Source: Pontibacter chinhatensis (lineage in GTDB: Bacteria; Bacteroidota; Bacteroidia; Cytophagales; Hymenobacteraceae). From it: a stretch of DNA of 64,000 nt. The notes beneath the pieces are model-generated. The model saw only the letters and a program-made list of their open reading frames with translations, searched no databases and had not been told where the DNA came from. A program made the position numbers and the translations under genes. The DNA lies in contig NZ_FOOT01000001.1 in the NCBI RefSeq assembly GCF_900113285.1, positions 682,001 through 746,000 of the forward strand, in the 5' to 3' direction. This document shows positions 1-64,000 of the stretch, one piece after another. How positions within the stretch are numbered: position 1 is the first letter of the stretch; every line of letters starts with the position of its first letter.

Positions 1-1207
1 CTCGAATAAAGTCTTCTGATTCGTTTGTCAACTCGTCAGGTGTAGCATTCTGTTCCGGTGCAAGTTTGAGCCGAAGGTTGAAGAAAAACGTAGTGCCTCT
101 CTCCTCCTCGCTCTCAACAGAGAGTTTACTCCCGTACAAGGATAGCAACTTCTGGCTGATAGTCAGGCCAAGGCCTGTTCCCCCATACTTCAGGTTTACG
201 TCATAACTGGCCTGGGTGAACTCTTCAAACACCTTCTCTAACTTGTCGGGCGGAATGCCTATACCGGTGTCCTCCACCTGGAAGTGAATGGAAGCTTCCT
301 CATTTGTCAGATCCTGTACTTGTAATTTTAGAGCGACATACCCCTCCTCGGTAAACTTAATGGCGTTGCCAAGCAGGTTTGTGAGGATCTGACCGACTTT
401 AACCGGGTCCCCCAATACCTGCTCCGGCAGTCTCTCATCCAGTTCCACCTTCATGGCAAGCCCTTTCTCCTCAGCCGTAATGCTGACGGAGTATACAAGA
501 GAATAAACCAACTCACGCAGGCTCATTGGCCTCTCGATAAGTTCTACCCGGCCCGCCTCAATCTTGCTGTAATCCAGGATGTCGTTGATGAGGTGGAAGA
601 GGCTATCGGCCGATAGCTTAAGGGCTCTGAAGTACTCTTTGTGTTCTTTTGAGTGGTCTGTTGCCTGCAGCAGGTTTGCAATGCTTACTATGGCATTCAG
701 AGGCGTTCGGATTTCGTGGCTGACCGTGGAGAGGAACTCAGCCTTTACCTTGGCCGCTTCTTCCGCCTCTTTCCTGGCCCTGAGCAGTTCCTGCTCATAC
801 TTCTTGCGGTCTGTGATGTTGAAGACGGTGGTACGGTTTAGCAACGGTTTGCCATCATCGCCCACAATCTGGATGGTATTAACGAGCACCGGCAACCGTT
901 GCCCCTGCTTTTCTTTCAGATCAAAGTTTATTTCGCTAACAGAACCCTGCATCTGGAGCAGTGGGCCATAGTGTGTTTCGTAATACAGCTTGCCGCCAAC
1001 AGGCAACAGGTCCTGAAACTTTTTACGATGCAAGAGCTCCTCTGCTTCGTAACCGAGCCAACGCAGCAATGTCTTGTTTACTTTGACGATAGTGCCGTTC
1101 GGCAGTGTAGAGAGATAACCACACGGAGCATTCTCATAAAGATCCTCTGCGCTTTCCTCTATCAGAACGCTAAACTCCGCTCTTTTCTCCCCATTTTCTC
1201 CAGTCAT
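1..1207 (-). CDS. PAS-domain sensor histidine kinase (3' part outside window)
   Basis: The gene reads from an ATG at 1207 leftwards and runs off the window, leaving about 402 residues. There is no signal peptide or membrane segment, so it is probably cytoplasmic. An N-terminal PAS domain (about residues 15-130, with NAPCGYLST and the GGKLYYETHYGPLLQMQG stretch) is followed by a HisKA domain with the phospho-acceptor in STVSHEIRTPLN (His164), then an HATPase domain with N box NLLGNAIKFT, G1 box EDTGIGIP and G2 box GGTGLGLTIS. A receiver or other output could follow beyond the edge. It starts 3 bases after the stop of the upstream RsbQ-like hydrolase, so the two are almost certainly co-translated. 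Family knowledge: RsbQ-type hydrolases act with PAS sensors. That this kinase is the partner is inference from the tight coupling and the PAS type. Confidence 0.9.
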   Translation of the reverse strand, partial: MTGENGEKRAEFSVLIEESAEDLYENAPCGYLSTLPNGTIVKVNKTLLRWLGYEAEELLHRKKFQDLLPVGGKLYYETHYGPLLQMQGSVSEINFDLKEKQGQRLPVLVNTIQIVGDDGKPLLNRTTVFNITDRKKYEQELLRARKEAEEAAKVKAEFLSTVSHEIRTPLNAIVSIANLLQATDHSKEHKEYFRALKLSADSLFHLINDILDYSKIEAGRVELIERPMSLRELVYSLVYSVSITAEEKGLAMKVELDERLPEQVLGDPVKVGQILTNLLGNAIKFTEEGYVALKLQVQDLTNEEASIHFQVEDTGIGIPPDKLEKVFEEFTQASYDVNLKYGGTGLGLTISQKLLSLYGSKLSVESEEERGTTFFFNLRLKLAPEQNATPDELTNESEDFIR

Positions 1208-1210
1208 GTT

Positions 1211-2011
1211 TTATCTGTTACGTTCCAAGAACGTCTTCATCGCTGCTATGGTTTCTTCTGGTGCGCTCAGGTTCGGGCAGTGGCCGGTAGCATCTAATAG
1301 GATGAACTCACTATCTGCAATCTGCTCGTGCACATACTTTCCCACCTCCATTGGCGCAATCACGTCCTCTGAACACTGCAGAATAAGCGATTTTGTCTTG
1401 AGCTTCTGTAAGTCTGAGCGGTTATCAGACAGGAAGGTGGTGTGGGCAAAATGCTTGGCAATCTCAGGGTTGGTTCTGCAGAAGCTGTTCGTTAGTTCCT
1501 CTCCCAGTTCAGGCCTGCCCGGGTTGCCCATAATCACGGGAGCCATGGCTGCAGACCAACCCAGGTAGTTGCTGTCCAGCGACTCCAGCAGTTCGTCGAT
1601 ATCCTCTCTAGAGAAACCACCTATATACCCCTCATCATTGATATAGCAAGGGGAAGGGCCGATCATTACCAGTTTTTCAAACCGGTTAGGTTCCTTTACG
1701 GCGGCTAGTGCTCCTATCATCGCACTTACGGAGTGCCCGACAAAAATAGCGTTCTCTAAGTCCAGCGCCTTGCATATGGCCAGCACATCATCTGCGTACC
1801 CGTGCAATGTGCCATACTTTACTTTGTTATAGGCAGTGGCATCAGATTTACCGTTGCCCACATGGTCAAAAAGCACAATCTTATACTCATCCTCGAAGGC
1901 AGGGGTGATAAAGCGCCACATGTTCTGATCACAGCCATAGCCATGGGCAAAGACCATCGCCTTCTCGCCTTTTCCACTTACCTGTACATTGTTTCTCTTA
2001 AGAACATCCAT
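1211..2011 (-). CDS. RsbQ-like alpha/beta hydrolase, sensor partner of the PAS kinase
   Basis: A 266-residue alpha/beta hydrolase. I chose the ATG at 2011 (MDVLKRNN) over an upstream in-frame ATG because the N-terminus then matches the family length (RsbQ is about 269 residues). The nucleophile elbow is GHSVS (Ser94), with Asp216 (CSEDVIAP) and His244 (ATGHCPN); these sit where the RsbQ triad Ser96/Asp219/His247 is found. The oxyanion-side motif FAHGYGCDQNMW is also typical. RsbQ in Bacillus relays energy stress to the PAS phosphatase RsbP; plant D14/KAI2 receptors belong to the same group. Here the gene lies 3 bases upstream of a PAS histidine kinase, so it probably hydrolyses or binds a small hydrophobic molecule and signals to the kinase. 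The ligand is unknown. Confidence 0.88.
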   Translation of the reverse strand: MDVLKRNNVQVSGKGEKAMVFAHGYGCDQNMWRFITPAFEDEYKIVLFDHVGNGKSDATAYNKVKYGTLHGYADDVLAICKALDLENAIFVGHSVSAMIGALAAVKEPNRFEKLVMIGPSPCYINDEGYIGGFSREDIDELLESLDSNYLGWSAAMAPVIMGNPGRPELGEELTNSFCRTNPEIAKHFAHTTFLSDNRSDLQKLKTKSLILQCSEDVIAPMEVGKYVHEQIADSEFILLDATGHCPNLSAPEETIAAMKTFLERNR

Positions 2012-2537
2012 CTTGTAATTATGAAAAGTTGTAAAAGGAAAGAATTGCTTAATATTCAAATATAACGGATTATTCTCACTTTTTTAGCCTGCCAGTGCAA
2101 TTAGATACAAGTCTATTTCAGAACCGGTCCGAAGTATAGGATTATAACCTTCTATTTAAGAAAGGTTTGCTTTGCCACAGGTGACGCAACATATTGAAGT
2201 AAAAGCTTGGGAGAAAGAAAATTACAATTTCTGCGGCACTTCAATGATGGTAGCAGTGGCCTATTTGGTATCACCCGATATACCTCCACATATTATGCTA
2301 CAGGCGGCAGTCAGCTATTCATCATCACTTTTATACCCTTCACACCGTGAGCATCTACTGAAACAAAATAAAGCAAAATTTGAGCTTCCTTAAATGCAAT
2401 TATTCACATATAAAACGTACACATTTCAAGTAAGCAATTGTATCCCAGCAGCTTCCATGACTTCTGTTCCACTACCAGAAGCTTCTCTTTGCTACGCATG
2501 CTTTATTTAATTGTACAATCTTAAACCTACCACGCAC
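2012..2537. other. Intergenic region, no confident gene
   Basis: This 526-base AT-rich stretch separates the RsbQ-like gene from the large exported protein. A 73-codon reading frame with a TTG/GTG start (about 2172-2393, plus) is present but has no recognisable domain and no convincing start. One AAGTATA heptamer lies at 2132. No terminator hairpin was seen. Confidence 0.5.
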
Positions 2538-5500
2538 ATGAAAACAAAACTACTTTACTGCCTTTGGCTATTCTTGTTAACCTTAAGTATGAAAGCAGAG
2601 GCGCAGCAGCCCGTTGAGGAATGGATCAGAACATATGATAGTTCCGGACCAACGGGAGACAAACCTGGATATACTCAAACTATCGTTACAGACAATGAAG
2701 GCAATAGCTATGTCAGTGGCACCGCCACCAACAACAATACATACGAAAGTAAAGTTGTGACTTTTAAGCTTTCTCCGACAGGGGAAGAACTATGGGTACA
2801 GGAATACGCAAAAGGATCTTTTAGTGAAACTAGAGGCATTGTGGTAGATAATAAAGGCGGCGTATATGTGGCTACTGGCGATGCGATAGTCCGTTACGAC
2901 ACACAAACTGGTGCAGAAAGTTGGGATAACGCTACAGGTATTCGCGCTACAGACATCGCTGTCGACAACCAAGGGAGCGTCTACATCACCGGCAATACCT
3001 CCATCAGTACAGAGAGCCCCAATTATGCTACCATCCGTTATGATGCCACTACCGGAAATGAGATTTGGTCCAGTACCTACAACGGGGAGAACGATGACAC
3101 GGACTTTGCGACAGCCATTGCCGTTGATAACCAGGGCGGCGTTTATGTGACCGGTGTAAGCTACACGGGAGATTTTGGCGCCGATTACGTCACTGTTCGC
3201 TATGATGCTGCTACCGGCAAACAGGACTGGGTGAGCCGCTACAGCATGGGGGGCTTCTTCGGGGAGCCGTTCATCGATGCCGATAACCAGGGCAGCGTCT
3301 TTATAACCGGTACCACCTACAATGGCACGACGGGGTATGATATCGCCACTGTCCGCTACAGTGCTACCACCGGAGAACAGTTGTGGGCCAGCCAGCACAA
3401 TAATGCCGATAACGGCTACGACTGGGCAACCGCTATTGCCGTCGACAACCAAGGGAGCGTGTATGTTACTGGGTATAGCGGCAGCACCTACAACAATTCA
3501 GATTTCACCACTATCAGGTATGATGTTGCCACCGGAGAGCAGAAATGGCTTCGTTACTATAATAAAGAGGACAATAGTCGGGATCAGCCTGCGGGCATCG
3601 CCGTAGATAACCAAGGAGGCATTTTTGTTACCGGTACCAGCCAAACCGGGGAAACCACCCACGTATTTACCACCATTCGCTATGAGGCAGACACAGGTAA
3701 TCTAAAATGGGTCAGTTCTTACGGAGAAAAAGACGAAGGCTGGGCTGAGGCAAGGGGCATTGCCATCGATAATAAAGGAGGCGTGTTTGTGACCGGGTTC
3801 TACCCTGCCAGAGAAACAGGCCCCGACATTGTGGTTATCCGCTATGAAGCTACTACCGGCGAAAAAGATTGGGAGCAGCGGTATAATGGCTTTGGAAGTC
3901 AAAGCGACTATGGAATTGCTGTTGCCGTAGATGCTGCCGGGAATGCTTATGTAACCGGCACGAATGACAACCACAACTACAACGTAGGTAAAGCCGACTT
4001 TGTCACCATCAAGTATTCCCCTACAGGAGAGGCGCTTTGGGTCAGTGTATATGATAGAGGCTTCAATAGTCATGTAAGCGGCATCGCCGTTGATGACGAA
4101 GGAGGTGTTTTTGTGACGGGAAGCAGCGATGGGGACTACGTCACTATCCGCTACGACGCCTCTACCGGCAACACGGATTGGGAGAAACGCTATAACGGGG
4201 AGTACAACGGCTGGGATAATGCTGCAGGACTAGCTCTAGACGGGAAAGGAGGCCTCTACGTAACTGGTAGTAGCGAAACAGGGGAAAACACCTCTACTTA
4301 CGTTACCATCCGCTACGATGCAGCAACCGGGCAGCAGCAATGGGTCTCATCCTTCCATGGAGAAAGCAATAACGACAATCTTGCAGAAGCCATTGCGGTT
4401 GACAGCACAGGGGGCGTCTATGTGACGGGAAATAGCGCAGGCGACTACCTTACCGTCCGTTACGACGCAGCTACAGGCACGCAGGCATGGGCCAGAACCT
4501 TCAACGGGGAGGCCGATGGACAGGAATGGGTTTCAGACATTGCTGTCGATAATCAGGGAAGTGTCTACGTTATTGGCTACAGCAGAGGCATCCATACTTA
4601 TGCGGATTATGCAACGGTAAGCTATGATGCGGCAACCGGGCAGCAGCAATGGGTGAGCCGGTATGATGCCGGCAGGGATGGCTATGATTACCCAGCAGCC
4701 ATAGCGGTCGACAATCACGGCGGCGTATACGTTACCGGGCGCAGCCAAAGTATAGGGGGCGAAGAAGTGGATTTTGCGTATGATGTTATCACCGTCGGTT
4801 ACGAAGCTGCCACTGGAGAGCAGAAATGGGTTGCCCGGTATGATGGTAATGGCTTAGATTTTGCAACCGCCATTGCTGTGGACAACGCAGGGGGCGTCTA
4901 TGTGACCGGCCACAGCGAAACATCTTCGGGAGGAGCGTTTAACACGATAAAGTATAAGGCTGAAGACGGCACCCAGGTATGGGCTATCCAGACAGAAGAA
5001 GGTGAGATAGATGACACTGCCAGGGACCTGGCCTTAGACACTGAAGGCAATGTCTTCGTTACCGGCTACAGCTTCCGTCCAGGAACTGGGGCTGACATCC
5101 TCACCGTCAAATACAGCCAGGGCCAATGCGCAGTACTGGCTGATGCGGCCATCCAGGGCAGTACAACAGCTGCCGTGAACACCGGAAATGCTATTTACAC
5201 CCTCACCGGCTCCAACGCCACCAGTTATACCTGGCGCATCACCGGCTCCAGCGGCAATGACTACACAGGCTTCACCGGACAGGGCACTTCCTCCATCTCG
5301 GTTGACTGGCCCGCTACGCCAGATGTGTACAAACTGAGTATCAGCTACAGCTCCGGCGCGGGCTGCCCTGCCCAAGACACTACGATCTATGTGCATGTAT
5401 TCAACCCGCAGGCTGGCTTTGTCACCGGCAGCGGCTGGCTCACCACACCTGCCAACCCGGATTTTGAACTCATGCAAGCCAGCAGCAGGGTTCAATGGGC

Positions 5501-6227
5501 CCTGGTGGCAAAGTATAAACCTAAAACGGAAGACGTAGCGCAAGGCTCACTGATGCTCCTGCTGGAAAGCGGACCAGCTATTTTTCACAGCACTAACGTA
5601 GAGGATGGGTCGCTGGTCATCACCGGTAACCAGGCTTTCTACCGCGGCCAGGGCACCCTCTCCTACATAAGTGGCTCAGGGGGCATGACCACCGACCCGC
5701 GCAAATTTGCCTACCTTGTCTCGGCTACCGACGGAAATTTCCAAGGGGCCAAAGCAGAGGACCGGCTGCGCATCCTGATTTGGGAGCTGAAGGCTGATGG
5801 CACCCGCGGTGCGGGGGTCTATGATAATCAGCCTGCCTGCTCCACAAACTTAGATGAGAACGCATCGGCCTGCGCAGCTATCGGCGGCGGCAATATCACC
5901 ATCCATACACCGAACATGAAGACCCGCAGGGAGAGCGCTGTTCTTGCACTGGAGGAAGCACATTCTGCGAGCGAATTTGTGGCCTACCCCACTGCCTTCA
6001 GTGAGCGCACTACCTTGGCCTTTACCGCTGACCAGGACACAGAGTACAGTCTGGAACTCTACGACTTAAAGGGGGCGCTGGTGAGACGAATCGCCAATGG
6101 TAAGGCGCAGGTAGGCCACCGCTACGAGCATGAGGTGAGTGCGGAGGACCTGCAAAAAGGCCTTTATGTTGCCCGTTTGGCTGCAGGAAAAAAAGTTCAG
6201 ACTGTCAAGATAGTCGTAGAGCGGTAG
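2538..6227 (+). CDS. SBBP beta-propeller repeat protein with T9SS type A sorting domain
   Basis: About 1229 residues from the ATG at 2538 (MKTKLLYCLWLFLL), which gives a proper signal peptide ending near KAEAQQ; an earlier TTG would only add a poor N-terminus. More than ten repeats of about 55 residues carry the pattern IAVDNQGSVYVTGYS followed by ATIRYDAATG..W, the SBBP/beta-propeller repeat. A PKD/Ig-like stretch follows (about residues 870-960). The last roughly 80 residues (YPTAFSERTTL ... SLELYDLKGALV ... LQKGLYVARL ... VKIVVER) form a T9SS sorting domain, so the protein is exported across the outer membrane and either attached or released. Adhesion or extracellular matrix use is likely but not shown. 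Followed by a strong terminator. Confidence 0.9.
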   Translation: MKTKLLYCLWLFLLTLSMKAEAQQPVEEWIRTYDSSGPTGDKPGYTQTIVTDNEGNSYVSGTATNNNTYESKVVTFKLSPTGEELWVQEYAKGSFSETRGIVVDNKGGVYVATGDAIVRYDTQTGAESWDNATGIRATDIAVDNQGSVYITGNTSISTESPNYATIRYDATTGNEIWSSTYNGENDDTDFATAIAVDNQGGVYVTGVSYTGDFGADYVTVRYDAATGKQDWVSRYSMGGFFGEPFIDADNQGSVFITGTTYNGTTGYDIATVRYSATTGEQLWASQHNNADNGYDWATAIAVDNQGSVYVTGYSGSTYNNSDFTTIRYDVATGEQKWLRYYNKEDNSRDQPAGIAVDNQGGIFVTGTSQTGETTHVFTTIRYEADTGNLKWVSSYGEKDEGWAEARGIAIDNKGGVFVTGFYPARETGPDIVVIRYEATTGEKDWEQRYNGFGSQSDYGIAVAVDAAGNAYVTGTNDNHNYNVGKADFVTIKYSPTGEALWVSVYDRGFNSHVSGIAVDDEGGVFVTGSSDGDYVTIRYDASTGNTDWEKRYNGEYNGWDNAAGLALDGKGGLYVTGSSETGENTSTYVTIRYDAATGQQQWVSSFHGESNNDNLAEAIAVDSTGGVYVTGNSAGDYLTVRYDAATGTQAWARTFNGEADGQEWVSDIAVDNQGSVYVIGYSRGIHTYADYATVSYDAATGQQQWVSRYDAGRDGYDYPAAIAVDNHGGVYVTGRSQSIGGEEVDFAYDVITVGYEAATGEQKWVARYDGNGLDFATAIAVDNAGGVYVTGHSETSSGGAFNTIKYKAEDGTQVWAIQTEEGEIDDTARDLALDTEGNVFVTGYSFRPGTGADILTVKYSQGQCAVLADAAIQGSTTAAVNTGNAIYTLTGSNATSYTWRITGSSGNDYTGFTGQGTSSISVDWPATPDVYKLSISYSSGAGCPAQDTTIYVHVFNPQAGFVTGSGWLTTPANPDFELMQASSRVQWALVAKYKPKTEDVAQGSLMLLLESGPAIFHSTNVEDGSLVITGNQAFYRGQGTLSYISGSGGMTTDPRKFAYLVSATDGNFQGAKAEDRLRILIWELKADGTRGAGVYDNQPACSTNLDENASACAAIGGGNITIHTPNMKTRRESAVLALEEAHSASEFVAYPTAFSERTTLAFTADQDTEYSLELYDLKGALVRRIANGKAQVGHRYEHEVSAEDLQKGLYVARLAAGKKVQTVKIVVER

Positions 6228-6259
6228 AGCAGTCGCTGCTATCAAGCTAGAAACACTTT

Positions 6260-6297
6260 AGAGCCTACCGCTGGTGTTCAGCGGTAGGCTCTCTTTT
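6260..6297 (+). terminator. Rho-independent terminator after the SBBP gene
   Basis: Perfect 13-bp stem AGAGCCTACCGCT / AGCGGTAGGCTCT (6260-6272 with 6280-6292), 7-base loop, followed by CTTTTG. It lies 32 bases after the stop codon. Confidence 0.85.
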
Positions 6298-6638
6298 GAG
6301 TATACATATCAACAAAAGCTCTAATCAGGCAGGACGCCCATAGTCCTAATCAGCATTGACCTGTAAAGTATCTGTTTGTATTGCCACTAGAGACTACTCT
6401 AAAAGCTGGCTCAGTTCTTCACTACTTTACCTGAGTTAGCATATCTTCCAGAAGTCATTTTAAGCTGCTAAGTTTTATAAATCTTTCAGGCTATACTTTT
6501 TCATACATAATCATACCAATTTTGCTATATTCCCTCTGATTATGTGCGACTACCTGTTTGGTGCTATTGCGTACATAGCAGATAGGAAGCCTGCCTTAAA
6601 AAGCACTGATAAACGCTTGCCCTACTTCTACCCTTACT
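6298..6638. other. Intergenic leader of the alpha-2-macroglobulin gene
   Basis: AT-rich, 341 bases, between a terminator and the next start. It must hold the promoter of the following gene, but no clean TAnnTTTG box was found. A short frame at 6542-6760 overlaps the real gene in another phase and is not supported. Confidence 0.4.
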
Positions 6639-9600
6639 ATGAAATTAACACAAGTCCGCTCCACCCCGCTTTATTACCTGTATCGATTCGGCTTATTCCT
6701 GTTTATTCTTTGCCTGGCGGCGTGCCGCAGCAACAGCGACGAACTGCGGCTGCAAAGTAAAAACTTCGAACAGGAAATTGCCCGGGAGCAGAACCTGGTG
6801 TTTACCTTTGATAAAGATTTAGTGGGCGACTCGCTACTGAACAGATGGGACACGATTCCCTACCTGACCATCACGCCCAAGGTGGCCGGCAAGTATAAAT
6901 GGACAGCTCCGAACGAACTGGTTTTCTCGCCGGACAAGTCCTTTGCCCCTACCACTGACTACAAGGCTGAACTGACCGAAAACCTGCTCCGGCACGCCGC
7001 CACCAAGTATAAAATCCCTGCCGGACAAGGCTTCACTTTCCATACCCCTTACCTCCGGCTGCAACAGGTGAAAAGCTATTGGGTAGCCAACGAGAACAGT
7101 CCGAACCAGCTGGAGGCCAGCCTACAGCTCGACTTTAACTATCCGGTGCTTTTTCAGGAGCTTCGGGAGCATTTAAAAGTATATGCCGGCACCAAAGAAC
7201 TGCCCGTAGAGCTGACCAGCGGCAACCGCGACAACATCACGATAAGGGTAAAGAATGTGGAGGGGCAACAGGACAAGGAAATTCCGCTGCGTCTAAGTAT
7301 AGCCAAGGGCCTGAGCGTGGCCGGCAGTACCAACCAGTCCGACCAGACCATCCAGCGGGATGTGTTGCTACCCAGCCGCCAGCGCATGATGGTAGCAGAA
7401 GTGCTTACGGCTTTAGAAGAAGGGCAGGAGCGCATTTACATCCTCACCACACAACCTGTTACCAACAGCAACATTGGCAACTTAATTGAAGTGAGTCCAA
7501 GACGGGAGTATACCGTGGAGCGCCTGCAGAATGGCCTGGTGCTGAAAGGAAATTTCAACCAGAGCAGCACCTATACCCTCACCCTATCGGGCGACCTGAT
7601 GGGGATGGAGGGCAAACCGATGGGCCGGCCTTACCGGCATAGCGTGACCTTTGCCAGCGCACAACCCGGCATCAGTTTCGCCAGCGGCAAGAGCATTTAC
7701 CTCAGCAGCCAGGGGGCACGGAATCTCGCCCTAAACTTGAACCAGGTGCCGCGCATTAAGGTAAGCATCAGCAAAGTATACGAAAACAACATTTTGCACT
7801 ACCTGCGCGAGGGCAAAATGTACGACGGCTATTACGACGAGGAGACCGAGGAATACTATTCCAGTTCCTACTACGACGTGAACGAGAACAACGGCAACAC
7901 GCTTTTCGAGCGCGAGTACAGCACCGAAAGCCTGCGCAAGCAGGGCAGTTCCTACCTGCTCAACCTTAACCTGAACGACCTTGATTTCGACAGCCAGTTC
8001 AAGGGTTTGTACGTCATCACCGTGGCCAGCACCGACAAAAACTGGCTGAAGGATTCCAGAATCGTATCGGTGTCGGACATCGGTCTGATTGCCAAACAGG
8101 GCAAAAATGAAGTGGTCGTGTTTGCCAATTCCATCCGGGAGGCGACGACTATGGAAGGTGTGGAGATTCGCTTCATCAGCACGAACAACCAAGTGGTGCA
8201 CCTAGCCACGACGGATAAGGACGGGGTCGCCCGGTTCAGCAACATAAGCCAGGCAGCGCCGGACTTCAAGATGGGGATGATTACGGCCCGCAAAGGTGAT
8301 GATTTTAACTACATGCCTTACAGCCAGACGCAGGTAAACACCTCCCGTTTCGAGGTGGGTGGCAAGCGGCTGAACGACCTGAATTATGACGCCTTTATTT
8401 ACGGTGACCGCGACCTCTACCGTCCCGGCGACACAATTCACGTCAACACCGTGGTGCGTACGCCGGACTGGAAAACGGTGGCCGGATTGCCTGTTAAAGT
8501 GAAGCTGCTCTTGCCCAACGGCAAAGAGTACCGCAGCACCAAAGGCAAACTGAACAAGCAGGGCGCCAGCGAGACCAGTTTTATTCTGAATGGAGCGGCC
8601 GTGACAGGCACCTATACCTTGGAAGTATATTCGGGCAACGATGTGTTGCTGAGCGCCAAAAAAATCGGTGTGGAAGAGTTTATGCCCGACCGCCTGAAGG
8701 TGACAGCTACGCTGAACAAAAGCACTTATAACGCCGGCGAGAAGCTGGTGCTGAATCTGACAGCCCAAAACCTCTTCGGTCCGCCCGCTGCCAAACGCAA
8801 CTACGAGGCCCAGCTAAGCCTGAAAAAGAAGACCTTCGAAGCCAAACGCTACGCCGACTATACCTTCGACATCCATACCTCCGGTTCCATCAACATCCAG
8901 ACCAGCACCCGCCAGGGAGAAACCGATGCGCAGGGCAAAGGACAGGAAGTGTTTGAACTGGAGAATTTCCAGGACATCGGTCTGCTGGACGGTTCACTTT
9001 ATACTACGGTGTTTGATGAAAGCGGTCGCCCGGTTAACCGCCTCAGCAAGTTTGATGTAAGCACGCAGCAGGCCTTCTTCGGCATCAAAAATTTTGATGA
9101 TTACGTGAGCACCCGCCGTGCGATGAACATCCCACTGATTGCCCTGGACCGTAACGGCTCGCCTGTTTCCACCACCGCCCGCGTGCAGCTGGTGCGCTAT
9201 ACCTACGAGTCGGTGATAGAGCGCTACAGCGACGAGTATAACTATAAATCGCAGCGCAAAGAGAACGTTATCAGCAGCCAAACTTTAGCCATACCTGCCA
9301 CCGGCGCTACGTTCAATTTCACGCCAGTATCGTCTGGCGAGTATGAAATAAGGGTGATGCGCCCGGGCGCCTACAACTACGTGGCGCAGGAATTCTACGC
9401 CTACGGTTGGGGCGACACCGAAAGTACTTCCTTTGCCGTGAACACAGAAGGCGAAGTGGACATCTCGCTGGACAAAGAAAAGTATGAAGTAGGCGAGCAG
9501 GCCAAGGTGCTGTTTAAGTCTCCGTTTGCCGGAAAGATTCTAGTAACAGTGGAGCAGAACAATGTGCTCAGCTACTATTACCTCAAAACCGACAAGAAAG

Positions 9601-12074
9601 CCGCTTCGCTCACCTTGCCTATCAAAGACGAGCACCTGCCCACGGCCTACATCACGGCCATCGCGCTGCGCCAGGTAAAGGACAACCAGATGCCGCTGAC
9701 CATCGCCCGAGGTTTCAAGCCTTTGACCGTTACCAAAAAGAGTACGAAATTGGACGTGGCCATACTTGCCCCGGAGGCTTCCCGCTCCAGCCGCGTACAG
9801 CAGGTGAAGGTTAAAACCGCCCCGAATGCGGAAGTGACGCTGGCCGTGGTAGATGAAGGCATCCTGCAGATAAAGGATTACCAGACACCTGACCCGCATG
9901 GATTCTTTTACCAGAAGCGCGCGCTGGAGGTGACCGGCTATGACCTCTACCCCTACCTGTTTCCCGAGATAGGCAACCGTTCCAGCACGGGCGGCGACGG
10001 CTACGACCTGGCCAAGCGCATCAATCCGCTTACCAACAAGCGGGTAAAACTGGTGTCGCTGTGGAGTGGGCAGTTAAAGTCAAACAGCAACGGCGAGGCA
10101 ACAGTAAACGTGCGTATACCTGAGTTTTCGGGAGCGGTGCGCCTCATGGCCGTGGCTTACAAGGACAATGCTTTTGGCTCTTCTGAAAAGATGATGCGCG
10201 TGTCGGACCCGGTTGTGGTTAGCACAGCGCTCCCTCGCTTCGTGAGTCCACGCGATACGATTCTGGTGCCGGTAACCCTGAGCAATACCACCGCCAACAA
10301 AGCCACAGCCGCCAGCACCATCACGGTGACAGGTCCCTTGCGTGTAGTGGGCGAAATCAAGAAATCAGCAAGTATAAATCCGAATGCGGAAGCGCAGGTT
10401 ACTTATAAACTCGTAGCAACACCAGCTATTGGACAAGCAACAGTAAAGGTCGCGGTGAATGCGCTGAACGAGCAATTTGTGAGTAATACCGATATCACCG
10501 TTCGCCCTATCGCCCCGCTAACCAAAGTAACGGAGGCTGGAAGTATAAAAGACGGCGCCACGGCCGACATCAAACTGGCCAACGACTTCATCCCTTCTTC
10601 GGTATCGGCCAAGCTGGTGATAAGCCGCTCACCCTTGGCGCAGTTTACGGATGATATTACCTTCCTCTTGCGCTATCCGCACGGTTGCCTGGAACAGACG
10701 ACCTCCACCGCTTTTCCGCTTTTATACTATACCGATTTGGCCCGCTCCCTGAACCAGGACCAGAAAGGCCGCACGTTTAACCCGAACTACCTGGTGCAGG
10801 AGGCCATCACCAAAATTGAGCTGATGCAGCAGTACGACGGTGGCTTTACCTACTGGCCGGGCGCTACCTACACTGACTGGTGGAGCAGCACCTACGCCAC
10901 GCACTTCTTGCTCGAGGCCAAAAAGGCTGGCTACCCGGTTACGCAGGAGGTGCTGGACAAGGCCTTGCGCTACCTGCAGCAAAAAGTAAAAGGCAAGGCC
11001 CTGGAAGAATACCGCTACTACGACGCCAAGCGCCAGGTGCAGAGCAAGTACATTGCCGCCCGCGAAACGACTTACTCGCTGTATGTGCTCAGCATCGCCG
11101 GTCAGGTGGACTGGTCTACCATGAACTACTATAAGGCCAAGCCGGAACTGCTGTCGCTGGATGCGCGCTACCTGCTGGCCAGCACCTATGCCCTGAACGG
11201 CAGTCGCGAGAGCTTTAACCAGATTCTGCCCCGCTCCTTCTTCGGCGAAACCTCGGTACGCGCCCTGGGCGGCAGCTTCTACTCTCCGCTCCGCGACATG
11301 GCGATTTCGCTGAACAGCTTAATAGAAGCGGACCTGGACAACCCGCAGATTGGCACCATGGCGCGGCATTTATCAGATGAACTGCGCTCCAAGCGCTGGT
11401 ACAACACCCAAGAACGGGCCTTTGCGCTGATGGCGTTGGGCAAGCTGTCGAGCCAGAACCAGGGCAACCAAACCGCGCAGGTATACCAGAACGGTAAGCA
11501 AATCGGCACTTTCACCGGCAAGGACCTGACCTTAACGAGCAACATCGGCAGCGGCCCTATCAGCATTCGCGGCAAGGGCAACGGCAGCCTGTATTATTTC
11601 TGGGAACTGGAAGGCATTAGTCAGAGTGGCGATGTAAAGCGCGAAGACAACTACCTGAAAGTGCGCAAAACCTTCTTCGACCGAAATGGCAAAGAAATTA
11701 CCGACAACACCTTTAAGCAGAATGATTTGGTAATCGTGCGGGTAGAGCTGCAATCGCAGGATGGCCGAAGTATACCCAACGTGGCCATCACCGACATGCT
11801 GCCAGCCGGCTTTGAGATAGAAAACCCACGCCTGATGACTGCCCGCGAGTTTAGCTGGCTGGAGGCTCAAAAACCCGCCACACCAGATTACATCGACATC
11901 CGTGATGACAGAATCAATCTTTACGCCACCGCAAAACCGGAGCAGCAGTACTTCTTCTACCTAGTGCGTGCCGTCTCGAAAGGTGATTTTCAGTTAGGCC
12001 CGATTGGGGCGGATGCCATGTATAATGCGGAGTACCATAGTTACTCGGGGGGAGGCGTTGTGAGAGTTAAGTGA
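6639..12074 (+). CDS. Alpha-2-macroglobulin family lipoprotein (YfhM-like)
   Basis: 1811 residues. The N-terminus has a hydrophobic segment and lipobox LAAC (Cys29), so the protein is a lipid-anchored envelope protein. The order of MG domains, bait-like region and thiohelical domain follows bacterial alpha-2-macroglobulins; the thioester motif is intact as PHGCLEQTTS (Cys about 1350), and DLYRPGDTIHV marks the MG region of the family. These proteins trap foreign proteases that breach the envelope by covalent attachment through the thioester. PBP1C is encoded next, 413 bases downstream; this pairing is known in many Gram-negative bacteria and suggests coupling of protease defence with cell wall repair. 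At least seven AAGTATA heptamers lie inside the gene in several frames. Confidence 0.93.
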   Translation: MKLTQVRSTPLYYLYRFGLFLFILCLAACRSNSDELRLQSKNFEQEIAREQNLVFTFDKDLVGDSLLNRWDTIPYLTITPKVAGKYKWTAPNELVFSPDKSFAPTTDYKAELTENLLRHAATKYKIPAGQGFTFHTPYLRLQQVKSYWVANENSPNQLEASLQLDFNYPVLFQELREHLKVYAGTKELPVELTSGNRDNITIRVKNVEGQQDKEIPLRLSIAKGLSVAGSTNQSDQTIQRDVLLPSRQRMMVAEVLTALEEGQERIYILTTQPVTNSNIGNLIEVSPRREYTVERLQNGLVLKGNFNQSSTYTLTLSGDLMGMEGKPMGRPYRHSVTFASAQPGISFASGKSIYLSSQGARNLALNLNQVPRIKVSISKVYENNILHYLREGKMYDGYYDEETEEYYSSSYYDVNENNGNTLFEREYSTESLRKQGSSYLLNLNLNDLDFDSQFKGLYVITVASTDKNWLKDSRIVSVSDIGLIAKQGKNEVVVFANSIREATTMEGVEIRFISTNNQVVHLATTDKDGVARFSNISQAAPDFKMGMITARKGDDFNYMPYSQTQVNTSRFEVGGKRLNDLNYDAFIYGDRDLYRPGDTIHVNTVVRTPDWKTVAGLPVKVKLLLPNGKEYRSTKGKLNKQGASETSFILNGAAVTGTYTLEVYSGNDVLLSAKKIGVEEFMPDRLKVTATLNKSTYNAGEKLVLNLTAQNLFGPPAAKRNYEAQLSLKKKTFEAKRYADYTFDIHTSGSINIQTSTRQGETDAQGKGQEVFELENFQDIGLLDGSLYTTVFDESGRPVNRLSKFDVSTQQAFFGIKNFDDYVSTRRAMNIPLIALDRNGSPVSTTARVQLVRYTYESVIERYSDEYNYKSQRKENVISSQTLAIPATGATFNFTPVSSGEYEIRVMRPGAYNYVAQEFYAYGWGDTESTSFAVNTEGEVDISLDKEKYEVGEQAKVLFKSPFAGKILVTVEQNNVLSYYYLKTDKKAASLTLPIKDEHLPTAYITAIALRQVKDNQMPLTIARGFKPLTVTKKSTKLDVAILAPEASRSSRVQQVKVKTAPNAEVTLAVVDEGILQIKDYQTPDPHGFFYQKRALEVTGYDLYPYLFPEIGNRSSTGGDGYDLAKRINPLTNKRVKLVSLWSGQLKSNSNGEATVNVRIPEFSGAVRLMAVAYKDNAFGSSEKMMRVSDPVVVSTALPRFVSPRDTILVPVTLSNTTANKATAASTITVTGPLRVVGEIKKSASINPNAEAQVTYKLVATPAIGQATVKVAVNALNEQFVSNTDITVRPIAPLTKVTEAGSIKDGATADIKLANDFIPSSVSAKLVISRSPLAQFTDDITFLLRYPHGCLEQTTSTAFPLLYYTDLARSLNQDQKGRTFNPNYLVQEAITKIELMQQYDGGFTYWPGATYTDWWSSTYATHFLLEAKKAGYPVTQEVLDKALRYLQQKVKGKALEEYRYYDAKRQVQSKYIAARETTYSLYVLSIAGQVDWSTMNYYKAKPELLSLDARYLLASTYALNGSRESFNQILPRSFFGETSVRALGGSFYSPLRDMAISLNSLIEADLDNPQIGTMARHLSDELRSKRWYNTQERAFALMALGKLSSQNQGNQTAQVYQNGKQIGTFTGKDLTLTSNIGSGPISIRGKGNGSLYYFWELEGISQSGDVKREDNYLKVRKTFFDRNGKEITDNTFKQNDLVIVRVELQSQDGRSIPNVAITDMLPAGFEIENPRLMTAREFSWLEAQKPATPDYIDIRDDRINLYATAKPEQQYFFYLVRAVSKGDFQLGPIGADAMYNAEYHSYSGGGVVRVK

Positions 12075-12487
12075 GTTTAGGGGTTTAGGAGTTAGAGAGT
12101 TTAGGAATGGATTCGTAGGGACAGGTCGCGACCTGTCCGAATCGTGCACGATTGACACACCCCTGCCCCTCTCGAGAGGGGAATCTCTGCCTCTAACTAT
12201 TTACAGGTAAAAGCATTGTAGCATATGAACCTCTGGCAGATATAGCAAGACAAACTTACACTTAAACTCTGAAACAGATAGCGGTGCCAGGCGCGCCAAA
12301 ATATTACCCCTGCTCTTTCGGATTTGTAATCCGAAAGTAGGTTAACAGCGGATTTGCAATCCGCAACCGCAAAGGCAGTAGCTACTGGTGGAGCGGCGGA
12401 TTACAAATCCGCACTTCCCAAAGCTCCGGATTGCAAATCCGGAGCAGCGTAGCAGAAGTCCTTAGGAAAACAGCAATTAAAACCTAC
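12075..12487. repeat. Palindrome-rich intergenic repeat cluster
   Basis: Between alpha-2-macroglobulin and PBP1C genes. From left to right: the perfect palindrome GGACAGGTCGCGACCTGTCC (12119-12138), AATCGTGCACGATT (12140-12153), CCCCTCTCGAGAGGGG (12166-12181), then four hairpins with related cores: 12315-12337 (GGATTTGTAATCC core), 12348-12364 (GCGGATTTGCAATCCGC), 12396-12412 (GCGGATTACAAATCCGC) and 12423-12445 (GGATTGCAAATCC core). The first palindrome recurs at 26823 and 33330. The hairpin type with a TTGCAA/TTACAA/TTGTAA centre recurs at about 27.3 and 62.0 kb. They look like REP-type elements. Confidence 0.85.
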
Positions 12488-14836
12488 ATGCCAACACAAA
12501 AGCCAAAGTATAACCCAAGCCAGCGGCTGCTAAGGTATAGCAAGCCCTGTCTCAGGTATACTTTATACATTGGGTTGATGCTTTGCCTTGCCTTTGCCAT
12601 TCTCAACCACCTCTACCCACTTAAAATAAATATTTCCTACTCCCCCGTCATCACGGCTTCCGATGGCAGCATTATTAATGCCTTTTTGAGCCGGGACGAT
12701 AAGTGGCGGATGCAGTTGGAGCCAGATGAACTGAGCCCTGTTCTGAAGAAGGCGGTGCTGCTGAAAGAGGATAAGTACTTTTACTACCACCCGGGCATTA
12801 ACCCCTTTGCCATTGCCAGAGCTTTTGCGAACAACGTCTTTCAAAATAAAAAAACCTCCGGTGCCTCGACCATTACCATGCAGGTGGCCCGGCTGCTTTA
12901 CCCGCAGCAGCGCACCTATGCCAACAAGCTAACTGAAATGTTCCGGGCGATGCAATTGGAGTGGCATTACAGCAAAGACGAAATCCTGCAGCTATACCTG
13001 AACCTGGTGCCTTTCGGTGGTAACATTGAAGGCGTCAAGGCAGCCTCTGTTTTATACTTCCAGCAGTCGCCGAGGCAACTAAGTTTGGCGCAGGCGGTGA
13101 CGCTGACGGTTATACCTAACAAGCCCTCTTCGCTGCGGATTGGCGAGCAGAACGAGCGGATTGTGGCGTTTCGGAATAAATGGTTGAAATACTACCAGGA
13201 GCAAGGGGCATTTCCGGCTGCAGAGATTGAGGATGCTTTACTGGAGCCATTGGAAGCACGCAGGCAGGAAGCACCCAAAGTAGCGCCGCATTTTGCCTAC
13301 CGCATGTACCGCAAGTATAAAAACCAGTCCACTATTAAAACCACGCTGAACCGGCAGGTGCAGGAGAAAGTGGAGCAGCTGGCCTACAACTACATGCAAC
13401 GGCTGCGCTACCAAAACATTCACAACGCGGCCGTACTGGTCCTCAACAACCAAACCGGGGCGGTAGAGGCCTACCTGGGTTCTGCGGATTTCAATGATTT
13501 TGCGCACCACGGACAGGTCGACGGTGTGCGGGCCATTCGCTCGCCGGGCAGCACCCTGAAGCCGTTTCTTTATGCTACCGCTTTTGATAAAGGTATACTT
13601 ACGCCGAAAACCGTCATCACGGATGTGCCCGTGGATTATGCCGGGTATCGCCCGCAAAACTTCTTCGGCAACTACAACGGCAAAGTCACGATAGAACATG
13701 CGCTTGCCACTTCGTTCAACGTGCCCGCCGTGAAAGTGCTCGACCAACTCGGGGTTTATACTTTTGTGCAGAAGCTGAAGCAGGCAGAGTTTTCGCAGAT
13801 GAAGCAGATGGGTAACCAGCTTGGTCTCTCGCTGATTTTGGGGGGATGCGATGTAAAGCTGGAGGAGCTGACCTTGCTGTACGCCGCCTTTGCCAACCAG
13901 GGCAGGTATAGCTCTATCCGCTGGCTGCAGCACGACACAACGCAAACGGAAACGCAGCTGCTTTCACCCGCATCAGCCTATATGGTGAGTCAGATTCTGA
14001 CGCAGCTCACGCGCCCCGACTTGCCGCACAACGCACATAACAGCCCGAACCTGCCCAAGATTGCCTGGAAAACCGGCACCTCCTATGGCCGCAAGGACGC
14101 CTGGAGCATCGGCTACAACAAGAAGTATACAGTAGGGGTCTGGGTCGGCAATTTCTCCGGCGAGGGCGTACCAGAACTCAACGGCACCGACTCAGCCACG
14201 CCCCTGCTCTTCGACATCTTCAACAGCATCGACTATAATTCCTCTGACGGGTGGTTCCAACAGCCCAAAGGCATTGGTTTAAGAGTGGTGTGCACCGAAA
14301 GCGGTAGCCCGGCCAACAGCTTCTGCAAAAACCAGGTGCTCGATACGTTTATACCCGGCATCTCCTACACGCAAAAGTGCAGCCATTTGAAGAGGATTGC
14401 CGTTTCCGTCGATAAAAAGTATAGCTATTGCACCAGTTGCCAGCCGGCGACAGGCTTTGTGCAGCAACTCTACCCCAACCACGCGCCGGAGCTGCTCACG
14501 TTTTACGATGCTGAGCGGATACCCTACCAACAGATTCCGGCGCACAACCCCACTTGCAGCCGCATCTTTAAAGAACATGCCCCGGTTATCGCGTCTCCGG
14601 CTTCCGGCATGGAGTATATTCTGGAACGGGAAGAACGCCAGCAACTGATGCTGCACAGCAACACCCACAACGAGGTGAAGCAGGTATACTGGTATATCAA
14701 CGATAAATTCCTGCGCGCCACTGCCGCCAACGAGAAGATGTTTTTTGAGCCACAGAGGCCCGGCAAGTATAAAATCTCCTGTACCGATGACCAGGGCCGG
14801 AATACGGATAGCTATATCACAGTCAGCTTTCTGTAA
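12488..14836 (+). CDS. pbpC: Penicillin-binding protein 1C, bifunctional glycosyltransferase/transpeptidase
   Basis: 782 residues from the ATG at 12488 (MPTQKPKYNP); an upstream in-frame start would run through the repeat cluster and is unlikely. One N-terminal membrane segment (LYIGLMLCLAFAIL). GT51 glycosyltransferase domain with KEDKYFYYHPGINP and GASTITMQVARL. Transpeptidase with SxxK in SPGSTLKPF (Ser355), and KTGTSYGRKDAW (Lys528). A C-terminal BiPBP-type domain follows (from about residue 690: HAPVIASPASG). The enzyme polymerises and cross-links peptidoglycan in the periplasm. Its place after the alpha-2-macroglobulin gene is the conserved arrangement. Six or more AAGTATA/TATACTT heptamers lie in the coding sequence. 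Confidence 0.93.
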   Translation: MPTQKPKYNPSQRLLRYSKPCLRYTLYIGLMLCLAFAILNHLYPLKINISYSPVITASDGSIINAFLSRDDKWRMQLEPDELSPVLKKAVLLKEDKYFYYHPGINPFAIARAFANNVFQNKKTSGASTITMQVARLLYPQQRTYANKLTEMFRAMQLEWHYSKDEILQLYLNLVPFGGNIEGVKAASVLYFQQSPRQLSLAQAVTLTVIPNKPSSLRIGEQNERIVAFRNKWLKYYQEQGAFPAAEIEDALLEPLEARRQEAPKVAPHFAYRMYRKYKNQSTIKTTLNRQVQEKVEQLAYNYMQRLRYQNIHNAAVLVLNNQTGAVEAYLGSADFNDFAHHGQVDGVRAIRSPGSTLKPFLYATAFDKGILTPKTVITDVPVDYAGYRPQNFFGNYNGKVTIEHALATSFNVPAVKVLDQLGVYTFVQKLKQAEFSQMKQMGNQLGLSLILGGCDVKLEELTLLYAAFANQGRYSSIRWLQHDTTQTETQLLSPASAYMVSQILTQLTRPDLPHNAHNSPNLPKIAWKTGTSYGRKDAWSIGYNKKYTVGVWVGNFSGEGVPELNGTDSATPLLFDIFNSIDYNSSDGWFQQPKGIGLRVVCTESGSPANSFCKNQVLDTFIPGISYTQKCSHLKRIAVSVDKKYSYCTSCQPATGFVQQLYPNHAPELLTFYDAERIPYQQIPAHNPTCSRIFKEHAPVIASPASGMEYILEREERQQLMLHSNTHNEVKQVYWYINDKFLRATAANEKMFFEPQRPGKYKISCTDDQGRNTDSYITVSFL

Positions 14837-14916
14837 AGTATAAGGACATCGATTTTTATACTTTGTCCGTGCGTGCTATTTCCCCTAAACACACCACAAA
14901 TGAAACTACTCCCACC

Positions 14917-16212
14917 CTAGTTATCTACTTCCCGCAAGGCGGGGCGGGTATCTTGGCTGTCGCGCTTTTCATAGGCTACCCGGAATGCAGATAGATCCGG
15001 CTTATACTTGCGCTCCCTTGCCAGTTCGTGCTGGTAAATAACCTGCCCCAGGCTGTGGAGGAAAGGATAGCCCAGGGTGTCGTAGTCATACTTGCCATCG
15101 TTTATCACGCCATCGCTGTTCACATACACCGTGGCCGATAGCATGTACTCCACCTGGTTCTCAAAATCAACCACATACGACACATCCGTCATAAAGCCAT
15201 AGGACCAGCCCACCTTGTTGAACACCCGAACCTGCTCCGGCATACGGTGCGTGCTGTCCCGGAAAAAGAACTTGACGTAGCTGTCGTAAAAAGCCGCCGT
15301 GTCATACTTTGGGTAGGGCGTCTCGGAAGGATATTGCGACAGGTAGCGGTACAGGAAGTTGTAATCATCCTGCGTGAGGTTAAACCGTTGCTTTTTGGGC
15401 ACCGACGCCGGGAACATCACCGACTGCAGTAGCTGCTGCATATCCTCCAGCGGCATATTATTATGTATCGTAAAATCGAAAGGGCCGTTCACCAGGCTGT
15501 CGTTGCTGTCGAAGTGGGCTTTTCCTAACTTTATTTCCTTGCTAAAGTCGATGGGGTTTGGGTTGTATGCGGCTGGCTGGCTATACCTGGTTGTGCCGTC
15601 GGGGTTTAAAAAGCGGACGGGGTTGGTATGGCGGTTCTGCTCCGTAGTAAAGCCCATGAACTGCCGCACAATGCGGGAATCCTTGTAGCCTTTGCGACGA
15701 AGGTTTTCGTTTATCTCCTGCTGGCCCACGAACTGATAGAGCCGGTTGTACGGATCGTTCTCACTGATCAGCAAGGCCCGCTTGATGAGGTGCGCAATGG
15801 ACGGCATCCCGTTCTCGGAGGAGGCATCCTCGTAAAGCGGCCGCTGCCCCACATAACTGCTATCGAACACCACAGGCGTATACTTGTCAATGCCTGCTTT
15901 GCGGAGCGTATTCAGTTTCTCCAGCGCCATAAAAGCCAGGGGCATCTTCACCATGGAGGCCGGGTTAAAGTATAAATCCGGATCGTAGTTGAAGTAATGA
16001 TTTCGGAAAGAGGGCTTGTTGCGCTTATCCCGGTTAATCTCGGTGTAGATGATTTGCACGCGGTAGGCTTCCGGGTTGCTGAGCAGCTTGTTCACGTTGT
16101 GGTTGCCCGCGCTGGTGAGAATCTCCCGTAGGTGCTTATCTGTTTTTCGCTGAGACATAGCCGGTTGAAGTACGCACGTTAGCAGTGTGAGGAGAAGTAT
16201 AATTCTTGCCAT
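14917..16212 (-). CDS. Secreted class A beta-lactamase-like serine hydrolase
   Basis: 431 residues with a signal peptide (MARIILLLTLLTCVLQPAMSQ). SxxK motif SMVK (Ser86, Lys89), an SxN-type motif SEN (Ser150-Asn152) in LLISENDPYNRL, and a KTG-equivalent KVG in FNKVGWSYGF. These are the three motifs of the beta-lactamase2/transpeptidase-like fold, but the KVG and overall length (true class A enzymes are about 290) argue against a genuine antibiotic-resistance beta-lactamase. A cell wall or peptide hydrolase is more likely. It converges on the PBP1C gene with 80 bases between stops. Confidence 0.85.
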   Translation of the reverse strand: MARIILLLTLLTCVLQPAMSQRKTDKHLREILTSAGNHNVNKLLSNPEAYRVQIIYTEINRDKRNKPSFRNHYFNYDPDLYFNPASMVKMPLAFMALEKLNTLRKAGIDKYTPVVFDSSYVGQRPLYEDASSENGMPSIAHLIKRALLISENDPYNRLYQFVGQQEINENLRRKGYKDSRIVRQFMGFTTEQNRHTNPVRFLNPDGTTRYSQPAAYNPNPIDFSKEIKLGKAHFDSNDSLVNGPFDFTIHNNMPLEDMQQLLQSVMFPASVPKKQRFNLTQDDYNFLYRYLSQYPSETPYPKYDTAAFYDSYVKFFFRDSTHRMPEQVRVFNKVGWSYGFMTDVSYVVDFENQVEYMLSATVYVNSDGVINDGKYDYDTLGYPFLHSLGQVIYQHELARERKYKPDLSAFRVAYEKRDSQDTRPALREVDN

Positions 16213-16406
16213 AGGATGAGGTTTCGGTAAGCGCCATCAAGGTATTTTTCTGAAATATATTGCTTTCTATAGATACGGCAAAGCTCCTGGGTTCCTTCAT
16301 CGTAACTTATCATATTTCGCCCATACTTTCACCTCGCTCCTCCCGGACGCGTATTGTCCTTAACCAAACACACCATTTTTTTCCGGAAGTATAAAAGGCA
16401 TCGCTG
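16213..16406. promoter_or_regulatory. Divergent promoter region
   Basis: 194 bases between the diverging serine hydrolase and endonuclease/exonuclease/phosphatase genes, so it must serve both. A heptamer TATA-containing GGAAGTATAAAAGG lies 19 bases before the plus-strand start. No exact promoter boxes could be assigned. Confidence 0.4.
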
Positions 16407-17492
16407 ATGATTTACAAGCTACTGGTCGTGCTCACGTATTTTATACTTTACGTAACCTTGCTGCCGCTCTGGAGGCACACGGCCTGGTGGGTGCGTGGCC
16501 TGGATTTCCCGCGCTTTCAGTTCATGCTGCTGGCCTTTTTCCTGCTCTTGGCCGACCTGTTTTTCCTCGATTTCGCCCACTTTAGTTCCTGGCTGATGGC
16601 TGGCTCGGCGCTCGGCTGCTTCTGCTTTCAGTTTGGCTGGATATTGCCCTACACCAGGCTTTTTCCCATGGAGGTGAAACCGGCGCGGAACCGGTACGAG
16701 GCCAACAGCATCCGCGTGCTTACGGCCAATGTACTGATGACAAACCGCAACGCCGAAAGTCTGATAGCTTTGGTTAAAAAGTTTGAGCCGGATGTGCTGG
16801 TAACGCTGGAGACAGACCTGTGGTGGGAAGAAAAACTGCGCGTGCTGGAAGAGGAGTACAAGTATAGTATAAAATGCCCCTTGGACAACCGCTACGGCAT
16901 GCACGTTTACTCCAGGCTTCCGATGGAAGATACGGCCATACAATTTCTGGTAGAGCCGGATGTGCCCTCTATGCACGCGCTGGTAGAATTGAGATCGAAT
17001 GTAAAAGTTCGCTTCCATTTTATGCACCCGGCCCCGCCCAGCCCCACCGAAAACCCGGCCTCCTCAGAGCGCGACGCCGAACTGCTGGTGGTGGGCAAGA
17101 GCGTGGCCGACGAAACGGACCCTATCATCATCACCGGCGATTTGAATGATGTGGCCTGGTCTGCCACCACACGGCTTTTCCGGAAAATCAGCGGCCTGCT
17201 GGACCCACGCATCGGGCGGGGCATGTTCAATACCTTCCATGCCGGCATTTTCTTTGCGCGCTGGCCGCTAGACCACCTTTTTCACAGCGAGCACTTTACC
17301 CTGGCCCATATCGAGCGGCTCCCATACTTTGGCTCCGACCACTTCCCGATGCTGGTCGAGCTGGTGTATGACGTGGCGCATGGGGCAGAGCAGGAAGGCC
17401 TGCAGGCGGACGAGGAAGATCACAGTTGGGCAGAAGCGAAAATGGACGTGCATGAGGTGGAGGAGTCGCATGTGCACGAGCCAGGGAAGTAA
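16407..17492 (+). CDS. Membrane-anchored endonuclease/exonuclease/phosphatase-family protein
   Basis: 361 residues. About three N-terminal membrane helices (MIYKLLVVLTYFILYVTLLPLW, FQFMLLAFFLLLADLFFL, LMAGSALGCFCFQFGW) precede an EEP domain: RVLTANVLMTNRN (metal/active-site Asn), DVLVTLETD (catalytic Glu), ITGDLNDVAW (Asp-x-Asn) and YFGSDHFPMLVEL (terminal His). All key residues of the fold are present. The substrate could be a phosphodiester lipid or nucleic acid; the membrane anchor favours an envelope substrate. The C-terminus is charged and His/Glu-rich. The serine hydrolase that follows starts 103 bases downstream. Confidence 0.85.
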   Translation: MIYKLLVVLTYFILYVTLLPLWRHTAWWVRGLDFPRFQFMLLAFFLLLADLFFLDFAHFSSWLMAGSALGCFCFQFGWILPYTRLFPMEVKPARNRYEANSIRVLTANVLMTNRNAESLIALVKKFEPDVLVTLETDLWWEEKLRVLEEEYKYSIKCPLDNRYGMHVYSRLPMEDTAIQFLVEPDVPSMHALVELRSNVKVRFHFMHPAPPSPTENPASSERDAELLVVGKSVADETDPIIITGDLNDVAWSATTRLFRKISGLLDPRIGRGMFNTFHAGIFFARWPLDHLFHSEHFTLAHIERLPYFGSDHFPMLVELVYDVAHGAEQEGLQADEEDHSWAEAKMDVHEVEESHVHEPGK

Positions 17493-17595
17493 GTTGCTAA
17501 CTCCAGTGCATTTACCTGTCCATCGCAAGAAATGGAGCAGCAAAATCCGGGGCAGATTAGTATCTTACAACATCCTTACTCTAAAGCAAGAAACG

Positions 17596-18744
17596 ATGAT
17601 CAAAACAACCGGGTGGAGGTTCTTTCTCCTGACATTTATACTTTTATCCGCTGCCACCAGCAGCTACGGCCAGGCAGCGAAGGCCGAGGCAGAAATCAGG
17701 AGCATCATGCAGCAGTATGACGTGGTGGGCCTTTCGGTGGCCGTTGTGCAAAAAGAAGACATCGTCTACGCTAATTCCTTTGGGCTGAAGGACCTGGAAA
17801 CCAGAACGCCGCTCAGCAACAGCGACATCTTCCGGATTGCCTCTATCTCCAAGTCGTTCACCGCCACGGCCCTGCAGCAGCTGGCAGAGGCCGGTAAATT
17901 ATCGCTGGAGGATGATGTAAGTAATTTACTTGGATTTAAAGTAAGGAACCCCAGATACCCGGAGCAGGTCATTACCTTGAAAATGCTGCTTTCCCATACG
18001 TCCAGCATCAACGACAGCCAGGGCTACTTCACACTCGATTCCATCAACCCAGCCAAAAACCCGGAGTGGGAGAAATGCTACAACAGCTACGCGCCAGGCA
18101 CGGATTACCAGTACTGCAACCTCAATTTTAACATGGCCGGCACCATACTTGAAAAAGTATCAGGTGAGCGGTTTGACCAGTACGTAAAGCACCACATCCT
18201 GGACCCGCTGGGCCTGTACGGTGGGTACAATGTTGACTCGTTGGACGGCAGCCGCTTCACCACGCTCTACGCCTATAATGCCGACTCGAACAGCTTCTCC
18301 CCCTCCCCATCGGCCTATGCCCCGCGCCGGGAGGCCATCCGGAGCTATGTGATGGGCCAGAGCACTCCGATATTCTCCCCTACCGGCGGCATGAAAATCT
18401 CCGCCACTGATCTGGCCAAGTACATGGCCATGCATATGAACAAGGGCGAGTATAAAGATACGCGCATCATCTCTAAAAAGAGCGCCAGGCAGATGCAAAA
18501 GGAAATTGCCAGCAACGGCTACGGCCTGGCCCTAACCACCGCAAAGGACCTGATACCAGGCAAGAAACTGAAAGGGCACACCGGCTCGGCCTACGGCCTC
18601 TATAGCGCGATGTTTTTTGATCCGAAACAGAAGTATGGCTTTGTGGTGATCACCAACGGATGCAGCGCCCCGGACAGCGATGAGTATAACAAGGCCCTGG
18701 CCGCCACCATCAACAGCCTTTACCGGCATTTGATTGATAAATAA
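17596..18744 (+). CDS. Secreted class C beta-lactamase-like serine hydrolase
   Basis: 382 residues from the ATG at 17596, which opens a clean signal peptide (MIKTTGWRFFLLTFILLSAA ... YGQ); the longer upstream frame overlaps the previous gene and is rejected. SxxK is SISK (Ser83, Lys86), the YxN motif is YCN in DYQYCNLNFN, and the KTG-equivalent is HTG in GHTGSAYGLY. This is the beta-lactamase/transpeptidase-like (PF00144) family, usually an esterase, D-aminopeptidase or peptidoglycan hydrolase rather than a true AmpC. The GGMKISATDLAKY stretch is typical of the family. The substrate cannot be told. Confidence 0.9.
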   Translation: MIKTTGWRFFLLTFILLSAATSSYGQAAKAEAEIRSIMQQYDVVGLSVAVVQKEDIVYANSFGLKDLETRTPLSNSDIFRIASISKSFTATALQQLAEAGKLSLEDDVSNLLGFKVRNPRYPEQVITLKMLLSHTSSINDSQGYFTLDSINPAKNPEWEKCYNSYAPGTDYQYCNLNFNMAGTILEKVSGERFDQYVKHHILDPLGLYGGYNVDSLDGSRFTTLYAYNADSNSFSPSPSAYAPRREAIRSYVMGQSTPIFSPTGGMKISATDLAKYMAMHMNKGEYKDTRIISKKSARQMQKEIASNGYGLALTTAKDLIPGKKLKGHTGSAYGLYSAMFFDPKQKYGFVVITNGCSAPDSDEYNKALAATINSLYRHLIDK

Positions 18745-19181
18745 CTGATGTAGCCTTCGACTCAGGTTGTATTCAGAAGTGCCTTGCCTATACTTTAAAA
18801 ACTGGCGTTATGCTCAACCTACTCCCACGAGCAGGGACAATTCATACTTTTCACTTTGTCATCCTGAAAGGATCTTGGTAGCCAGTAGTAAAGGCTTAAC
18901 CTCCCTTCTACCAAGTTTCTCAACAGAATGACAAGTTGTAAAAGGCCCTGTGAGTAGAGTGCCCCAGCGCTGCCCCTCCTGGCAGTGTTGTTTTTACGCT
19001 TTTACCGAGAACAGCAAATCGTGCCTTGGGTATAAAATTAAATGCCCCGGGATTCATCACCAGTGCACAGCATACTTTGTGATGCTCTGCAAAAAGATGA
19101 AGCCTAGGGCTCTTTACATACTTCCGGCAGGTATTTATACATTCCAAACCAAAGGTACCAGCTAGAAAGTATAAATGCCGC
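18745..19181. repeat. Convergent intergenic region with inverted repeat
   Basis: Between convergent genes. An interrupted inverted repeat runs 18856-18934: outer arms TTGTCAT/ATGACAA and inner arms CTTGGTAG (18874-18881) / CTACCAAG (18908-18915). The sequence TGTCATCCTGAAAGGATC is of a type often dispersed in Bacteroidota genomes (from memory). Heptamers at 18788 and 19167. No gene is supported. Confidence 0.65.
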
Positions 19182-21770
19182 TTAAGCAGAGTTCCGCTCG
19201 GCGTTGATGATACCGAAGGAGCAGCGCACAACCAGCTTTTCGTATACTTTTTTTGCCTCTGTGGCCTGCTGTTCCTCCAGCTCCCTTATTTTGGCCAGGG
19301 CAAACTGCTGTATCGTGATAAGTGGCAGCTCGATGCGCTGGCGCATGTTTATCGAGAGCATGTCGAGGGGCTTATCGGCCATGAGCGTGTCGGCCCCGGC
19401 CAGTAGCAACACATACTTTCTGGTACGCTCATACTCTTCATAGATCTGCTTCCAGAGCGGCCCGTAGGTTGGATGCTCGGCCAGATAGGCGGTAACCGGG
19501 AAAAAGCACTTTTTCATAGCCATTTCGCAGTTATCGAGCAAGGTTTTAAAGTATAGCGAACTCCTGTACAGCTGCTGCACTCTGGGCCAATCGCCTCGCT
19601 CGTGCAGCGCTTCCAGGGCCTTGCCCACTCCGTAGTAACCGGGCAGGTTCTGCTTCAGCTGGCTCCAGGACCCCACATAGGGCACAGCACGCAGGTCATC
19701 CAGGTTCAGCTTACCGGATTTGCGCTTGGAAGGGCGACTGCCGATGTTGGCCTCGCCGTAGTAGCGCAGCGGGCTCACATAGTTCAGGTACTCCAGGAAA
19801 ACCGGGTGGTTCTTCAGTTCAACATAGGCTTCATAGCTTACCTCGGAGAGTTCCTGCAGCAGCTGGTCATCTTCCTGAGAAAGGGTAAGTTGCTTGCGAC
19901 TGAACAAGGTGTTGCTGATACCCGCGTGCAGCAGCTGCTCCAGGTTAAACTGTGCCGCATCCACCGAACCAAAGTTAGAGCTGACCGTCTGCCCCTGTAT
20001 CGTCAACTGAATTTCTTTATTGGCGATATTGCTGCCCAGTGAGGCATAGAACTGCTGTGTTTTTCCGCCACCGCGTGCAGGTGGACCTCCCCTGCCATCA
20101 AAGAAGACAACCTCTACACCATAGTCGCGGCTAACTTTCGTCAGGTCTTCCTTGGCTTTGTAGATACTCCAGTTGGCCATTAGATAACCGCCGTCCTTGG
20201 TACCGTCCGAGAAGCCAAGCATAATCGTCTGGACATTGCCGCGCCGCTCGAGGTGGCTCCTGTAGGCCGGCTGCTCATACAGTTCCCGCATCACATCGCC
20301 GGCATTCCGCAGGTCCGTGATGGTTTCAAAGAGCGGCACGATGTCCACCCGTATCTCCTCTGCCTGCCAGCCGGTGAGTCGGAACAGCCCATATACTTCC
20401 AACACGTTCAGCGCGTTGGTGCAGTGGCTGATAATGTAGCGGTGGCATCCCTCCTCCCCGTTACGCTCCTGAATGGTACGCATCACATCCACTGTCTGCA
20501 GCGTGTCCTGCAACAGATCCTCGTCAGCGAATATGTCTGTCTTTATACTTTCACTAATGGCTAGCAGGGCGCTTATTTTTTCCTGCTCCGGAAGGTCCGC
20601 ATAGTCCGCAGGCAGCAGCTTGGTGCGCGCTGCCACTTGCTCGTACAAGTGAGCGTGTACGGATGAGTCCTGCCGGATATCCAGGGAAGCAAAGAACAAA
20701 CCGAAAAGCTCCACCTTGTGAATGAGCGCCTCCACCAAGCTCAGGAACAGGCTGTTGTGCTCCTCAAGCAGCAATTGCCGGATTTGTACAAGCGGCTCCA
20801 GTATGGCTTCCTGCTTCAAATCGAGTTTGTAGCCGGGCACAAACAGGTTGTTGTACAGCTTGGCTTCCAGATCCTTTACAATGTCCTCCACTCCTTTAAA
20901 CGTCAGCCTTCTGCGGAGTTGGCGCACATCGCGGTAGTAGGCCCTTATGACAGAACTGCGCAGCGCGTCGGCTACCTGCAGCGTGGTATCAGCCTTCACA
21001 AAAGGGTTCCCGTCCCGGTCCCCGCCCGGCCAGAAGCCCATCCGTATGAGCTTCATGCCTGGCTGCATGGCCTCCGGAAACTGGGCTGTTAGGTAAGAAA
21101 TGATGTTGCCGGCGGCGCGGTAAAAAACGTTTTCCAGGAACCACACCAGGCTGACGGCTTCCTCATAGGGCGTGGGTTTCTCCTTTTTGAAGAAAGGCGT
21201 TTTGCCCAGTTGCCGCAGGTAAGAATGCGCCAGAGAGGTGTTGTCGCTCGCCAGGGCCTGCGACAAGTCGTTGATGATACCCAGCACATTGCTCGGGTAG
21301 AACTGCGTGGGGTGCGCTGTGAGTACCAGGCGCACGGCAAAGTCCTGCAACTTTTGCGCCAGCTGCTGCTGGGCATGCTCCTGCTGCACTGTGGCGCTCA
21401 ACTGCTTCAGCGTGCCTAGGCCATGCAGGTCGTGGGTGTTTCGGAACGCCGCTTCTTCCAGCGCATCGAAAAGCACTACTTGCCGCTCTGCGTACTGCAC
21501 GAACCGGAAAAGCAGGTCGTTTTGCTCCTGCTCTGTGCGGTAGCTGGTATACTGCTCAAAAAAGCTGCGGATAATTTCCTGGGGGCTCTGTTGCCGCTGA
21601 AACCCCTCTTCGCAATGCAGCACCAGCAACGACAGCAGCACGCCTGTTTTCTCGACCCGGTGAAAGGGCAATGAGGAGAATAGGCTGTTATACATTTCGT
21701 AACGCGTACCCACCAGGATGTTGAAAGCGTCCAGGCTGGCATCGGCGCGCAAAGTTCGGGGAGTGGTCAT
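19182..21770 (-). CDS. ppc: Phosphoenolpyruvate carboxylase
   Basis: 862 residues, close to the usual length of about 880. Catalytic His153 lies in LTAHPTQFYPS; the second signature GFSDGTKDGGYLMANW and the glycine-rich loop FFDGRGGPPARGGG are intact, as is the arginine-containing GFWPGGDRDGNPFV. The enzyme carboxylates PEP to oxaloacetate and replenishes the TCA cycle in the cytoplasm. The gene stands alone, converging on the serine hydrolase gene. The strong shadow frames on the other strand are artefacts of GC-rich codon use. Confidence 0.96.
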   Translation of the reverse strand: MTTPRTLRADASLDAFNILVGTRYEMYNSLFSSLPFHRVEKTGVLLSLLVLHCEEGFQRQQSPQEIIRSFFEQYTSYRTEQEQNDLLFRFVQYAERQVVLFDALEEAAFRNTHDLHGLGTLKQLSATVQQEHAQQQLAQKLQDFAVRLVLTAHPTQFYPSNVLGIINDLSQALASDNTSLAHSYLRQLGKTPFFKKEKPTPYEEAVSLVWFLENVFYRAAGNIISYLTAQFPEAMQPGMKLIRMGFWPGGDRDGNPFVKADTTLQVADALRSSVIRAYYRDVRQLRRRLTFKGVEDIVKDLEAKLYNNLFVPGYKLDLKQEAILEPLVQIRQLLLEEHNSLFLSLVEALIHKVELFGLFFASLDIRQDSSVHAHLYEQVAARTKLLPADYADLPEQEKISALLAISESIKTDIFADEDLLQDTLQTVDVMRTIQERNGEEGCHRYIISHCTNALNVLEVYGLFRLTGWQAEEIRVDIVPLFETITDLRNAGDVMRELYEQPAYRSHLERRGNVQTIMLGFSDGTKDGGYLMANWSIYKAKEDLTKVSRDYGVEVVFFDGRGGPPARGGGKTQQFYASLGSNIANKEIQLTIQGQTVSSNFGSVDAAQFNLEQLLHAGISNTLFSRKQLTLSQEDDQLLQELSEVSYEAYVELKNHPVFLEYLNYVSPLRYYGEANIGSRPSKRKSGKLNLDDLRAVPYVGSWSQLKQNLPGYYGVGKALEALHERGDWPRVQQLYRSSLYFKTLLDNCEMAMKKCFFPVTAYLAEHPTYGPLWKQIYEEYERTRKYVLLLAGADTLMADKPLDMLSINMRQRIELPLITIQQFALAKIRELEEQQATEAKKVYEKLVVRCSFGIINAERNSA

Positions 21771-22010
21771 AGGCTTAAAGTTTGGTAAGTCCTTAGCCTA
21801 AATTAACTCAAAAAATTCGGAGTTTTTGCAACGCCGCCTGCATAACCTGTAAATGAAAGTATAAATGAGTGATTGAAACGGGTGGATGAAGCTTTCAGAA
21901 CAGCCGCATCTATACTTGTGAAACCACCATACTTTGGCAACCTATACTTGCGGTATGGCAGCCAGGGAAAGTATAAAGTCGAGTGCCGGCCATTTATACT
22001 TTGGAAGAAT
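21771..22010. repeat. Cluster of five AAGTATA/TATACTT heptamers
   Basis: A 240-base gap between ppc and the hybrid kinase gene (both minus). Heptamers occur at about 21858, 21911, 21943, 21969 and 21995, alternating in orientation. The gap also holds the ppc promoter, which I could not place. Confidence 0.7.
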
Positions 22011-23699
22011 CTATAGCCACTTACTCAGCAGGGTCTTTAGTTCTCTGGGCGTAAATGGCTTGCATAAGTGATCATTCATACCAGCCTCCAGGCTTCTAGC
22101 AATATCCTCTTTATAAGCACTGGCAGAGAAAGCAATAATGGGGCAGGTGATATGGGCACGCCTCAGTTTGCTTGTAGCTTCCAAGCCATCCATCTCCGGC
22201 ATCTGGATATCCATAAAAATTAGATCGAACGCATCTGCCAACGCAAGTTGCACCGCTTCTGCCCCGCTTTCAGCCGTTGTTACCTGCGCGCCGAAATTTT
22301 CCAGTACATCCTGCATCAAGAACACGTTTATCGGATTGTCGTCCACCACAAGCACCTTGGTTGGTTTGCTAAACGTGAAACTGACATCGAACTCCTCCTC
22401 CGGCTCCATGGCATCGGCAGGCAGTTTCCCGACGCTAATGGTAAACCAGAAGGTAGCTCCCGTGGCTGCTCCGGCAGGAGGGCTGACTACACCCATCTCG
22501 CCCTGCATCAGACGCACGAGTTTTTTGCAGATGGCCAGCCCCAGGCCAAAGCCGCCAAACTTACGCGACACAGCCTGGTCGGACTGTGTGAATGAGTCGA
22601 AAATCAGTTCCTGCTTGTCAGCAGGTATGCCTACGCCCGTGTCCGTTACCGCAAATTTCAAGGTAATGGATTCGTTCTCACTTGTAGCCGCATCCAGCGC
22701 AGCGTGCATGGTTATACTTCCCGACTCGGTAAACTTAATGGCGTTGCTGACGAGGTTGATGAGCACCTGGTTGATGCGCGTCGGGTCGCCCGCCACGACA
22801 CGCGGAATGGCCTCATCAAAAGTATAGGCAAAGGACAAGCCCTTGCCTCTGGCCAGTTGCTTGTAAGGCTCCAGGTGTGAGGCAATCGCCTCCCGGATAT
22901 CAAAGGCAATGGTTTCAACTTCTATCTTGTCCTGTTCAATACGGTGCAGGTCCAGAATGTCGTTGAGCAGTTTGGACAAGTTGCTGCCCGAGGTCTTGAT
23001 TAAAGTGGCGTACTGCTTCTGCGTTTCGTTCAGCGGGGTGTCGATCAGCAGGTTGGTAAAGCCGAGGATACCGTTCAAAGGCGTACGGATCTCGTGACTC
23101 ATGCTGGAAAGGAAATTGCTTTTTGCCTCATTTGCGGCCTCTGCCCTTTCTTTTGCCTCCTGCAGCTCCAGCTCTTTTTGCTTTATCTCGGTTATATCCT
23201 TGGCAATAATCAGGATGCCGCTGTGTTCCTGCCCGTTGTTTCTAAGAAAAGAAAAAGAGCACGATACCGGGATAGCCCCTTTGTTTTTGGAGGTGATGTA
23301 GAGCTCTACGTTCAGCAGTTTTCCTTTTTCCTCAAACTTTCTGATTTCCGCGGTTAGTTTCTCGCGGTCATCCTGCCGGAAAAGCGTGTCGAGGGGCAAA
23401 CCGATGAGGTCAGCCTCCCTGAAGCCAGTCGCTTCCTCAAAGGCCTCGTTTACATTGCGTATGGTGAAATCGTTGTTGAGAATCAGCAGCATGTCCACCA
23501 CGCCCTGGTAGATGCTCTGCATAAAGTCCCTGGATACGGTAGAGTTCTGAAGCTCCTGCCCCAGCATGTTGATGCCCGAGATAACCGCATCCAACTCATC
23601 CCCCGTTTCAGACACATCCAGTTGATAGCCGAAATTACCATTGGCAACCTCGGCTATCAGTGTCATTATCTCTTCTATTCTCACCTTCAGGACTTTCAC
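22011..23699 (-). CDS. Soluble hybrid histidine kinase (HAMP-like/PAS/HisKA/HATPase/receiver)
   Basis: 562 residues with no membrane segment. An N-terminal HAMP-like stretch (residues 1-50, VANGNFGYQLDVSETGDELDAV), a PAS domain (about 60-175), HisKA with SSMSHEIRTPLNGIL, HATPase with NLVSNAIKFT, TDTGVGIP and GGFGLGLAI, then a receiver domain with acidic pair VVDDN and acceptor Asp497 (LIFMDIQMPEMDG), ending in CKPFTPREL. A second kinase of the same general type as that at the window start. Signal and target are unknown. It lies 41 bases downstream of the oxoamine synthase fusion gene on the same strand and may be co-transcribed with it. Confidence 0.93.
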   Translation of the reverse strand: MKVLKVRIEEIMTLIAEVANGNFGYQLDVSETGDELDAVISGINMLGQELQNSTVSRDFMQSIYQGVVDMLLILNNDFTIRNVNEAFEEATGFREADLIGLPLDTLFRQDDREKLTAEIRKFEEKGKLLNVELYITSKNKGAIPVSCSFSFLRNNGQEHSGILIIAKDITEIKQKELELQEAKERAEAANEAKSNFLSSMSHEIRTPLNGILGFTNLLIDTPLNETQKQYATLIKTSGSNLSKLLNDILDLHRIEQDKIEVETIAFDIREAIASHLEPYKQLARGKGLSFAYTFDEAIPRVVAGDPTRINQVLINLVSNAIKFTESGSITMHAALDAATSENESITLKFAVTDTGVGIPADKQELIFDSFTQSDQAVSRKFGGFGLGLAICKKLVRLMQGEMGVVSPPAGAATGATFWFTISVGKLPADAMEPEEEFDVSFTFSKPTKVLVVDDNPINVFLMQDVLENFGAQVTTAESGAEAVQLALADAFDLIFMDIQMPEMDGLEATSKLRRAHITCPIIAFSASAYKEDIARSLEAGMNDHLCKPFTPRELKTLLSKWL

Positions 23700-23740
23700 T
23701 AGGCTATACTTAAATGGCGTTAAGGCGTTTATGCGGCTGC

Positions 23741-26179
23741 CTACTCTCTTTCTACTGCAAAGGTAGCCCCTATCATTTCCATTGCAAAATTGTCTTTTGC
23801 CTGGTAATACCCCACTTTGGGGTAAGGTGTTGCTCCTACTTTCTTTTTCTCCATAGTAGCCGAAATTCCGAAGTTAATTTTTTTGCAACCTAGCCCATTC
23901 GCCCGTTTGATAACCTGATAGAGCGTCTGCCGGTAAACGTTGTACTCCAGCAGGTATTCATAGTCCATGCCTATCAGCATGAAGCTGTATACCTGTGCCG
24001 CATTGAGGTGGCAGAAAGCCACGGAAACAGGCTTCCGGTGCATCGAGTGCTCCTCTTTGAAGTAAAGGACAATAAATTCCCAGGAGTCATCTTCATTCAG
24101 CAGGTGAAAGAGCCTGTCGGGGAAAAGGAAGTTGTTGATAGCAAAGTTGTTGCTCTTCACATTCCTGAACAGGCTCATGGCGTACTGCAGTTCTTCTTCT
24201 GTGAGGCGGCTCTTCACCTGCACATCGTAGAAATGCTCATACCGTTTGATTTTCTGCACAAAGTTCTCCCTGCCCTTTTTGGAGAGCGTCTGTCGGAACT
24301 CCTGTTCTGTTTTCCAGCCCAGGTTCTCCACCACGCATGATTCCGGCAGGTCCATTTTAACGAAGTCCTGCTCTACCATAAATTCATCCATCTCCGGGTC
24401 ACCGGCTGCCAGGTCGCGCAACATGATACTGCTGGCGCCTTCCCGCTCCTGCTCTTTGTACAATTCTGCCAAAAACGTCTTAAGAGCTTCTTTCCAATAA
24501 GGACTTTCCCTGTCCAGGTACAAGTGATCGCCCTCTGTGAACAGGCTGCCCAGCACAATGCCTGTTGAGGTGAGGTAATATGGGTTCGCCTCACGTTCCC
24601 GCTCGATCATCCTGGAGATGGACGCCTGCGAGAACATATCCTCCTTCACCAATCCAACCATGGCAAAGGTCATCAAAACAGTCTCTCCCTTCGGATCCTC
24701 AATAACATAATACCGGAAGCCCCAGTTGCTCTCCTTCTCAGCGTTATTCCTGAACGACTCTTCCAGGAACTTCATGCCATTCCAGTCGAACATGCCCCTG
24801 TTGCCCAGGTAGCTGTTCCAGGTCACACGGTCTATCGCTTCGATGGAAGTATAACGATGAAGCGATAGCTTGTTAGCTGCTGCAGGAGTGGCCGGTGCAG
24901 CCGCAGCAGCCAGCACCGGCATTTTAAAGGCTTTCCGGATATTTTCCTGCGTTTGCCCGGTGGCAGCCATTGCCATATCAAAATGAAGCTTTAGTTTGCG
25001 CACCAGCTCTTCAATGTCCTCATAAGAATTGCTCAGGGAAATTGTAATGCGCACGCCAATGTTTTTGGCCGGCACAGCCGGGAAAGTAGCCAAGTTTACG
25101 TAGATGCCGTCGCTCAGCAAAGCCTGAACCAGGTGGTTGCCCATATCCATGGTGCCGGTACCGATATAGAAGATCGGGCTCTCGCATTCGTGCACCAGCG
25201 GCAGGTCCGTTTTCCGGAGCAGTTGGTTGAAGTAAGCGATTCTGCGCTGCAGTTCTTGCTGCAGCGTATATATTTCCTCGCTCAGGTGAATGCGGGCAGA
25301 GGCAATGGCAGCCCCAAGGGTGGCCGGCTCAATCTGCACCGAAAAAGTAAGCGGGCCACCGAAGTTGCTCACCTTATCATACCACTCCCTGTTGGGGAAA
25401 AGGGACAGGCCACCGCAGGCCCCGAAAGCCTTTCCAAGGTTCGCCGTCAGAATCATCTTGCGGTAAAGGCCGTCCGGCATCTGGCTCATGGCATAGCCAG
25501 TGCCGTTTTTACCTGCCCAACTCATGCCGTGCGCATCGTCAACGTACAGGTAGAGCTGCTCATACTTTTCAGCCAGGGCAATCATCTCTTTTATGGGTGC
25601 AAAGTCACCGTACATAGAATACACACTGTCTGCCATGTACCAGATGCGCTCGTACTTGCCTTTCTGCTTTTTAATGCGGTCCTCGAGCATCTCCAGGTTG
25701 TTATGGCGTACCATCTCCACAGTCACGCCCTGGCCCAGCATTTTCTTGACGGCCTCCTGCACACTGGCATGCACCTGGTGGTCGAGTATAACCAGGTCAG
25801 ACTGCCGGATAATACTTGGGATGGTGGTAAGGTGGGCAAGCGTACAGTTTTTTGAAATGACGGCCGGCACCTGGTACAGCTGCTCGATGAGCTCCTCCAA
25901 TTCGCGGTAAAGCGGGTTGGAAACATACGTACGCGACATGGGAAACTGGGTACCAAATCGTTCAATGGCCTCGATAGCGCCACGTTTTACAGCGGGGTGG
26001 TGCTCCAGGCCCAGGTAGCCGCAGGTGCCAAAATGAAGATTTTTTTTGCCATGCAACGTCAGATGCCCCCCTGTAAGCTGCTGATCTTCTGCGTGCAGGT
26101 GAATTATCCCCTTCTTTTTAGAAACAGTCAGCACCGCGTCTACCGTATCTATGATGTTGTTGTGTCTTATTTTTGCCAC
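23741..26179 (-). CDS. Alpha-oxoamine synthase-like PLP enzyme fused to an acyltransferase-like domain
   Basis: 812 residues in two parts. Residues 1-410 are a fold-type I PLP enzyme of the alpha-oxoamine synthase group (BioF/KBL/serine palmitoyltransferase/CqsA relatives): FGTCGYLGL, LDHQVHASV, DSVYSMYGDFAPI, VDDAHG (Asp215, His217) and the Schiff-base lysine in TANLGKAFGACGG (Lys250). An Ala/Pro-rich linker (about 425-440) joins it to a C-terminal part (about 445-812) that looks like a GNAT/FemAB-type acyltransferase (KKGRENFVQKIKRYEHF, YNVYRQTLYQVIKRANGLGCKKINFG). Such synthases condense an amino acid with an acyl thioester, as in sphingolipid or sulfonolipid bases. A lipid or signal-molecule product is an inference; the exact reaction is unknown. 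Confidence 0.82.
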   Translation of the reverse strand: MAKIRHNNIIDTVDAVLTVSKKKGIIHLHAEDQQLTGGHLTLHGKKNLHFGTCGYLGLEHHPAVKRGAIEAIERFGTQFPMSRTYVSNPLYRELEELIEQLYQVPAVISKNCTLAHLTTIPSIIRQSDLVILDHQVHASVQEAVKKMLGQGVTVEMVRHNNLEMLEDRIKKQKGKYERIWYMADSVYSMYGDFAPIKEMIALAEKYEQLYLYVDDAHGMSWAGKNGTGYAMSQMPDGLYRKMILTANLGKAFGACGGLSLFPNREWYDKVSNFGGPLTFSVQIEPATLGAAIASARIHLSEEIYTLQQELQRRIAYFNQLLRKTDLPLVHECESPIFYIGTGTMDMGNHLVQALLSDGIYVNLATFPAVPAKNIGVRITISLSNSYEDIEELVRKLKLHFDMAMAATGQTQENIRKAFKMPVLAAAAAPATPAAANKLSLHRYTSIEAIDRVTWNSYLGNRGMFDWNGMKFLEESFRNNAEKESNWGFRYYVIEDPKGETVLMTFAMVGLVKEDMFSQASISRMIEREREANPYYLTSTGIVLGSLFTEGDHLYLDRESPYWKEALKTFLAELYKEQEREGASSIMLRDLAAGDPEMDEFMVEQDFVKMDLPESCVVENLGWKTEQEFRQTLSKKGRENFVQKIKRYEHFYDVQVKSRLTEEELQYAMSLFRNVKSNNFAINNFLFPDRLFHLLNEDDSWEFIVLYFKEEHSMHRKPVSVAFCHLNAAQVYSFMLIGMDYEYLLEYNVYRQTLYQVIKRANGLGCKKINFGISATMEKKKVGATPYPKVGYYQAKDNFAMEMIGATFAVERE

Positions 26180-26243
26180 CTAATTTGAGTATTTTTGCAT
26201 TTCTAATGATGAACAACTGAACCGTCAAATGATTCAAGGCTGA

Positions 26244-26639
26244 ATGGCAAATTTCGAGAAGAATCCTAACATCAGATCTACGGAACACTTAGAACTTTTT
26301 GTGGAGGGTGGGATTTTACACTGCATTTACAAGGAGGTAGACATGGTGGACCTGGAATATGCCCAAGCCTGTGTAAGTGAGCGTCTGGCGTTTATCGACG
26401 GGAAAGCCTACCCCAGCCTTTTTGACATTACCCGCATCAAGCAGTCCACAAAAGAAGCCAGGGACTTTATGGCTAACGAAGGAAATGATCTCGTCTCTGC
26501 CAGCGCTATCCTGATTGGCTCGCCGATGTTGAAAATGACGGCTAACTTCTACATCATGGTAAACAAGCCAAAAAATCCAACACGCATGTTCACCGACCGA
26601 AAAAGCGCGCTGGAATGGCTGTCACAGTTTAGTGCCTGA
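26244..26639 (+). CDS. Small STAS/SpoIIAA-like protein (DUF7793-type)
   Basis: 131 residues, no signal or membrane segment. The order of strands and helices (LELFVEGGILHCIYK, YPSLFDITRIKQSTKEAR, ASAILIGSPMLKMTANFYIMV, TRMFTDRKSALEWLSQF) resembles the STAS/SpoIIAA-like fold of short Bacteroidota proteins. It starts 64 bases from, and divergent to, the oxoamine synthase fusion gene, with TATTTTTG at 26190-26197 as a possible -7 box. Role unknown; family resemblance is from memory and moderate. Confidence 0.7.
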   Translation: MANFEKNPNIRSTEHLELFVEGGILHCIYKEVDMVDLEYAQACVSERLAFIDGKAYPSLFDITRIKQSTKEARDFMANEGNDLVSASAILIGSPMLKMTANFYIMVNKPKNPTRMFTDRKSALEWLSQFSA

Positions 26640-26718
26640 TTGTATCATTCCCCTGACAGCGGCTTTCCTTTTATGTCTTTTAGGATTTAGCTTAGTCCGT
26701 TTCATACTTTGTAAGCCC

Positions 26719-27340
26719 GTTTTAGTGCCGTCTCCAACCACCCCCTACCCCTCCTTGGCTAAGGCGGGGAGTCTGTAGTAGCTTTGGCTAAAGTATAAGT
26801 TGAATAGCCACGGTTCTCGCGCGGACAGGTCGCGACCTGTCCCTACAACGTATAAACCCACCCCAGCCCCTCCGAGGAGGGGAATTGTCTGCTAACGATT
26901 ACATCCCCCTACCCCCTTCAAAGGGGGACTTTGGCTGAAGTTGCATCAGTTGATGCTATCGAATGCTTCCCAGCCTTTGGGTTGAGCGCCTTCTAGATTT
27001 CCGGTGCCCGTCCAGGGCATTGCGACGTCAGGAGCAAAGGAAATGTAGACAGCGCGATGCCCTTATCGAGGGCCCCTACCCCCAAGGCGAGGCCTCCCGG
27101 CCTAGGAGGGAGCCAAACTGGAGATGAAACACTAGCTCATGTTAGGCTGGAGGATGAGCTGTGGTTTGGAAGTATAGCTTCGTTCAAGTGGATTGTAGCG
27201 ACGGCTATGAAAGTATAACCGGCAAGTATATATTGGGAAGTATAATAAGTATAGCCGAAGTGTGAGTATGGCTTTTCAAGCCAGTTGGGTTGCAAACCCA
27301 ACATCATAGTGAGGCACGGGTTACAAACCCGCGCCAGCGA
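26719..27340 (+). repeat. Composite dispersed repeat, copy A
   Basis: Non-coding element also found at 33221-33950 and 61583-62091. In order: CCAACCACCCCCTACCCCTCC with AAGGCGGGGA; palindrome GGACAGGTCGCGACCTGTCC (26823-26842); CCCACCCCAGCCCCTCC..GGAGGGGAATT; the structured core (26967-27130); a run of heptamers at 27171, 27211, 27226, 27237 and 27247; and paired hairpins TTGGGTTGCAAACCCAA (27285-27301) and CGGGTTACAAACCCG (27317-27331). Copy A differs from B and C by about 20 extra bases after GATGCCC in the core. It lies between convergent genes. Confidence 0.88.
26967..27130 (+). ncRNA. Putative structured RNA core, copy A
   Basis: Shares with copies B and C: hairpin CCCAGCCTTTGGG, long-range pairing of CTAGATTTC with GAAATGTAG and flanking GCGC with GCGC, an apical hairpin (here TGCCC/GGGCA) whose bases differ between copies but still pair, GGCCTCCC/GGGAGCC near the end, and terminal GAGATGAAAC. 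Transcription is not shown. Confidence 0.55.
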
Positions 27341-27471
27341 GAGGAATGGAAGTATAGCAATCAAAGTATAATTGCTGCTACTATTACTCCCTAAATCGGA
27401 TTTAGAGCAAAGGCTGCCCCTAAAAGCGCAGGAAAGCCTTTTTGCAGGCAGAAGGAAGCGAGTATGAACTG

Positions 27472-27639
27472 CTAATTCAGGAAAACCTTACCCAAAGTGG
27501 AGGCAAGCGCAACTACGCCGTAAATTATCAAAAACCACCTGAAGAGCTTTTTACGTCCGACCGTGTTCCTGAGCCACGGGTATAACAGAAAGTATAAGCA
27601 TCCCAGTACGATGAACAGCAATGCCAGGGACCTTAACAT
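27472..27639 (-). CDS. Small two-helix membrane protein
   Basis: A 55-residue frame from an ATG at 27639 to TAG at 27472. It has two clear hydrophobic helices (SLALLFIVLGCLYFLLYPWL and WFLIIYGVVALASTL) joined by a basic loop (RNTVGRKKLFR), with a positively charged inside loop. The composition is far from that of a chance frame, so it is probably real. It diverges from the Ca/Na antiporter gene (225 bases apart). Function unknown. Confidence 0.65.
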   Translation of the reverse strand: MLRSLALLFIVLGCLYFLLYPWLRNTVGRKKLFRWFLIIYGVVALASTLGKVFLN

Positions 27640-27864
27640 GCACTTATTATTTATGAGTTAAAAAACGCGGGGCAGAAAGCAATCCAAGAGGCCTTTATAC
27701 TTACCCCTGCTGCTCCTGTTGAAGCAACCAAGCACTGGCTGTGCCTAATGCCTAAGCCTTGCAAGTAAGGCATAGCAAATTAAATTTCCTATCTGTTGCC
27801 GCTAGCAGTTGGCGAATCTGAATTTTAGGCTAAACTTTGCAAACTTTTTAGAGTTAACTGTAGC

Positions 27865-28821
27865 ATGATGGATTTTATACTCCTCCTGGTGGGCTTTGTA
27901 GCCTTGATATTTGGTGCCAATAAGCTTGTGGATGGCGCCTCAAGCCTCGCCGTCAGGCTTGGTATCCCTAACATCGTTATCGGTCTTACGATTGTGGCTT
28001 TCGGCACCTCGGCACCTGAAATGGTCGTGAACGTGTTTGCCTCTTTGAGCGGCAACACAGACATGGTACTCGGCAACGTACTGGGCAGCAACATCTTTAA
28101 CGTACTTGGCATCCTAGGTATCTCTGCCCTTATTTATCCGCTCACCGTTAAATCCAACACTACCTGGCTGGAGGTTCCGCTTAGCTTGCTGGCGGCGGTG
28201 GCGGTGCTGGTACTGGCCAACGACGCGTTCCTGGACGAGGCAAGCGCAGACACCATCTCCAGAACCGATGGCATTGTGCTGCTGCTTTTCTTTTCTATTT
28301 TCCTGGTTTATAACATCACACTGGCCGTTGGTGGCACGAATGAGGAAGAGACGCCAGCTACGCAGTATACGGTGCTAAAGTCAAGTTTATACTTGGTGCT
28401 GGGCCTGGCAGGCCTTATTATAGGGGGCCGGCTCATCGTGACGAGTGCCGTGAACCTGGCGCAGCTGCTGGGACTGTCTGAGCGCGTTATCAGCCTGACC
28501 ATCGTGTCTATCGGCACCTCGCTGCCGGAGCTGGCCACTTCGGTGGTGGCGGTACGCAAACGCAACGTAGACATTGCCATAGGCAACGTGGTAGGCTCCA
28601 ACATCTTCAACATCTTCTTTATACTTGGCGTCTCCACTGTTATCACGCCATTGCCTGTGCACGCAGGCTCCATCACAGATATCTCGGTGAACATCCTGAC
28701 GAGCCTGCTACTGTTTGTCTTTATCTTTACTGGGAAGGGAAGGCAGGTGGTGCGCTGGGAAGGTGCCGTGCTGCTGTTGGGGTACGTAGCCTACCTGACC
28801 TGGCTTCTTATACAACAGTAG
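27865..28821 (+). CDS. Calcium/sodium antiporter, CaCA family (YrbG-like)
   Basis: 318 residues, about ten membrane helices in two inverted halves. Alpha-repeat signatures are present in both: TIVAFGTSAPEMVVNV with GNVLGSNIFN, and TIVSIGTSLPELATSV with GNVVGSNIFN; the acidic residues in GTSAPE and GTSLPE are the ion ligands. It exchanges Ca2+ for Na+ (or H+) across the inner membrane. Two adjacent ATG codons (27865, 27868) could start it. A 21-bp hairpin follows 48 bases after the stop. Confidence 0.93.
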   Translation: MMDFILLLVGFVALIFGANKLVDGASSLAVRLGIPNIVIGLTIVAFGTSAPEMVVNVFASLSGNTDMVLGNVLGSNIFNVLGILGISALIYPLTVKSNTTWLEVPLSLLAAVAVLVLANDAFLDEASADTISRTDGIVLLLFFSIFLVYNITLAVGGTNEEETPATQYTVLKSSLYLVLGLAGLIIGGRLIVTSAVNLAQLLGLSERVISLTIVSIGTSLPELATSVVAVRKRNVDIAIGNVVGSNIFNIFFILGVSTVITPLPVHAGSITDISVNILTSLLLFVFIFTGKGRQVVRWEGAVLLLGYVAYLTWLLIQQ

Positions 28822-28869
28822 CAGCTTTTTAATCCGGAACAATTAAACAATGTTGTTCTGCCATTAGCA

Positions 28870-28920
28870 GAAGCAGCCTATACTCCCGATATAACCTTCA
28901 TCGGGAGTATAGGCTGCTTC
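28870..28920 (+). terminator. Long perfect hairpin after the antiporter gene
   Basis: A 21-bp perfect stem (28870-28890 with 28900-28920) and 9-base loop. There is no long T run on either strand, so it may act by stability alone or protect the 3' end. Confidence 0.65.
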
Positions 28921-28934
28921 TTATCGCTGTTAAT

Positions 28935-28964
28935 AAAAAAAGGAGCTCCTTTTAAGGGAGCTCC
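28935..28964 (-). terminator. Rho-independent terminator, minus strand
   Basis: GGAGCTCC repeated as inverted arms (28942-28949 and 28957-28964), followed on the minus strand by a run of T (28935-28941). It serves the DUF983 gene or a small transcript between. Confidence 0.8.
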
Positions 28965-29153
28965 ACACACACATCCTGAATCCTCAGAAAGCTTACATCC
29001 TGCACCAGCCGCGCCTACAATGTGCGTTGCAGCACGCCCCGGCTATCATGTTACACTATCCGGATCCTATGAAGTAACTTTAAAAACGGTTCTTATACTT
29101 ACCCGGAGCCCAGCTGTCTTCAGGGCAAAGCCCCTCACCTGGCGTACTCAAAA

Positions 29154-29561
29154 TTACGCCCCTGCCTTTCTGGGAATCCGGCTGGCCGGGCCTTCGTAGC
29201 GGATGAAAAAGTTGATCCAGATGACTCTGGATAGCCGGAAAATAATGGGTAGTAAACCTACCATCAACACCACTATCACACCTATCATCATGCCCATGGT
29301 TACCTCCCCCACAAAGTGGTGTAACAAAAAGAGGAGAACCAGGAAAATGCCCACATTGAAGGCGAAGCTCACATACATGGCTCCGTAGTAAAAACCTGGC
29401 TCCGGCTCATAGGTCTGCCCGCATTTTGGGCAGTTTTTGTGCATGTCTGCAAACTTGGTAGTGTACAAAGTGCCCGAGGGGAACATAGCTCCCTCACGAC
29501 AACGCGGACATTTTGCAGTGACAATACTGTATAGTAAAGAGTTTCCCTCGCTCATGGCCAA
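29154..29561 (-). CDS. DUF983 family membrane protein
   Basis: 135 residues. Two CxxC pairs (Cys18/Cys21 in CPRC and Cys44/Cys47 in CPKC) form a zinc-ribbon-like head, with EPGFYYGAMYVSFAFNVG leading into two membrane helices. This is the DUF983 pattern, common in Bacteroidota and alphaproteobacteria; function unknown. Start at the ATG at 29561 or two codons later. It diverges from the AraC regulator gene. Confidence 0.9.
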   Translation of the reverse strand: MAMSEGNSLLYSIVTAKCPRCREGAMFPSGTLYTTKFADMHKNCPKCGQTYEPEPGFYYGAMYVSFAFNVGIFLVLLFLLHHFVGEVTMGMMIGVIVVLMVGLLPIIFRLSRVIWINFFIRYEGPASRIPRKAGA

Positions 29562-29717
29562 TAACCTTGATTAGTGATACAACAAAGATACAACAACTAA
29601 AGAGCATAAGCTCGGCATAAAAATGATTAAATGCTGTACTTTTATGCCCAGTTATACCTTAGTAACAAGTACAGCGCATGAACTGTTGCTAAAACCCGTG
29701 GCAAGCCTGAAGCAAAC

Positions 29718-30596
29718 ATGCAGAAAGAACATTTACCGATATACCAGATTCAGGATTTTGAGGCCCTCAGCCAGAAGGAACGGTATTTCTATTTCAGTTC
29801 TTTTGCCACCCACCTGCAGGAGCACCAGTTCATCCGGGAGCCCCACAAGCACGATTTTTACATCATCATGATGGTAACCAAAGGCACGGGTGTCCATACC
29901 ATCGATTTCAGGGAATATGAGGTAAAGCCAGGAACGGTATTTTTCATGACGCCGGGGCAGGTGCACAGCTGGGATCTGTCAGCCGATGCGGACGGCTATG
30001 TCATCTTCTTTACGCATGGGTTCTACTCGCGGCAGTACCCTGACAGGGTGCTCTATGACTACCCGTTTTTCAATGCCCTGCTCTCCACCCCTGTGCTAAG
30101 CCTTTCAGACGTTGATGAGGAAGTACTGCGGCCTGTCCTGCTACGGCTGGAGCACGAGTATGAAGGCGACAAACCCATGCGAGGCGTCATGCTTAGCCGG
30201 TACCTGGATATCCTCATGATTGAGCTGACGCGCCTTTTCCAGCCATCCGAAAGTATAGCCGGAAGCACCGGAAGGGATCAAACGCTGCTTCAAAACCTGG
30301 AGCGGCTCATCGACCTGCACTACAAAGCGCATCAGCCGGTGGCCTTTTACGCAGAGCACCTGCATGTAACCCCCAAGCACCTGAACGAAGTCTGCAAGAA
30401 AAAACTCGGCAAAACCACCAAGGAGCTGATCCAGCACCGGCTTTTGCTGGAGGCGCAGCGGCTACTGGTGCACGCCGACTTAACCAGCTCTCAGATAGCG
30501 TCAAAGTTGGGCTATCTCGACAACGCCTATTTTTTCCGTTTCTTTAAGAAGCAACTTGGCTGCACGCCCGAGCAGTTCAGGGCCATGAACCAATAG
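29718..30596 (+). CDS. AraC-family transcriptional regulator
   Basis: 292 residues. An N-terminal cupin domain (about 20-140: EPHKHDFYIIMMVTKGTG, GTVFFMTPGQVHSW) is followed by a two-helix-turn-helix AraC domain (about 185-290: FYAEHLHVTPKHLNEVCKKK, LTSSQIASKLGYLDNAYFFRFF). It senses a small ligand and activates or represses nearby genes. The split YeeE/YedE transporter starts 173 bases downstream on the same strand; control of it is possible but unproven. Confidence 0.92.
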   Translation: MQKEHLPIYQIQDFEALSQKERYFYFSSFATHLQEHQFIREPHKHDFYIIMMVTKGTGVHTIDFREYEVKPGTVFFMTPGQVHSWDLSADADGYVIFFTHGFYSRQYPDRVLYDYPFFNALLSTPVLSLSDVDEEVLRPVLLRLEHEYEGDKPMRGVMLSRYLDILMIELTRLFQPSESIAGSTGRDQTLLQNLERLIDLHYKAHQPVAFYAEHLHVTPKHLNEVCKKKLGKTTKELIQHRLLLEAQRLLVHADLTSSQIASKLGYLDNAYFFRFFKKQLGCTPEQFRAMNQ

Positions 30597-30640
30597 TTCG
30601 AGAACTTACAAGCGTGGCAAAGTATAAAATCAGCACCTGC

Positions 30641-30684
30641 GTGACCAAAGTCACAGACTAGGGCGAGTATTAACCGGACCTTTG
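30641..30684 (+). promoter_or_regulatory. Candidate promoter with Crp/Fnr-like operator before the sulfur transporter
   Basis: GACCTTTG (30677-30684) matches the Bacteroidota -7 box TAnnTTTG at seven of eight positions. The inverted repeat GTGACCAAAGTCAC (30641-30654) is centred about 43 bases before the implied start of transcription, where a class II activator would bind, and there is no TTG box at -33. This spacing suggests activator-dependent transcription; the regulator is not known. Confidence 0.45.
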
Positions 30685-30769
30685 TACTGTTATCAGAGCA
30701 ACGTATTAGCTGTAACTATATGCTGTTGCTGGTTCTAACAATACACCATTCATCAACCAACTTAAATCT

Positions 30770-31327
30770 ATGCTTGAGTTTCTGAGTCAACCTTGGCCCT
30801 GGTATGTATCGGGTATAGTGATAGCACTAGTTATGGTGCTGCTGCTCTTCTTCGGGAAATCGTTTGGCTTCTCGTCTAACCTGCGGGTGATTTGTGCGGC
30901 CTGTGGTGCAGGAAAGTATGCCAGCCTCTTCGATTTTGACTGGCGCGCCCAAACCTGGAACCTGCTTTTCCTGGTGGGAGCCATCATCGGCGGCTTCATC
31001 AGCTCCGAGTTTCTATCAGACGGTGAGGCCGTGCGCATCTCGCAGGCAACCATACAGGACCTGCGCCAGCTCGGTATTGCTGCGCCGAAGGGGCTGCAGC
31101 CGGAGGAAATCTTTACTTTAGAGTCTGTACTGAGTGTGAGGGGATTTCTGATACTGCTACTGGGCGGTTTTATGATCGGTTTCGGGTCGCGCTACGCCGG
31201 GGGCTGCACCTCGGGCCACGCCATCAGCGGGCTCTCTAACCTGCAGCTGCCCTCGCTCATCGCTGTGGTCGGTTTCTTTATTGGGGGCCTGATTACCACC
31301 TGGCTGCTGCTACCACTTATTTTTTAA
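30770..31327 (+). CDS. YeeE/YedE-type sulfur transporter, first half
   Basis: 185 residues with about four membrane helices. Contains [20 protein letters not shown] and the signature [24 protein letters not shown] in short segments (GGCTSGHAI). It is the first half of a two-gene YeeE/YedE (DUF395) transporter for thiosulfate or related sulfur compounds. The second half follows after 103 bases on the same strand, so the pair probably forms one permease. Confidence 0.9.
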
Positions 31328-31430
31328 TGAATAATTTGTAATGAGTAATGAATAATTCAATTCTGATTTAGCTATTCATTTCTTATTGGAAATTAATCGT
31401 TCGTCTTTAATCCCAAGAAATTAAAATACC

Positions 31431-31844
31431 GTGAAAGGAATAAAATTTATACTTACCGGCATCCTGTTCGGCATCGTGATGAGTAAGTCGGAGGCCATAT
31501 CGTGGTTCCGCATCCAGGAGATGTTCCGCTTCCAGTCGTTCCACATGTATGGCATCATCGGTACAGCCGTGGTGCTGGGCGTTATCATCACTTACCTGAT
31601 TAAGAAGTATAAGCTACGCGATTACCAGGGCAATCCTATTGTGTTTGCGCCGAAAGAAAAATCCGTTTCGCGCTATTTGTTCGGGGGCATTATCTTCGGG
31701 TTGGGCTGGGCATTGGCCGGTGCGTGTCCGGGGCCGCTGTTCGTGAACCTTGGCCACGGCTACTGGGCTTTCCTGCTGGTGATCTTCGGTGCAGTAGCCG
31801 GCACTTTTACCTACGGCCTTATCAAAGAGAAGCTTCCGCATTAA
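31431..31844 (+). CDS. YeeE/YedE-type sulfur transporter, second half (DUF6691-like)
   Basis: 137 residues from a GTG at 31431. Membrane helices at KFILTGILFGIVMSK, YGIIGTAVVLGVIITYL, YLFGGIIFGLGWALAGACPG and YWAFLLVIFGAVAGTFTYG; the cysteine signature GACPGPLFVNLG pairs with GGCTSGHA of the first half. These cysteines are thought to relay the sulfur substrate in the family. No rhodanese or persulfide dioxygenase gene lies beside it, unlike many such loci. Confidence 0.9.
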   Translation: MKGIKFILTGILFGIVMSKSEAISWFRIQEMFRFQSFHMYGIIGTAVVLGVIITYLIKKYKLRDYQGNPIVFAPKEKSVSRYLFGGIIFGLGWALAGACPGPLFVNLGHGYWAFLLVIFGAVAGTFTYGLIKEKLPH

Positions 31845-32297
31845 GAACCACATAGGCTAAAAGTAGAATACTCCGTGAAAGCCGCCTGCAGAGATGCAGG
31901 CGGCTTTCTGGTTTTCAGACGAAGTATAAAATTGTGCTTTCTTATACTTGTTACCTCTTTTTCTATTGCTCTTGCAAATAAGCGTTTAATAGCACCTTTT
32001 TAATCGTGCTTAATAAGTGATTCATAAAGGACAGCTTGTAAAAGCATCATCCTCCAAAGTACAAATTGCTGTGTTAACCGGCTCCTGCCCTACCCACACT
32101 TCTCTCCTGACATCATTGTATCCCCGCTTGTTCGCGTTCCGGTTCACCATGCCGCCCGGACCTTGCCTGACGGCACGTGTACTTTATAACATAGTATGTG
32201 TATGCCAGCCTGCGGTTGGTGTAATACCAAATTCTTAATGCATCTACCTGCGTACTTTCCTCATATCAATCATTTAAAACCTTAAAACTTAACCTTT
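31845..32297. other. Intergenic region with one terminator
   Basis: After the terminator (31877-31915) there are about 380 bases with heptamers at 31923 and 31943. A 73-codon frame at 32017 lacks any domain and is not supported. The promoter of the metallopeptidase gene must lie here. Confidence 0.5.
31877..31915 (+). terminator. Rho-independent terminator of the sulfur transporter operon
   Basis: Perfect 14-bp stem GAAAGCCGCCTGCA / TGCAGGCGGCTTTC with a GAGA tetraloop (31891-31894), followed by TGGTTTT. Confidence 0.88.
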
Positions 32298-33098
32298 ATG
32301 AGAGCAAGTCGCTTACTCCCCCTGGCTGCATTAGCCGCCATTTTTACATTCTCCTCGTGCCAAGAAGAGGAACAAGTCGTTTCCAATGACGAAATCTCAC
32401 AACTAACCCTGGACCAAATCAGTGAGTTGGGCTTTAACACCCAGCAGGTAGAACGTATTGCTGAGGGCTACCTGGTTGAGGGTGACATCATCCTGACAGA
32501 GGAAAACCTGAGGGGCTCTGCTGAGGCAAAAGCGCTTCGCGTTGGCGAAGAGGAGCAGTACCGCACCTCCAACCTGGTGAATGTTGGCACAAGCCGTACG
32601 ATCAACGTCGCCATCAGTTCCAGCCTTCCTTCATCCTACGTAACGGCGCTGGATGAGGCGATTCGCCGCTTTAACGCCGAGAACCTGCGCATCAAGTTCC
32701 GCCGCGTGTCCTCAGGGTATAACATCCTGGTGTCGAAAGCACCAAGCGGCTCCTCTTACCTGGCCTCTGCCGGCTTCCCTTCCGGTGGCAATCCCTACAA
32801 CTCAATCAGGGTGAACTCTGATTACCTGGGCAGTAACCCCGGCACAAGCTACTTGGCAACTATCCTGGCGCACGAGATTGGCCATACCATCGGCTTCCGC
32901 CATACGGATTATATGAACAGAAGCTATAGCTGCGGCGGCGCGTACTACAACGAGGGAGCCTCTACAGTAGGTGCTATCCATATTCCGGGCACACCGACAG
33001 GTGCCGACCCTAACTCCTGGATGCTTGCCTGTATCGGCACCGGCCAGAACAGACCTTTCAACTCTAACGACAGAACCGCGCTCAACTACCTGTACTAA
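32298..33098 (+). CDS. Zinc metallopeptidase lipoprotein, M57-like (HEIGH type)
   Basis: 266 residues. N-terminal lipobox ending in FSSC (Cys21), so it is lipid-anchored. The zinc site is HEIGHTIGFRHTD (His192, Glu193, His196, His202), the metzincin-like HEIGH pattern of family M57. The segment AIRRFNAENLRIKFRRVS before it is the usual strand/helix lead. It probably digests protein at the cell surface or in the periplasm. A strong terminator follows 36 bases after the stop. Confidence 0.9.
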   Translation: MRASRLLPLAALAAIFTFSSCQEEEQVVSNDEISQLTLDQISELGFNTQQVERIAEGYLVEGDIILTEENLRGSAEAKALRVGEEEQYRTSNLVNVGTSRTINVAISSSLPSSYVTALDEAIRRFNAENLRIKFRRVSSGYNILVSKAPSGSSYLASAGFPSGGNPYNSIRVNSDYLGSNPGTSYLATILAHEIGHTIGFRHTDYMNRSYSCGGAYYNEGASTVGAIHIPGTPTGADPNSWMLACIGTGQNRPFNSNDRTALNYLY

Positions 33099-33134
33099 TC
33101 TGTACTTAGGAACTAATCAAGCATACATCACATC

Positions 33135-33179
33135 ACACCCCGCCCTGCTGGCTACCGGCATGGGCGGGGTGTTATTTTT
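33135..33179 (+). terminator. Rho-independent terminator of the metallopeptidase gene
   Basis: Perfect 11-bp stem ACACCCCGCCC (33135-33145) / GGGCGGGGTGT (33162-33172), followed by TATTTTT. Confidence 0.88.
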
Positions 33180-33410
33180 GTGTAAGAGGTTTCAGGGATG
33201 TTCTGGCTGTTCAAACAGCAGGACTTTTGTAATACCGGGTCCAACCACCCCTTGCCCCTCCTTGGCTAAGGCGGGGAATCTGTAATTACGTAAGTTGAAG
33301 TATAAGTTTTGTAGCCTCAGTTCTCGTGCGGACAGGTCGCGACCTGTCCCTTCAAAGTATAAACCCACCCCTAGCCCCTCCCAAGAGGGGAATTATTCTT
33401 GCTGCTTTCT

Positions 33411-33516
33411 CTGTCATCTCGAGTACTCTTGAGGCGAGAGCCGAAAAGAGCCAGCGAAGCTGTGAGAGATCGACTTGGAATCCTATCCAGATCTCTCCCA
33501 TTGGTCGAGATGACAG
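33411..33516. repeat. Nested 106-bp inverted-repeat element
   Basis: Ends CTGTCATCTCGA (33411-33422) and TCGAGATGACAG (33505-33516) are perfect inverted repeats of 12 bp. No reading frame. It resembles in layout the TGTCAT...ATGACA element at 18856-18934, so the two may belong to one family of small palindromic insertions. Confidence 0.65.
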
Positions 33517-33539
33517 TAGTGGCAGCGGCTATCGAATGA

Positions 33540-33686
33540 TTCCCAGCCTTTGGGTTGAGCGCCTTCTAGATTTCTGGTTTCGCTTCAGCGAAATTGCGAC
33601 CGAAGGGCAGCAAAGGAAATGTAGACAGCGCGATGCCCGAAGGCGAGGCCTCCCGGCCTAGGAGGGAGCCAAGTAGGAGATGAAAC
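33540..33686 (+). ncRNA. Putative structured RNA core, copy B
   Basis: Apical hairpin here is TTTCGC TTCA GCGAAA, entirely different in sequence from copies A and C but fully paired. The surrounding stems (CTAGATTTC/GAAATGTAG, GCGC/GCGC, CTCCC/GGGAG) are unchanged. A possible pseudoknot pairs GGGC (in GAAGGGCAGC) with GCCC (in GATGCCCGAAGG). Confidence 0.55.
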
Positions 33687-34000
33687 GAGTCGCTTGTGTG
33701 AACTAAAGGATGAACGATGGCTTGAAAAGTATAGCTTGTGTCAAGTGGAAGGAAGCAGCGACTAGGGAAGTATAAACCAGCAAGTATAATGCGTACGGAC
33801 TCGGAAGTCCGCAGTAGCCCAGGTTCCAAACAAGGATGTCCGAAGCAGCGGCTATGAAAGTATAAAGTATAGGCTGGCAAGTATAAAAGTATAGCCGGAG
33901 TTAAAAATATGGCTCTGCGGGCCAGTTGGGTTAAAAAGCCGCGCCAGCGAAAGGGACATCTGAGCCAAGTAAGTATAGCCAAACTATACTTCTGCCATAC

Positions 34001-36643
34001 TTACCGTACCTGCACTCTCTCCACCAGCAAATCACCTTTTTCAGTTCGCACACGAATCAGGTATAAACCTGCCTGCAGTTGCAGGGTAGAAATCTCCTTT
34101 ACCATCCCCTCCCGGGTGCCCCGGTACAGCAGCCTGCCCAGCTTATCGACTAACTCCACCTGCGCTGTTTCGCTGCTGAGGGCAATAAAGAGCGGCTGAC
34201 CGGCCTCCACGGGGTTCGGGTAAACCAGCATTTGCCCGGCGCCAGTATGCACCACTTCCTCGGGCTGGCTGTAGAAAGTCAAACCACTCGCTGTCGTCAG
34301 TTTTACCCTGTACACGTTCTTACCAGATCCAGGGGATGAGTCCTCAAGTTTAAAATCCTGCGCGTTCACCGGACTTACGGACTTGAGCGGACGGAATGAG
34401 CCATCATCGAGCCGCTCTAGCGTAAGGGAAGCTAACTGGTGAGTAGAAGACAGCTGCAGTTCGAGCACCACCTGATCTGTAACATAACTGGTGGCCAGGA
34501 AACTGGCAACGTAACAAGCCGCGCCCTCCTCCTCATAGTTCACCGAGATACTTTTCATCCCGGTTTTGCCCGCCACAACGGGGGCAACTGCCAGATAACC
34601 CGGACTCAGCGCCTGCAGCTGTTCCTCGCCGAGTACCAGCAGCGTGTCCGACAGCAGCGCCAGCGGCTCCAGGTAAGCTTCGCCCAGTTTGTATACCTGA
34701 TACTGCGTGTCGGCAGAAAGCTGCGGCCAGTGTACCATGACCTGACCCGGGCAGGCATACCCAATCGTCAGAGGCAGCGGCTTGCTCAGTAGAAACGTGT
34801 CCGACTCCAGCACCTCCCCTGCCATACTTAAGCGCACCTGTACTTCGGCCACTGTGTCCGGCGCCTGCCAGTCATAGCCAAAAGTTGTGGCGTCCACTCC
34901 TTCGGCAATCAGCTGCCATACATCGTTCCCGGCTATGCGGTACTCCAGGCGTGCGTTGCCCTGCTGCATGCCTTGCCAGCGAATGCGGTTTACCTGACCC
35001 GCAATCAGGCTGCTTCCCGCTACAGGGTACTTCCATTCCGCGTCTGTTTCGAAAGTATAAACCAGGGCAAAAGGCTGACGCCCGCTAAGCACCCGGTGTC
35101 CCTGCACCTGCAGTTCATACACGCCGGCCTTTGGGGAGGCCAGTGTCACCTGCTCCACGTTATTGATACGGTCTTTGCCGCGCCTGGCCGGTTGCCGCAG
35201 CGAATCGGGGTACGCGTAAGCGCTCAGCACCCACGGCTCCCACACCTGCCCGGTGGCAGCTTGGCGCAGGCTCAGATCCAGATCGTGGATAAGGGCCTGC
35301 TCTTCTCCGGCCTCAGCTGCCGGGTCGTGCCACACCAGGGTGGCTTTGAGGCGGCGCACACCAGCAGGCACCGAAATGCGGAAAGTTAGCTCCTGCCCCT
35401 GCGCTATATTTTCAGTGATGTATTGCCTGTTCCTGGTGGTGCGGATGGCGCTCAGGGCGTTGGCGTTTCCGAAGCCGGCCTCAAAATCCACCTCCGGCCT
35501 GCCCACATCGTCTGCGCTATTGATGAGAATGGCCTTAACAAGAGAGGCTGGCGGCAGTTGCGACTCGTGCTGTTCCCTATAAGCTTGCTGCACCAGTAGT
35601 GCAATGCCCGAGACAACTGCCGCAGCCTCTGATGTTCCTCCCTTTCCGTAGGCTGTCAGTTCTGGTTTCACCCGGCCATCGTAGGCCGGGCCCTTCGAAC
35701 TTCTGGCTCCTATACTTCCATCCGGGTCTAAAGCTCCTACGCTCAGGGAGTTTTTTGATTGCTTGAATTGCCCTGTCAGGTTGGCAAAACCAGGAATACC
35801 GGCATACTTGCCTGTCGCGCCTGCCTCGCCCCCGCTGTTGCCGGAGGAGAACACGTGCAGTAGCTGAGGCGCCTCGATAACCTGCGCATCATAGGCCTGT
35901 GCCTCCAGCCCATAATAATTCTCCACCCCCACGCCATAGGAATGGTTTTGCACGCTCACCCCTGCCTGAAGCAACTGTGCGGTCGGGTCCGGCAAGAGCT
36001 CTTCCATACTGGAGGAAGTTAGTTTAGCGCCGGGTGCTACGCCAAGTCCCAAAGGGCCTGAATTGCCTGCCCCCGCTATGTAGGTAGCCATGGTGGTAGC
36101 GTGTGGCGAGTATCCGTCCGAGGCTTCCGCAGCAGCGATCGTACGGCCTCTCAGGTCCAGGTCGGCCGGGTCGAAGGGACGCTCCTTTACCGAAGCCACC
36201 AGCCCTTGGCCCATCAGCTGCGGGTACTGGCTATGGACGGCAGGAATATGGTTGGCCGACAAATCCGCATTGCGCAGCTCGGCTTCCTCAGTGGGTTGCC
36301 TGTTTCCCTGGTCTATGTACTTTACAGCCGGACAGGCGGCAAGCTCACGAAGCTGGGCAGCATTTAAGCCTGATATCAGCAGCAACTGCGGCGTCCTGGG
36401 CTCTGCGTATACTTTGGCGCTGATGTTATACTTTCGCAGGCATTCCTCCAAAGCCTCTCTGCTGGTTACCTGCAACCTGTAAGTAGTTGGCCGGTCGCTG
36501 CCAGTTGTGAGTGCCGGTGCTAGCCTGGACCTGACCTGCGGGGTTTGCCCCTGCACGCCCAAGGTTACCAACGTGAGACAGGCGAGCAAAACGCCCTTCC
36601 AACTTGCGTTGATGCGCCACTTACGGAGCCTCTTATGCATCAT
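34001..36643 (-). CDS. Subtilase (S8)-like secreted protein with T9SS sorting domain
   Basis: 880 residues with a signal peptide (hydrophobic GVLLACLTLVTLGVQGQ). The S8 domain spans about 145-400: His181 in SPHATTMATYIAG, oxyanion Asn269 in FSSGNSGG, and nucleophile Ser338 in GGTSEAAAVVSG. The catalytic Asp is not obvious: at its place lies VASVKERPFD, so Glu154 or Asp158 would have to serve. Later come a P-like beta domain (about 400-530), an Ig-like region and a C-terminal T9SS type A sorting domain (MLVYPNPVEAGQPLF ... GLYLIRVRTEKGDLLVERVQ). Extracellular protease or pseudoprotease. Confidence 0.88.
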   Translation of the reverse strand: MMHKRLRKWRINASWKGVLLACLTLVTLGVQGQTPQVRSRLAPALTTGSDRPTTYRLQVTSREALEECLRKYNISAKVYAEPRTPQLLLISGLNAAQLRELAACPAVKYIDQGNRQPTEEAELRNADLSANHIPAVHSQYPQLMGQGLVASVKERPFDPADLDLRGRTIAAAEASDGYSPHATTMATYIAGAGNSGPLGLGVAPGAKLTSSSMEELLPDPTAQLLQAGVSVQNHSYGVGVENYYGLEAQAYDAQVIEAPQLLHVFSSGNSGGEAGATGKYAGIPGFANLTGQFKQSKNSLSVGALDPDGSIGARSSKGPAYDGRVKPELTAYGKGGTSEAAAVVSGIALLVQQAYREQHESQLPPASLVKAILINSADDVGRPEVDFEAGFGNANALSAIRTTRNRQYITENIAQGQELTFRISVPAGVRRLKATLVWHDPAAEAGEEQALIHDLDLSLRQAATGQVWEPWVLSAYAYPDSLRQPARRGKDRINNVEQVTLASPKAGVYELQVQGHRVLSGRQPFALVYTFETDAEWKYPVAGSSLIAGQVNRIRWQGMQQGNARLEYRIAGNDVWQLIAEGVDATTFGYDWQAPDTVAEVQVRLSMAGEVLESDTFLLSKPLPLTIGYACPGQVMVHWPQLSADTQYQVYKLGEAYLEPLALLSDTLLVLGEEQLQALSPGYLAVAPVVAGKTGMKSISVNYEEEGAACYVASFLATSYVTDQVVLELQLSSTHQLASLTLERLDDGSFRPLKSVSPVNAQDFKLEDSSPGSGKNVYRVKLTTASGLTFYSQPEEVVHTGAGQMLVYPNPVEAGQPLFIALSSETAQVELVDKLGRLLYRGTREGMVKEISTLQLQAGLYLIRVRTEKGDLLVERVQVR

Positions 36644-37204
36644 AGGTTTGCCATTCTAAATCAGAAGTATGCGACAAGTATGGGCAGAAGCGCCTATTAA
36701 TACTTTCCTGCCCGCTCCATACCACTAATAGATTGATATTACGTATTGCCCGCATCCCCAAACAGAATATTACACCAACTCCCCCTTCCGCCTGACAAAC
36801 TTGCTAGACTTTACCAAGCGATGCATCCGCGCTGCTGCCTCTTTTCTGAGGCCCAATTACGCGCTAATTAACATCATCCAAGACTTGCTGCGCCACAAAT
36901 CAGTTAGCTGCGTATAGGACTGATGCCCGGCACAGATTTGCTGGCTACTACTTGCACTATACTTTATTTTTTGTACTTTATGACCGGAACTCAGCTACAC
37001 AGACACCCGAACAAGAAGCATTTAGGATGTTATATATATATCGCTTTTATACTTCGGATATACCTGTTTCTGGAGTTCCAGAATCTCTTAACGCAGCAGT
37101 TAGGTCTTAGAACAGAACACCGGTTCAGGCCATACTTTTCGCTGTTTAACAGAGGGCTGAATACACCCTGAGCAAGGGTACTGCACCACTTAACCTACAA
37201 CACC
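36644..37204. other. Divergent intergenic region
   Basis: 561 AT-rich bases between the subtilase gene (minus) and the response regulator gene (plus). Heptamers at 36959 and 37047. An 82-codon frame at 36923-37171 has mixed composition and no domain and is not called. A small ACCCT/AGGGT hairpin lies at 37165-37179 just before the regulator gene. Confidence 0.45.
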
Positions 37205-37942
37205 ATGAGCCTACAGAAAACCTATCGCTGTATGGTAATCGACGACGAGAACCATGCTATTGAAGTACTCTCCGATTACATTGCCGACACCCCGCGGCTG
37301 CAGCTCGTTAAAACCTTCCAGGACCCTGTTGCGGCCCTGATGGATGAGGAGGAGCAGTATGATTTCGTGTTTCTGGACATTGACATGCCCCGCCTTTCAG
37401 GGCTGGATCTGGCCAGATCGTTGCGGGACAAAACCCGGTTTCTGGTTTTCACGACAGCCCACCAGAAGTATGCTCTGGATGCCTTCGATGTTCAGGCCGA
37501 CCATTTCCTGCTCAAGCCCATCAGCATGAAAAAATTCGCCCTGACAGTGGACCTCCTGCTGAAAAATATAGAGCGCAATGCCGCCTCAGCCCCGCCTGCC
37601 GAGCAAACCTTTTTTATCAAAAGCGACCAGAAGCACAAACTCATCAAGGTAAACCTGCAGGAACTGATTTGTGTGGAGGGGCTGAAAAACTATGTGCTGC
37701 TGCATACGCTGGGGCAGCGCCACATTGCTTACCTGACGATGAAAGAAGTGGAGGATGCACTTTATACTTTCGGGGGATTTATGCGGGTGCACAAGTCCTA
37801 TATTGTAGCCAAAAGCCATATTGAACGGGTGGAGAGCCGCTCTATATGGCTTCGTAATAACCTGGAGGTTCCCATCGGAGATACCTACAGGCCGGGATTT
37901 CAGGAGTATCTTTCAGATAAAATCCTGGTAACCGGCAGGTAA
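37205..37942 (+). CDS. LytTR-family response regulator of the RiPP locus
   Basis: 245 residues. Receiver domain (1-120) with acidic pair Asp13/Asp14, acceptor Asp58 in FVFLDIDMPRLSG and Lys in HFLLKPISM; LytTR DNA-binding domain (about 135-240: LIKVNLQELICVEGLKNYVLLHT, GFMRVHKSYIVAKSHIERVE). It pairs with the LytS-type kinase encoded at 38209-39330, although the short peptide gene lies between them on the other strand. Such regulators bind direct repeats and often control peptide or exopolysaccharide genes. Confidence 0.93.
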   Translation: MSLQKTYRCMVIDDENHAIEVLSDYIADTPRLQLVKTFQDPVAALMDEEEQYDFVFLDIDMPRLSGLDLARSLRDKTRFLVFTTAHQKYALDAFDVQADHFLLKPISMKKFALTVDLLLKNIERNAASAPPAEQTFFIKSDQKHKLIKVNLQELICVEGLKNYVLLHTLGQRHIAYLTMKEVEDALYTFGGFMRVHKSYIVAKSHIERVESRSIWLRNNLEVPIGDTYRPGFQEYLSDKILVTGR

Positions 37943-37970
37943 GCCGGTTACCAGGATCTAATTATTTTTT
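37922..37970. terminator. Bidirectional terminator between response regulator and peptide gene
   Basis: Perfect 15-bp stem ATCCTGGTAACCGGC (37922-37936) / GCCGGTTACCAGGAT (37943-37957); the TAA stop of the regulator gene lies in the loop. On the plus strand ATTATTTTTT follows; on the minus strand TTTTATC follows. It ends both convergent transcripts and so supports a separate transcript for the peptide. Confidence 0.8.
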
Positions 37971-38123
37971 CGCCGTAACCTGTCCCGTGGCGGCCAGGAA
38001 AGTAGAGGTAATGGTGACAGTAGTAGGGTCTGTGCTGATGGCGCGCCCGGCAGCTTCCTTGCCTGAGAATCTGAACAGAGTGCGCTTGCTTACAACGAGT
38101 TTAGAGTTTCGATTAGTTGCCAT
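37962..38123 (-). CDS. Candidate RiPP precursor peptide, Cys-free and Thr/Ser-rich
   Basis: A 53-residue frame from ATG (38121-38123) to TAA (37962-37964). The N-terminal half is basic and holds KLVVSKRTLFRF, which fits the KLxLxKxTIxxL-type leader of Bacteroidota class I lanthipeptides (family knowledge from memory). The C-terminal half (AISTDPTTVTITST, FLAATGQVTAKK) has ten Ser/Thr and no Cys. It has its own terminator and a promoter candidate, and a full-length LanB lies 1.2 kb away on the same strand. With no Cys it cannot form lanthionine rings, so a dehydrated linear peptide is the likely product. Placement between the two-component genes suggests that it is their signal or target. Unrelated small protein is the alternative. 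Confidence 0.65.
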   Translation of the reverse strand: MATNRNSKLVVSKRTLFRFSGKEAAGRAISTDPTTVTITSTFLAATGQVTAKK

Positions 38124-38152
38124 AGGTTTTTTCTTTATAAGTTATAACTATT

Positions 38153-38181
38153 CAATTATACTCTACTGAATTTTACACCAA
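38153..38181 (-). promoter_or_regulatory. Candidate promoter of the peptide gene
   Basis: On the minus strand TATAATTG (38153-38160) matches the Bacteroidota -7 box TAnnTTTG at seven of eight positions, with TTG (38179-38181) 18 bases upstream as the -33 box. An A-rich untranslated leader (TTATAAAGAAAAAACC) precedes the ATG. Confidence 0.5.
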
Positions 38182-38208
38182 CCACCCCATACCCAGGACA
38201 AACGGCTT

Positions 38209-39330
38209 ATGGTGCAAGATCATATAATCGGCTTTGCCAGAAAGTATAAAGGCCACCTCGTTACGTGGGCTTTATTTATACTTTATGAAATATCGCTGGT
38301 CTCTGCCCTGAATGGCAGGTTTAACTCCTTCTGGGATTATTTGGGCCACTATGCCTTGCACATCAGCCTCTTTTACTGCCACGCCTGCCTGGTGCTGCCC
38401 CTGGCAAAAAAGAAAACGGCCCTTTGGCTTATCCCCCTGCTGGTTGTTTGTGAGATAGCAACCTATGCTGCCCTTACCTACCTGCTGGAACTGTGGCTTA
38501 CGCAATACATGCAGGTTGTGTTAACACGTCCACTAACTTCTGATTTCCACTACTGGCTCAGGGCGATTTGGCGGGCGGTATACTTTATAGGATTTGCCAC
38601 GGGCTACTTTTTCCTGCGCAACTACCTGCAGGAACTGAAGCGGGCCGAGGAGGCGGCCAAGCAACACCTGCTGCACATCATCGAAAAGCAGAAGCTGCAA
38701 CACGAGCTGGTTAGGTCTCAGAACGCTTTCCTGAAGGCGCAGATCAACCCGCATTTTCTGTTCAACACCCTGAACTATGTGTATAACAGCGTCCGGAAAA
38801 CCTCTTCGGAAGCGGCGGAGGCCATTATGTCCTTGTCGCAGATGATGCGCTACGCTTTGCAGAATGAGAACGAGCTGCAGGAATCGGACCTGCTAGAGGA
38901 AATCGAGCACCTGGAGCACCTGATCAATATCCATCAGATCAGACACAACAACAGGCTGCAGGTAAACTTATGCTACGGCGATAACCTGGCCGGCGTGCGG
39001 TTTATCCCGCTGGTGCTTATCACGCTGGCAGAGAATATTTTTAAGCACGGAAACCTGGCCAAGGAGGAGGATGCGGCGCAGGTAAAAATAAATCTGGAGA
39101 ACGGGGTGCTTTGTATCACGACGAGGAACCTCATAAACCAGAACCAGGCAGGGGGCCACGGCATCGGGCTCGACAACCTGCAGCGGCGACTCGCGCACGC
39201 CTACGGCGAGCGGGCCTCTTTTGCAGCCTACGCTACTCCGGACGGCCACTTTATTACCGAAACCAGGGTAACGGCCCCCAACAACATTGCCCCCGCCGCG
39301 CATATTACGCAGGCAGCGGTGATAGTATAA
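38209..39330 (+). CDS. LytS-type membrane histidine kinase of the RiPP locus
   Basis: 373 residues. Four membrane helices in the first 150 residues (WALFILYEISLVSAL, LHISLFYCHACLVLPL, LWLIPLLVVCEIATYAALTYLL, AVYFIGFATGYFFL), then a coiled linker and the His_kinase signature KAQINPHFLFNTLNYVYNS, followed by an HATPase domain (LVLITLAENIFKHG, GGHGIGLDNLQRRL). It phosphorylates the LytTR regulator. The stop codon overlaps the heptamer-rich GTATAAAAGTATAG. Its 3' end converges on the LanB gene with 15 bases between. Confidence 0.93.
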   Translation: MVQDHIIGFARKYKGHLVTWALFILYEISLVSALNGRFNSFWDYLGHYALHISLFYCHACLVLPLAKKKTALWLIPLLVVCEIATYAALTYLLELWLTQYMQVVLTRPLTSDFHYWLRAIWRAVYFIGFATGYFFLRNYLQELKRAEEAAKQHLLHIIEKQKLQHELVRSQNAFLKAQINPHFLFNTLNYVYNSVRKTSSEAAEAIMSLSQMMRYALQNENELQESDLLEEIEHLEHLINIHQIRHNNRLQVNLCYGDNLAGVRFIPLVLITLAENIFKHGNLAKEEDAAQVKINLENGVLCITTRNLINQNQAGGHGIGLDNLQRRLAHAYGERASFAAYATPDGHFITETRVTAPNNIAPAAHITQAAVIV

Positions 39331-39345
39331 AAGTATAGGAAAGGC

Positions 39346-42300
39346 TCAGGCAGTGGAGCGCGCCCGGGCAGATCGGCAGTACTTCCAGTAGCAGAAATAA
39401 ATCACCAGTTCCTGCTGCCTGCTCCGGTCCGAAAGCAGGCGGTTGAGGTGCATGTGCATCAGGTCGGAGGCCAGCTGCTGACGCCTCTGAAACGGAAGCT
39501 TTTCTGCCAGCTTTGCCATCATCTGTAGCGCCTCCCGGTGGGCTTTTCGCTGTTTTTTGAGTGGTGGGCTATACTTTATACCATCATCAGAAAGTATACC
39601 CGGCACCTGGCTAAGCTCCCTGTATGTTGCGGCCAGGCTCAGGCGCAGCGCTTTTGTGGCCCCAAACTCCTGGTAGAAAGTATGGTAGAGCTGCTCCAGC
39701 AGCGTTTCCTTCTCTCCTGCAGAAAAACCAAATGCCTCCAGCACCTCCTCTAAACCGAGGAAGGCCATGTGGTAGAATGCGTATTCCTCCTCGCCAAACG
39801 GAACCTGGCGCAGATACTCCCCCACCCAACGGCTGTTAGCCCAGAACACCTGCTCCGCGGTCTCTATCAGCTCCGGCCCGTACCGTTCCAATTCCTGCTC
39901 ATACACGGCCAACTGCACATCCTGCAGCAGCCCCTGCCGCAACGAGCCACTTAACTTTCTGCTTACCTGCTCCATCACCTGACCTGCCCCTGAAAGAACT
40001 TTAAGCCGCAGGCGCAGGTGATAGTCCGGGTCGCGATAGCGCACAAAATACCATTGCGTGACAGCACCCGCTTGCTGCAGTTTGTGGCAAAGCGGCAGAA
40101 GCGTGTGGGCAAGTAACTGGTTGGCCCGGGAGGGATGACAGTAGATTTTAAAGTATAACCACTCCTCGCCGGGGGCAAAGGTTCGCTTTTGTGATTTACG
40201 CTTTGATGCTGAGAGTATGGGCAGTGGCTGCGCCTGATAAACGGTGCGCTCCTGATACACCGCCGTGATGAACTGGTGCACGTAGGGCTGGCCTACGGCA
40301 TCCGTAACCAGTTGATTTTCTGCCGCGGTGAACGGAAACTCCCGTACCTGCACGCTAGTCTTACCTTTTATACTTTCCAGGAGTAGGCATAAATTAGCCT
40401 CACGCTCCAGGTCAAACACGAGTTGCTGATCGTTTTGGGTAAGGGCTACGTGGCGTGGCCAATGCATACTTTCGGCTAGTTGCTTCAACCGGAGAAGCGA
40501 GCTTCCCTCCCCCTTTTCAAAAATAGCCGCCAGCTGCTTTTCCTGCAGATGCCAGCAAGCCAGGTGCAGAATAGATTGCTTGTAGCGTACCCGCGGGTAA
40601 TAGGTTAAGCCGGGAAAGAAGTGGCTCAGTTCGAGTGTGAAGTTGCTCCGCAGCCCCTGGTATTGCAAATCGCAGAGGAAGCGGAAAACGGCCAGGTCGT
40701 CGCGGAAATAGTTGTAGGCGGAGCCAAGGCGCGGCACCACCTCTTTCCGCAAGCGCTCCGACCACAGCACGATGCGCCCCGCCTCCACCATAACCCAAAG
40801 CTCGGATAACTGCACCTGTTTCTCTACAGGATGTGCCGAGGGCACGAGTACCGGAATCTCATAGCTGCGCACGGCCTCGCGCCGATCGATGTTAGCGGTG
40901 TGTGCGTTGTTGTAATAGCCGATCTCAGCGAAGATTACTCCTGGGTTATACTTCTCCTCTGCCGCTGCAATGTCCCGGGCCATACTTCTGACGCCGTCGT
41001 GAAGCGGGGTAAAACGCCCCAGCAGGGTCGTGGCGCTGATACCGCCCGCCTGCTCCAGGTACACCTCCTCCCCCATGGGCCTGAACACGACCGAAAAACT
41101 GGGTGGCAGCAAGGCCTCCTCCGCCGCAGGCAATTGCTCCAAATCATCCCCGGAAAGTATAAGCTCATTTGGGAAAGCTCCGGCGGATTGCCATTTTTCC
41201 AGTAGCAGGCGGTGGGCAGGCGTCCAGTTAAGGGACTGTGTTGTCGTGGGTGGTTCCTCCAATTTTATACTTTCCAGCAGCCGGGGCGCCTGGTGCCGTA
41301 CTGCAAGATCTTCGTAGCCTACACCCAGTTCCGGGTCCAGCGCAGTAAGCAACGGCACAGCCCTTTGGTCGAACTTTTTGCTGAAGGCGTTGGCAAACGC
41401 ACGAAGTCCCGTGGGCTCGGGCGCAGGCACCAGGCGCTGCAGACAGTCGAGCGCCTCAGCCAGTTTTGCCTGATAAGCAGTCTCCAGCGTGCCCTGCACC
41501 GTGTTCTCCAACGTAGCCTGGAGGTCATTTTCCGGGGAAATAGCCAAGTCAGCTAACGCCTCCTGCGGCAGTTCTTCGAATAAAGCTGACTCGGAAACTT
41601 GGGTGACCTGCCCAGCTTTTTTTAGCCCGCTCAGCAGACATCCAATCTGCTCTACCCTGGGACTTGCTATACTTTGCGCCTTGCTTTCCTCCAGCAGCCC
41701 GGACAAGCTATCGGCACCCGTCACACGCATGCCGCTAAGCGGTACCAGCACCTGCTCCGATTGCAGCTGCTCTACGTAAAGAGCAGCCTCGGCTTCCTCC
41801 ACATCCGCCAGTTTCACCACCTCCCCTATTAACTGCTGGCAGGTGTAGCCATCGGAGCAAACACGCAGTAGCCGCTCCAGTATACGTCCGCCTTGTAGGT
41901 TGTCGATGGAGAATTCCCGTTTGCTGCCCGTGGCATCCTCCTGAAAGCGGATATACCGGTACCCTCCCGGCACCTTGTAGAGCGAAGGGTTTGGCCGGAA
42001 CCGCTGAGCGGGAGCCAGTTCGTTAGCCAACAGCTCCGCTGCCAGCCGCTTAGAGCAGGAAAAAGTTAGGGAAAGATGCGCCCTACTCTTCTCCTGCTGA
42101 AGTATAAGTGGTTCAGGAGTGCCCCAGCTACACAAGGCGAAACCAGAGAAAAGTCCGAACGGGGTTGGCCGGAAACACATCCTGTTCAGGTACTTCTGCA
42201 AGCTCGCTTTCACTTTTGGAGCCAGCGCCTCGTAGGTAAAGTTGCTGCCCTCCACCACCTGGTACAGCGCCGGACTAGCCAAACGCAAAGCGGCCCGAAA

Positions 42301-42405
42301 GTATGGATTTAAGAGCAGCGTAGGCAGTGATTCCGGATGATAGGAAGTATAGGAAAGTGCAGGGGTGCGCAGCAGCAGGCCAGGGTGAAATCTGAATGTA
42401 GCCAT
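39346..42405 (-). CDS. Full-length LanB-type lantibiotic dehydratase
   Basis: 1019 residues, the usual size of a complete LanB. The N-terminal part (FRFHPGLLLRTPALSY, NRMCFRPTPFGLFSGFALCSWG, PNPSLYKVPGGYRYIRF) is the tRNA-dependent glutamylation domain (Lant_dehydr_N). The C-terminal part (from about residue 735: EEWLYFKIYCHPSRANQLLA, TQWYFVRYRDPDYHLRLRLKV) is the SpaB_C/thiopeptide-type elimination domain. Together they convert Ser/Thr of a precursor to Dha/Dhb. No LanC, LanT or protease gene lies within 20 kb on either side. The 53-residue peptide on the same strand is the obvious substrate candidate. The gene carries at least nine internal heptamers. Confidence 0.92.
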   Translation of the reverse strand: MATFRFHPGLLLRTPALSYTSYHPESLPTLLLNPYFRAALRLASPALYQVVEGSNFTYEALAPKVKASLQKYLNRMCFRPTPFGLFSGFALCSWGTPEPLILQQEKSRAHLSLTFSCSKRLAAELLANELAPAQRFRPNPSLYKVPGGYRYIRFQEDATGSKREFSIDNLQGGRILERLLRVCSDGYTCQQLIGEVVKLADVEEAEAALYVEQLQSEQVLVPLSGMRVTGADSLSGLLEESKAQSIASPRVEQIGCLLSGLKKAGQVTQVSESALFEELPQEALADLAISPENDLQATLENTVQGTLETAYQAKLAEALDCLQRLVPAPEPTGLRAFANAFSKKFDQRAVPLLTALDPELGVGYEDLAVRHQAPRLLESIKLEEPPTTTQSLNWTPAHRLLLEKWQSAGAFPNELILSGDDLEQLPAAEEALLPPSFSVVFRPMGEEVYLEQAGGISATTLLGRFTPLHDGVRSMARDIAAAEEKYNPGVIFAEIGYYNNAHTANIDRREAVRSYEIPVLVPSAHPVEKQVQLSELWVMVEAGRIVLWSERLRKEVVPRLGSAYNYFRDDLAVFRFLCDLQYQGLRSNFTLELSHFFPGLTYYPRVRYKQSILHLACWHLQEKQLAAIFEKGEGSSLLRLKQLAESMHWPRHVALTQNDQQLVFDLEREANLCLLLESIKGKTSVQVREFPFTAAENQLVTDAVGQPYVHQFITAVYQERTVYQAQPLPILSASKRKSQKRTFAPGEEWLYFKIYCHPSRANQLLAHTLLPLCHKLQQAGAVTQWYFVRYRDPDYHLRLRLKVLSGAGQVMEQVSRKLSGSLRQGLLQDVQLAVYEQELERYGPELIETAEQVFWANSRWVGEYLRQVPFGEEEYAFYHMAFLGLEEVLEAFGFSAGEKETLLEQLYHTFYQEFGATKALRLSLAATYRELSQVPGILSDDGIKYSPPLKKQRKAHREALQMMAKLAEKLPFQRRQQLASDLMHMHLNRLLSDRSRQQELVIYFCYWKYCRSARARSTA

Positions 42406-42414
42406 CAGTACGGG

Positions 42415-42431
42415 TTAGGGTCTTGCCCTAA
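42415..42431 (-). promoter_or_regulatory. Small leader hairpin before the LanB start
   Basis: TTAGGG/CCCTAA with a 5-base loop, ending 9 bases before the start codon of LanB. It could limit initiation, but its stability is low. Confidence 0.3.
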
Positions 42432-42565
42432 GTTATCACTTTACCGGGATTTATACTACAGCCGAAGTTGCCCCCTGCAGGCTCTATGGAATTGATAACT
42501 GCTTATCATCTCTCAAGCTTCTAACTTAAGTATAAATACTCGCGGCTTCTCCACAAGTATGCCCA

Positions 42566-42606
42566 CAAAAAAGCGGGAGGGGAAATCTATACTTTCCCTC
42601 CCGCTT
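42566..42606 (-). terminator. Rho-independent terminator of the VOC gene
   Basis: Minus-strand stem AAGCGGGAGGG with CCCTCCCGCTT (plus coordinates 42571-42606, one bulged G), followed on the minus strand by TTTTTTG. The loop contains a TATACTT heptamer. Confidence 0.85.
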
Positions 42607-42629
42607 CCTGTGTAGTTGATACTTTGCGA

Positions 42630-43109
42630 CTAGGCGTTTGCCTCCGCCACGCGCTCCGCTCCTGCCGCTTCCTGCTGGTAAGCGTAATTCACCATCCACT
42701 GGATGCCGAATTTATCAGTTACCATCCCGAAGTAATCGCCCCAGAAGGCCTTTTCCAGCGGCATCACCACCTGCCCTCCTTCCGCCAGTGCGGCGAACAG
42801 CTTATCAGCCTCTTCCTCGCTTTCAGGGCTCAGCGATAGCGAAATATTGTTTCCTACCTTAAAATCAGCTCCCGCACAGTCAGCTCCGGCGCATTCCAGC
42901 ACATCGGTGCCCATCAGGATGTTGTTTTTGCCGAGAGGCAAGGCAATGTGCATAATCTTGGATTTGTCTGCCTCGGGCATGTTCTCACAACCCGGAGTGT
43001 CGCCGAAACGCATCAGGCCGAGAAACTCGCCTCCGAAAACGGATTTGTAAAAGTTGAACGCCTCTTCGGTGTTGCCCTTAAAGTTGAGATAAGGATTGAT
43101 GGTAATCAT
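42630..43109 (-). CDS. VOC-family PhnB-like protein
   Basis: 159 residues with the PhnB/glyoxalase-like pattern: PYLNFKGNTEEAFNFYKSVF, IMHIALPLGKNNILMGTD, LSPESEEEADKLFAALAEGG and KAFWGDYFGMVTDKFGIQWM. Such proteins are cytosolic; the precise substrate is unknown. First of a run of small stress/detoxification genes; the SRPBCC gene 57 bases upstream is on the same strand, separated by the heptamer array. Confidence 0.92.
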   Translation of the reverse strand: MITINPYLNFKGNTEEAFNFYKSVFGGEFLGLMRFGDTPGCENMPEADKSKIMHIALPLGKNNILMGTDVLECAGADCAGADFKVGNNISLSLSPESEEEADKLFAALAEGGQVVMPLEKAFWGDYFGMVTDKFGIQWMVNYAYQQEAAGAERVAEANA

Positions 43110-43132
43110 AGTTTCTAGTTATTTAAGATGGT

Positions 43133-43688
<556 letters not shown>

Positions 43689-43711
43689 GGTGCTATTTTT
43701 ATGTTAAATAT

Positions 43712-44173
43712 TTAAACAGTTTTCTCTGCCAGGCCTTCGGCCAGTTGCTTCAGTTTTTGCAGCGCCTTGTCCCAGGCCTGCGACATCTGCTCGTAGTACT
43801 CCTCCCCCATTTCAGAGGAAGTATCGAGCCGGGTGCTGCCGTTCTCTTCCGTCAGCACGTAGGATTCCCGGCTGCCCTTCACCTGCCTGGCCTCTTCGCT
43901 TTCGTAATCTTCCTTGCCCTCGCGCACCATGCCTTCAAACTCCACGGTTACCGTTTTATAAGGCTCTTTCTCCACCACTCTCCCAACAATGCCACTGCCG
44001 CTCTTGTCTGTGAAAACGGCCTTGCTACCCAACTCCCAGTCTGTCTCTACCTTTGAGCCCTCGCTGAACGGAGCTGTCCATTCCTGGTAATACTTATCCT
44101 GCATCATCGCCTCCCAAACCTGCTCTTTAGGGGCATTGATGGTGATGGTTTTTCTGATGGTTCTGTTTTTCAT
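43712..44173 (-). CDS. SRPBCC/AHSA1-domain protein 2
   Basis: 153 residues from the ATG at 44173 (MKNRTIRKTITINAP). The longer frame runs into the divergent GlxA-type gene and is rejected. INAPKEQVWEAMMQDKYYQEW is the usual N-terminal strand and helix, and the C-terminal helix YYEQMSQAWDKALQKLKQLA is long and amphipathic. Ligand unknown. The 163-base gap upstream holds promoters for it and the divergent regulator. Confidence 0.9.
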   Translation of the reverse strand: MKNRTIRKTITINAPKEQVWEAMMQDKYYQEWTAPFSEGSKVETDWELGSKAVFTDKSGSGIVGRVVEKEPYKTVTVEFEGMVREGKEDYESEEARQVKGSRESYVLTEENGSTRLDTSSEMGEEYYEQMSQAWDKALQKLKQLAEGLAEKTV

Positions 44174-44336
44174 AGTCGTAAATTTTAGTATGTTTACTCT
44201 CTTAGTTATCAACTGATTGCTGCTTTCCATACTTACCGGCAGCAATACAAACTTAGGTGAAAAGGATGTCTTAAAACGAGTGCTTTTACGCCAATAAAAG
44301 GGGTTGATTACGACAAAATACTGACCTGAAAAAACT

Positions 44337-45314
44337 ATGAAAAACATCGCTATACTTGTGCCCAAGGGAGCTATACTTGGCAGCATCGAAGGACCGCGCC
44401 AGGTGCTCAGCGAGGTGAACAAATTCCTGCAAAACACAGGCAAACCTGCTCTGTTCCGGATACAATTGGTGGGGCTGACCGAGCAGGTAAAGGTGGCCGG
44501 CGGGCTCTACACCGTCTATACTGATGCGCTGCTTTCCGACGCTGAAAAACCGGACCTGATTATCATTCCTGCACTAGACGGAGACCTTGCCGCGGCCATG
44601 GAGCTGAACCGCGACTTTATCCCTTGGATTGTGGAGCAGCACAGGGCGGGCGCCGAAGTGGGCAGCCTTTGCGTAGGCGCCTTTTTGCTAGCTTCAACCG
44701 GTCTTCTGGATGGTCGCCAGTGCGCCACTCACTGGATGGCGGCGAACCATTTCCGCAGGATGTTCCCCGAGGTGCAGCTGGTGCAGGACCGCATCATCAC
44801 CGACGAGCAGGGGCTCTACTCCAGCGGCGGGGCCTTCTCCTACCTCAACCTTATCCTTTACCTGATTGAGAAGTATGCGGGCCGCGATGTGGCCGTGTTC
44901 ATGTCCAAGGCTTTCCAGATAGATATCGACCGGCGCAGCCAGTCTCCCTTCACCATTTTCAGCGGACAGAAAGAGCACGAGGATGAGCCGATAAAAGCTG
45001 CTCAAGAGTACATCGAGAAAAACTTCCAGGAGAAGATTACGGTGGACACCCTGGCCGACAGGCTGGCCCTGAGTCGCCGCAACCTGGAGCGCCGCTTCAA
45101 AAAAGCCACCGGCAACTCCATCATCGAGTACATGCAGCGGGTAAAAATAGAGGCGGCCAAAATGAGCCTGGAAACCTCGAAGGAGAACGTGAACGAGGTG
45201 ATGTACCAGGTGGGCTACACGGATGTAAAGGCCTTCCGGAGCGTGTTTAAGCGCATCACAGGGCTCTCGCCAGTGCAGTACCGCAGCCGGTATCAGCGGG
45301 TGATGCCGGTGTAA
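44337..45314 (+). CDS. GlxA-type AraC regulator with DJ-1/PfpI domain
   Basis: 325 residues. N-terminal DJ-1/PfpI-like domain (1-190) with the nucleophile-elbow-like SLCVGAFLLASTGLLDG and ATHW, then an AraC helix-turn-helix domain (about 225-320: VDTLADRLALSRRNLERRFK, VMYQVGYTDVKAFRSVFKRI). Such regulators sense small metabolites. It diverges from the SRPBCC pair and may regulate it. Two heptamers near the start (44351, 44372) fall in different contexts of the DJ-1 domain. Confidence 0.92.
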   Translation: MKNIAILVPKGAILGSIEGPRQVLSEVNKFLQNTGKPALFRIQLVGLTEQVKVAGGLYTVYTDALLSDAEKPDLIIIPALDGDLAAAMELNRDFIPWIVEQHRAGAEVGSLCVGAFLLASTGLLDGRQCATHWMAANHFRRMFPEVQLVQDRIITDEQGLYSSGGAFSYLNLILYLIEKYAGRDVAVFMSKAFQIDIDRRSQSPFTIFSGQKEHEDEPIKAAQEYIEKNFQEKITVDTLADRLALSRRNLERRFKKATGNSIIEYMQRVKIEAAKMSLETSKENVNEVMYQVGYTDVKAFRSVFKRITGLSPVQYRSRYQRVMPV

Positions 45315-45363
45315 AGCAGGTTTCAACTTTCTTTTATACTTTGGTTGTAGAAAATTTAAAGCA

Positions 45364-45636
45364 ATGAAGGGGAAAAAAGATAAGGTTGGGTCTATATCAT
45401 TATTCATGCTGGCGGTAGTTTTAATCATCTGGGGCATCATGATGATTGTATATAACCTAGTAGCAGTTGGTGTTAATAGTAGGACCCTATCCCCATCAGG
45501 CTTTGGTGGAGAATTGTTGATATTGCTAGGCTTAATACTCTTAGTTGTTGCATATTACAGCTTGTCTCCTTTTAGTAAAATAAGGCAGTTTCTCGAAGGT
45601 GACTTGAAGAATAGGAATAAGAAAAAGGGCAACTAG
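45364..45636 (+). CDS. Small two-helix membrane protein, unknown
   Basis: 90 residues. Two hydrophobic helices (SLFMLAVVLIIWGIMMIVYN and LLILLGLILLVVAYYSL), basic N- and C-termini (MKGKKDK, KNRNKKKGN). Unrecognised. The AT-rich codon use differs from the GC-rich neighbours, and the gene starts a patch (45.36-46.94 kb) that lacks the heptamer, which suggests transfer. Confidence 0.6.
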   Translation: MKGKKDKVGSISLFMLAVVLIIWGIMMIVYNLVAVGVNSRTLSPSGFGGELLILLGLILLVVAYYSLSPFSKIRQFLEGDLKNRNKKKGN

Positions 45637-45829
45637 AAGCACTGAAAGAAATAACAATACTGCTTCTGATTGATTGGCAGCTTGAGCTAAAAAACTTCCT
45701 GCCAAATTAGATACTATTTATCTGATGAAACTGATTAGACCTAAAATCGGTGAAGCCTTGAAGATTGAGAAAATGATAAAGTACTAATGCACGCTGTAGC
45801 TACCATTAAACATAAAGTCTTTTTAGTAA

Positions 45830-46156
45830 GTGATTCGAAAATTAAACTGGCAAGTATTTACAGAGCAGGAGAGGAATAAGGCCATTGAAGACTTGAAAGG
45901 TAAAATCTCGAGCCATGGCGGGTATATTGTAAATTCTACTTTTTTCTCAGACTTGGCCATTAGCCTCACAATTGAAATCGAAGAAAATGATATCCTCAAA
46001 CTGTACGCATCAATACAAGAATCCATGACAATTTCAGAGTCAGGATTTGACAACTTGAATGTTAACGCTGGTAATGAATGGTGGATATTTTTAAACGTTA
46101 CGTTTCGTCAGGGCAAAGGAGATTTAAAAATTGATGTGCCGAATGTGCCAGGATAG
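45830..46156 (+). CDS. Hypothetical protein, 108 residues
   Basis: Starts at a GTG (45830). Cytosolic, mixed alpha/beta composition with NWQVFTEQERNKAIEDLKGK and WWIFLNVTFRQGKGDLKIDV. No family recognised. AT-rich like its neighbours on both sides. The preceding 193 bases hold no gene. Confidence 0.5.
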   Translation: MIRKLNWQVFTEQERNKAIEDLKGKISSHGGYIVNSTFFSDLAISLTIEIEENDILKLYASIQESMTISESGFDNLNVNAGNEWWIFLNVTFRQGKGDLKIDVPNVPG

Positions 46157-46238
46157 AACTTAAAATAGTCTACACCAACTCCTATAAGCTATTGCACACA
46201 GCTACATAATGGAACCCTCTGGGATTAATTGAGATAAC

Positions 46239-46943
46239 GTGAAACCAATTACAGAAAGAACGATAGACAAAAGCGTTGTAGATGAATTGCTCATTTTGAT
46301 TCCGGCAGGAGCTGTTGAAATGAGAGATGATCGAATCAAAAAGGTATGGGAGGTCGAGATTGAGTCATTTCACTTATCTAAATTCCCGGTTACGCAAGAG
46401 CTCTATGGAGCTGTGATGAATGAAAATCCCGCTACTTTTGAAGGTAGCAATCTCCCTGTTGAGACAGTGTCGTGGATTGAGGCTATCACTTTTTGCAACA
46501 GGCTATCGGAGCAGATGGGAAGAACCCTATGCTATACTATTGACTTCGAGACAAAAGAAGTCGCATTTGATTCGGATGCAGATGGATTCCGGTTGCCTAC
46601 GGAGGCAGAGTGGCAGTATGCCTGCCAGACAGGAAAAAAGAACATCAGGTACGGGGAGTTAGATGCCATAGCTTGGTATAAAGACAATTCGCAAAACCAA
46701 ACGCAGGAAGTCGGGAAAAAGCAGCCCAACGAATGGGGGCTCTACGATATGCTGGGGAACGTTTGGGAGTGGTGTACCGACATTTATGACGAAAGCGTCT
46801 ATGGGTCCTACCGGGTTTTCCGGGGTGGCGGTTGGAGTGATGCGGAAAGAAGCGTTATGGCGACAACCAGAAGACGTAGTCATCCTTTCTCCTTTAAAAT
46901 TGACGATTTAGGATTCAGAATAGCGACGAATGTAATGAAGTAA
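46239..46943 (+). CDS. SUMF1/FGE-fold protein lacking the catalytic cysteines
   Basis: 234 residues from a GTG at 46239; an upstream ATG runs into a stop. The formylglycine-generating-enzyme fold is clear: FPVTQELYGAVM, GFRLPTEAEWQYACQTG, NEWGLYDMLGNVWEWC and YRVFRGGGWSD. In true FGEs two cysteines sit near the C-terminus after RGG(S/G); here the stretch ERSVMATTRRRSHP has none. It is therefore a non-catalytic SUMF1 protein, a class used for binding or other roles. No sulfatase is nearby. AT-rich patch. Confidence 0.85.
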   Translation: MKPITERTIDKSVVDELLILIPAGAVEMRDDRIKKVWEVEIESFHLSKFPVTQELYGAVMNENPATFEGSNLPVETVSWIEAITFCNRLSEQMGRTLCYTIDFETKEVAFDSDADGFRLPTEAEWQYACQTGKKNIRYGELDAIAWYKDNSQNQTQEVGKKQPNEWGLYDMLGNVWEWCTDIYDESVYGSYRVFRGGGWSDAERSVMATTRRRSHPFSFKIDDLGFRIATNVMK

Positions 46944-46952
46944 CTTATGATT

Positions 46953-47034
46953 AACCCACCCCTAACCCCTCCAAGGAGGGGAATTTCTGCAAGTGTAGTA
47001 TTATTCCCCTCCTTGGAGGGGGCAGGGGTGGGTT
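46953..47034. repeat. Large inverted repeat of the CCCACCCC..GGGGAAT family
   Basis: Arms of about 32 bp (46953-46984 and 47003-47034) are near-perfect inverted copies; each also contains its own hairpin CCCCTCCAAGGAGGGG or its like. Single arms of the same family occur at about 12160, 26857 and 33364. Lies after the SUMF1 gene at the end of the AT-rich patch. Confidence 0.88.
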
Positions 47035-47175
47035 TACACTTCCACCATATTAGTATATCGCAATTAGTATATCGCAACTTAAACTCAGTAGGTAAACGAC
47101 AGGCATACCTAGGTTCGATTTGGACAGACAGCAAAACACGCTGAGTAACACCAAGCTAAACACAAACCCCAAACT

Positions 47176-48156
47176 ATGAAAAACGAAAACTTAAGCCGCT
47201 TCGACCGCATTGTAGCCATACTAATTCACTTGCAGTCGGGGCGTGTGGTAAAGGCGCAGGATCTGGCTGAGCGTTTTGAGGTGAGCCTGCGCACCGTGTA
47301 CCGCGATATCCGCTCGCTGGAAGCTGCCGGGGTGCCGATTACGGGCGAGGCAGGCGTGGGTTATTCACTCGTAGACGGGTATCGCCTGCCGCCGGTTATG
47401 TTTACGCAGGAGGAAGCCGCCAGCTTTGTGGCCGCCGAGAAGCTCATGCAAAAGTTCAGCGACAAAGCGCTCAGCTCCCACTACGAATCGGCCATGTATA
47501 AGGTGAAGTCGGTGCTGAAGGGCAGCGCCAAAGACCAGGTGGCCGCGCTGGAGTCGCAGATTTGGGTGGAGACCTCGCTGGAGCTGTTTAACGAGCGCAC
47601 CCCCGACGCGCTGAACGTGCTGCTCAGCAGCATTGCCGAGAAAAAACAGGTGACGCTGCAGTACCGTACTCCCTACAACGACGAACTAACGGACCGTATC
47701 ATAGAGCCAATAGGCCTGTTTAACGAGAACAACTACTGGTACGTGATGGCCTACTGCCTCCTGCGCCACGATTACCGGCAGTTCCGCACCGACCGGATGC
47801 AGGGTATCCGACTCACCTCCACCCCTTTCACCAAAGATCACGGCCCTTTGCAGAACTACCGCAAAGCAGCGCCTACGGCACCTGGCACAGAGGTCACAAT
47901 TCGGGTAGACAAGGAAGCCGCCCGTTACATCCGGTCCGGGAGCAAGTACTACGGGTTGGTATCGGAAAGTATAGTGGGTGATAAAGTGGAGATGACCTTT
48001 CTGGCCAATGATATGCAGGATGGCATGCCACGCTGGTACATGATGTTCGCGGATTGCGCCGAGATAGTAGGCCCAGAGAGCTTCCGGGACCGGGTAAGCG
48101 AACTGCTTGAAAAAGCCCGGGTGAACCTGGAGGCTGGAGTACAAAGCTATACTTAA
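47176..48156 (+). CDS. WYL-domain transcriptional regulator (YafY-like)
   Basis: 326 residues. N-terminal DeoR-type helix-turn-helix (FDRIVAILIHLQSGRVVKAQ, LAERFEVSLRTVYRDIRSLE) and a WYL domain (about 145-230: QVTLQYRTPYNDELTDRIIE, NNYWYVMAYCLLRHDYRQFR), then a C-terminal extension. WYL domains bind nucleic acid or nucleotide ligands, often after DNA damage. Its 3' end overlaps by 4 bases the convergent 73-residue gene, next to DinB, a common pairing. Confidence 0.92.
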   Translation: MKNENLSRFDRIVAILIHLQSGRVVKAQDLAERFEVSLRTVYRDIRSLEAAGVPITGEAGVGYSLVDGYRLPPVMFTQEEAASFVAAEKLMQKFSDKALSSHYESAMYKVKSVLKGSAKDQVAALESQIWVETSLELFNERTPDALNVLLSSIAEKKQVTLQYRTPYNDELTDRIIEPIGLFNENNYWYVMAYCLLRHDYRQFRTDRMQGIRLTSTPFTKDHGPLQNYRKAAPTAPGTEVTIRVDKEAARYIRSGSKYYGLVSESIVGDKVEMTFLANDMQDGMPRWYMMFADCAEIVGPESFRDRVSELLEKARVNLEAGVQSYT

Positions 48157-48374
48157 TCCTCCAGCTCTTCACACCAAAACCCTGCTCGCTCTAGGTGGCG
48201 GATAACGGTGGCTGCCTGCAGCGTGGTAGCTTCGACCCGGAGAATGCGGTCGCAATCCTCCAGGTCGAAGTTCCAGGTTTCGCCGTGGCCCATCAAACCA
48301 TCCAGCGTGGGGCGAAGCAGGCGCGCTGCCAGGCTCGTGTTCACGGATGTTTTAAAGACCAAAACGTTTTTCAT
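48153..48374 (-). CDS. Small conserved-looking protein, 73 residues
   Basis: From the ATG at 48374 (MKNVLVFKTSVNTS); the longer frame would overlap the DinB gene. The layout (NVLVFKTSV strand, AARLLRPTLDGL helix, WNFDLEDCDRILRVEA strand pair, TVIRHLERAGFWCEEL) suggests a ferredoxin-like fold as in heavy-metal-associated domains, but without CxxC. Probably co-transcribed with DinB 13 bases upstream. Function unknown. Confidence 0.7.
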   Translation of the reverse strand: MKNVLVFKTSVNTSLAARLLRPTLDGLMGHGETWNFDLEDCDRILRVEATTLQAATVIRHLERAGFWCEELED

Positions 48375-48387
48375 CTTAGGTCTCCGT

Positions 48388-48882
48388 TTATCTATCCCAA
48401 AAGGCTGGAGGCTCAATGCCCAAGGCCCTCAGGTACACATAACCCTGTCCCCGATGGTGGATCTCATTATCGATGAAGTATAGAATGGTGCACCACACCA
48501 CGTTATCATACTTCCCGAAGGTCAGAATGCGTTCGCGGAATCTTTCCTCCGGAACCTGGGCCCAATACGTGTTGATCTCCTCCGTGCTCTGATCCCAAAG
48601 CGCCAGGATACGCTCTTTTGAAGTAGCCTCCTTGATCTCCTCATTCAACTCCTCAATTTGTCCAGTAGCTACCTGCTTCATACCCGGAGCAGCAATGGCT
48701 AAAAGCTCCTGCGCCATGGCTGCAAAGGAGCGCATACCGCCGATAGAATACTCAAAAAGCTCCTTCTCCGGAAAGGCTTCGATTACCCGGCGGGTGAGGC
48801 TTCGGTGGCCTTGCCAGTGCTCCAGCAGTTCAGTTGGTGTGATAACGCTAGCGGTTTGGGGGGTTGCAACTGCATTTTCCAT
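48388..48882 (-). CDS. DinB-family four-helix protein
   Basis: 164 residues. Four-helix DinB/YfiT fold with metal-site histidines in LEHWQGHRSL and in IDNEIHHRGQGYVYLRALG. DinB-type proteins are often thiol transferases or damage-induced. It lies in a stress cluster with a WYL regulator that probably controls it. Confidence 0.9.
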   Translation of the reverse strand: MENAVATPQTASVITPTELLEHWQGHRSLTRRVIEAFPEKELFEYSIGGMRSFAAMAQELLAIAAPGMKQVATGQIEELNEEIKEATSKERILALWDQSTEEINTYWAQVPEERFRERILTFGKYDNVVWCTILYFIDNEIHHRGQGYVYLRALGIEPPAFWDR

Positions 48883-49059
48883 ACGTTCTTGTTTTTTTAA
48901 GGTGTAACTTTTATTTACTACAAAGCTATACCCACCCAGTGACAGCCCTTTGTCAGCAGAGTTCAGAATTTTTCGACATTATTTTACTTATGCTGAAAAT
49001 TATACTTCTGTGTCTTTGCAAACCAGATTTACCACTACCGAACGCCACACTTCCATCAG

Positions 49060-49102
49060 CTACAAAAAGCAACAGCCCGGCAAGTATAAACTTACCGGGC
49101 TG
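49060..49102 (-). terminator. Rho-independent terminator of the leu operon
   Basis: CAGCCCGG/CCGGGCTG stem (49073-49080 with 49095-49102), loop with an AAGTATA heptamer, followed on the minus strand by TTGCTTTTTG. 30 bases after the leuB stop. Confidence 0.85.
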
Positions 49103-49132
49103 CTTACAATGGCAAAATAGTTAACCTTAATT

Positions 49133-50254
49133 CTAAATCACCGTGCTCATGCCAAGCTGCACATTCTCTTTGTGCAGGCCTTCCAGTACGCCACCCATCA
49201 CGCAAGAGGCGACAAAAGTACCCACCTGCTCAGTTGAGTAAGACATGATTGGAGAGGCTAAATCCTGCGTTACGATTTTCTTGTCGAGGGCTTCCTCCAC
49301 GGCGTAGCGCACCAGGTTGGCCTCCTGCAGCAGCCCAAAGTGCTCCAGCATCATGGCTGCGGAAAGTATCGTGGCAATCGGGTTAGCAATATTCTTGCCC
49401 TTGGCCTGCGGATAGGAACCATGGATCGGCTCAAACAAAGCTACCGCATCACCTACAGAAGAGGAAGGCAGTAATCCCAGCGAGCCCGCAATCACAGAGG
49501 CTTCGTCCGAAAGGATGTCCCCGAACATGTTCTCCGTTAGGATCACGTCAAACTGTTTTGGATTAAGGATCAGCTGCATCGCTGCGTTGTCCACGAATAG
49601 GTAATCCACCTTCACGTCCGGGTACGATGGGCTGAGTTCCTGCACTACCTCCCGCCACAAACGCGAGGTTTCCAGCACATTGGCCTTGTCCACGAGCGTT
49701 AGCTTTCCGCGACGGTTCTGCGCCGCTTTAAAAGCCAGGTGCGCGATGCGCGAAATCTCAAAGCGGCTGTACGTACAGTTGTCATAGGCGCCATCCTCAG
49801 TGCGGCCCTTCTCCCCGAAGTAGATACCTCCGGTCAGCTCGCGGAAGAAAATCATGTCAGCCCCGGCAATGCGGTCGTTCTTCAGCGGAGAGTGCGGAAT
49901 CAGCATTTCATAGGCCGTTACCGGACGGATATTGGCATACAAGCCCAGCGACTTGCGCAGGCGCAGCAAGCCCTGCTCCGGTCTTACCTTCGCAGCCGGA
50001 TTGTTGTCATACTTTGGATCGCCGATGGCTCCCAGGAGCACGGCATCCGCCTCAAAACAAGCCTGCAGCGTTTCTTCGGGCAGCGGATCACCTGTGGCGT
50101 CGATGGCACAGGCGCCCATCAGCTGGTGGTCAAACGTAAAAGTATGGCCGAATCTATCGCCTATGGCATTCAGCACTTTAATGGCTTCCTGGCATACTTC
50201 CGGACCTATTCCGTCCCCGGCCAGCACTGCTATTTTCTTAGTTAATATACCCAT
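49133..50254 (-). CDS. leuB: 3-isopropylmalate dehydrogenase
   Basis: 373 residues, normal length. [47 protein letters not shown] (Arg cluster), GGIYFGEKG and [19 protein letters not shown] (metal Asp residues) are all present. It oxidises and decarboxylates 3-isopropylmalate to 2-oxoisocaproate in leucine synthesis. Last gene of leuACDB, overlapping leuD by 13 bases. Confidence 0.97.
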
Positions 50255-50838
50255 ACTCTCTTTGTTTCGTAAGTCTCAATCGCCTCTTTCTGGCTTACTA
50301 AAAAATCAATGTCGTCGTACCCGTTCAGCAGGCACTCCTTTTTATAAGGATCAATCTCAAACGGGATGCTCTCTTCCCAAACCGGCACATGCAGCTGCTG
50401 GGCAGGAAGGTCCACGATAAGCTCTGTCTCCGGATCTTTCTCAATCTGCTCGAACAGGCGCGCCAGCACCTCATCAGACACCTGCACAGGCAGCAGGCCG
50501 TTGTTCAGGGCATTGCCACGGAAGATGTCGGCAAAGTAACTGGAGATCACGGTGCGGAAGCCGGCATCGGACAGCGCCCAGGCAGCGTGCTCGCGGCTGG
50601 AGCCGCAGCCAAAGTTCTTGCCTGCCACCAACACCTGGCCTTGGTAGCGCGGGTTGTTCAGCACAAAATCAGCCTTCGGCGTGCCGTCGCCATTGTAGCG
50701 CCAGTCGCGGAACAGGTTCTCGCCAAAACCCTCCCTGGAGGTGGCCTTCAGGAAACGGGCAGGTATAATCTGGTCTGTATCTATGTTTTCGATCGGCAGC
50801 GGCACGGCTGACGTTCGGAGTATCTCAAACTTTTCCAT
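50242..50838 (-). CDS. leuD: 3-isopropylmalate dehydratase small subunit
   Basis: 198 residues. Swivel-domain signatures [33 protein letters not shown] and SREHAAWAL are intact. With LeuC it isomerises 2- to 3-isopropylmalate. Starts 4 bases after the leuC stop and overlaps leuB. Confidence 0.97.
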
Positions 50839-50842
50839 TTCC

Positions 50843-52234
50843 TTAGAGGTATTCAGTTACGTCTACAATCTTTCCTTCCACGGCAGATGCCGCCGCCACC
50901 AGTGGGCTCGCAAGCAAAGTGCGTGACCCAGGTCCCTGGCGCCCCTCAAAGTTTCGGTTCGAGGTAGACACGCAGTAGGCCCCTGCCGGAATCTTGTCTT
51001 CGTTCATGGCCAGACAAGCACTGCAGCCCGGCTCGCGCAGCTCAAAACCCGCCTCGGCCAGTATCTTGTCGAGCCCTTCGGCGATTGCCTGCTGCTCTAC
51101 CTGCTTGGAGCCTGGTACTATAATGGCCTCCACGTGGCTGGCCTTCTTTTTGCCCTGCACGTAATTGGCCACCATGCGGATATCCTCGATACGGGAGTTG
51201 GTGCAGCTGCCGATGAACACGTAATCCACCTGCTTGCCCAGCAGCGACTCGCCCGCCTGGAAGCCCATGTACTGCAGCGACTTCTCGAAGCTCACCTGCT
51301 CACTGGCCTTTACTTGGGAAGGCACATTTGCATTCAGGGCAATGCCCATGCCCGGATTGGTGCCGTAGGTGATCATCGGGGTGATAGAAGCGGCGTTGAA
51401 AGTATACTCCATCTCAAAGGTGGCGTCCTCATCAGAGTATAAAGTTTGCCAGTAAGCTATTGCTTCTTCCCAACGCTCGCCCTGTGGCGCAAACGGACGG
51501 CCTTTCAGGTAGGCAAAGGTGGTTTCGTCCGGGGCAATCATACCACCGCGAGCGCCCATCTCGATGCTCATGTTACAAACCGTCATGCGGCCTTCCATAC
51601 TTAGGGAGCGAATGGCGCTTCCTGCATACTCCACGAAGTAGCCGGTGGCCCCTCCTGTTCCGAGGGCAGCGATCACATAGAGGATAAGGTCTTTGGCGGT
51701 AACACCTGGCTTCAAATCCCCTTCTACAGTGATGCGCATGCGCTTGGGGCGCGAGAGCAGCAAACACTGTGAAGCCATCACCTGCGCCACCTGGCTCGTG
51801 CCGATGCCGAAGGCAATCGTGCCGAAAGCGCCGTGCGTGGAAGTATGGCTGTCGCCGCATACGATGGTCATGCCGGGCTGGGTGATGCCCAACTCCGGAC
51901 CAATCACGTGCACGATGCCCTGGTACGGGTGGCCCAAGCCGTAGAGTTCTACGCCATACTTGGCGCAGTTCTCCGTCAGCTTATCCACCTGCGAGCGCGA
52001 CAGCGGCTCCTCGATAGGCAGGTGCTGGTTTTTGGTAGGTACGTTATGGTCGGCGGTAGCCACAATCTGCTCCTTGCGGAACAGCGGCAAGTTGCGCTTC
52101 TCGAGTTCCTCAAACGCCTGCGGGCTGGTTACCTCGTGTATCAGGTGCTTGTCGATGTAAAATACATCCTGACCTCCTGCAATGGTTCGCACGACGTGTG
52201 CATCCCAAATCTTGTCAAATAAGGTCTTTCCCAT
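50843..52234 (-). CDS. leuC: 3-isopropylmalate dehydratase large subunit
   Basis: 463 residues from the ATG at 52234 ([15 protein letters not shown]), 1 base after the leuA stop region; the earlier in-frame ATG would lie inside leuA. The 4Fe-4S cluster cysteines are in [14 protein letters not shown] and [24 protein letters not shown] is also present. Confidence 0.97.
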
Positions 52235-52235
52235 C

Positions 52236-53402
52236 TTATCCTGCCGTAACAAGGTTTTGCTTTTCTACCAACACATGCAGGTCGCTATCGCCTACTTCTT
52301 TCTTCTCGTCTGCTACCTGCAGGAACACACCGTAAGCTTTATCCAATGTCTCCTTATCGAAGTTATAGCCCAGCTTCTGGAAGCGGTAGGCCAAAGCTGC
52401 GCGGCCGGAGCGGGCCGTGAGCACAATGGAGGAGCTGTCTACTCCCACATCCTTTGGATCAATGATCTCATATGTTTCGCGGTGCTTGATTACCCCGTCC
52501 TGGTGGATGCCGCTGGAGTGCGAGAAGGCGTTGGAGCCCACGATGGCCTTGTTCGGCTGTACCGGCATGCGCATCATGTGCGATACCAACGCCGAGGTTT
52601 CGGTAAGCAGTTTGCTGTTCACGCCGGTCATCAGGTTCAGGTATGGGTGTTGGCGCAGGATCATCACGACTTCTTCCAAAGCGGTGTTTCCTGCGCGCTC
52701 CCCTACCCCATTAATGGTACACTCTATCTGGCGGGCGCCGTTGACAACGCCGGCTATAGAGTTGGCCGTGGCAAGGCCAAGGTCGTTATGGCAGTGTGTG
52801 GAGAGGCATACATTCTCGATGCCCTTCACGTTCTCATACAGGTATTTGATCTTGGCCCCATACTCCTCTGGCAGGCAGTACCCAGTCGTATCAGGGATAT
52901 TCAGCACAGTAGCACCTGCCTTAACAGCTGCCTCGCAGACTCTGGCCAGGAACTCGTTGTCGGTGCGACCGGCATCTTCGGCATAGAACTCTACGTCCTC
53001 CACAAAGCTTTTGGCCAGCTTCACCGCTTCCACAGCGCGGGCAATAACTTCTTCGCGGGAGGTGCGCAGCTTATACTGCACGTGCAGGTCAGAAGTGCCA
53101 ATGCCGGTATGGATTCTCGGACGAACAGCCCCTTTCAGGGCTTCCGCTGCCGTACGAATGTCGCCTTCCACAGCTCTGGAGAGTCCACAAACGGTTGCCT
53201 CCTTTGTCTGAAGGGCTATTGCTCTAACCGCCTCAAAGTCGCCGGGGCTGGAGATTGGGAAGCCGGCCTCGATCACATCCACGCCCAGCAGCTCCAGTTG
53301 CCTGGCGATAACAAGCTTCTCATTTGTGTTCAATTTACAGCCGGGTACCTGCTCCCCGTCACGCAAGGTGGTATCAAATATTTGTATTTTCTCTGCTGAC
53401 AT
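52236..53402 (-). CDS. leuA: 2-isopropylmalate synthase, short form
   Basis: 388 residues. Catalytic TIM-barrel signatures: [28 protein letters not shown] (metal His) and [10 protein letters not shown]. The C-terminal leucine-binding regulatory domain of the usual 500-residue enzyme is absent, so feedback control by leucine may be weaker or missing. First gene of leuACDB. It diverges from the helical-repeat protein gene (156 bases). Confidence 0.93.
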
Positions 53403-53558
53403 CCTTTATTTGGTCTTTTACAGTTATGGTACTGCTCTAAATATCCCGGAGAATCTGCAGCAAGGGAAACCAAATTTCCAAAACGCTACTATTTCTATAG
53501 GTAGAGCCCTTAAACACAACATGCTGTAAGTCAACAAAATAACGTTTACACTTCTACC
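53403..53558. promoter_or_regulatory. Divergent region of leuA and the helical-repeat gene
   Basis: 156 bases. On the minus strand TTATTTTG (near 53540) is one mismatch from TAnnTTTG. A 32-codon frame (53424-53522) starting MLCLRALP lies in the leuA leader; three of its first seven residues are Leu, but no attenuator hairpin with a T run follows. Confidence 0.35.
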
Positions 53559-55103
53559 ATGGCTAATTTGAGTTCCGATCCTGTTTTCCAGCTCGTTAAG
53601 TCGCTTACCCGCTCCGAGAAGCGGCATTTCCGCCTGTTCACCAAGCGGCAGGGCACTAACGAAGGCTTAAAATTTCTGCAGCTTTTCGATGTGCTCGATA
53701 GACTGTCGGATTACGAGGAAGAGCGGATACTGGAGCAAATGCCGGAGCTGAAAAAAGTGCAGCTGCCCAACCTGAAAGCAAACCTGTACAAGCAGCTGCT
53801 CTCCAGCCTGCGCCTTTACCATGCTAACCAGAACCTGGACATACAGTTGCTGGAGCAGTTGGGCCATGCCCGCGTGCTCTATAACAAAGGGCTCTACCGC
53901 CAATGCCTGAAGCTGCTGGACAAAGTGAAGACTGCCGCCAAGCAGGCAGAGTTGCAGCACATAGCCCTCGCCGCCATCGATTTTGAGAAGCAGATAGAGT
54001 CGCAGTTTATCACCCGAAGCCTGAGCGGCCGCGCCGACTCCCTGTCGGAAGAGGCAACCGAGCTGGCCATGCATGTGTCGCGGGCACACGAGCTTTCGAA
54101 CCTGGCACTGCGCCTCTACGGGGTATACATACAGGCGGGTCACGCCAAGACGCAGGAAGACTATGCCCACTTCGAGGCCTATTTCCGGGAGAACCTGCCC
54201 GACATTGATATCGCTTCGGCCAGCTTCATGGAGAAGCTATACTATTACCAGGCGCATGTATGGTACCATTACCTGGGCCAGGACTTCAAAGCCTGCTACC
54301 GCTTTGCGCAAAAGTGGGTAAACTTGTTTGAAGACAACCCAGAGATGAAGAACATCCAGTCCTCACTCTATATCAAAGGATTGCATAACCTGCTGGCCGC
54401 GCTGTTTAACCTGCAGTACTACTCCCGCTTTGAGCAGGTGCTGCAGGAACTGGAGCAGTTTGCAGAGGACGAGGACAGAAGACACACGCCAAACACCGAG
54501 GCGCAGCTGTTTCTCTACGGCTATACCAACCGGATTAATGCCTTCTTCATGCGGGGCGATTTTGAGGGCGGCGTAGTATGGCTGCCCAACCTGCTCAAAA
54601 AGCTGGAGCAGTTCCAGCAGCAACTCGACCCGCACCGGCAGCTTATCTTCTACTTTAAAATAGCCAGTTTATACTTTGGCAGCGGCGATAACGAGACAGC
54701 CATCCGCTACCTGAACAAGATCATCAACTACCAGGACACCAGCCTGCGCGTAGACATCCAGTGCTTTGCCCGAATTCTGCGGTTGATTGCCTACTACGAG
54801 GCCGGGGACGATTACGAGCTGGAGCTGCAGATTCGCTCTGTATACCGTTTCCTGGGCAAAATGAACGACCAGCACGAGATGCAGGTGGAGATTTTCAGGT
54901 TCTTGCGCAGGCTGGGAAGTATACCGCCCCATGAGCTAAAGCATGCCTTTGTTGACCTGAAAGAGAAGCTTACGGTTATTGCGGAAAACCCTTTCCAGCG
55001 CCGCCCTTTCCTTTACCTGGACATCATCTCCTGGCTGGAAAGCAAGATTGAAAACATCCCGGTGCAGGAGATTATCCGCCGGAAGTTCAGCCAGCTGAAG
55101 TAG
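53559..55103 (+). CDS. Large helical-repeat protein of unknown function
   Basis: 514 residues, almost wholly helical with TPR-like periodicity (LGHARVLYNKGLYRQCLKLL, KIASLYFGSGDNETAIRYLN). No signal peptide or membrane helix. The N-terminus VFQLVKSLTRSEKRHFRLF is a conserved opening I associate with a Bacteroidota-wide family of unknown role. Probably a scaffold or regulator. Ends before a bidirectional terminator. Confidence 0.8.
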   Translation: MANLSSDPVFQLVKSLTRSEKRHFRLFTKRQGTNEGLKFLQLFDVLDRLSDYEEERILEQMPELKKVQLPNLKANLYKQLLSSLRLYHANQNLDIQLLEQLGHARVLYNKGLYRQCLKLLDKVKTAAKQAELQHIALAAIDFEKQIESQFITRSLSGRADSLSEEATELAMHVSRAHELSNLALRLYGVYIQAGHAKTQEDYAHFEAYFRENLPDIDIASASFMEKLYYYQAHVWYHYLGQDFKACYRFAQKWVNLFEDNPEMKNIQSSLYIKGLHNLLAALFNLQYYSRFEQVLQELEQFAEDEDRRHTPNTEAQLFLYGYTNRINAFFMRGDFEGGVVWLPNLLKKLEQFQQQLDPHRQLIFYFKIASLYFGSGDNETAIRYLNKIINYQDTSLRVDIQCFARILRLIAYYEAGDDYELELQIRSVYRFLGKMNDQHEMQVEIFRFLRRLGSIPPHELKHAFVDLKEKLTVIAENPFQRRPFLYLDIISWLESKIENIPVQEIIRRKFSQLK

Positions 55104-55135
55104 GTGGAATAAAGTATAACCCAGTTGCCCAAAGC

Positions 55136-55173
55136 AAAAAAGCGGTGCAAGCCTTCCCCTGCACCGCTTTTTT
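55136..55173. terminator. Bidirectional terminator
   Basis: Perfect 14-bp stem AAAAAAGCGGTGCA / TGCACCGCTTTTTT with a 10-base loop, so T runs occur on both strands. It serves the helical-repeat gene (plus) and the ABC-F gene (minus). Confidence 0.9.
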
Positions 55174-55182
55174 AATTCCGGA

Positions 55183-55206
55183 TTTATACTTTCTGCAAAG
55201 TATAAA
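55183..55206. repeat. Inverted pair of heptamers forming a hairpin
   Basis: TTTATACTTT CTGC AAAGTATAAA, a perfect 10-bp stem made of two opposed copies of the heptamer, 4 bases after the ABC-F stop codon. Confidence 0.8.
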
Positions 55207-55210
55207 ATTG

Positions 55211-56854
55211 TTACTTCGTTGTGCTGCGCTCAATTTCGCGCAGGTTCTCCATTTTCTTGTTGCGCAGGAAGCCGTTGATGTCCTCGAAGTGCTCCCGCAC
55301 GCGCTTGTTGCCAAACTCAAACACCTTGGTAGCCAACCCATCCAGAAAATCCCTGTCGTGCGAAACCAGGATGATGGTTCCGTCAAAGGCTTTCAGGGCG
55401 TCTTTCAGGATTCCCTTCGTTTTGAGGTCCAGGTGGTTGGTAGGTTCGTCCAGTATGAGCAGGTTAACCGGCTGTAGCAGCAGCTTGATCATGGCCAGGC
55501 GCGTTTTCTCACCGCCAGACAGCACCTTTACTTTCTTCTCAATTGTGTCGCCGCTGAACATGAAGGCGCCCAGCAGGTCTTTTACCTTCGTACGGACATC
55601 CCCTACGGCAATCTCATCAATCGTCTGGAAAATGGTTAGGCTCTCGTCCAGCAGCGAAGCCTGGTTCTGGGCGAAGTAGCCAATCATGCTGTTATGGCCC
55701 AACTGCAGCTTTCCGTCAAAGTCAATCTCGCCCATAATCGCTTTCACCAGCGTGGACTTACCCTCACCGTTCTTGCCCACAAAGGCTATTTTCTCGCCAC
55801 GGTTGATGGTCAGGGACACATCCTGGAAAACGGTGTGGTCGCCATACTTCTTGGTAAGCCCTTCTACAATAACAGGGTAGTTACCGGAGCGCGGGGCAGG
55901 CGGGAATTTGAGGTTTAGTGCTGAAGTATCCACCTCATCCACCTCAATAATTTCCATCTTCTCCAGCATCTTCACCCGCGACTGTACCTGCAGGGTTTTA
56001 GAGTAAGTGCCCTTAAAACGCTCGATGAAAGCCGTGATTTCGGCAATCTCTTTCTGCTGGTCGTCGTACTGCTTCTGCTGCTGCTCGCGTCGCTCCTGGC
56101 GCAGCTGCAGGTATTGGCTGTAGTTTACCTTGTAATCGTAGATGCGGCCCATTGTCACCTCGATGGTGCGGTTGGTGATGTTGTCCACGAAGGCCTTGTC
56201 GTGCGAAATCACCATTACGGCCTTGGCGTTGTTCACCAAAAACTCCTCCAGCCACTGAATCGACTCAATATCGAGGTGGTTAGTAGGCTCGTCGAGTAGA
56301 ATCAGGTCGGGTTGCTGCAGCAGGATTTTAGCCAGTTCGATGCGCATGCGCCAGCCACCGCTGAACTCGTTGGTCGGGCGCGTAAAATCCTCGCGCGTAA
56401 AACCGAGGCCTTTTAATGTTTTCTCAACCTCCGCATCGTAGTTTATCTCCTCCACCGAGTAATACTTCTCGCTCAGCTCCGATACCTGCTCGATGATGGC
56501 GTAATATTCATCCGACTCGTAGTCGGTGCGCGTCTCCAGTTCTTTGTTCAGAAACTCCATCTGCTTCTTCATCTCCAGTATTCTGGCAAAGGCTTTGGAA
56601 GCCTCCTCAAACACGGTGCAATCGTCGTCGGTGAGCAGGTGCTGCGGCAGGTAGGCGATTACGGCATCTTTCGGGGCCGACACTTTACCCCGGGTAGGCT
56701 TGTTTACACCGGCAATGATTTTCAACAAGGTGGATTTACCGGCTCCGTTCTTCCCCATCAGGGCAATCCGGTCGTTCTCGTTGATGTTAAAGGTTACGTT
56801 ACTGAAAAGGGCTGCCCCGTTAAACTCTACTGCAACCGCGTCTACTGAAATCAT
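55211..56854 (-). CDS. ABC-F family ATPase
   Basis: 547 residues from the ATG at 56854 (MISVDAVAVEFNG), which places the first ABC domain correctly. Two ABC domains with no membrane helix: Walker A GKNGAGKST and GKNGEGKST, signatures FSGGWRMR and LSGGEKTR, Walker B LLDEPTNHLD in each. The linker between is charged and Gln-rich (LRQERREQQQKQYDDQQKEI). ABC-F proteins act on the ribosome (EttA/Uup type) or give antibiotic protection; this looks like a housekeeping form, but the type cannot be fixed. Confidence 0.93.
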   Translation of the reverse strand: MISVDAVAVEFNGAALFSNVTFNINENDRIALMGKNGAGKSTLLKIIAGVNKPTRGKVSAPKDAVIAYLPQHLLTDDDCTVFEEASKAFARILEMKKQMEFLNKELETRTDYESDEYYAIIEQVSELSEKYYSVEEINYDAEVEKTLKGLGFTREDFTRPTNEFSGGWRMRIELAKILLQQPDLILLDEPTNHLDIESIQWLEEFLVNNAKAVMVISHDKAFVDNITNRTIEVTMGRIYDYKVNYSQYLQLRQERREQQQKQYDDQQKEIAEITAFIERFKGTYSKTLQVQSRVKMLEKMEIIEVDEVDTSALNLKFPPAPRSGNYPVIVEGLTKKYGDHTVFQDVSLTINRGEKIAFVGKNGEGKSTLVKAIMGEIDFDGKLQLGHNSMIGYFAQNQASLLDESLTIFQTIDEIAVGDVRTKVKDLLGAFMFSGDTIEKKVKVLSGGEKTRLAMIKLLLQPVNLLILDEPTNHLDLKTKGILKDALKAFDGTIILVSHDRDFLDGLATKVFEFGNKRVREHFEDINGFLRNKKMENLREIERSTTK

Positions 56855-56962
56855 ACAATCAATTTTAGGGCTGCAAAGATACAAGATATTTCTGCGTATG
56901 CCTCAGAACTTTACCCGAAGTATCCAGTGCTTTATACTTTTCTACCCTTTCCAACACCAGCT

Positions 56963-58345
56963 TTATTGATTCTGCATGATTCCTTTCATCCAGCTATCCA
57001 GCATCTCCACCAGCTCCGGGTTAAAATTATCGCGCACGTAGGCCTCAAAACCCCCGTTTTGCTGCAGCCGCATCAGGTCCTGCTTGGTTCCAACTTTGAT
57101 GAAGCCATGGTCGGTATCGGGAAGGAACTGATAGGCAGCTGAGCCCGGACGCATGGTGTTGAGCGCATTTACCAGCAGCTGCGAGTTATGCGGGCTGATG
57201 GAAGGCAGGTCTGCCCCGCCATAGATAATCAGCACGTTTGTATCGGCATCGCGCCAGGTTTTGTGATAGGGCACGTTCTGTATTTCCTGCATAAAGCGAT
57301 AATGGCGCCCGAAGACATGCCCCTTTCCATCGTACTCGAAGCTTTGCTCCAGGTGCTGTTTATACTTCGGATCCTGCGCCAGATCTTCCGCCGATTTCTT
57401 GCCGACGAGCAATTCGTATGTCAGCGGGCCCAACACCAGCATGTCCTCGTCAATCCGCACCGGGTCAAACCCTATCTCGGCACGCTGCTCCCGGAACACG
57501 TCCAGCATGTACTCATACCAGGGTTTACCGGCCACGCCATACCCGATGATGCCTTTCACCTTTGTATCGGCAGCGATAACAGGCGCTGTGTTGGCGCCGA
57601 GCGAGTGGCCGAATAGGAACACGTTGCCCGTATCCACGAAGTCATAGGTCTGTAGCTTTTTAAGGGCAACCGAGAAGGCAGCCAGTTCTTCTTCGTAGCC
57701 AATCTCGGTGCATGGTGCACTGCCCTGGCTGTCCCCCGCGCCGGGCTTGTCCATTTTGAAAACCGCATAACCTTTGGCCACCAGGCCATCCATCAACCGG
57801 CGCTGCGGGTCGTGCGGGGGCAGGTTATCGATGGAGCTACAGCCGTAGCCCTGCAGGAAGAAAACCGTGGGGTATTTGCCCTTACCTTTTGGCTTCTTTG
57901 CTATCAGGCGGGCGTAGCCGTGGTCTGTCTTCACTTCATCATAGAGCACCTCAGCAGCTGCATCCTCCTCGCGTGGCATTTCCTTCACCTTCCCTTTCAG
58001 CGTCAGTCGCTTCTTGTTCCGGATAACGCCAACCGTAACAGGCGCAGCAGTGGAGAAAGTACGGGCCTTGGCCACCACATCATTTGCCGTCCGGACAGCT
58101 TCCTTGTTGATGCTGACTATGACATCGTTTGGCTGAAGCTTGAGCGCGGCTGCCGTGCTGTTGGGAATAATGGCTACCACCATGGCTCCTGCGCCGTCCC
58201 CGAGCTGATTCACCGCTGCCAGGGAGTCAGAGACTGGCGCAATTTGCACCCCCAGAAAAGGGCGGCGCTTCAGGTGCTGGGCCTGTGCCGGAAAGGCCAG
58301 GGAACAGGCAAAAAAGACGAGAACTGAAAGTATACTTTTGCTCAT
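56963..58345 (-). CDS. Secreted PDZ-alpha/beta hydrolase
   Basis: 460 residues. Signal peptide (MSKSILSVLVFFACSLAFPA), PDZ domain (about 28-115: FLGVQIAPVSDSL, LKLQPNDVIVSIN) and alpha/beta hydrolase (about 140-455) with FFLQGYGCSSID, nucleophile GHSLGAN and a terminal PDTDHGFI. A periplasmic peptidase or esterase; the PDZ may recruit substrate proteins. Divergent from the M16 peptidase operon. Confidence 0.9.
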   Translation of the reverse strand: MSKSILSVLVFFACSLAFPAQAQHLKRRPFLGVQIAPVSDSLAAVNQLGDGAGAMVVAIIPNSTAAALKLQPNDVIVSINKEAVRTANDVVAKARTFSTAAPVTVGVIRNKKRLTLKGKVKEMPREEDAAAEVLYDEVKTDHGYARLIAKKPKGKGKYPTVFFLQGYGCSSIDNLPPHDPQRRLMDGLVAKGYAVFKMDKPGAGDSQGSAPCTEIGYEEELAAFSVALKKLQTYDFVDTGNVFLFGHSLGANTAPVIAADTKVKGIIGYGVAGKPWYEYMLDVFREQRAEIGFDPVRIDEDMLVLGPLTYELLVGKKSAEDLAQDPKYKQHLEQSFEYDGKGHVFGRHYRFMQEIQNVPYHKTWRDADTNVLIIYGGADLPSISPHNSQLLVNALNTMRPGSAAYQFLPDTDHGFIKVGTKQDLMRLQQNGGFEAYVRDNFNPELVEMLDSWMKGIMQNQ

Positions 58346-58538
58346 AGTTTAAATTGGTCAGGTTAAGCTATTCAAGACTAAGTTTATGTATGCGCAGGAG
58401 CTGGAAAAATAATTTTCAAGTATAACGTATCGTTCAGAAATTATTTTTAGATTAACTAATAATATTTTGCACTATACTGCGCAATAATCGTATAGTGCTA
58501 TATTTAATGCTGAAACCTAATCCTAACCAATTGTTCCT
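58346..58538. promoter_or_regulatory. Divergent promoter region with inverted repeat
   Basis: The perfect inverted repeat GCACTATAC/GTATAGTGC (58469-58477 and 58490-58498, 12-base spacer) lies 40 bases before the M16 start, just after ATATTTTG (near 58463-58470), a one-mismatch -7 box. It may be an operator or a leader hairpin of the M16 operon. Confidence 0.45.
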
Positions 58539-59999
58539 ATGCAATTTATCCCTAACCTATTCCATCCGACTAAGCGGCGACTGATACCGCTGGTATTTGG
58601 TGCGGCTGTTCTGGCGGCTTCCTGCAGCCAGAAAACAACGGCGCCCACCGCTAGTACCACCGAAGGTGCCGAGGCTGTTGATACGACCGAGGTGGCTACC
58701 GCCGCTCCAACCTATCAGGTGCCGGTAGATTACTACAAGCTGGACAATGGCCTGAAAGTGGTGCTCTCGCCTGACAAGACGGCTCCTGTCGTAACGGTGG
58801 CGGTGTACTACAACATCGGTTTCCGGATTGAGCCCAAGGACCGCACCGGCTTTGCCCACCTGTTCGAGCACATGATGTTCCAAGGATCGGAGAACCTGGG
58901 TAAGATGGAGTTCATCCAACTGGTGCAGAAGAACGGCGGCATCCTGAACGGCAGCACGCGCTTTGACTACACCAACTACTTCGAGATTGTGCCGGCGCAC
59001 AAGCTGGAGACCATGCTCTGGGCAGAAGCGGACCGCATGAAGGGCCTCAACATTACGCAGGAAAACCTGACTAACCAGCAGGGTGTGGTGAAGAACGAGG
59101 TGAAGGTGAACGTGCTCAACCAGCCCTATGGCGGTTTTCCGTGGCTCGACATGCCGCAGTATGCCAACAAGAACTGGTACAACGCCCACAACTTCTATGG
59201 CGACCTGAAAGACCTGGATGCTGCCAACCTGGAGGACGTGCAGTCGTTCTTTAAAACCTTTTACTCGCCCAACAATGCATCCCTGGTGATAGTCGGGGAT
59301 TTTGAGCCGGAGCAGGCCAAACAGTGGGTGCAGCAGTACTTCGGGCAGATTCCATCCTCTACCCTGCCCGCACCGGTAGACCTGACCGAGCCGCGCCAGG
59401 AGAAAGAGCAGCGCTTTACCAAGGACGACAAGCTGGCCAACAAGCCGGCCCTGGCCTTTGCCTACCACATGCCGGAGCGCAACACACCTGAGTATTATGC
59501 CATGGGCCTGCTGGACCAGATACTACTGCAGGGCAACGACAGCCGCTTGTACCAGGCCCTGGTGCAGGAGAAAGGCTATACGGGCTCGGTTACCGGTGGC
59601 ATAAACGCCTACCTGGGCAACATGTTTAACTACAACGGCCCTATGCTGTGGATGGGCAACCTGGTGTACGACAAAGATGTTTCGGCCGACTCTATCCTCA
59701 CGGTGCTGGACCAGGAGGTGGCAAGGCTGCAGCAGGAAGGCATTAGCCAGGAACAGCTTGACCTGGCTATGGTAAAAGTCCGCTCCTCCCTCTACGACCA
59801 GTTGAGCGAACTCTACGGGTTTGGCAAGGCAGACCTGCTGGCAAGCTTCGCCCTGTTTGACGATAACCCGGCCCGCATCAACGAGCTGGAGGCGGAGTTC
59901 CGGAAAGTAACGCCCGAGGTGATTCAGCGAACCATCAAGGAATACCTGCGACCCACTAACCGCACCATACTTGTCATCAACCCACAGGCCCAAATCTAG
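58539..59999 (+). CDS. M16 zinc peptidase, catalytic subunit lipoprotein
   Basis: 486 residues. Lipobox LAASC (Cys29). Inverted zinc site HLFEH (His107, Glu110, His111) in GFAHLFEHMMFQGSEN and third ligand Glu187 in GVVKNEVKVNV, the expected 77-residue spacing. A one-repeat-type (M16B) subunit that cuts peptides in the periplasm. Its partner lacks zinc residues and starts 6 bases downstream, giving a heterodimer. Confidence 0.95.
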   Translation: MQFIPNLFHPTKRRLIPLVFGAAVLAASCSQKTTAPTASTTEGAEAVDTTEVATAAPTYQVPVDYYKLDNGLKVVLSPDKTAPVVTVAVYYNIGFRIEPKDRTGFAHLFEHMMFQGSENLGKMEFIQLVQKNGGILNGSTRFDYTNYFEIVPAHKLETMLWAEADRMKGLNITQENLTNQQGVVKNEVKVNVLNQPYGGFPWLDMPQYANKNWYNAHNFYGDLKDLDAANLEDVQSFFKTFYSPNNASLVIVGDFEPEQAKQWVQQYFGQIPSSTLPAPVDLTEPRQEKEQRFTKDDKLANKPALAFAYHMPERNTPEYYAMGLLDQILLQGNDSRLYQALVQEKGYTGSVTGGINAYLGNMFNYNGPMLWMGNLVYDKDVSADSILTVLDQEVARLQQEGISQEQLDLAMVKVRSSLYDQLSELYGFGKADLLASFALFDDNPARINELEAEFRKVTPEVIQRTIKEYLRPTNRTILVINPQAQI

Positions 60000-60005
60000 A
60001 ACATC

Positions 60006-61409
60006 ATGAAAAATATACTTACGATATCGCTAAGCGTGCTGCTGGCCATGAGCGCCAGTATAGCCGTGGCACAGAAACAGACTCCACCGGAAGGCGGACA
60101 GCCCAAGAACTTTACCCTGCCTGCCAAGGAAGAATTTAAACTGCCCAATGGCCTGGAGGCGACCATGGTGCCCTATGGGGAACTACCGAAGGTGACCATA
60201 AACCTGGTAGTGCAGACCGGCAACGTACATGAGCAGGCCAACGAGAACGGACTGGCAGACATCACCGGTCACCTGATGCAGGAAGGCACCACCACCCGCA
60301 GCGCCACGCAGATAGCGGAAGAAGTGGCGCGCATGGGCGGCTCTCTGAACATCAGCATCGGTGCCAACCAAACCATCATTTATGCGGATGCGCTTTCGGA
60401 GTATGGACCGGAGCTGGTAGCACTCATGGCGGACTTGCTGCAGAACCCATCCTTTCCGGAGTCGGAATTGGAGCGGGTGAAGAACGATTTTAAGCGGCAG
60501 ATGAACCTGGCCCGCGCGCAACCGGGCATGCAGGCGCAAATCAGGTTCACCAAAGCCCTGTACGGCGACCACCCCTATGGCCGCGACCTGCCTACCGACA
60601 AGGAGATAGACGCCTATACCTTGGAACAGGTGCGAAACTTCTACCAGAATCAGTTCGGAGCGAAGCGCACCAATGTGTATGTAGCCGGCAGGTTCGATGA
60701 AAGTGCCATGAAAGAGGCTATTACTTCTTCGCTCCGCGGCTGGCGCGAGGGACCTGCACGTGAGATTCAGCTGGCCAAACCAGTTACGAAAAGCGATATG
60801 ATTGTGGTGGACCGACCCGGTGCTCCGCAGTCCACCCTCGTTATCGGTTTGCCTGTAGTTCCCCCTTCCCATCCCGATTACATGGCGCTCCGTGTTACCA
60901 ATTCGCTGCTGGGTGGCTCTTTTGGCTCCCGGATCACCCGCAACATTCGCGAAGACAAAGGTTATACCTACTCGCCCTACAGTTCCATCTCGGCCAGGTA
61001 TAAGGTGGGTGACTGGTACCAGCAAGCCGATGTGACGACTGAGCATACCGGAAACTCGCTTAAAGAGATCGTGTATGAAATTGACAGGCTGCGTAAAGAG
61101 CCACCAACCGAGGAAGAACTGAAAGGCATTCAGAATTATGAGGCCGGGCTTTTTGTGTTGCGCAACTCCACTCCATCGGGTATCATCAGCCAGCTCAACT
61201 TCCTCGACCTGCACGACCTGCCCGAAACGTTCCTGACCAACCAGGTAGAGAACATACATGCCGTGACGCCCCAGAAAGTACAAGAAATCGCCAAAACCTA
61301 CATGCGCCCGAAAGAAATGACGCTGGTAGTGGTGGGTGATAAAAAAGTGATTGACAAGCAGCTGAAGAAGTTTCAGGACGACCTGAAGAAGATGCCTGCC
61401 GTGCAGTAA
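60006..61409 (+). CDS. M16-family non-catalytic partner subunit
   Basis: 467 residues with a signal peptide (MKNILTISLSVLLAMSASIA). At the place of HxxEH stands ITGHLMQEGT, so zinc cannot bind. The substrate-binding Arg/Tyr motif of such subunits is kept (NIREDKGYTYSPYSSIS). It completes the active site of the upstream zinc subunit as in mitochondrial and bacterial M16B pairs. A strong terminator follows. Confidence 0.94.
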   Translation: MKNILTISLSVLLAMSASIAVAQKQTPPEGGQPKNFTLPAKEEFKLPNGLEATMVPYGELPKVTINLVVQTGNVHEQANENGLADITGHLMQEGTTTRSATQIAEEVARMGGSLNISIGANQTIIYADALSEYGPELVALMADLLQNPSFPESELERVKNDFKRQMNLARAQPGMQAQIRFTKALYGDHPYGRDLPTDKEIDAYTLEQVRNFYQNQFGAKRTNVYVAGRFDESAMKEAITSSLRGWREGPAREIQLAKPVTKSDMIVVDRPGAPQSTLVIGLPVVPPSHPDYMALRVTNSLLGGSFGSRITRNIREDKGYTYSPYSSISARYKVGDWYQQADVTTEHTGNSLKEIVYEIDRLRKEPPTEEELKGIQNYEAGLFVLRNSTPSGIISQLNFLDLHDLPETFLTNQVENIHAVTPQKVQEIAKTYMRPKEMTLVVVGDKKVIDKQLKKFQDDLKKMPAVQ

Positions 61410-61427
61410 GTTTGTTTATACTTTCCA

Positions 61428-61478
61428 AATAATGCCAGTCCCCGGGAGTTTCTTCCGGGGACTGGCATTATTCTTTTA
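61428..61478 (+). terminator. Rho-independent terminator of the M16 operon
   Basis: Perfect 18-bp stem (61428-61445 with 61455-61472; inner part CCAGTCCCCGG/CCGGGGACTGG), 9-base loop and CTTTTAT. Confidence 0.9.
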
Positions 61479-61582
61479 TACTTTGTTTGGGGGGGCGCAT
61501 ACCCTTCGTGAGATTCTAGGAGAGGGACTTTTAGGTAAAGTATAAGTTGCCATAAGCGCTTTGCTCAAAATATACTATTGGA

Positions 61583-62091
61583 GTTTTGTAATTACCGGGC
61601 CCAACCACTCCTGCCCCTCCTTATCCAAGGCGGGGAGCCTGTGACTGCTGTTGTTAAAGTATAAGCTCCGTAGCAAACGGTATTGGGAGTTACACCCCTA
61701 TGGTCCCCTCAAGGGGACAGTCTGTATTCGTTCCATAGCAAAGGCTGTAGCTATCGAACCTGTTCCCAGCCTTTGGGTTGAGCGCCTTCTAGATTTCCGG
61801 TGCCGCTGTGGCGGCATTGCGACGTAGGAGCAAAGGAAATGTAGACAGCGCGATGCCCGAAGGCGAGGCCTCCCGGCCTTGAGGGAGCCAAGTAAGAGAT
61901 GAAACAATAGCTTATGTAAGTCTGGAGGATGAACGGGGGCTAGAAAGTATAGCTTGTGTCAGTTGAGGGAAGCGGCGGCTATGAAAGTATAAACCGACAA
62001 GTATAGCCGAAGTATAAGTATGGCTTTTCAAGCCAGTTGGGTTACAAACCCAACATCATAGGTAGGCACGAGTTGCAAACTCGCGCCAGCG
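61583..62091 (+). repeat. Composite dispersed repeat, copy C
   Basis: Left edge TTTTGTAATTACCGGG as in copy B. It lacks the 20-bp palindrome and the CCCACCCC block. Core at 61763-61905, heptamers at 61946, 61985, 61999 and 62009, and paired hairpins TTGGGTTACAAACCCAA (62037-62053) and CGAGTTGCAAACTCG (62069-62083). Compared with copy A, G:C pairs in the second hairpin are replaced by A:T pairs on both sides. Between convergent genes. Confidence 0.88.
61763..61905 (+). ncRNA. Putative structured RNA core, copy C
   Basis: Apical hairpin here is TGCCGC TGTG GCGGCA, different from A and B but fully paired. The shared stems and the terminal GAGATGAAAC are kept. Shortest of the three copies. Confidence 0.55.
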
Positions 62092-62205
62092 GGATGAGAA
62101 GCGGCGGGTATAAAGTATAAACAGAAGTTGCGGTAACAGTTCTTCCATACTTGAGGTAACTGCTACCGCACCTTCCACCTATCAATCTATACTTTAAACC
62201 CGGAG

Positions 62206-63414
62206 TTATACTTTCTCCAGCACCACGGCATACCCCTGCCCTACGCCTACACACATGGTAGCCAGGGCATAACGCTTATTGGTTCGCTGCAGAGAAAGAG
62301 CTGCACTGTGTACAATACGAGTGCCCGACATGCCGAGTGGGTGGCCGAGGGCAATGGCGCCACCATTTACGTTCACGCGCGGGTCCTCGTCCTCCAGACC
62401 TAAGGCACGGGTGCAGGCGAGGCTTTGGGCGGCGAAGGCCTCGTTCAACTCGATTATGTCCATGTCGTCCAGGCTGAGCCCTGCTCTTTCCAGCGCCTTT
62501 TGTGTGGCTGGTACCGGGCCGATGCCCATGATGCGCGGCTCCACTCCTACCACTGCCGAACTTACGATGCGGGCCAAGGGCTTAAGGCCATACTTCTCTA
62601 CCGCTTCCCCGGACACCACATAGGCAGCTGCGGCACCATCATTCAAACCCGAGGCATTGCCGGCAGTAACAGTACCATCAGCCTTAAAAGCCGGACGCAA
62701 TTTTGCCAAGGTTTCTACCGTGGTGTTGGGGCGGATAAACTCGTCTTCCGATACCACTACCGGATCGCCTTTGCGCTGGGGTATCGTTACAGGCATAATC
62801 TCCTCGGCCAGGATGCCGTTCTGCTGCGCCTGCGCTGCCTTGCGCTGCGAGTGGTAGGCAAACTTATCCTGGTCCTCACGGGAAATTTCATACTTCTCGG
62901 CCAGGTTTTCAGCGGTATTGCCCATGGGGTCCACGCCGTACATTTCTTTCATCTTCGGGTTGACGAAGCGCCAGCCGAAACTTGAATCATGCATCTGGGA
63001 ATCGGTGCCGAAGGCTTTGCTCGGCTTGGAAACGACCAGCGGGCCACGCGTCATGTGCTCCACGCCGCCCGCGATAAATACCTCCCCGTCACCGGCTTTA
63101 ATGGCACGCGCCGCGTTGATGATTGCGGACATGCCCGATGCGCAAAGGCGGTTAACCGTTTCGCCAGGCACGGAGGTTGGTAGCCCGGCCAGCAGCAACG
63201 CCATCCGGGCCACGTTGCGGTTGTCCTCGCCAGCCTGGTTGTGGCAGCCAAGTATAACGTCGTCCACTGCGTCCTGCGGGATGCCGGGGTTACGGCTTAC
63301 TAGTTCCCGGATGACCATGGCCGCCAGGTCGTCGGTGCGCACGGGGGAAAGTTTACCGCCAAAGCTTCCGATCGGAGTTCTTATTCCATCTATGATATAG
63401 GCTTCTTTGCTCAT
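62206..63414 (-). CDS. pcaF: Thiolase, probably 3-oxoadipyl-CoA thiolase
   Basis: 402 residues from the ATG at 63414 ([16 protein letters not shown]); the earlier start would add a poor stretch. Active-site Cys91 in [12 protein letters not shown], His in [17 protein letters not shown] and the second Cys in [35 protein letters not shown] favours the PcaF/PaaJ subgroup. It cleaves 3-oxoadipyl-CoA to succinyl-CoA and acetyl-CoA. The CoA-transferase subunit upstream supports this. The stop is built from AAAGTATAA. Confidence 0.85.
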
Positions 63415-63459
63415 ACTTATACTTTTATACTTTGTCGCGGCAGCCATACTTGCTGGCGG

Positions 63460-64000
63460 CTACCCTAATCTCTCTTCAAAATGGGCCGATGTTTTAGTCC
63501 GCACTTCTTCCAGCGTAGCACCCGGCATCAGCTCCGTTAGCGTCAGCTGCCCGTCAATAAATCGGAACACGGCCAGATCGGTGACGATCATATCCACAGC
63601 CTTGAGCGCTGTAAGCGGCAGCTTACAGTCAGGTACTACTTTGGCAGAACCATCTTTGTTCGTGTGGGTCATGGTGATGATGAGCGTTTTGGCTCCGGAG
63701 GCCAGGTCCATGGCGCCGCCAACACCCAGCAGCGGTTGGCCCGGCACCGCCCAGTTGGCCAGGTTGGCTTTCTCATCCACCTCCAGACCGCCCATAATGG
63801 CCACATCCACGTGCCTGCCGCGGATCATGGCAAACGAGTCGGCACTATCGAAGTAGCTGGCACCCGGCAGGGCTGTTACCGGAATTTTACCGGCATTCAC
63901 CGGATAATCCATCGCGCCTCCCCCGTCAGTTGGGGTTGGCCCGACGCCCAGCATCCCGTTCTCGGTGTGCATCACAATGCCATCTGCCGGCGTGATCAAA
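63460..64000 (-). CDS. 3-oxoacid (3-oxoadipate) CoA-transferase subunit B, partial
   Basis: The 5' end lies beyond the window; about 180 residues are visible. [13 protein letters not shown] carries the catalytic Glu of subunit [19 protein letters not shown] and [21 protein letters not shown] follow. It ends 45 bases before the thiolase start on the same strand, so both belong to one operon for degradation of aromatic or other dicarboxylic CoA intermediates (PcaJ-like). The A subunit should lie just outside the window. Confidence 0.9.

What the first reader, a model, noticed from the sequence alone, without database searches (positions are those of the whole stretch)
2132..63432. Extremely frequent heptamer AAGTATA/TATACTT throughout the window
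By eye about 140 exact copies on both strands in 64 kb, where fewer than about eight would be expected for a random 7-mer pair. It lies in intergenic DNA, terminator loops, stop codons and coding sequence. In genes all six codon phases appear: AAG TAT (6891), AGT ATA (7295), AAA GTA TAC (7776), ATA CTT (13594), TTA TAC TTC (13050) and TAT ACT TTT (13758). This points to selection or a mutational process on DNA, not on protein. Possible roles: DNA-uptake-type signal, protein-binding or chromosome-organising site, methylation site or a copied mini-element. CATACTT variants are also common.
Basis: partly seen in the sequence, partly recalled or inferred. Interest (0 to 1): 0.8.

Follow-up and report, generated by a model that had tools for sequence, protein, structure and literature searches.

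The report
Bacterial genus-wide DNA word with dialects
Bacteria of the genus Pontibacter carry one exact seven-letter DNA word thousands of times across the genome, and related species spell it differently, as if each lineage marks its own DNA with a password that some unknown protein reads.

Summary
The window holds 144 exact AAGTATA/TATACTT (about 5 expected from dinucleotides). The whole genome (a Pontibacter, close to P. mucosus) holds 11,627, one per 436 bp, 32 times the reversed word. The word is sharp: only AAGTATG is also strongly enriched. It lies on both strands, in all six codon phases, in coding (1.4/kb) and more in intergenic DNA (5.8/kb). Repeats and codon usage do not explain it. 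Copies differ between close species mainly by substitution.

The new fact is dialects. Of 50 genomes of the genus, 39 have a dense word: 19 AAGTATA, 12 AGGTATA (one clade), 4 AACTATA, 4 both AAGTATA and AACTATA; 11 have none of the three, needing 4 changes on an rpoB tree. Between dialects, sites are respelled in place by the rarest substitution class (C/G).

This resembles the DNA uptake sequences of Neisseriaceae and Pasteurellaceae. I favour an uptake-type self-recognition signal (0.45). But no convincing type IV pilus ATPase was found, comEC and dprA are intact in all 11 genomes without the word, and no receptor was identified. A HIP1-like repair bias or a chromosome-binding protein remain open. 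The papers searched showed no report of it.

The parts
2132..2138 (+). first exact AAGTATA of the window; all 144 positions are listed
6891..6897 (+). coding copy, sense, codon offset 0 (AAG TAT A) in ORF 6639-12074
7295..7301 (+). coding copy, sense, codon offset 2 (xxA AGT ATA)
7774..7780 (+). coding copy, sense, codon offset 1 (xAA GTA TAx)
13053..13059 (-). coding copy, antisense, offset 1 (xTA TAC TTx) in ORF 12431-14836
13594..13600 (-). coding copy, antisense, offset 2 (xxT ATA CTT)
13757..13763 (-). coding copy, antisense, offset 0 (TAT ACT Txx)
14765..14863 (.). cluster of 3 copies around a gene end
21857..22001 (.). intergenic cluster of 5 copies, both orientations
27170..27370 (+). 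intergenic cluster of 7 copies, one orientation, inside a dispersed repeat (26719-27371)
33727..33991 (.). intergenic cluster of 9 copies (8 +, 1 -), partly inside a dispersed repeat (33217-33789)
43132..43175 (-). perfect tandem array, 6.3 units of TTATACT (6 copies of TATACTT)
55112..55204 (.). intergenic cluster of 3 copies
58328..58424 (.). cluster of 3 copies, two of them overlapping as AAGTATACTT
61417..61663 (.). intergenic cluster of 4 copies
61945..62213 (.). cluster of 7 copies (5 +, 2 -), partly inside a dispersed repeat (61690-62097)
63426..63432 (-). last exact TATACTT of the window

Best explanation
AAGTATA is a highly iterated self-recognition word of the genus Pontibacter that most likely works like a DNA uptake sequence. 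Shown: the word is exact, orientation-neutral, present in coding and non-coding DNA, changed mainly by substitution, better kept than control words between two close species, and replaced in related lineages by the dialects AGGTATA and AACTATA, with genomes that carry two dialects at once and with sites respelled in place. Inferred: a DNA-binding protein reads the word; during natural transformation DNA carrying it is taken up or recombined preferentially, so that copies spread by biased uptake and recombination; when the protein's preference shifts, existing sites are respelled; when the preference is lost, the sites decay. The receptor is unknown. It is unlikely to be a type IV minor pilin as in Neisseria, because no convincing type IV pilus ATPase was found; an outer-membrane route without such pili, as suggested for Riemerella, would be needed.
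For: 11,627 copies genome-wide, 32-fold over the reversed word. Sharp motif with AAGTATG as the one strongly enriched variant; T avoided at position 8 in all three dialects. All six phases, no gene-orientation bias, balanced strands. Dialects: AGGTATA in 12 genomes, one side of one branch with SH-aLRT 99; AACTATA in 4; both AAG and AAC in 4; none in 11. In-place respelling: of 46 one-mismatch partners of AACTATA sites (G031 to G033) 20 are AAGTATA although C/G changes are 6.4% of substitutions; in the same-dialect pair 1 of 74 (p 3e-9). Kept exactly in 242 of 299 ungapped coding comparisons against 108 of 186 for control words. Coding substitutions inside copies are nonsynonymous in 38 of 80 against 2204 of 9123 elsewhere, so the pressure reaches protein sequence. 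comEC and dprA matches in 50 of 50 genomes. Genomes without the word are larger, mean 5.71 against 4.59 Mb. Dialects a few bases apart that follow the phylogeny, one genome with two dialects in near-equal numbers and relatives with none are described for Neisseriaceae DUS (passages of PMC3630211); origin by substitution and clade-specific types for USS (abstract and passages of PMC1626085). Transformation genes without homology to known machinery are reported in Riemerella, also Bacteroidota (abstract and passages of PMC8459023).
Against: One paper only holds both Pontibacter and natural transformation, and it does not link them, so competence of this genus is unproven. In all 11 genomes without the word comEC (open frames 707-736 aa) and dprA (374-385 aa) are uninterrupted, so loss of the word does not track loss of these genes. 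Two genomes with the word have broken comEC and dprA: G022 (1.00/kb) and G009 (AGGTATA 2.02/kb). PF00437 gave only short weak matches, so the known pilin receptors are probably unavailable. No inverted-pair peak was seen, unlike DUS. The genome-size difference rests on 3-4 independent pairs. Across the dialect boundary AACTATA positions are no better conserved than control words (90 of 212 against 66 of 156). Genes without a syntenic P. mucosus match are only slightly poorer in the word (1.02 against 1.38/kb). No dialect-determining protein was identified.
Confidence: 0.45

Rival explanations
1. HIP1-like process: the word is created and kept by a biased mutation or repair reaction, for example guided by a methyltransferase that recognises it; dialects reflect changes of that enzyme's specificity.
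For: HIP1 is likewise dense, has alternate forms in some species and goes with methyltransferases (abstract and passages of PMC4390886). In-place respelling and excess nonsynonymous change fit a mutational drive equally well, and presence of comEC/dprA without the word is no problem for it.
Against: The word is not palindromic. No one methyltransferase family tested is shared by all dense genomes: PF01555 in 31 of 50 and not in the window's genome; PF00145 in 23 of 50; PF02384 matches 50 of 50, but in the dense genomes G049 and G006 only at E 7e-5 and 1.5e-4. G049 has neither PF01555 nor PF00145. PF02086, PF07669 and other families were not tested.
Confidence: 0.2
2. Chromosome-binding site: a nucleoid or chromosome-organising protein binds the word and selection keeps a high density of sites; dialects follow changes of the protein.
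For: Density is kept while positions turn over; orientation-neutral; enriched in intergenic DNA and often in tandem there.
Against: Selection on each of more than 11,000 sites, strong enough to raise the nonsynonymous share of changes in genes, would be unusual (judgement). No such protein was looked for.
Confidence: 0.2
3. Chi-like recombination site of an AddAB/RecBCD-type nuclease.
For: Chi sites are short, over-represented words that differ between lineages (recalled; Chi is named as a class of such words in a passage of PMC4390886).
Against: No strand bias in 464 kb with negative GC skew in 14 of 16 bins (527 against 538 copies); density far above that of known Chi sites (recalled). The replication origin was not mapped.
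Confidence: 0.05
4. Copied or inserted mini-element, tandem slippage or dispersed repeats.
For: Tandem array at 43132-43175; same-orientation spacings of 7, 11 and 14 in intergenic DNA; word-rich dispersed repeats.
Against: Outside repeats 1.41/kb in coding and 5.70/kb in intergenic DNA remain. The partner lacks the whole word in 2 of 604 comparisons; 74 of 126 differences are one substitution.
Confidence: 0.03

Closest known systems
DNA uptake sequences (DUS) of Neisseriaceae and their dialects
   Same: Thousands of copies; dialects a few bases apart that follow the phylogeny; S. muelleri with two dialects in near-equal numbers; five relatives without an obvious DUS; density like kingDUS (5918 in 2.4 Mb) (passages of PMC3630211).
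   Different: 7-8 bp instead of 10-12 (DUS length recalled); no inverted-pair peak; no convincing type IV pilus ATPase, so a ComP-type receptor is unlikely; another phylum; no uptake assay.
Uptake signal sequences (USS) of Pasteurellaceae
   Same: Clade-specific types differing at a few positions, found in coding and non-coding DNA, arisen by substitution rather than insertion (abstract and passages of PMC1626085).
   Different: Denser (11,627 in 5.07 Mb, against for example 1485 9-mers in 2.3 Mb in M. succiniciproducens); short flank preference instead of extended AT-rich flanks; uptake not shown.
HIP1 and alternate HIPs of cyanobacteria
   Same: Very dense short word, genus- or clade-wide, with alternates in some lineages and low-frequency exceptions (abstract and passages of PMC4390886).
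   Different: HIPs are GC-rich palindromes with matching methyltransferases; this word is AT-rich, not palindromic, and no one family of three methyltransferase families tested accompanies it.
TAACTGA heptamer direct repeats of Beggiatoaceae, Cyanobacteria and five Bacteroidetes
   Same: A heptamer, also as direct repeats in some Bacteroidetes (abstract of PMC4679880).
   Different: Those are defined as direct-repeat sets, mostly just upstream of start codons in one strain; here single copies dominate and occur in genes in all phases.

Membership tests
DUS/USS-type uptake sequence | highly over-represented exact word across the whole genome, in coding and non-coding DNA | tested here: met
DUS/USS-type uptake sequence | clade-specific dialects following the phylogeny | tested here: met
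DUS/USS-type uptake sequence | copies arise by substitution, not insertion | tested here: met
   74 of 126 differences are one substitution, the whole word is missing in 2 of 604 comparisons
DUS/USS-type uptake sequence | inverted pairs at terminators | tested here: not met
   no peak of opposite-orientation pairs apart from the overlapping AAGTATACTT (7 intergenic, 12 coding; not tested against chance)
DUS/USS-type uptake sequence | type IV pilus machinery carrying the receptor | tested here: not met
   PF00437 only short weak matches in 50 of 50 genomes (best 25.9 bits, 60 of 370 positions; 3 just over the cut-off of 24.9; up to 31 candidates a genome scored)
DUS/USS-type uptake sequence | inner-membrane channel and ssDNA-processing protein (ComEC, DprA) present | tested here: inconclusive
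   present in 50 of 50, also in the 11 without the word; broken in G022 and G009, which carry it
DUS/USS-type uptake sequence | preferential uptake or transformation of word-bearing DNA | not testable with these tools
   needs an assay
HIP1-type palindrome | palindromic word | tested here: not met
   AAGTATA is not its own reverse complement; the word core is not contained in a dominant palindrome
HIP1-type palindrome | matching methyltransferase present where the word is dense | tested here: inconclusive
   three families, none shared convincingly by all dense genomes; other families and actual specificity untested
Chi site | orientation bias along the replichore (recalled) | tested here: not met
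   527 against 538 in 464 kb, GC skew negative in 14 of 16 bins; origin not mapped

The most novel reading that the evidence does not exclude
Pontibacter has an uptake-signal system with at least three dialects that works without type IV pili, through an outer-membrane receptor not yet described (perhaps TonB-linked or SusC-like, as hinted by the Riemerella screens). It would be the first uptake-word system in Bacteroidota known to me, and its two-dialect species catch a change of password in progress.
Probability: 0.35. Interest if true: 0.9.

Novelty: new variant of a known kind. Interest (0 to 1): 0.76.

Why it matters
Genome-wide self-marking words with dialects are documented mainly in two proteobacterial families with pilus-based uptake and, in another form, in cyanobacteria (wider knowledge recalled). 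Here is an independent case in another phylum, without a convincing type IV pilus ATPase, with three spellings, two-dialect genomes and several apparent losses inside one genus that includes cultured strains. It makes directly testable how a recognition word changes spelling across thousands of sites, and whether Bacteroidota choose their own DNA during transformation.

Tried and rejected
Markov models of order 4-5: uninformative here, they are trained on sub-words of the word. Repeats as the cause: rejected. Insertion of a 7-bp element: rejected as main route. Codon usage: rejected. RNA-level signal: no sense/antisense bias. Chi-type orientation bias: not seen. Inverted-pair terminators: no peak. 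Loss of comEC or dprA as the cause of word loss: not supported. A shared methyltransferase of three families: not found. Word-poor accessory DNA: in the part of the contig from C17:652001 on, genes without a syntenic P. mucosus match have 27 copies in 26.5 kb (1.02/kb), genes with one 157 in 114.0 kb (1.38/kb); genes with 20-70% cover were dropped, and significance was not tested. An apparent plus-strand excess I take for an artefact of which places that listing shows (the whole-genome counts are balanced, 1674 and 1864). Genome size: strong by count but 3-4 independent pairs. Comparison of five AGGTATA loci with the window's contig gave too few aligned sites. Rfam, PADLOC, PHROGs, structure prediction and fold search were not used.
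Full report
What is there. The window contains 144 exact copies of AAGTATA/TATACTT, 80 on the plus and 64 on the minus strand, from 2132 to 63432; order-0, -1 and -2 expectations are 6.0, 4.8 and 8.9, and the reversed word occurs 3 times. The window is G000:C17:682001-746000 of a 5,072,663-bp genome. Its PEP carboxylase is 98% identical to that of Pontibacter mucosus; the place of the match in G013 fits that record's coordinates, so I treat G013 as P. mucosus (inference). The genome holds 11,627 copies against 360 for the reversed word.

Shape of the word. In 464 kb of the same contig it occurs 1065 times against 76 expected from trinucleotides; the next pair has 715 and the median pair 48. 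Of the 21 one-mismatch variants AAGTATG stands out (352 against 75); the other 20 lie between 24 and 130, a few of them at about twice expectation (AACTATA 85 against 39, AATTATA 81 against 37, AAGTAGA 78 against 37). Flanks add a little: A before, T avoided after (3%), A favoured next; the same trend holds in coding copies alone.

Where it lies. ORFs were called by a simple script, so boundaries are approximate. Density is 5.78/kb in intergenic and 1.40/kb in coding DNA; P. mucosus gives 5.31 and 1.40. In genes the six phase classes hold 112, 60, 102 (sense) and 68, 89, 94 (antisense) copies against 16.9, 5.8, 1.7 and 2.6, 8.7, 4.2 expected from codon usage. In rpoB of the 19 AAGTATA genomes the density is lower, 0.49/kb. 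Outside DNA that matches elsewhere in the 464 kb the densities are 5.70 (intergenic) and 1.41 (coding) per kb. Same-orientation spacings of 7, 11 and 14 bases are common in intergenic DNA (21, 14 and 15 pairs); opposite pairs show no such peak except the overlapping AAGTATACTT. Strands are balanced (527/538) in a region where 14 of 16 bins have negative GC skew.

How copies come and go. In 132.8 kb aligned to P. mucosus at 90.4% identity, 242 of 299 ungapped coding comparisons and 236 of 282 intergenic ones keep the word exactly; eleven control words together give 108 of 186 and 46 of 82 (Fisher p 8e-8 and 7e-7). Each kept site is counted from both sides, for word and controls alike; gapped comparisons were set aside (2 coding and 21 intergenic for the word, 2 and 9 for the controls). 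Of 126 non-identical comparisons 74 are one substitution, 23 involve gaps, and the whole word is missing in 2. Coding substitutions inside copies are 42 synonymous and 38 nonsynonymous, elsewhere 6919 and 2204 (p 9e-6). At about 75% identity few positions are shared, for example 4 of 31 with P. ruber: density is kept, not position.

Dialects. In named loci, five other Pontibacter have AGGTATA as their commonest 7-mer, and samples of G018, G031 and G044 are dominated by AACTATA. Whole-genome counts over the 50 genomes of the genus give, at a threshold of 0.75/kb that I chose: 19 AAGTATA, 12 AGGTATA, 4 AACTATA, 4 with AAGTATA and AACTATA together, 11 with none. Totals of the three words reach 4.5/kb in a two-dialect genome. 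The 49 genomes outside the genus show at most about 2.5 times the reversed word for AAGTATA. On an rpoB tree rooted at the midpoint, the AGG group is one side of one branch (SH-aLRT 99), the 4 AAC and 3 of the 4 two-dialect genomes form one group, and 'none' needs 4 changes (at least 3 on well supported branches). Some 'none' genomes keep a raised count (G007 0.59/kb AAGTATA), others do not (G026 0.14/kb). All three dialects avoid T at position 8 (3-5%). AACTATA is absent, as it must be, from the one antisense frame in which it would put a TAG stop (0 of 179 coding copies in G031, 0 of 173 in G038).

Respelling in place. Between G031 (AACTATA) and G033 (both words), at 83% identity, 20 of the 46 one-mismatch partners of AACTATA sites are AAGTATA; the next commonest variants have 3 each, and C/G changes are 6.4% of all substitutions. 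G038 against G033 gives 15 of 40 (G038 is close to G031, so not independent). In the same-dialect pair 1 of 74 one-mismatch partners is AACTATA (p 3e-9). Against this, exact conservation of AACTATA positions across the pair (90 of 212) is no better than for control words (66 of 156).

Trans-acting candidates. comEC (PF03772) and dprA (PF02481) match in 50 of 50 genomes and are uninterrupted in all 11 without the word (comEC frames 707-736 aa, dprA 374-385 aa). In G022 (1.00/kb, the largest genome with the word) and G009 (AGGTATA 2.02/kb) both are broken by stops or frame changes; sequencing error cannot be excluded. PF00437 gives only short weak matches in 50 of 50, three just over the cut-off, with 14 of 14 control genomes ringing. 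PF01555 is in 31 of 50 and PF00145 in 23 of 50; PF02384 matches in 50 of 50 but only at E 7e-5 and 1.5e-4 in the dense genomes G049 and G006. Genomes without the word are larger (mean 5.71 against 4.59 Mb, p 3.5e-6), but this rests on 3-4 independent pairs.

Reading. A sharp orientation-neutral word, clade-specific spellings, two-dialect genomes, origin by substitution and in-place respelling point to a protein whose sequence preference is imposed on the genome. The closest precedents are DUS dialects (passages of PMC3630211) and USS (abstract and passages of PMC1626085). In Riemerella, another Bacteroidota genus, a transposon screen found ComEC, DprA, ComF and RecA plus proteins without homology to known transformation machinery, and a SusC/RagA TonB-linked protein among mutants with lowered frequency (abstract and passages of PMC8459023); tonB mutants also transform less there (passages of PMC8383284). 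A mutation or repair bias of the HIP1 kind (abstract and passages of PMC4390886) or a chromosome-binding protein would give much of the same pattern. The uptake reading is favoured because dialect switching and loss are its documented hallmarks, not because any uptake was observed.

Literature. Searches for AAGTATA as a word (0 papers), Pontibacter with uptake sequence (0), Pontibacter with natural transformation (1, passages unrelated) and Hymenobacter with overrepresented motif (the same paper), and the listings on uptake-sequence dialects, competence and over-represented words, showed no report of this word in the titles and abstract beginnings listed. The library holds open-licence papers only and long result lists were seen in part, so this is not proof of absence.

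Noticed in passing
window 26719-27371, 33217-33789, 61690-62097: Dispersed intergenic repeats of about 400-650 bp, roughly 65-82% alike, recurring in 464 kb of the contig (20 intergenic intervals of 150 bp or more) and in P. mucosus; repeat-matching intergenic DNA has 8.3 words per kb.
   Followed up: partly
L062 (Chitinophaga solisilvae, 22.6 kb): AATTACG-type heptamer in several rotations at similar counts (32-34 copies of AATTACGA, ATTCGTAA and ATTACGAA), as from tandem period-7 repeats.
   Followed up: no
L212 (G052, 20 kb, same family, another genus): ACCTAGG has 27 copies against 1.9 expected in 20 kb; may be another iterated word.
   Followed up: no
L155, L216, L217 (G037) and L146-L148, L218 (G042): Weaker enrichments of GGGTATA/GGTATAA (G037) and of CTATATA/TATATAA (G042); possible relic or further dialects.
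   Followed up: no
L042 (Adhaeribacter rhizoryzae): AAATATT/AATATTT 64 copies in 22.5 kb against 19.6 expected.
   Followed up: no
L320, L321 (G022) and L322, L323 (G009): comEC and dprA are both interrupted in two genomes that carry the word.
   Followed up: partly
window 39346-42405: Lantibiotic dehydratase-like protein (Lant_dehydr_N and Lant_dehydr_C), suggesting a lanthipeptide-type gene cluster.
   Followed up: no
L180-L181 (G013:C6, about 13.5-35.6 kb): Word-poor region of P. mucosus with gaps of 4.5, 4.9 and 7.9 kb between copies, perhaps recently acquired.
   Followed up: no
genus search: A PEP carboxylase like the window's was matched in only 29 of 50 genomes of the genus.
   Followed up: no
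window 47049-47077: Two perfect tandem copies of the 14-mer ATTAGTATATCGCA.
   Followed up: no
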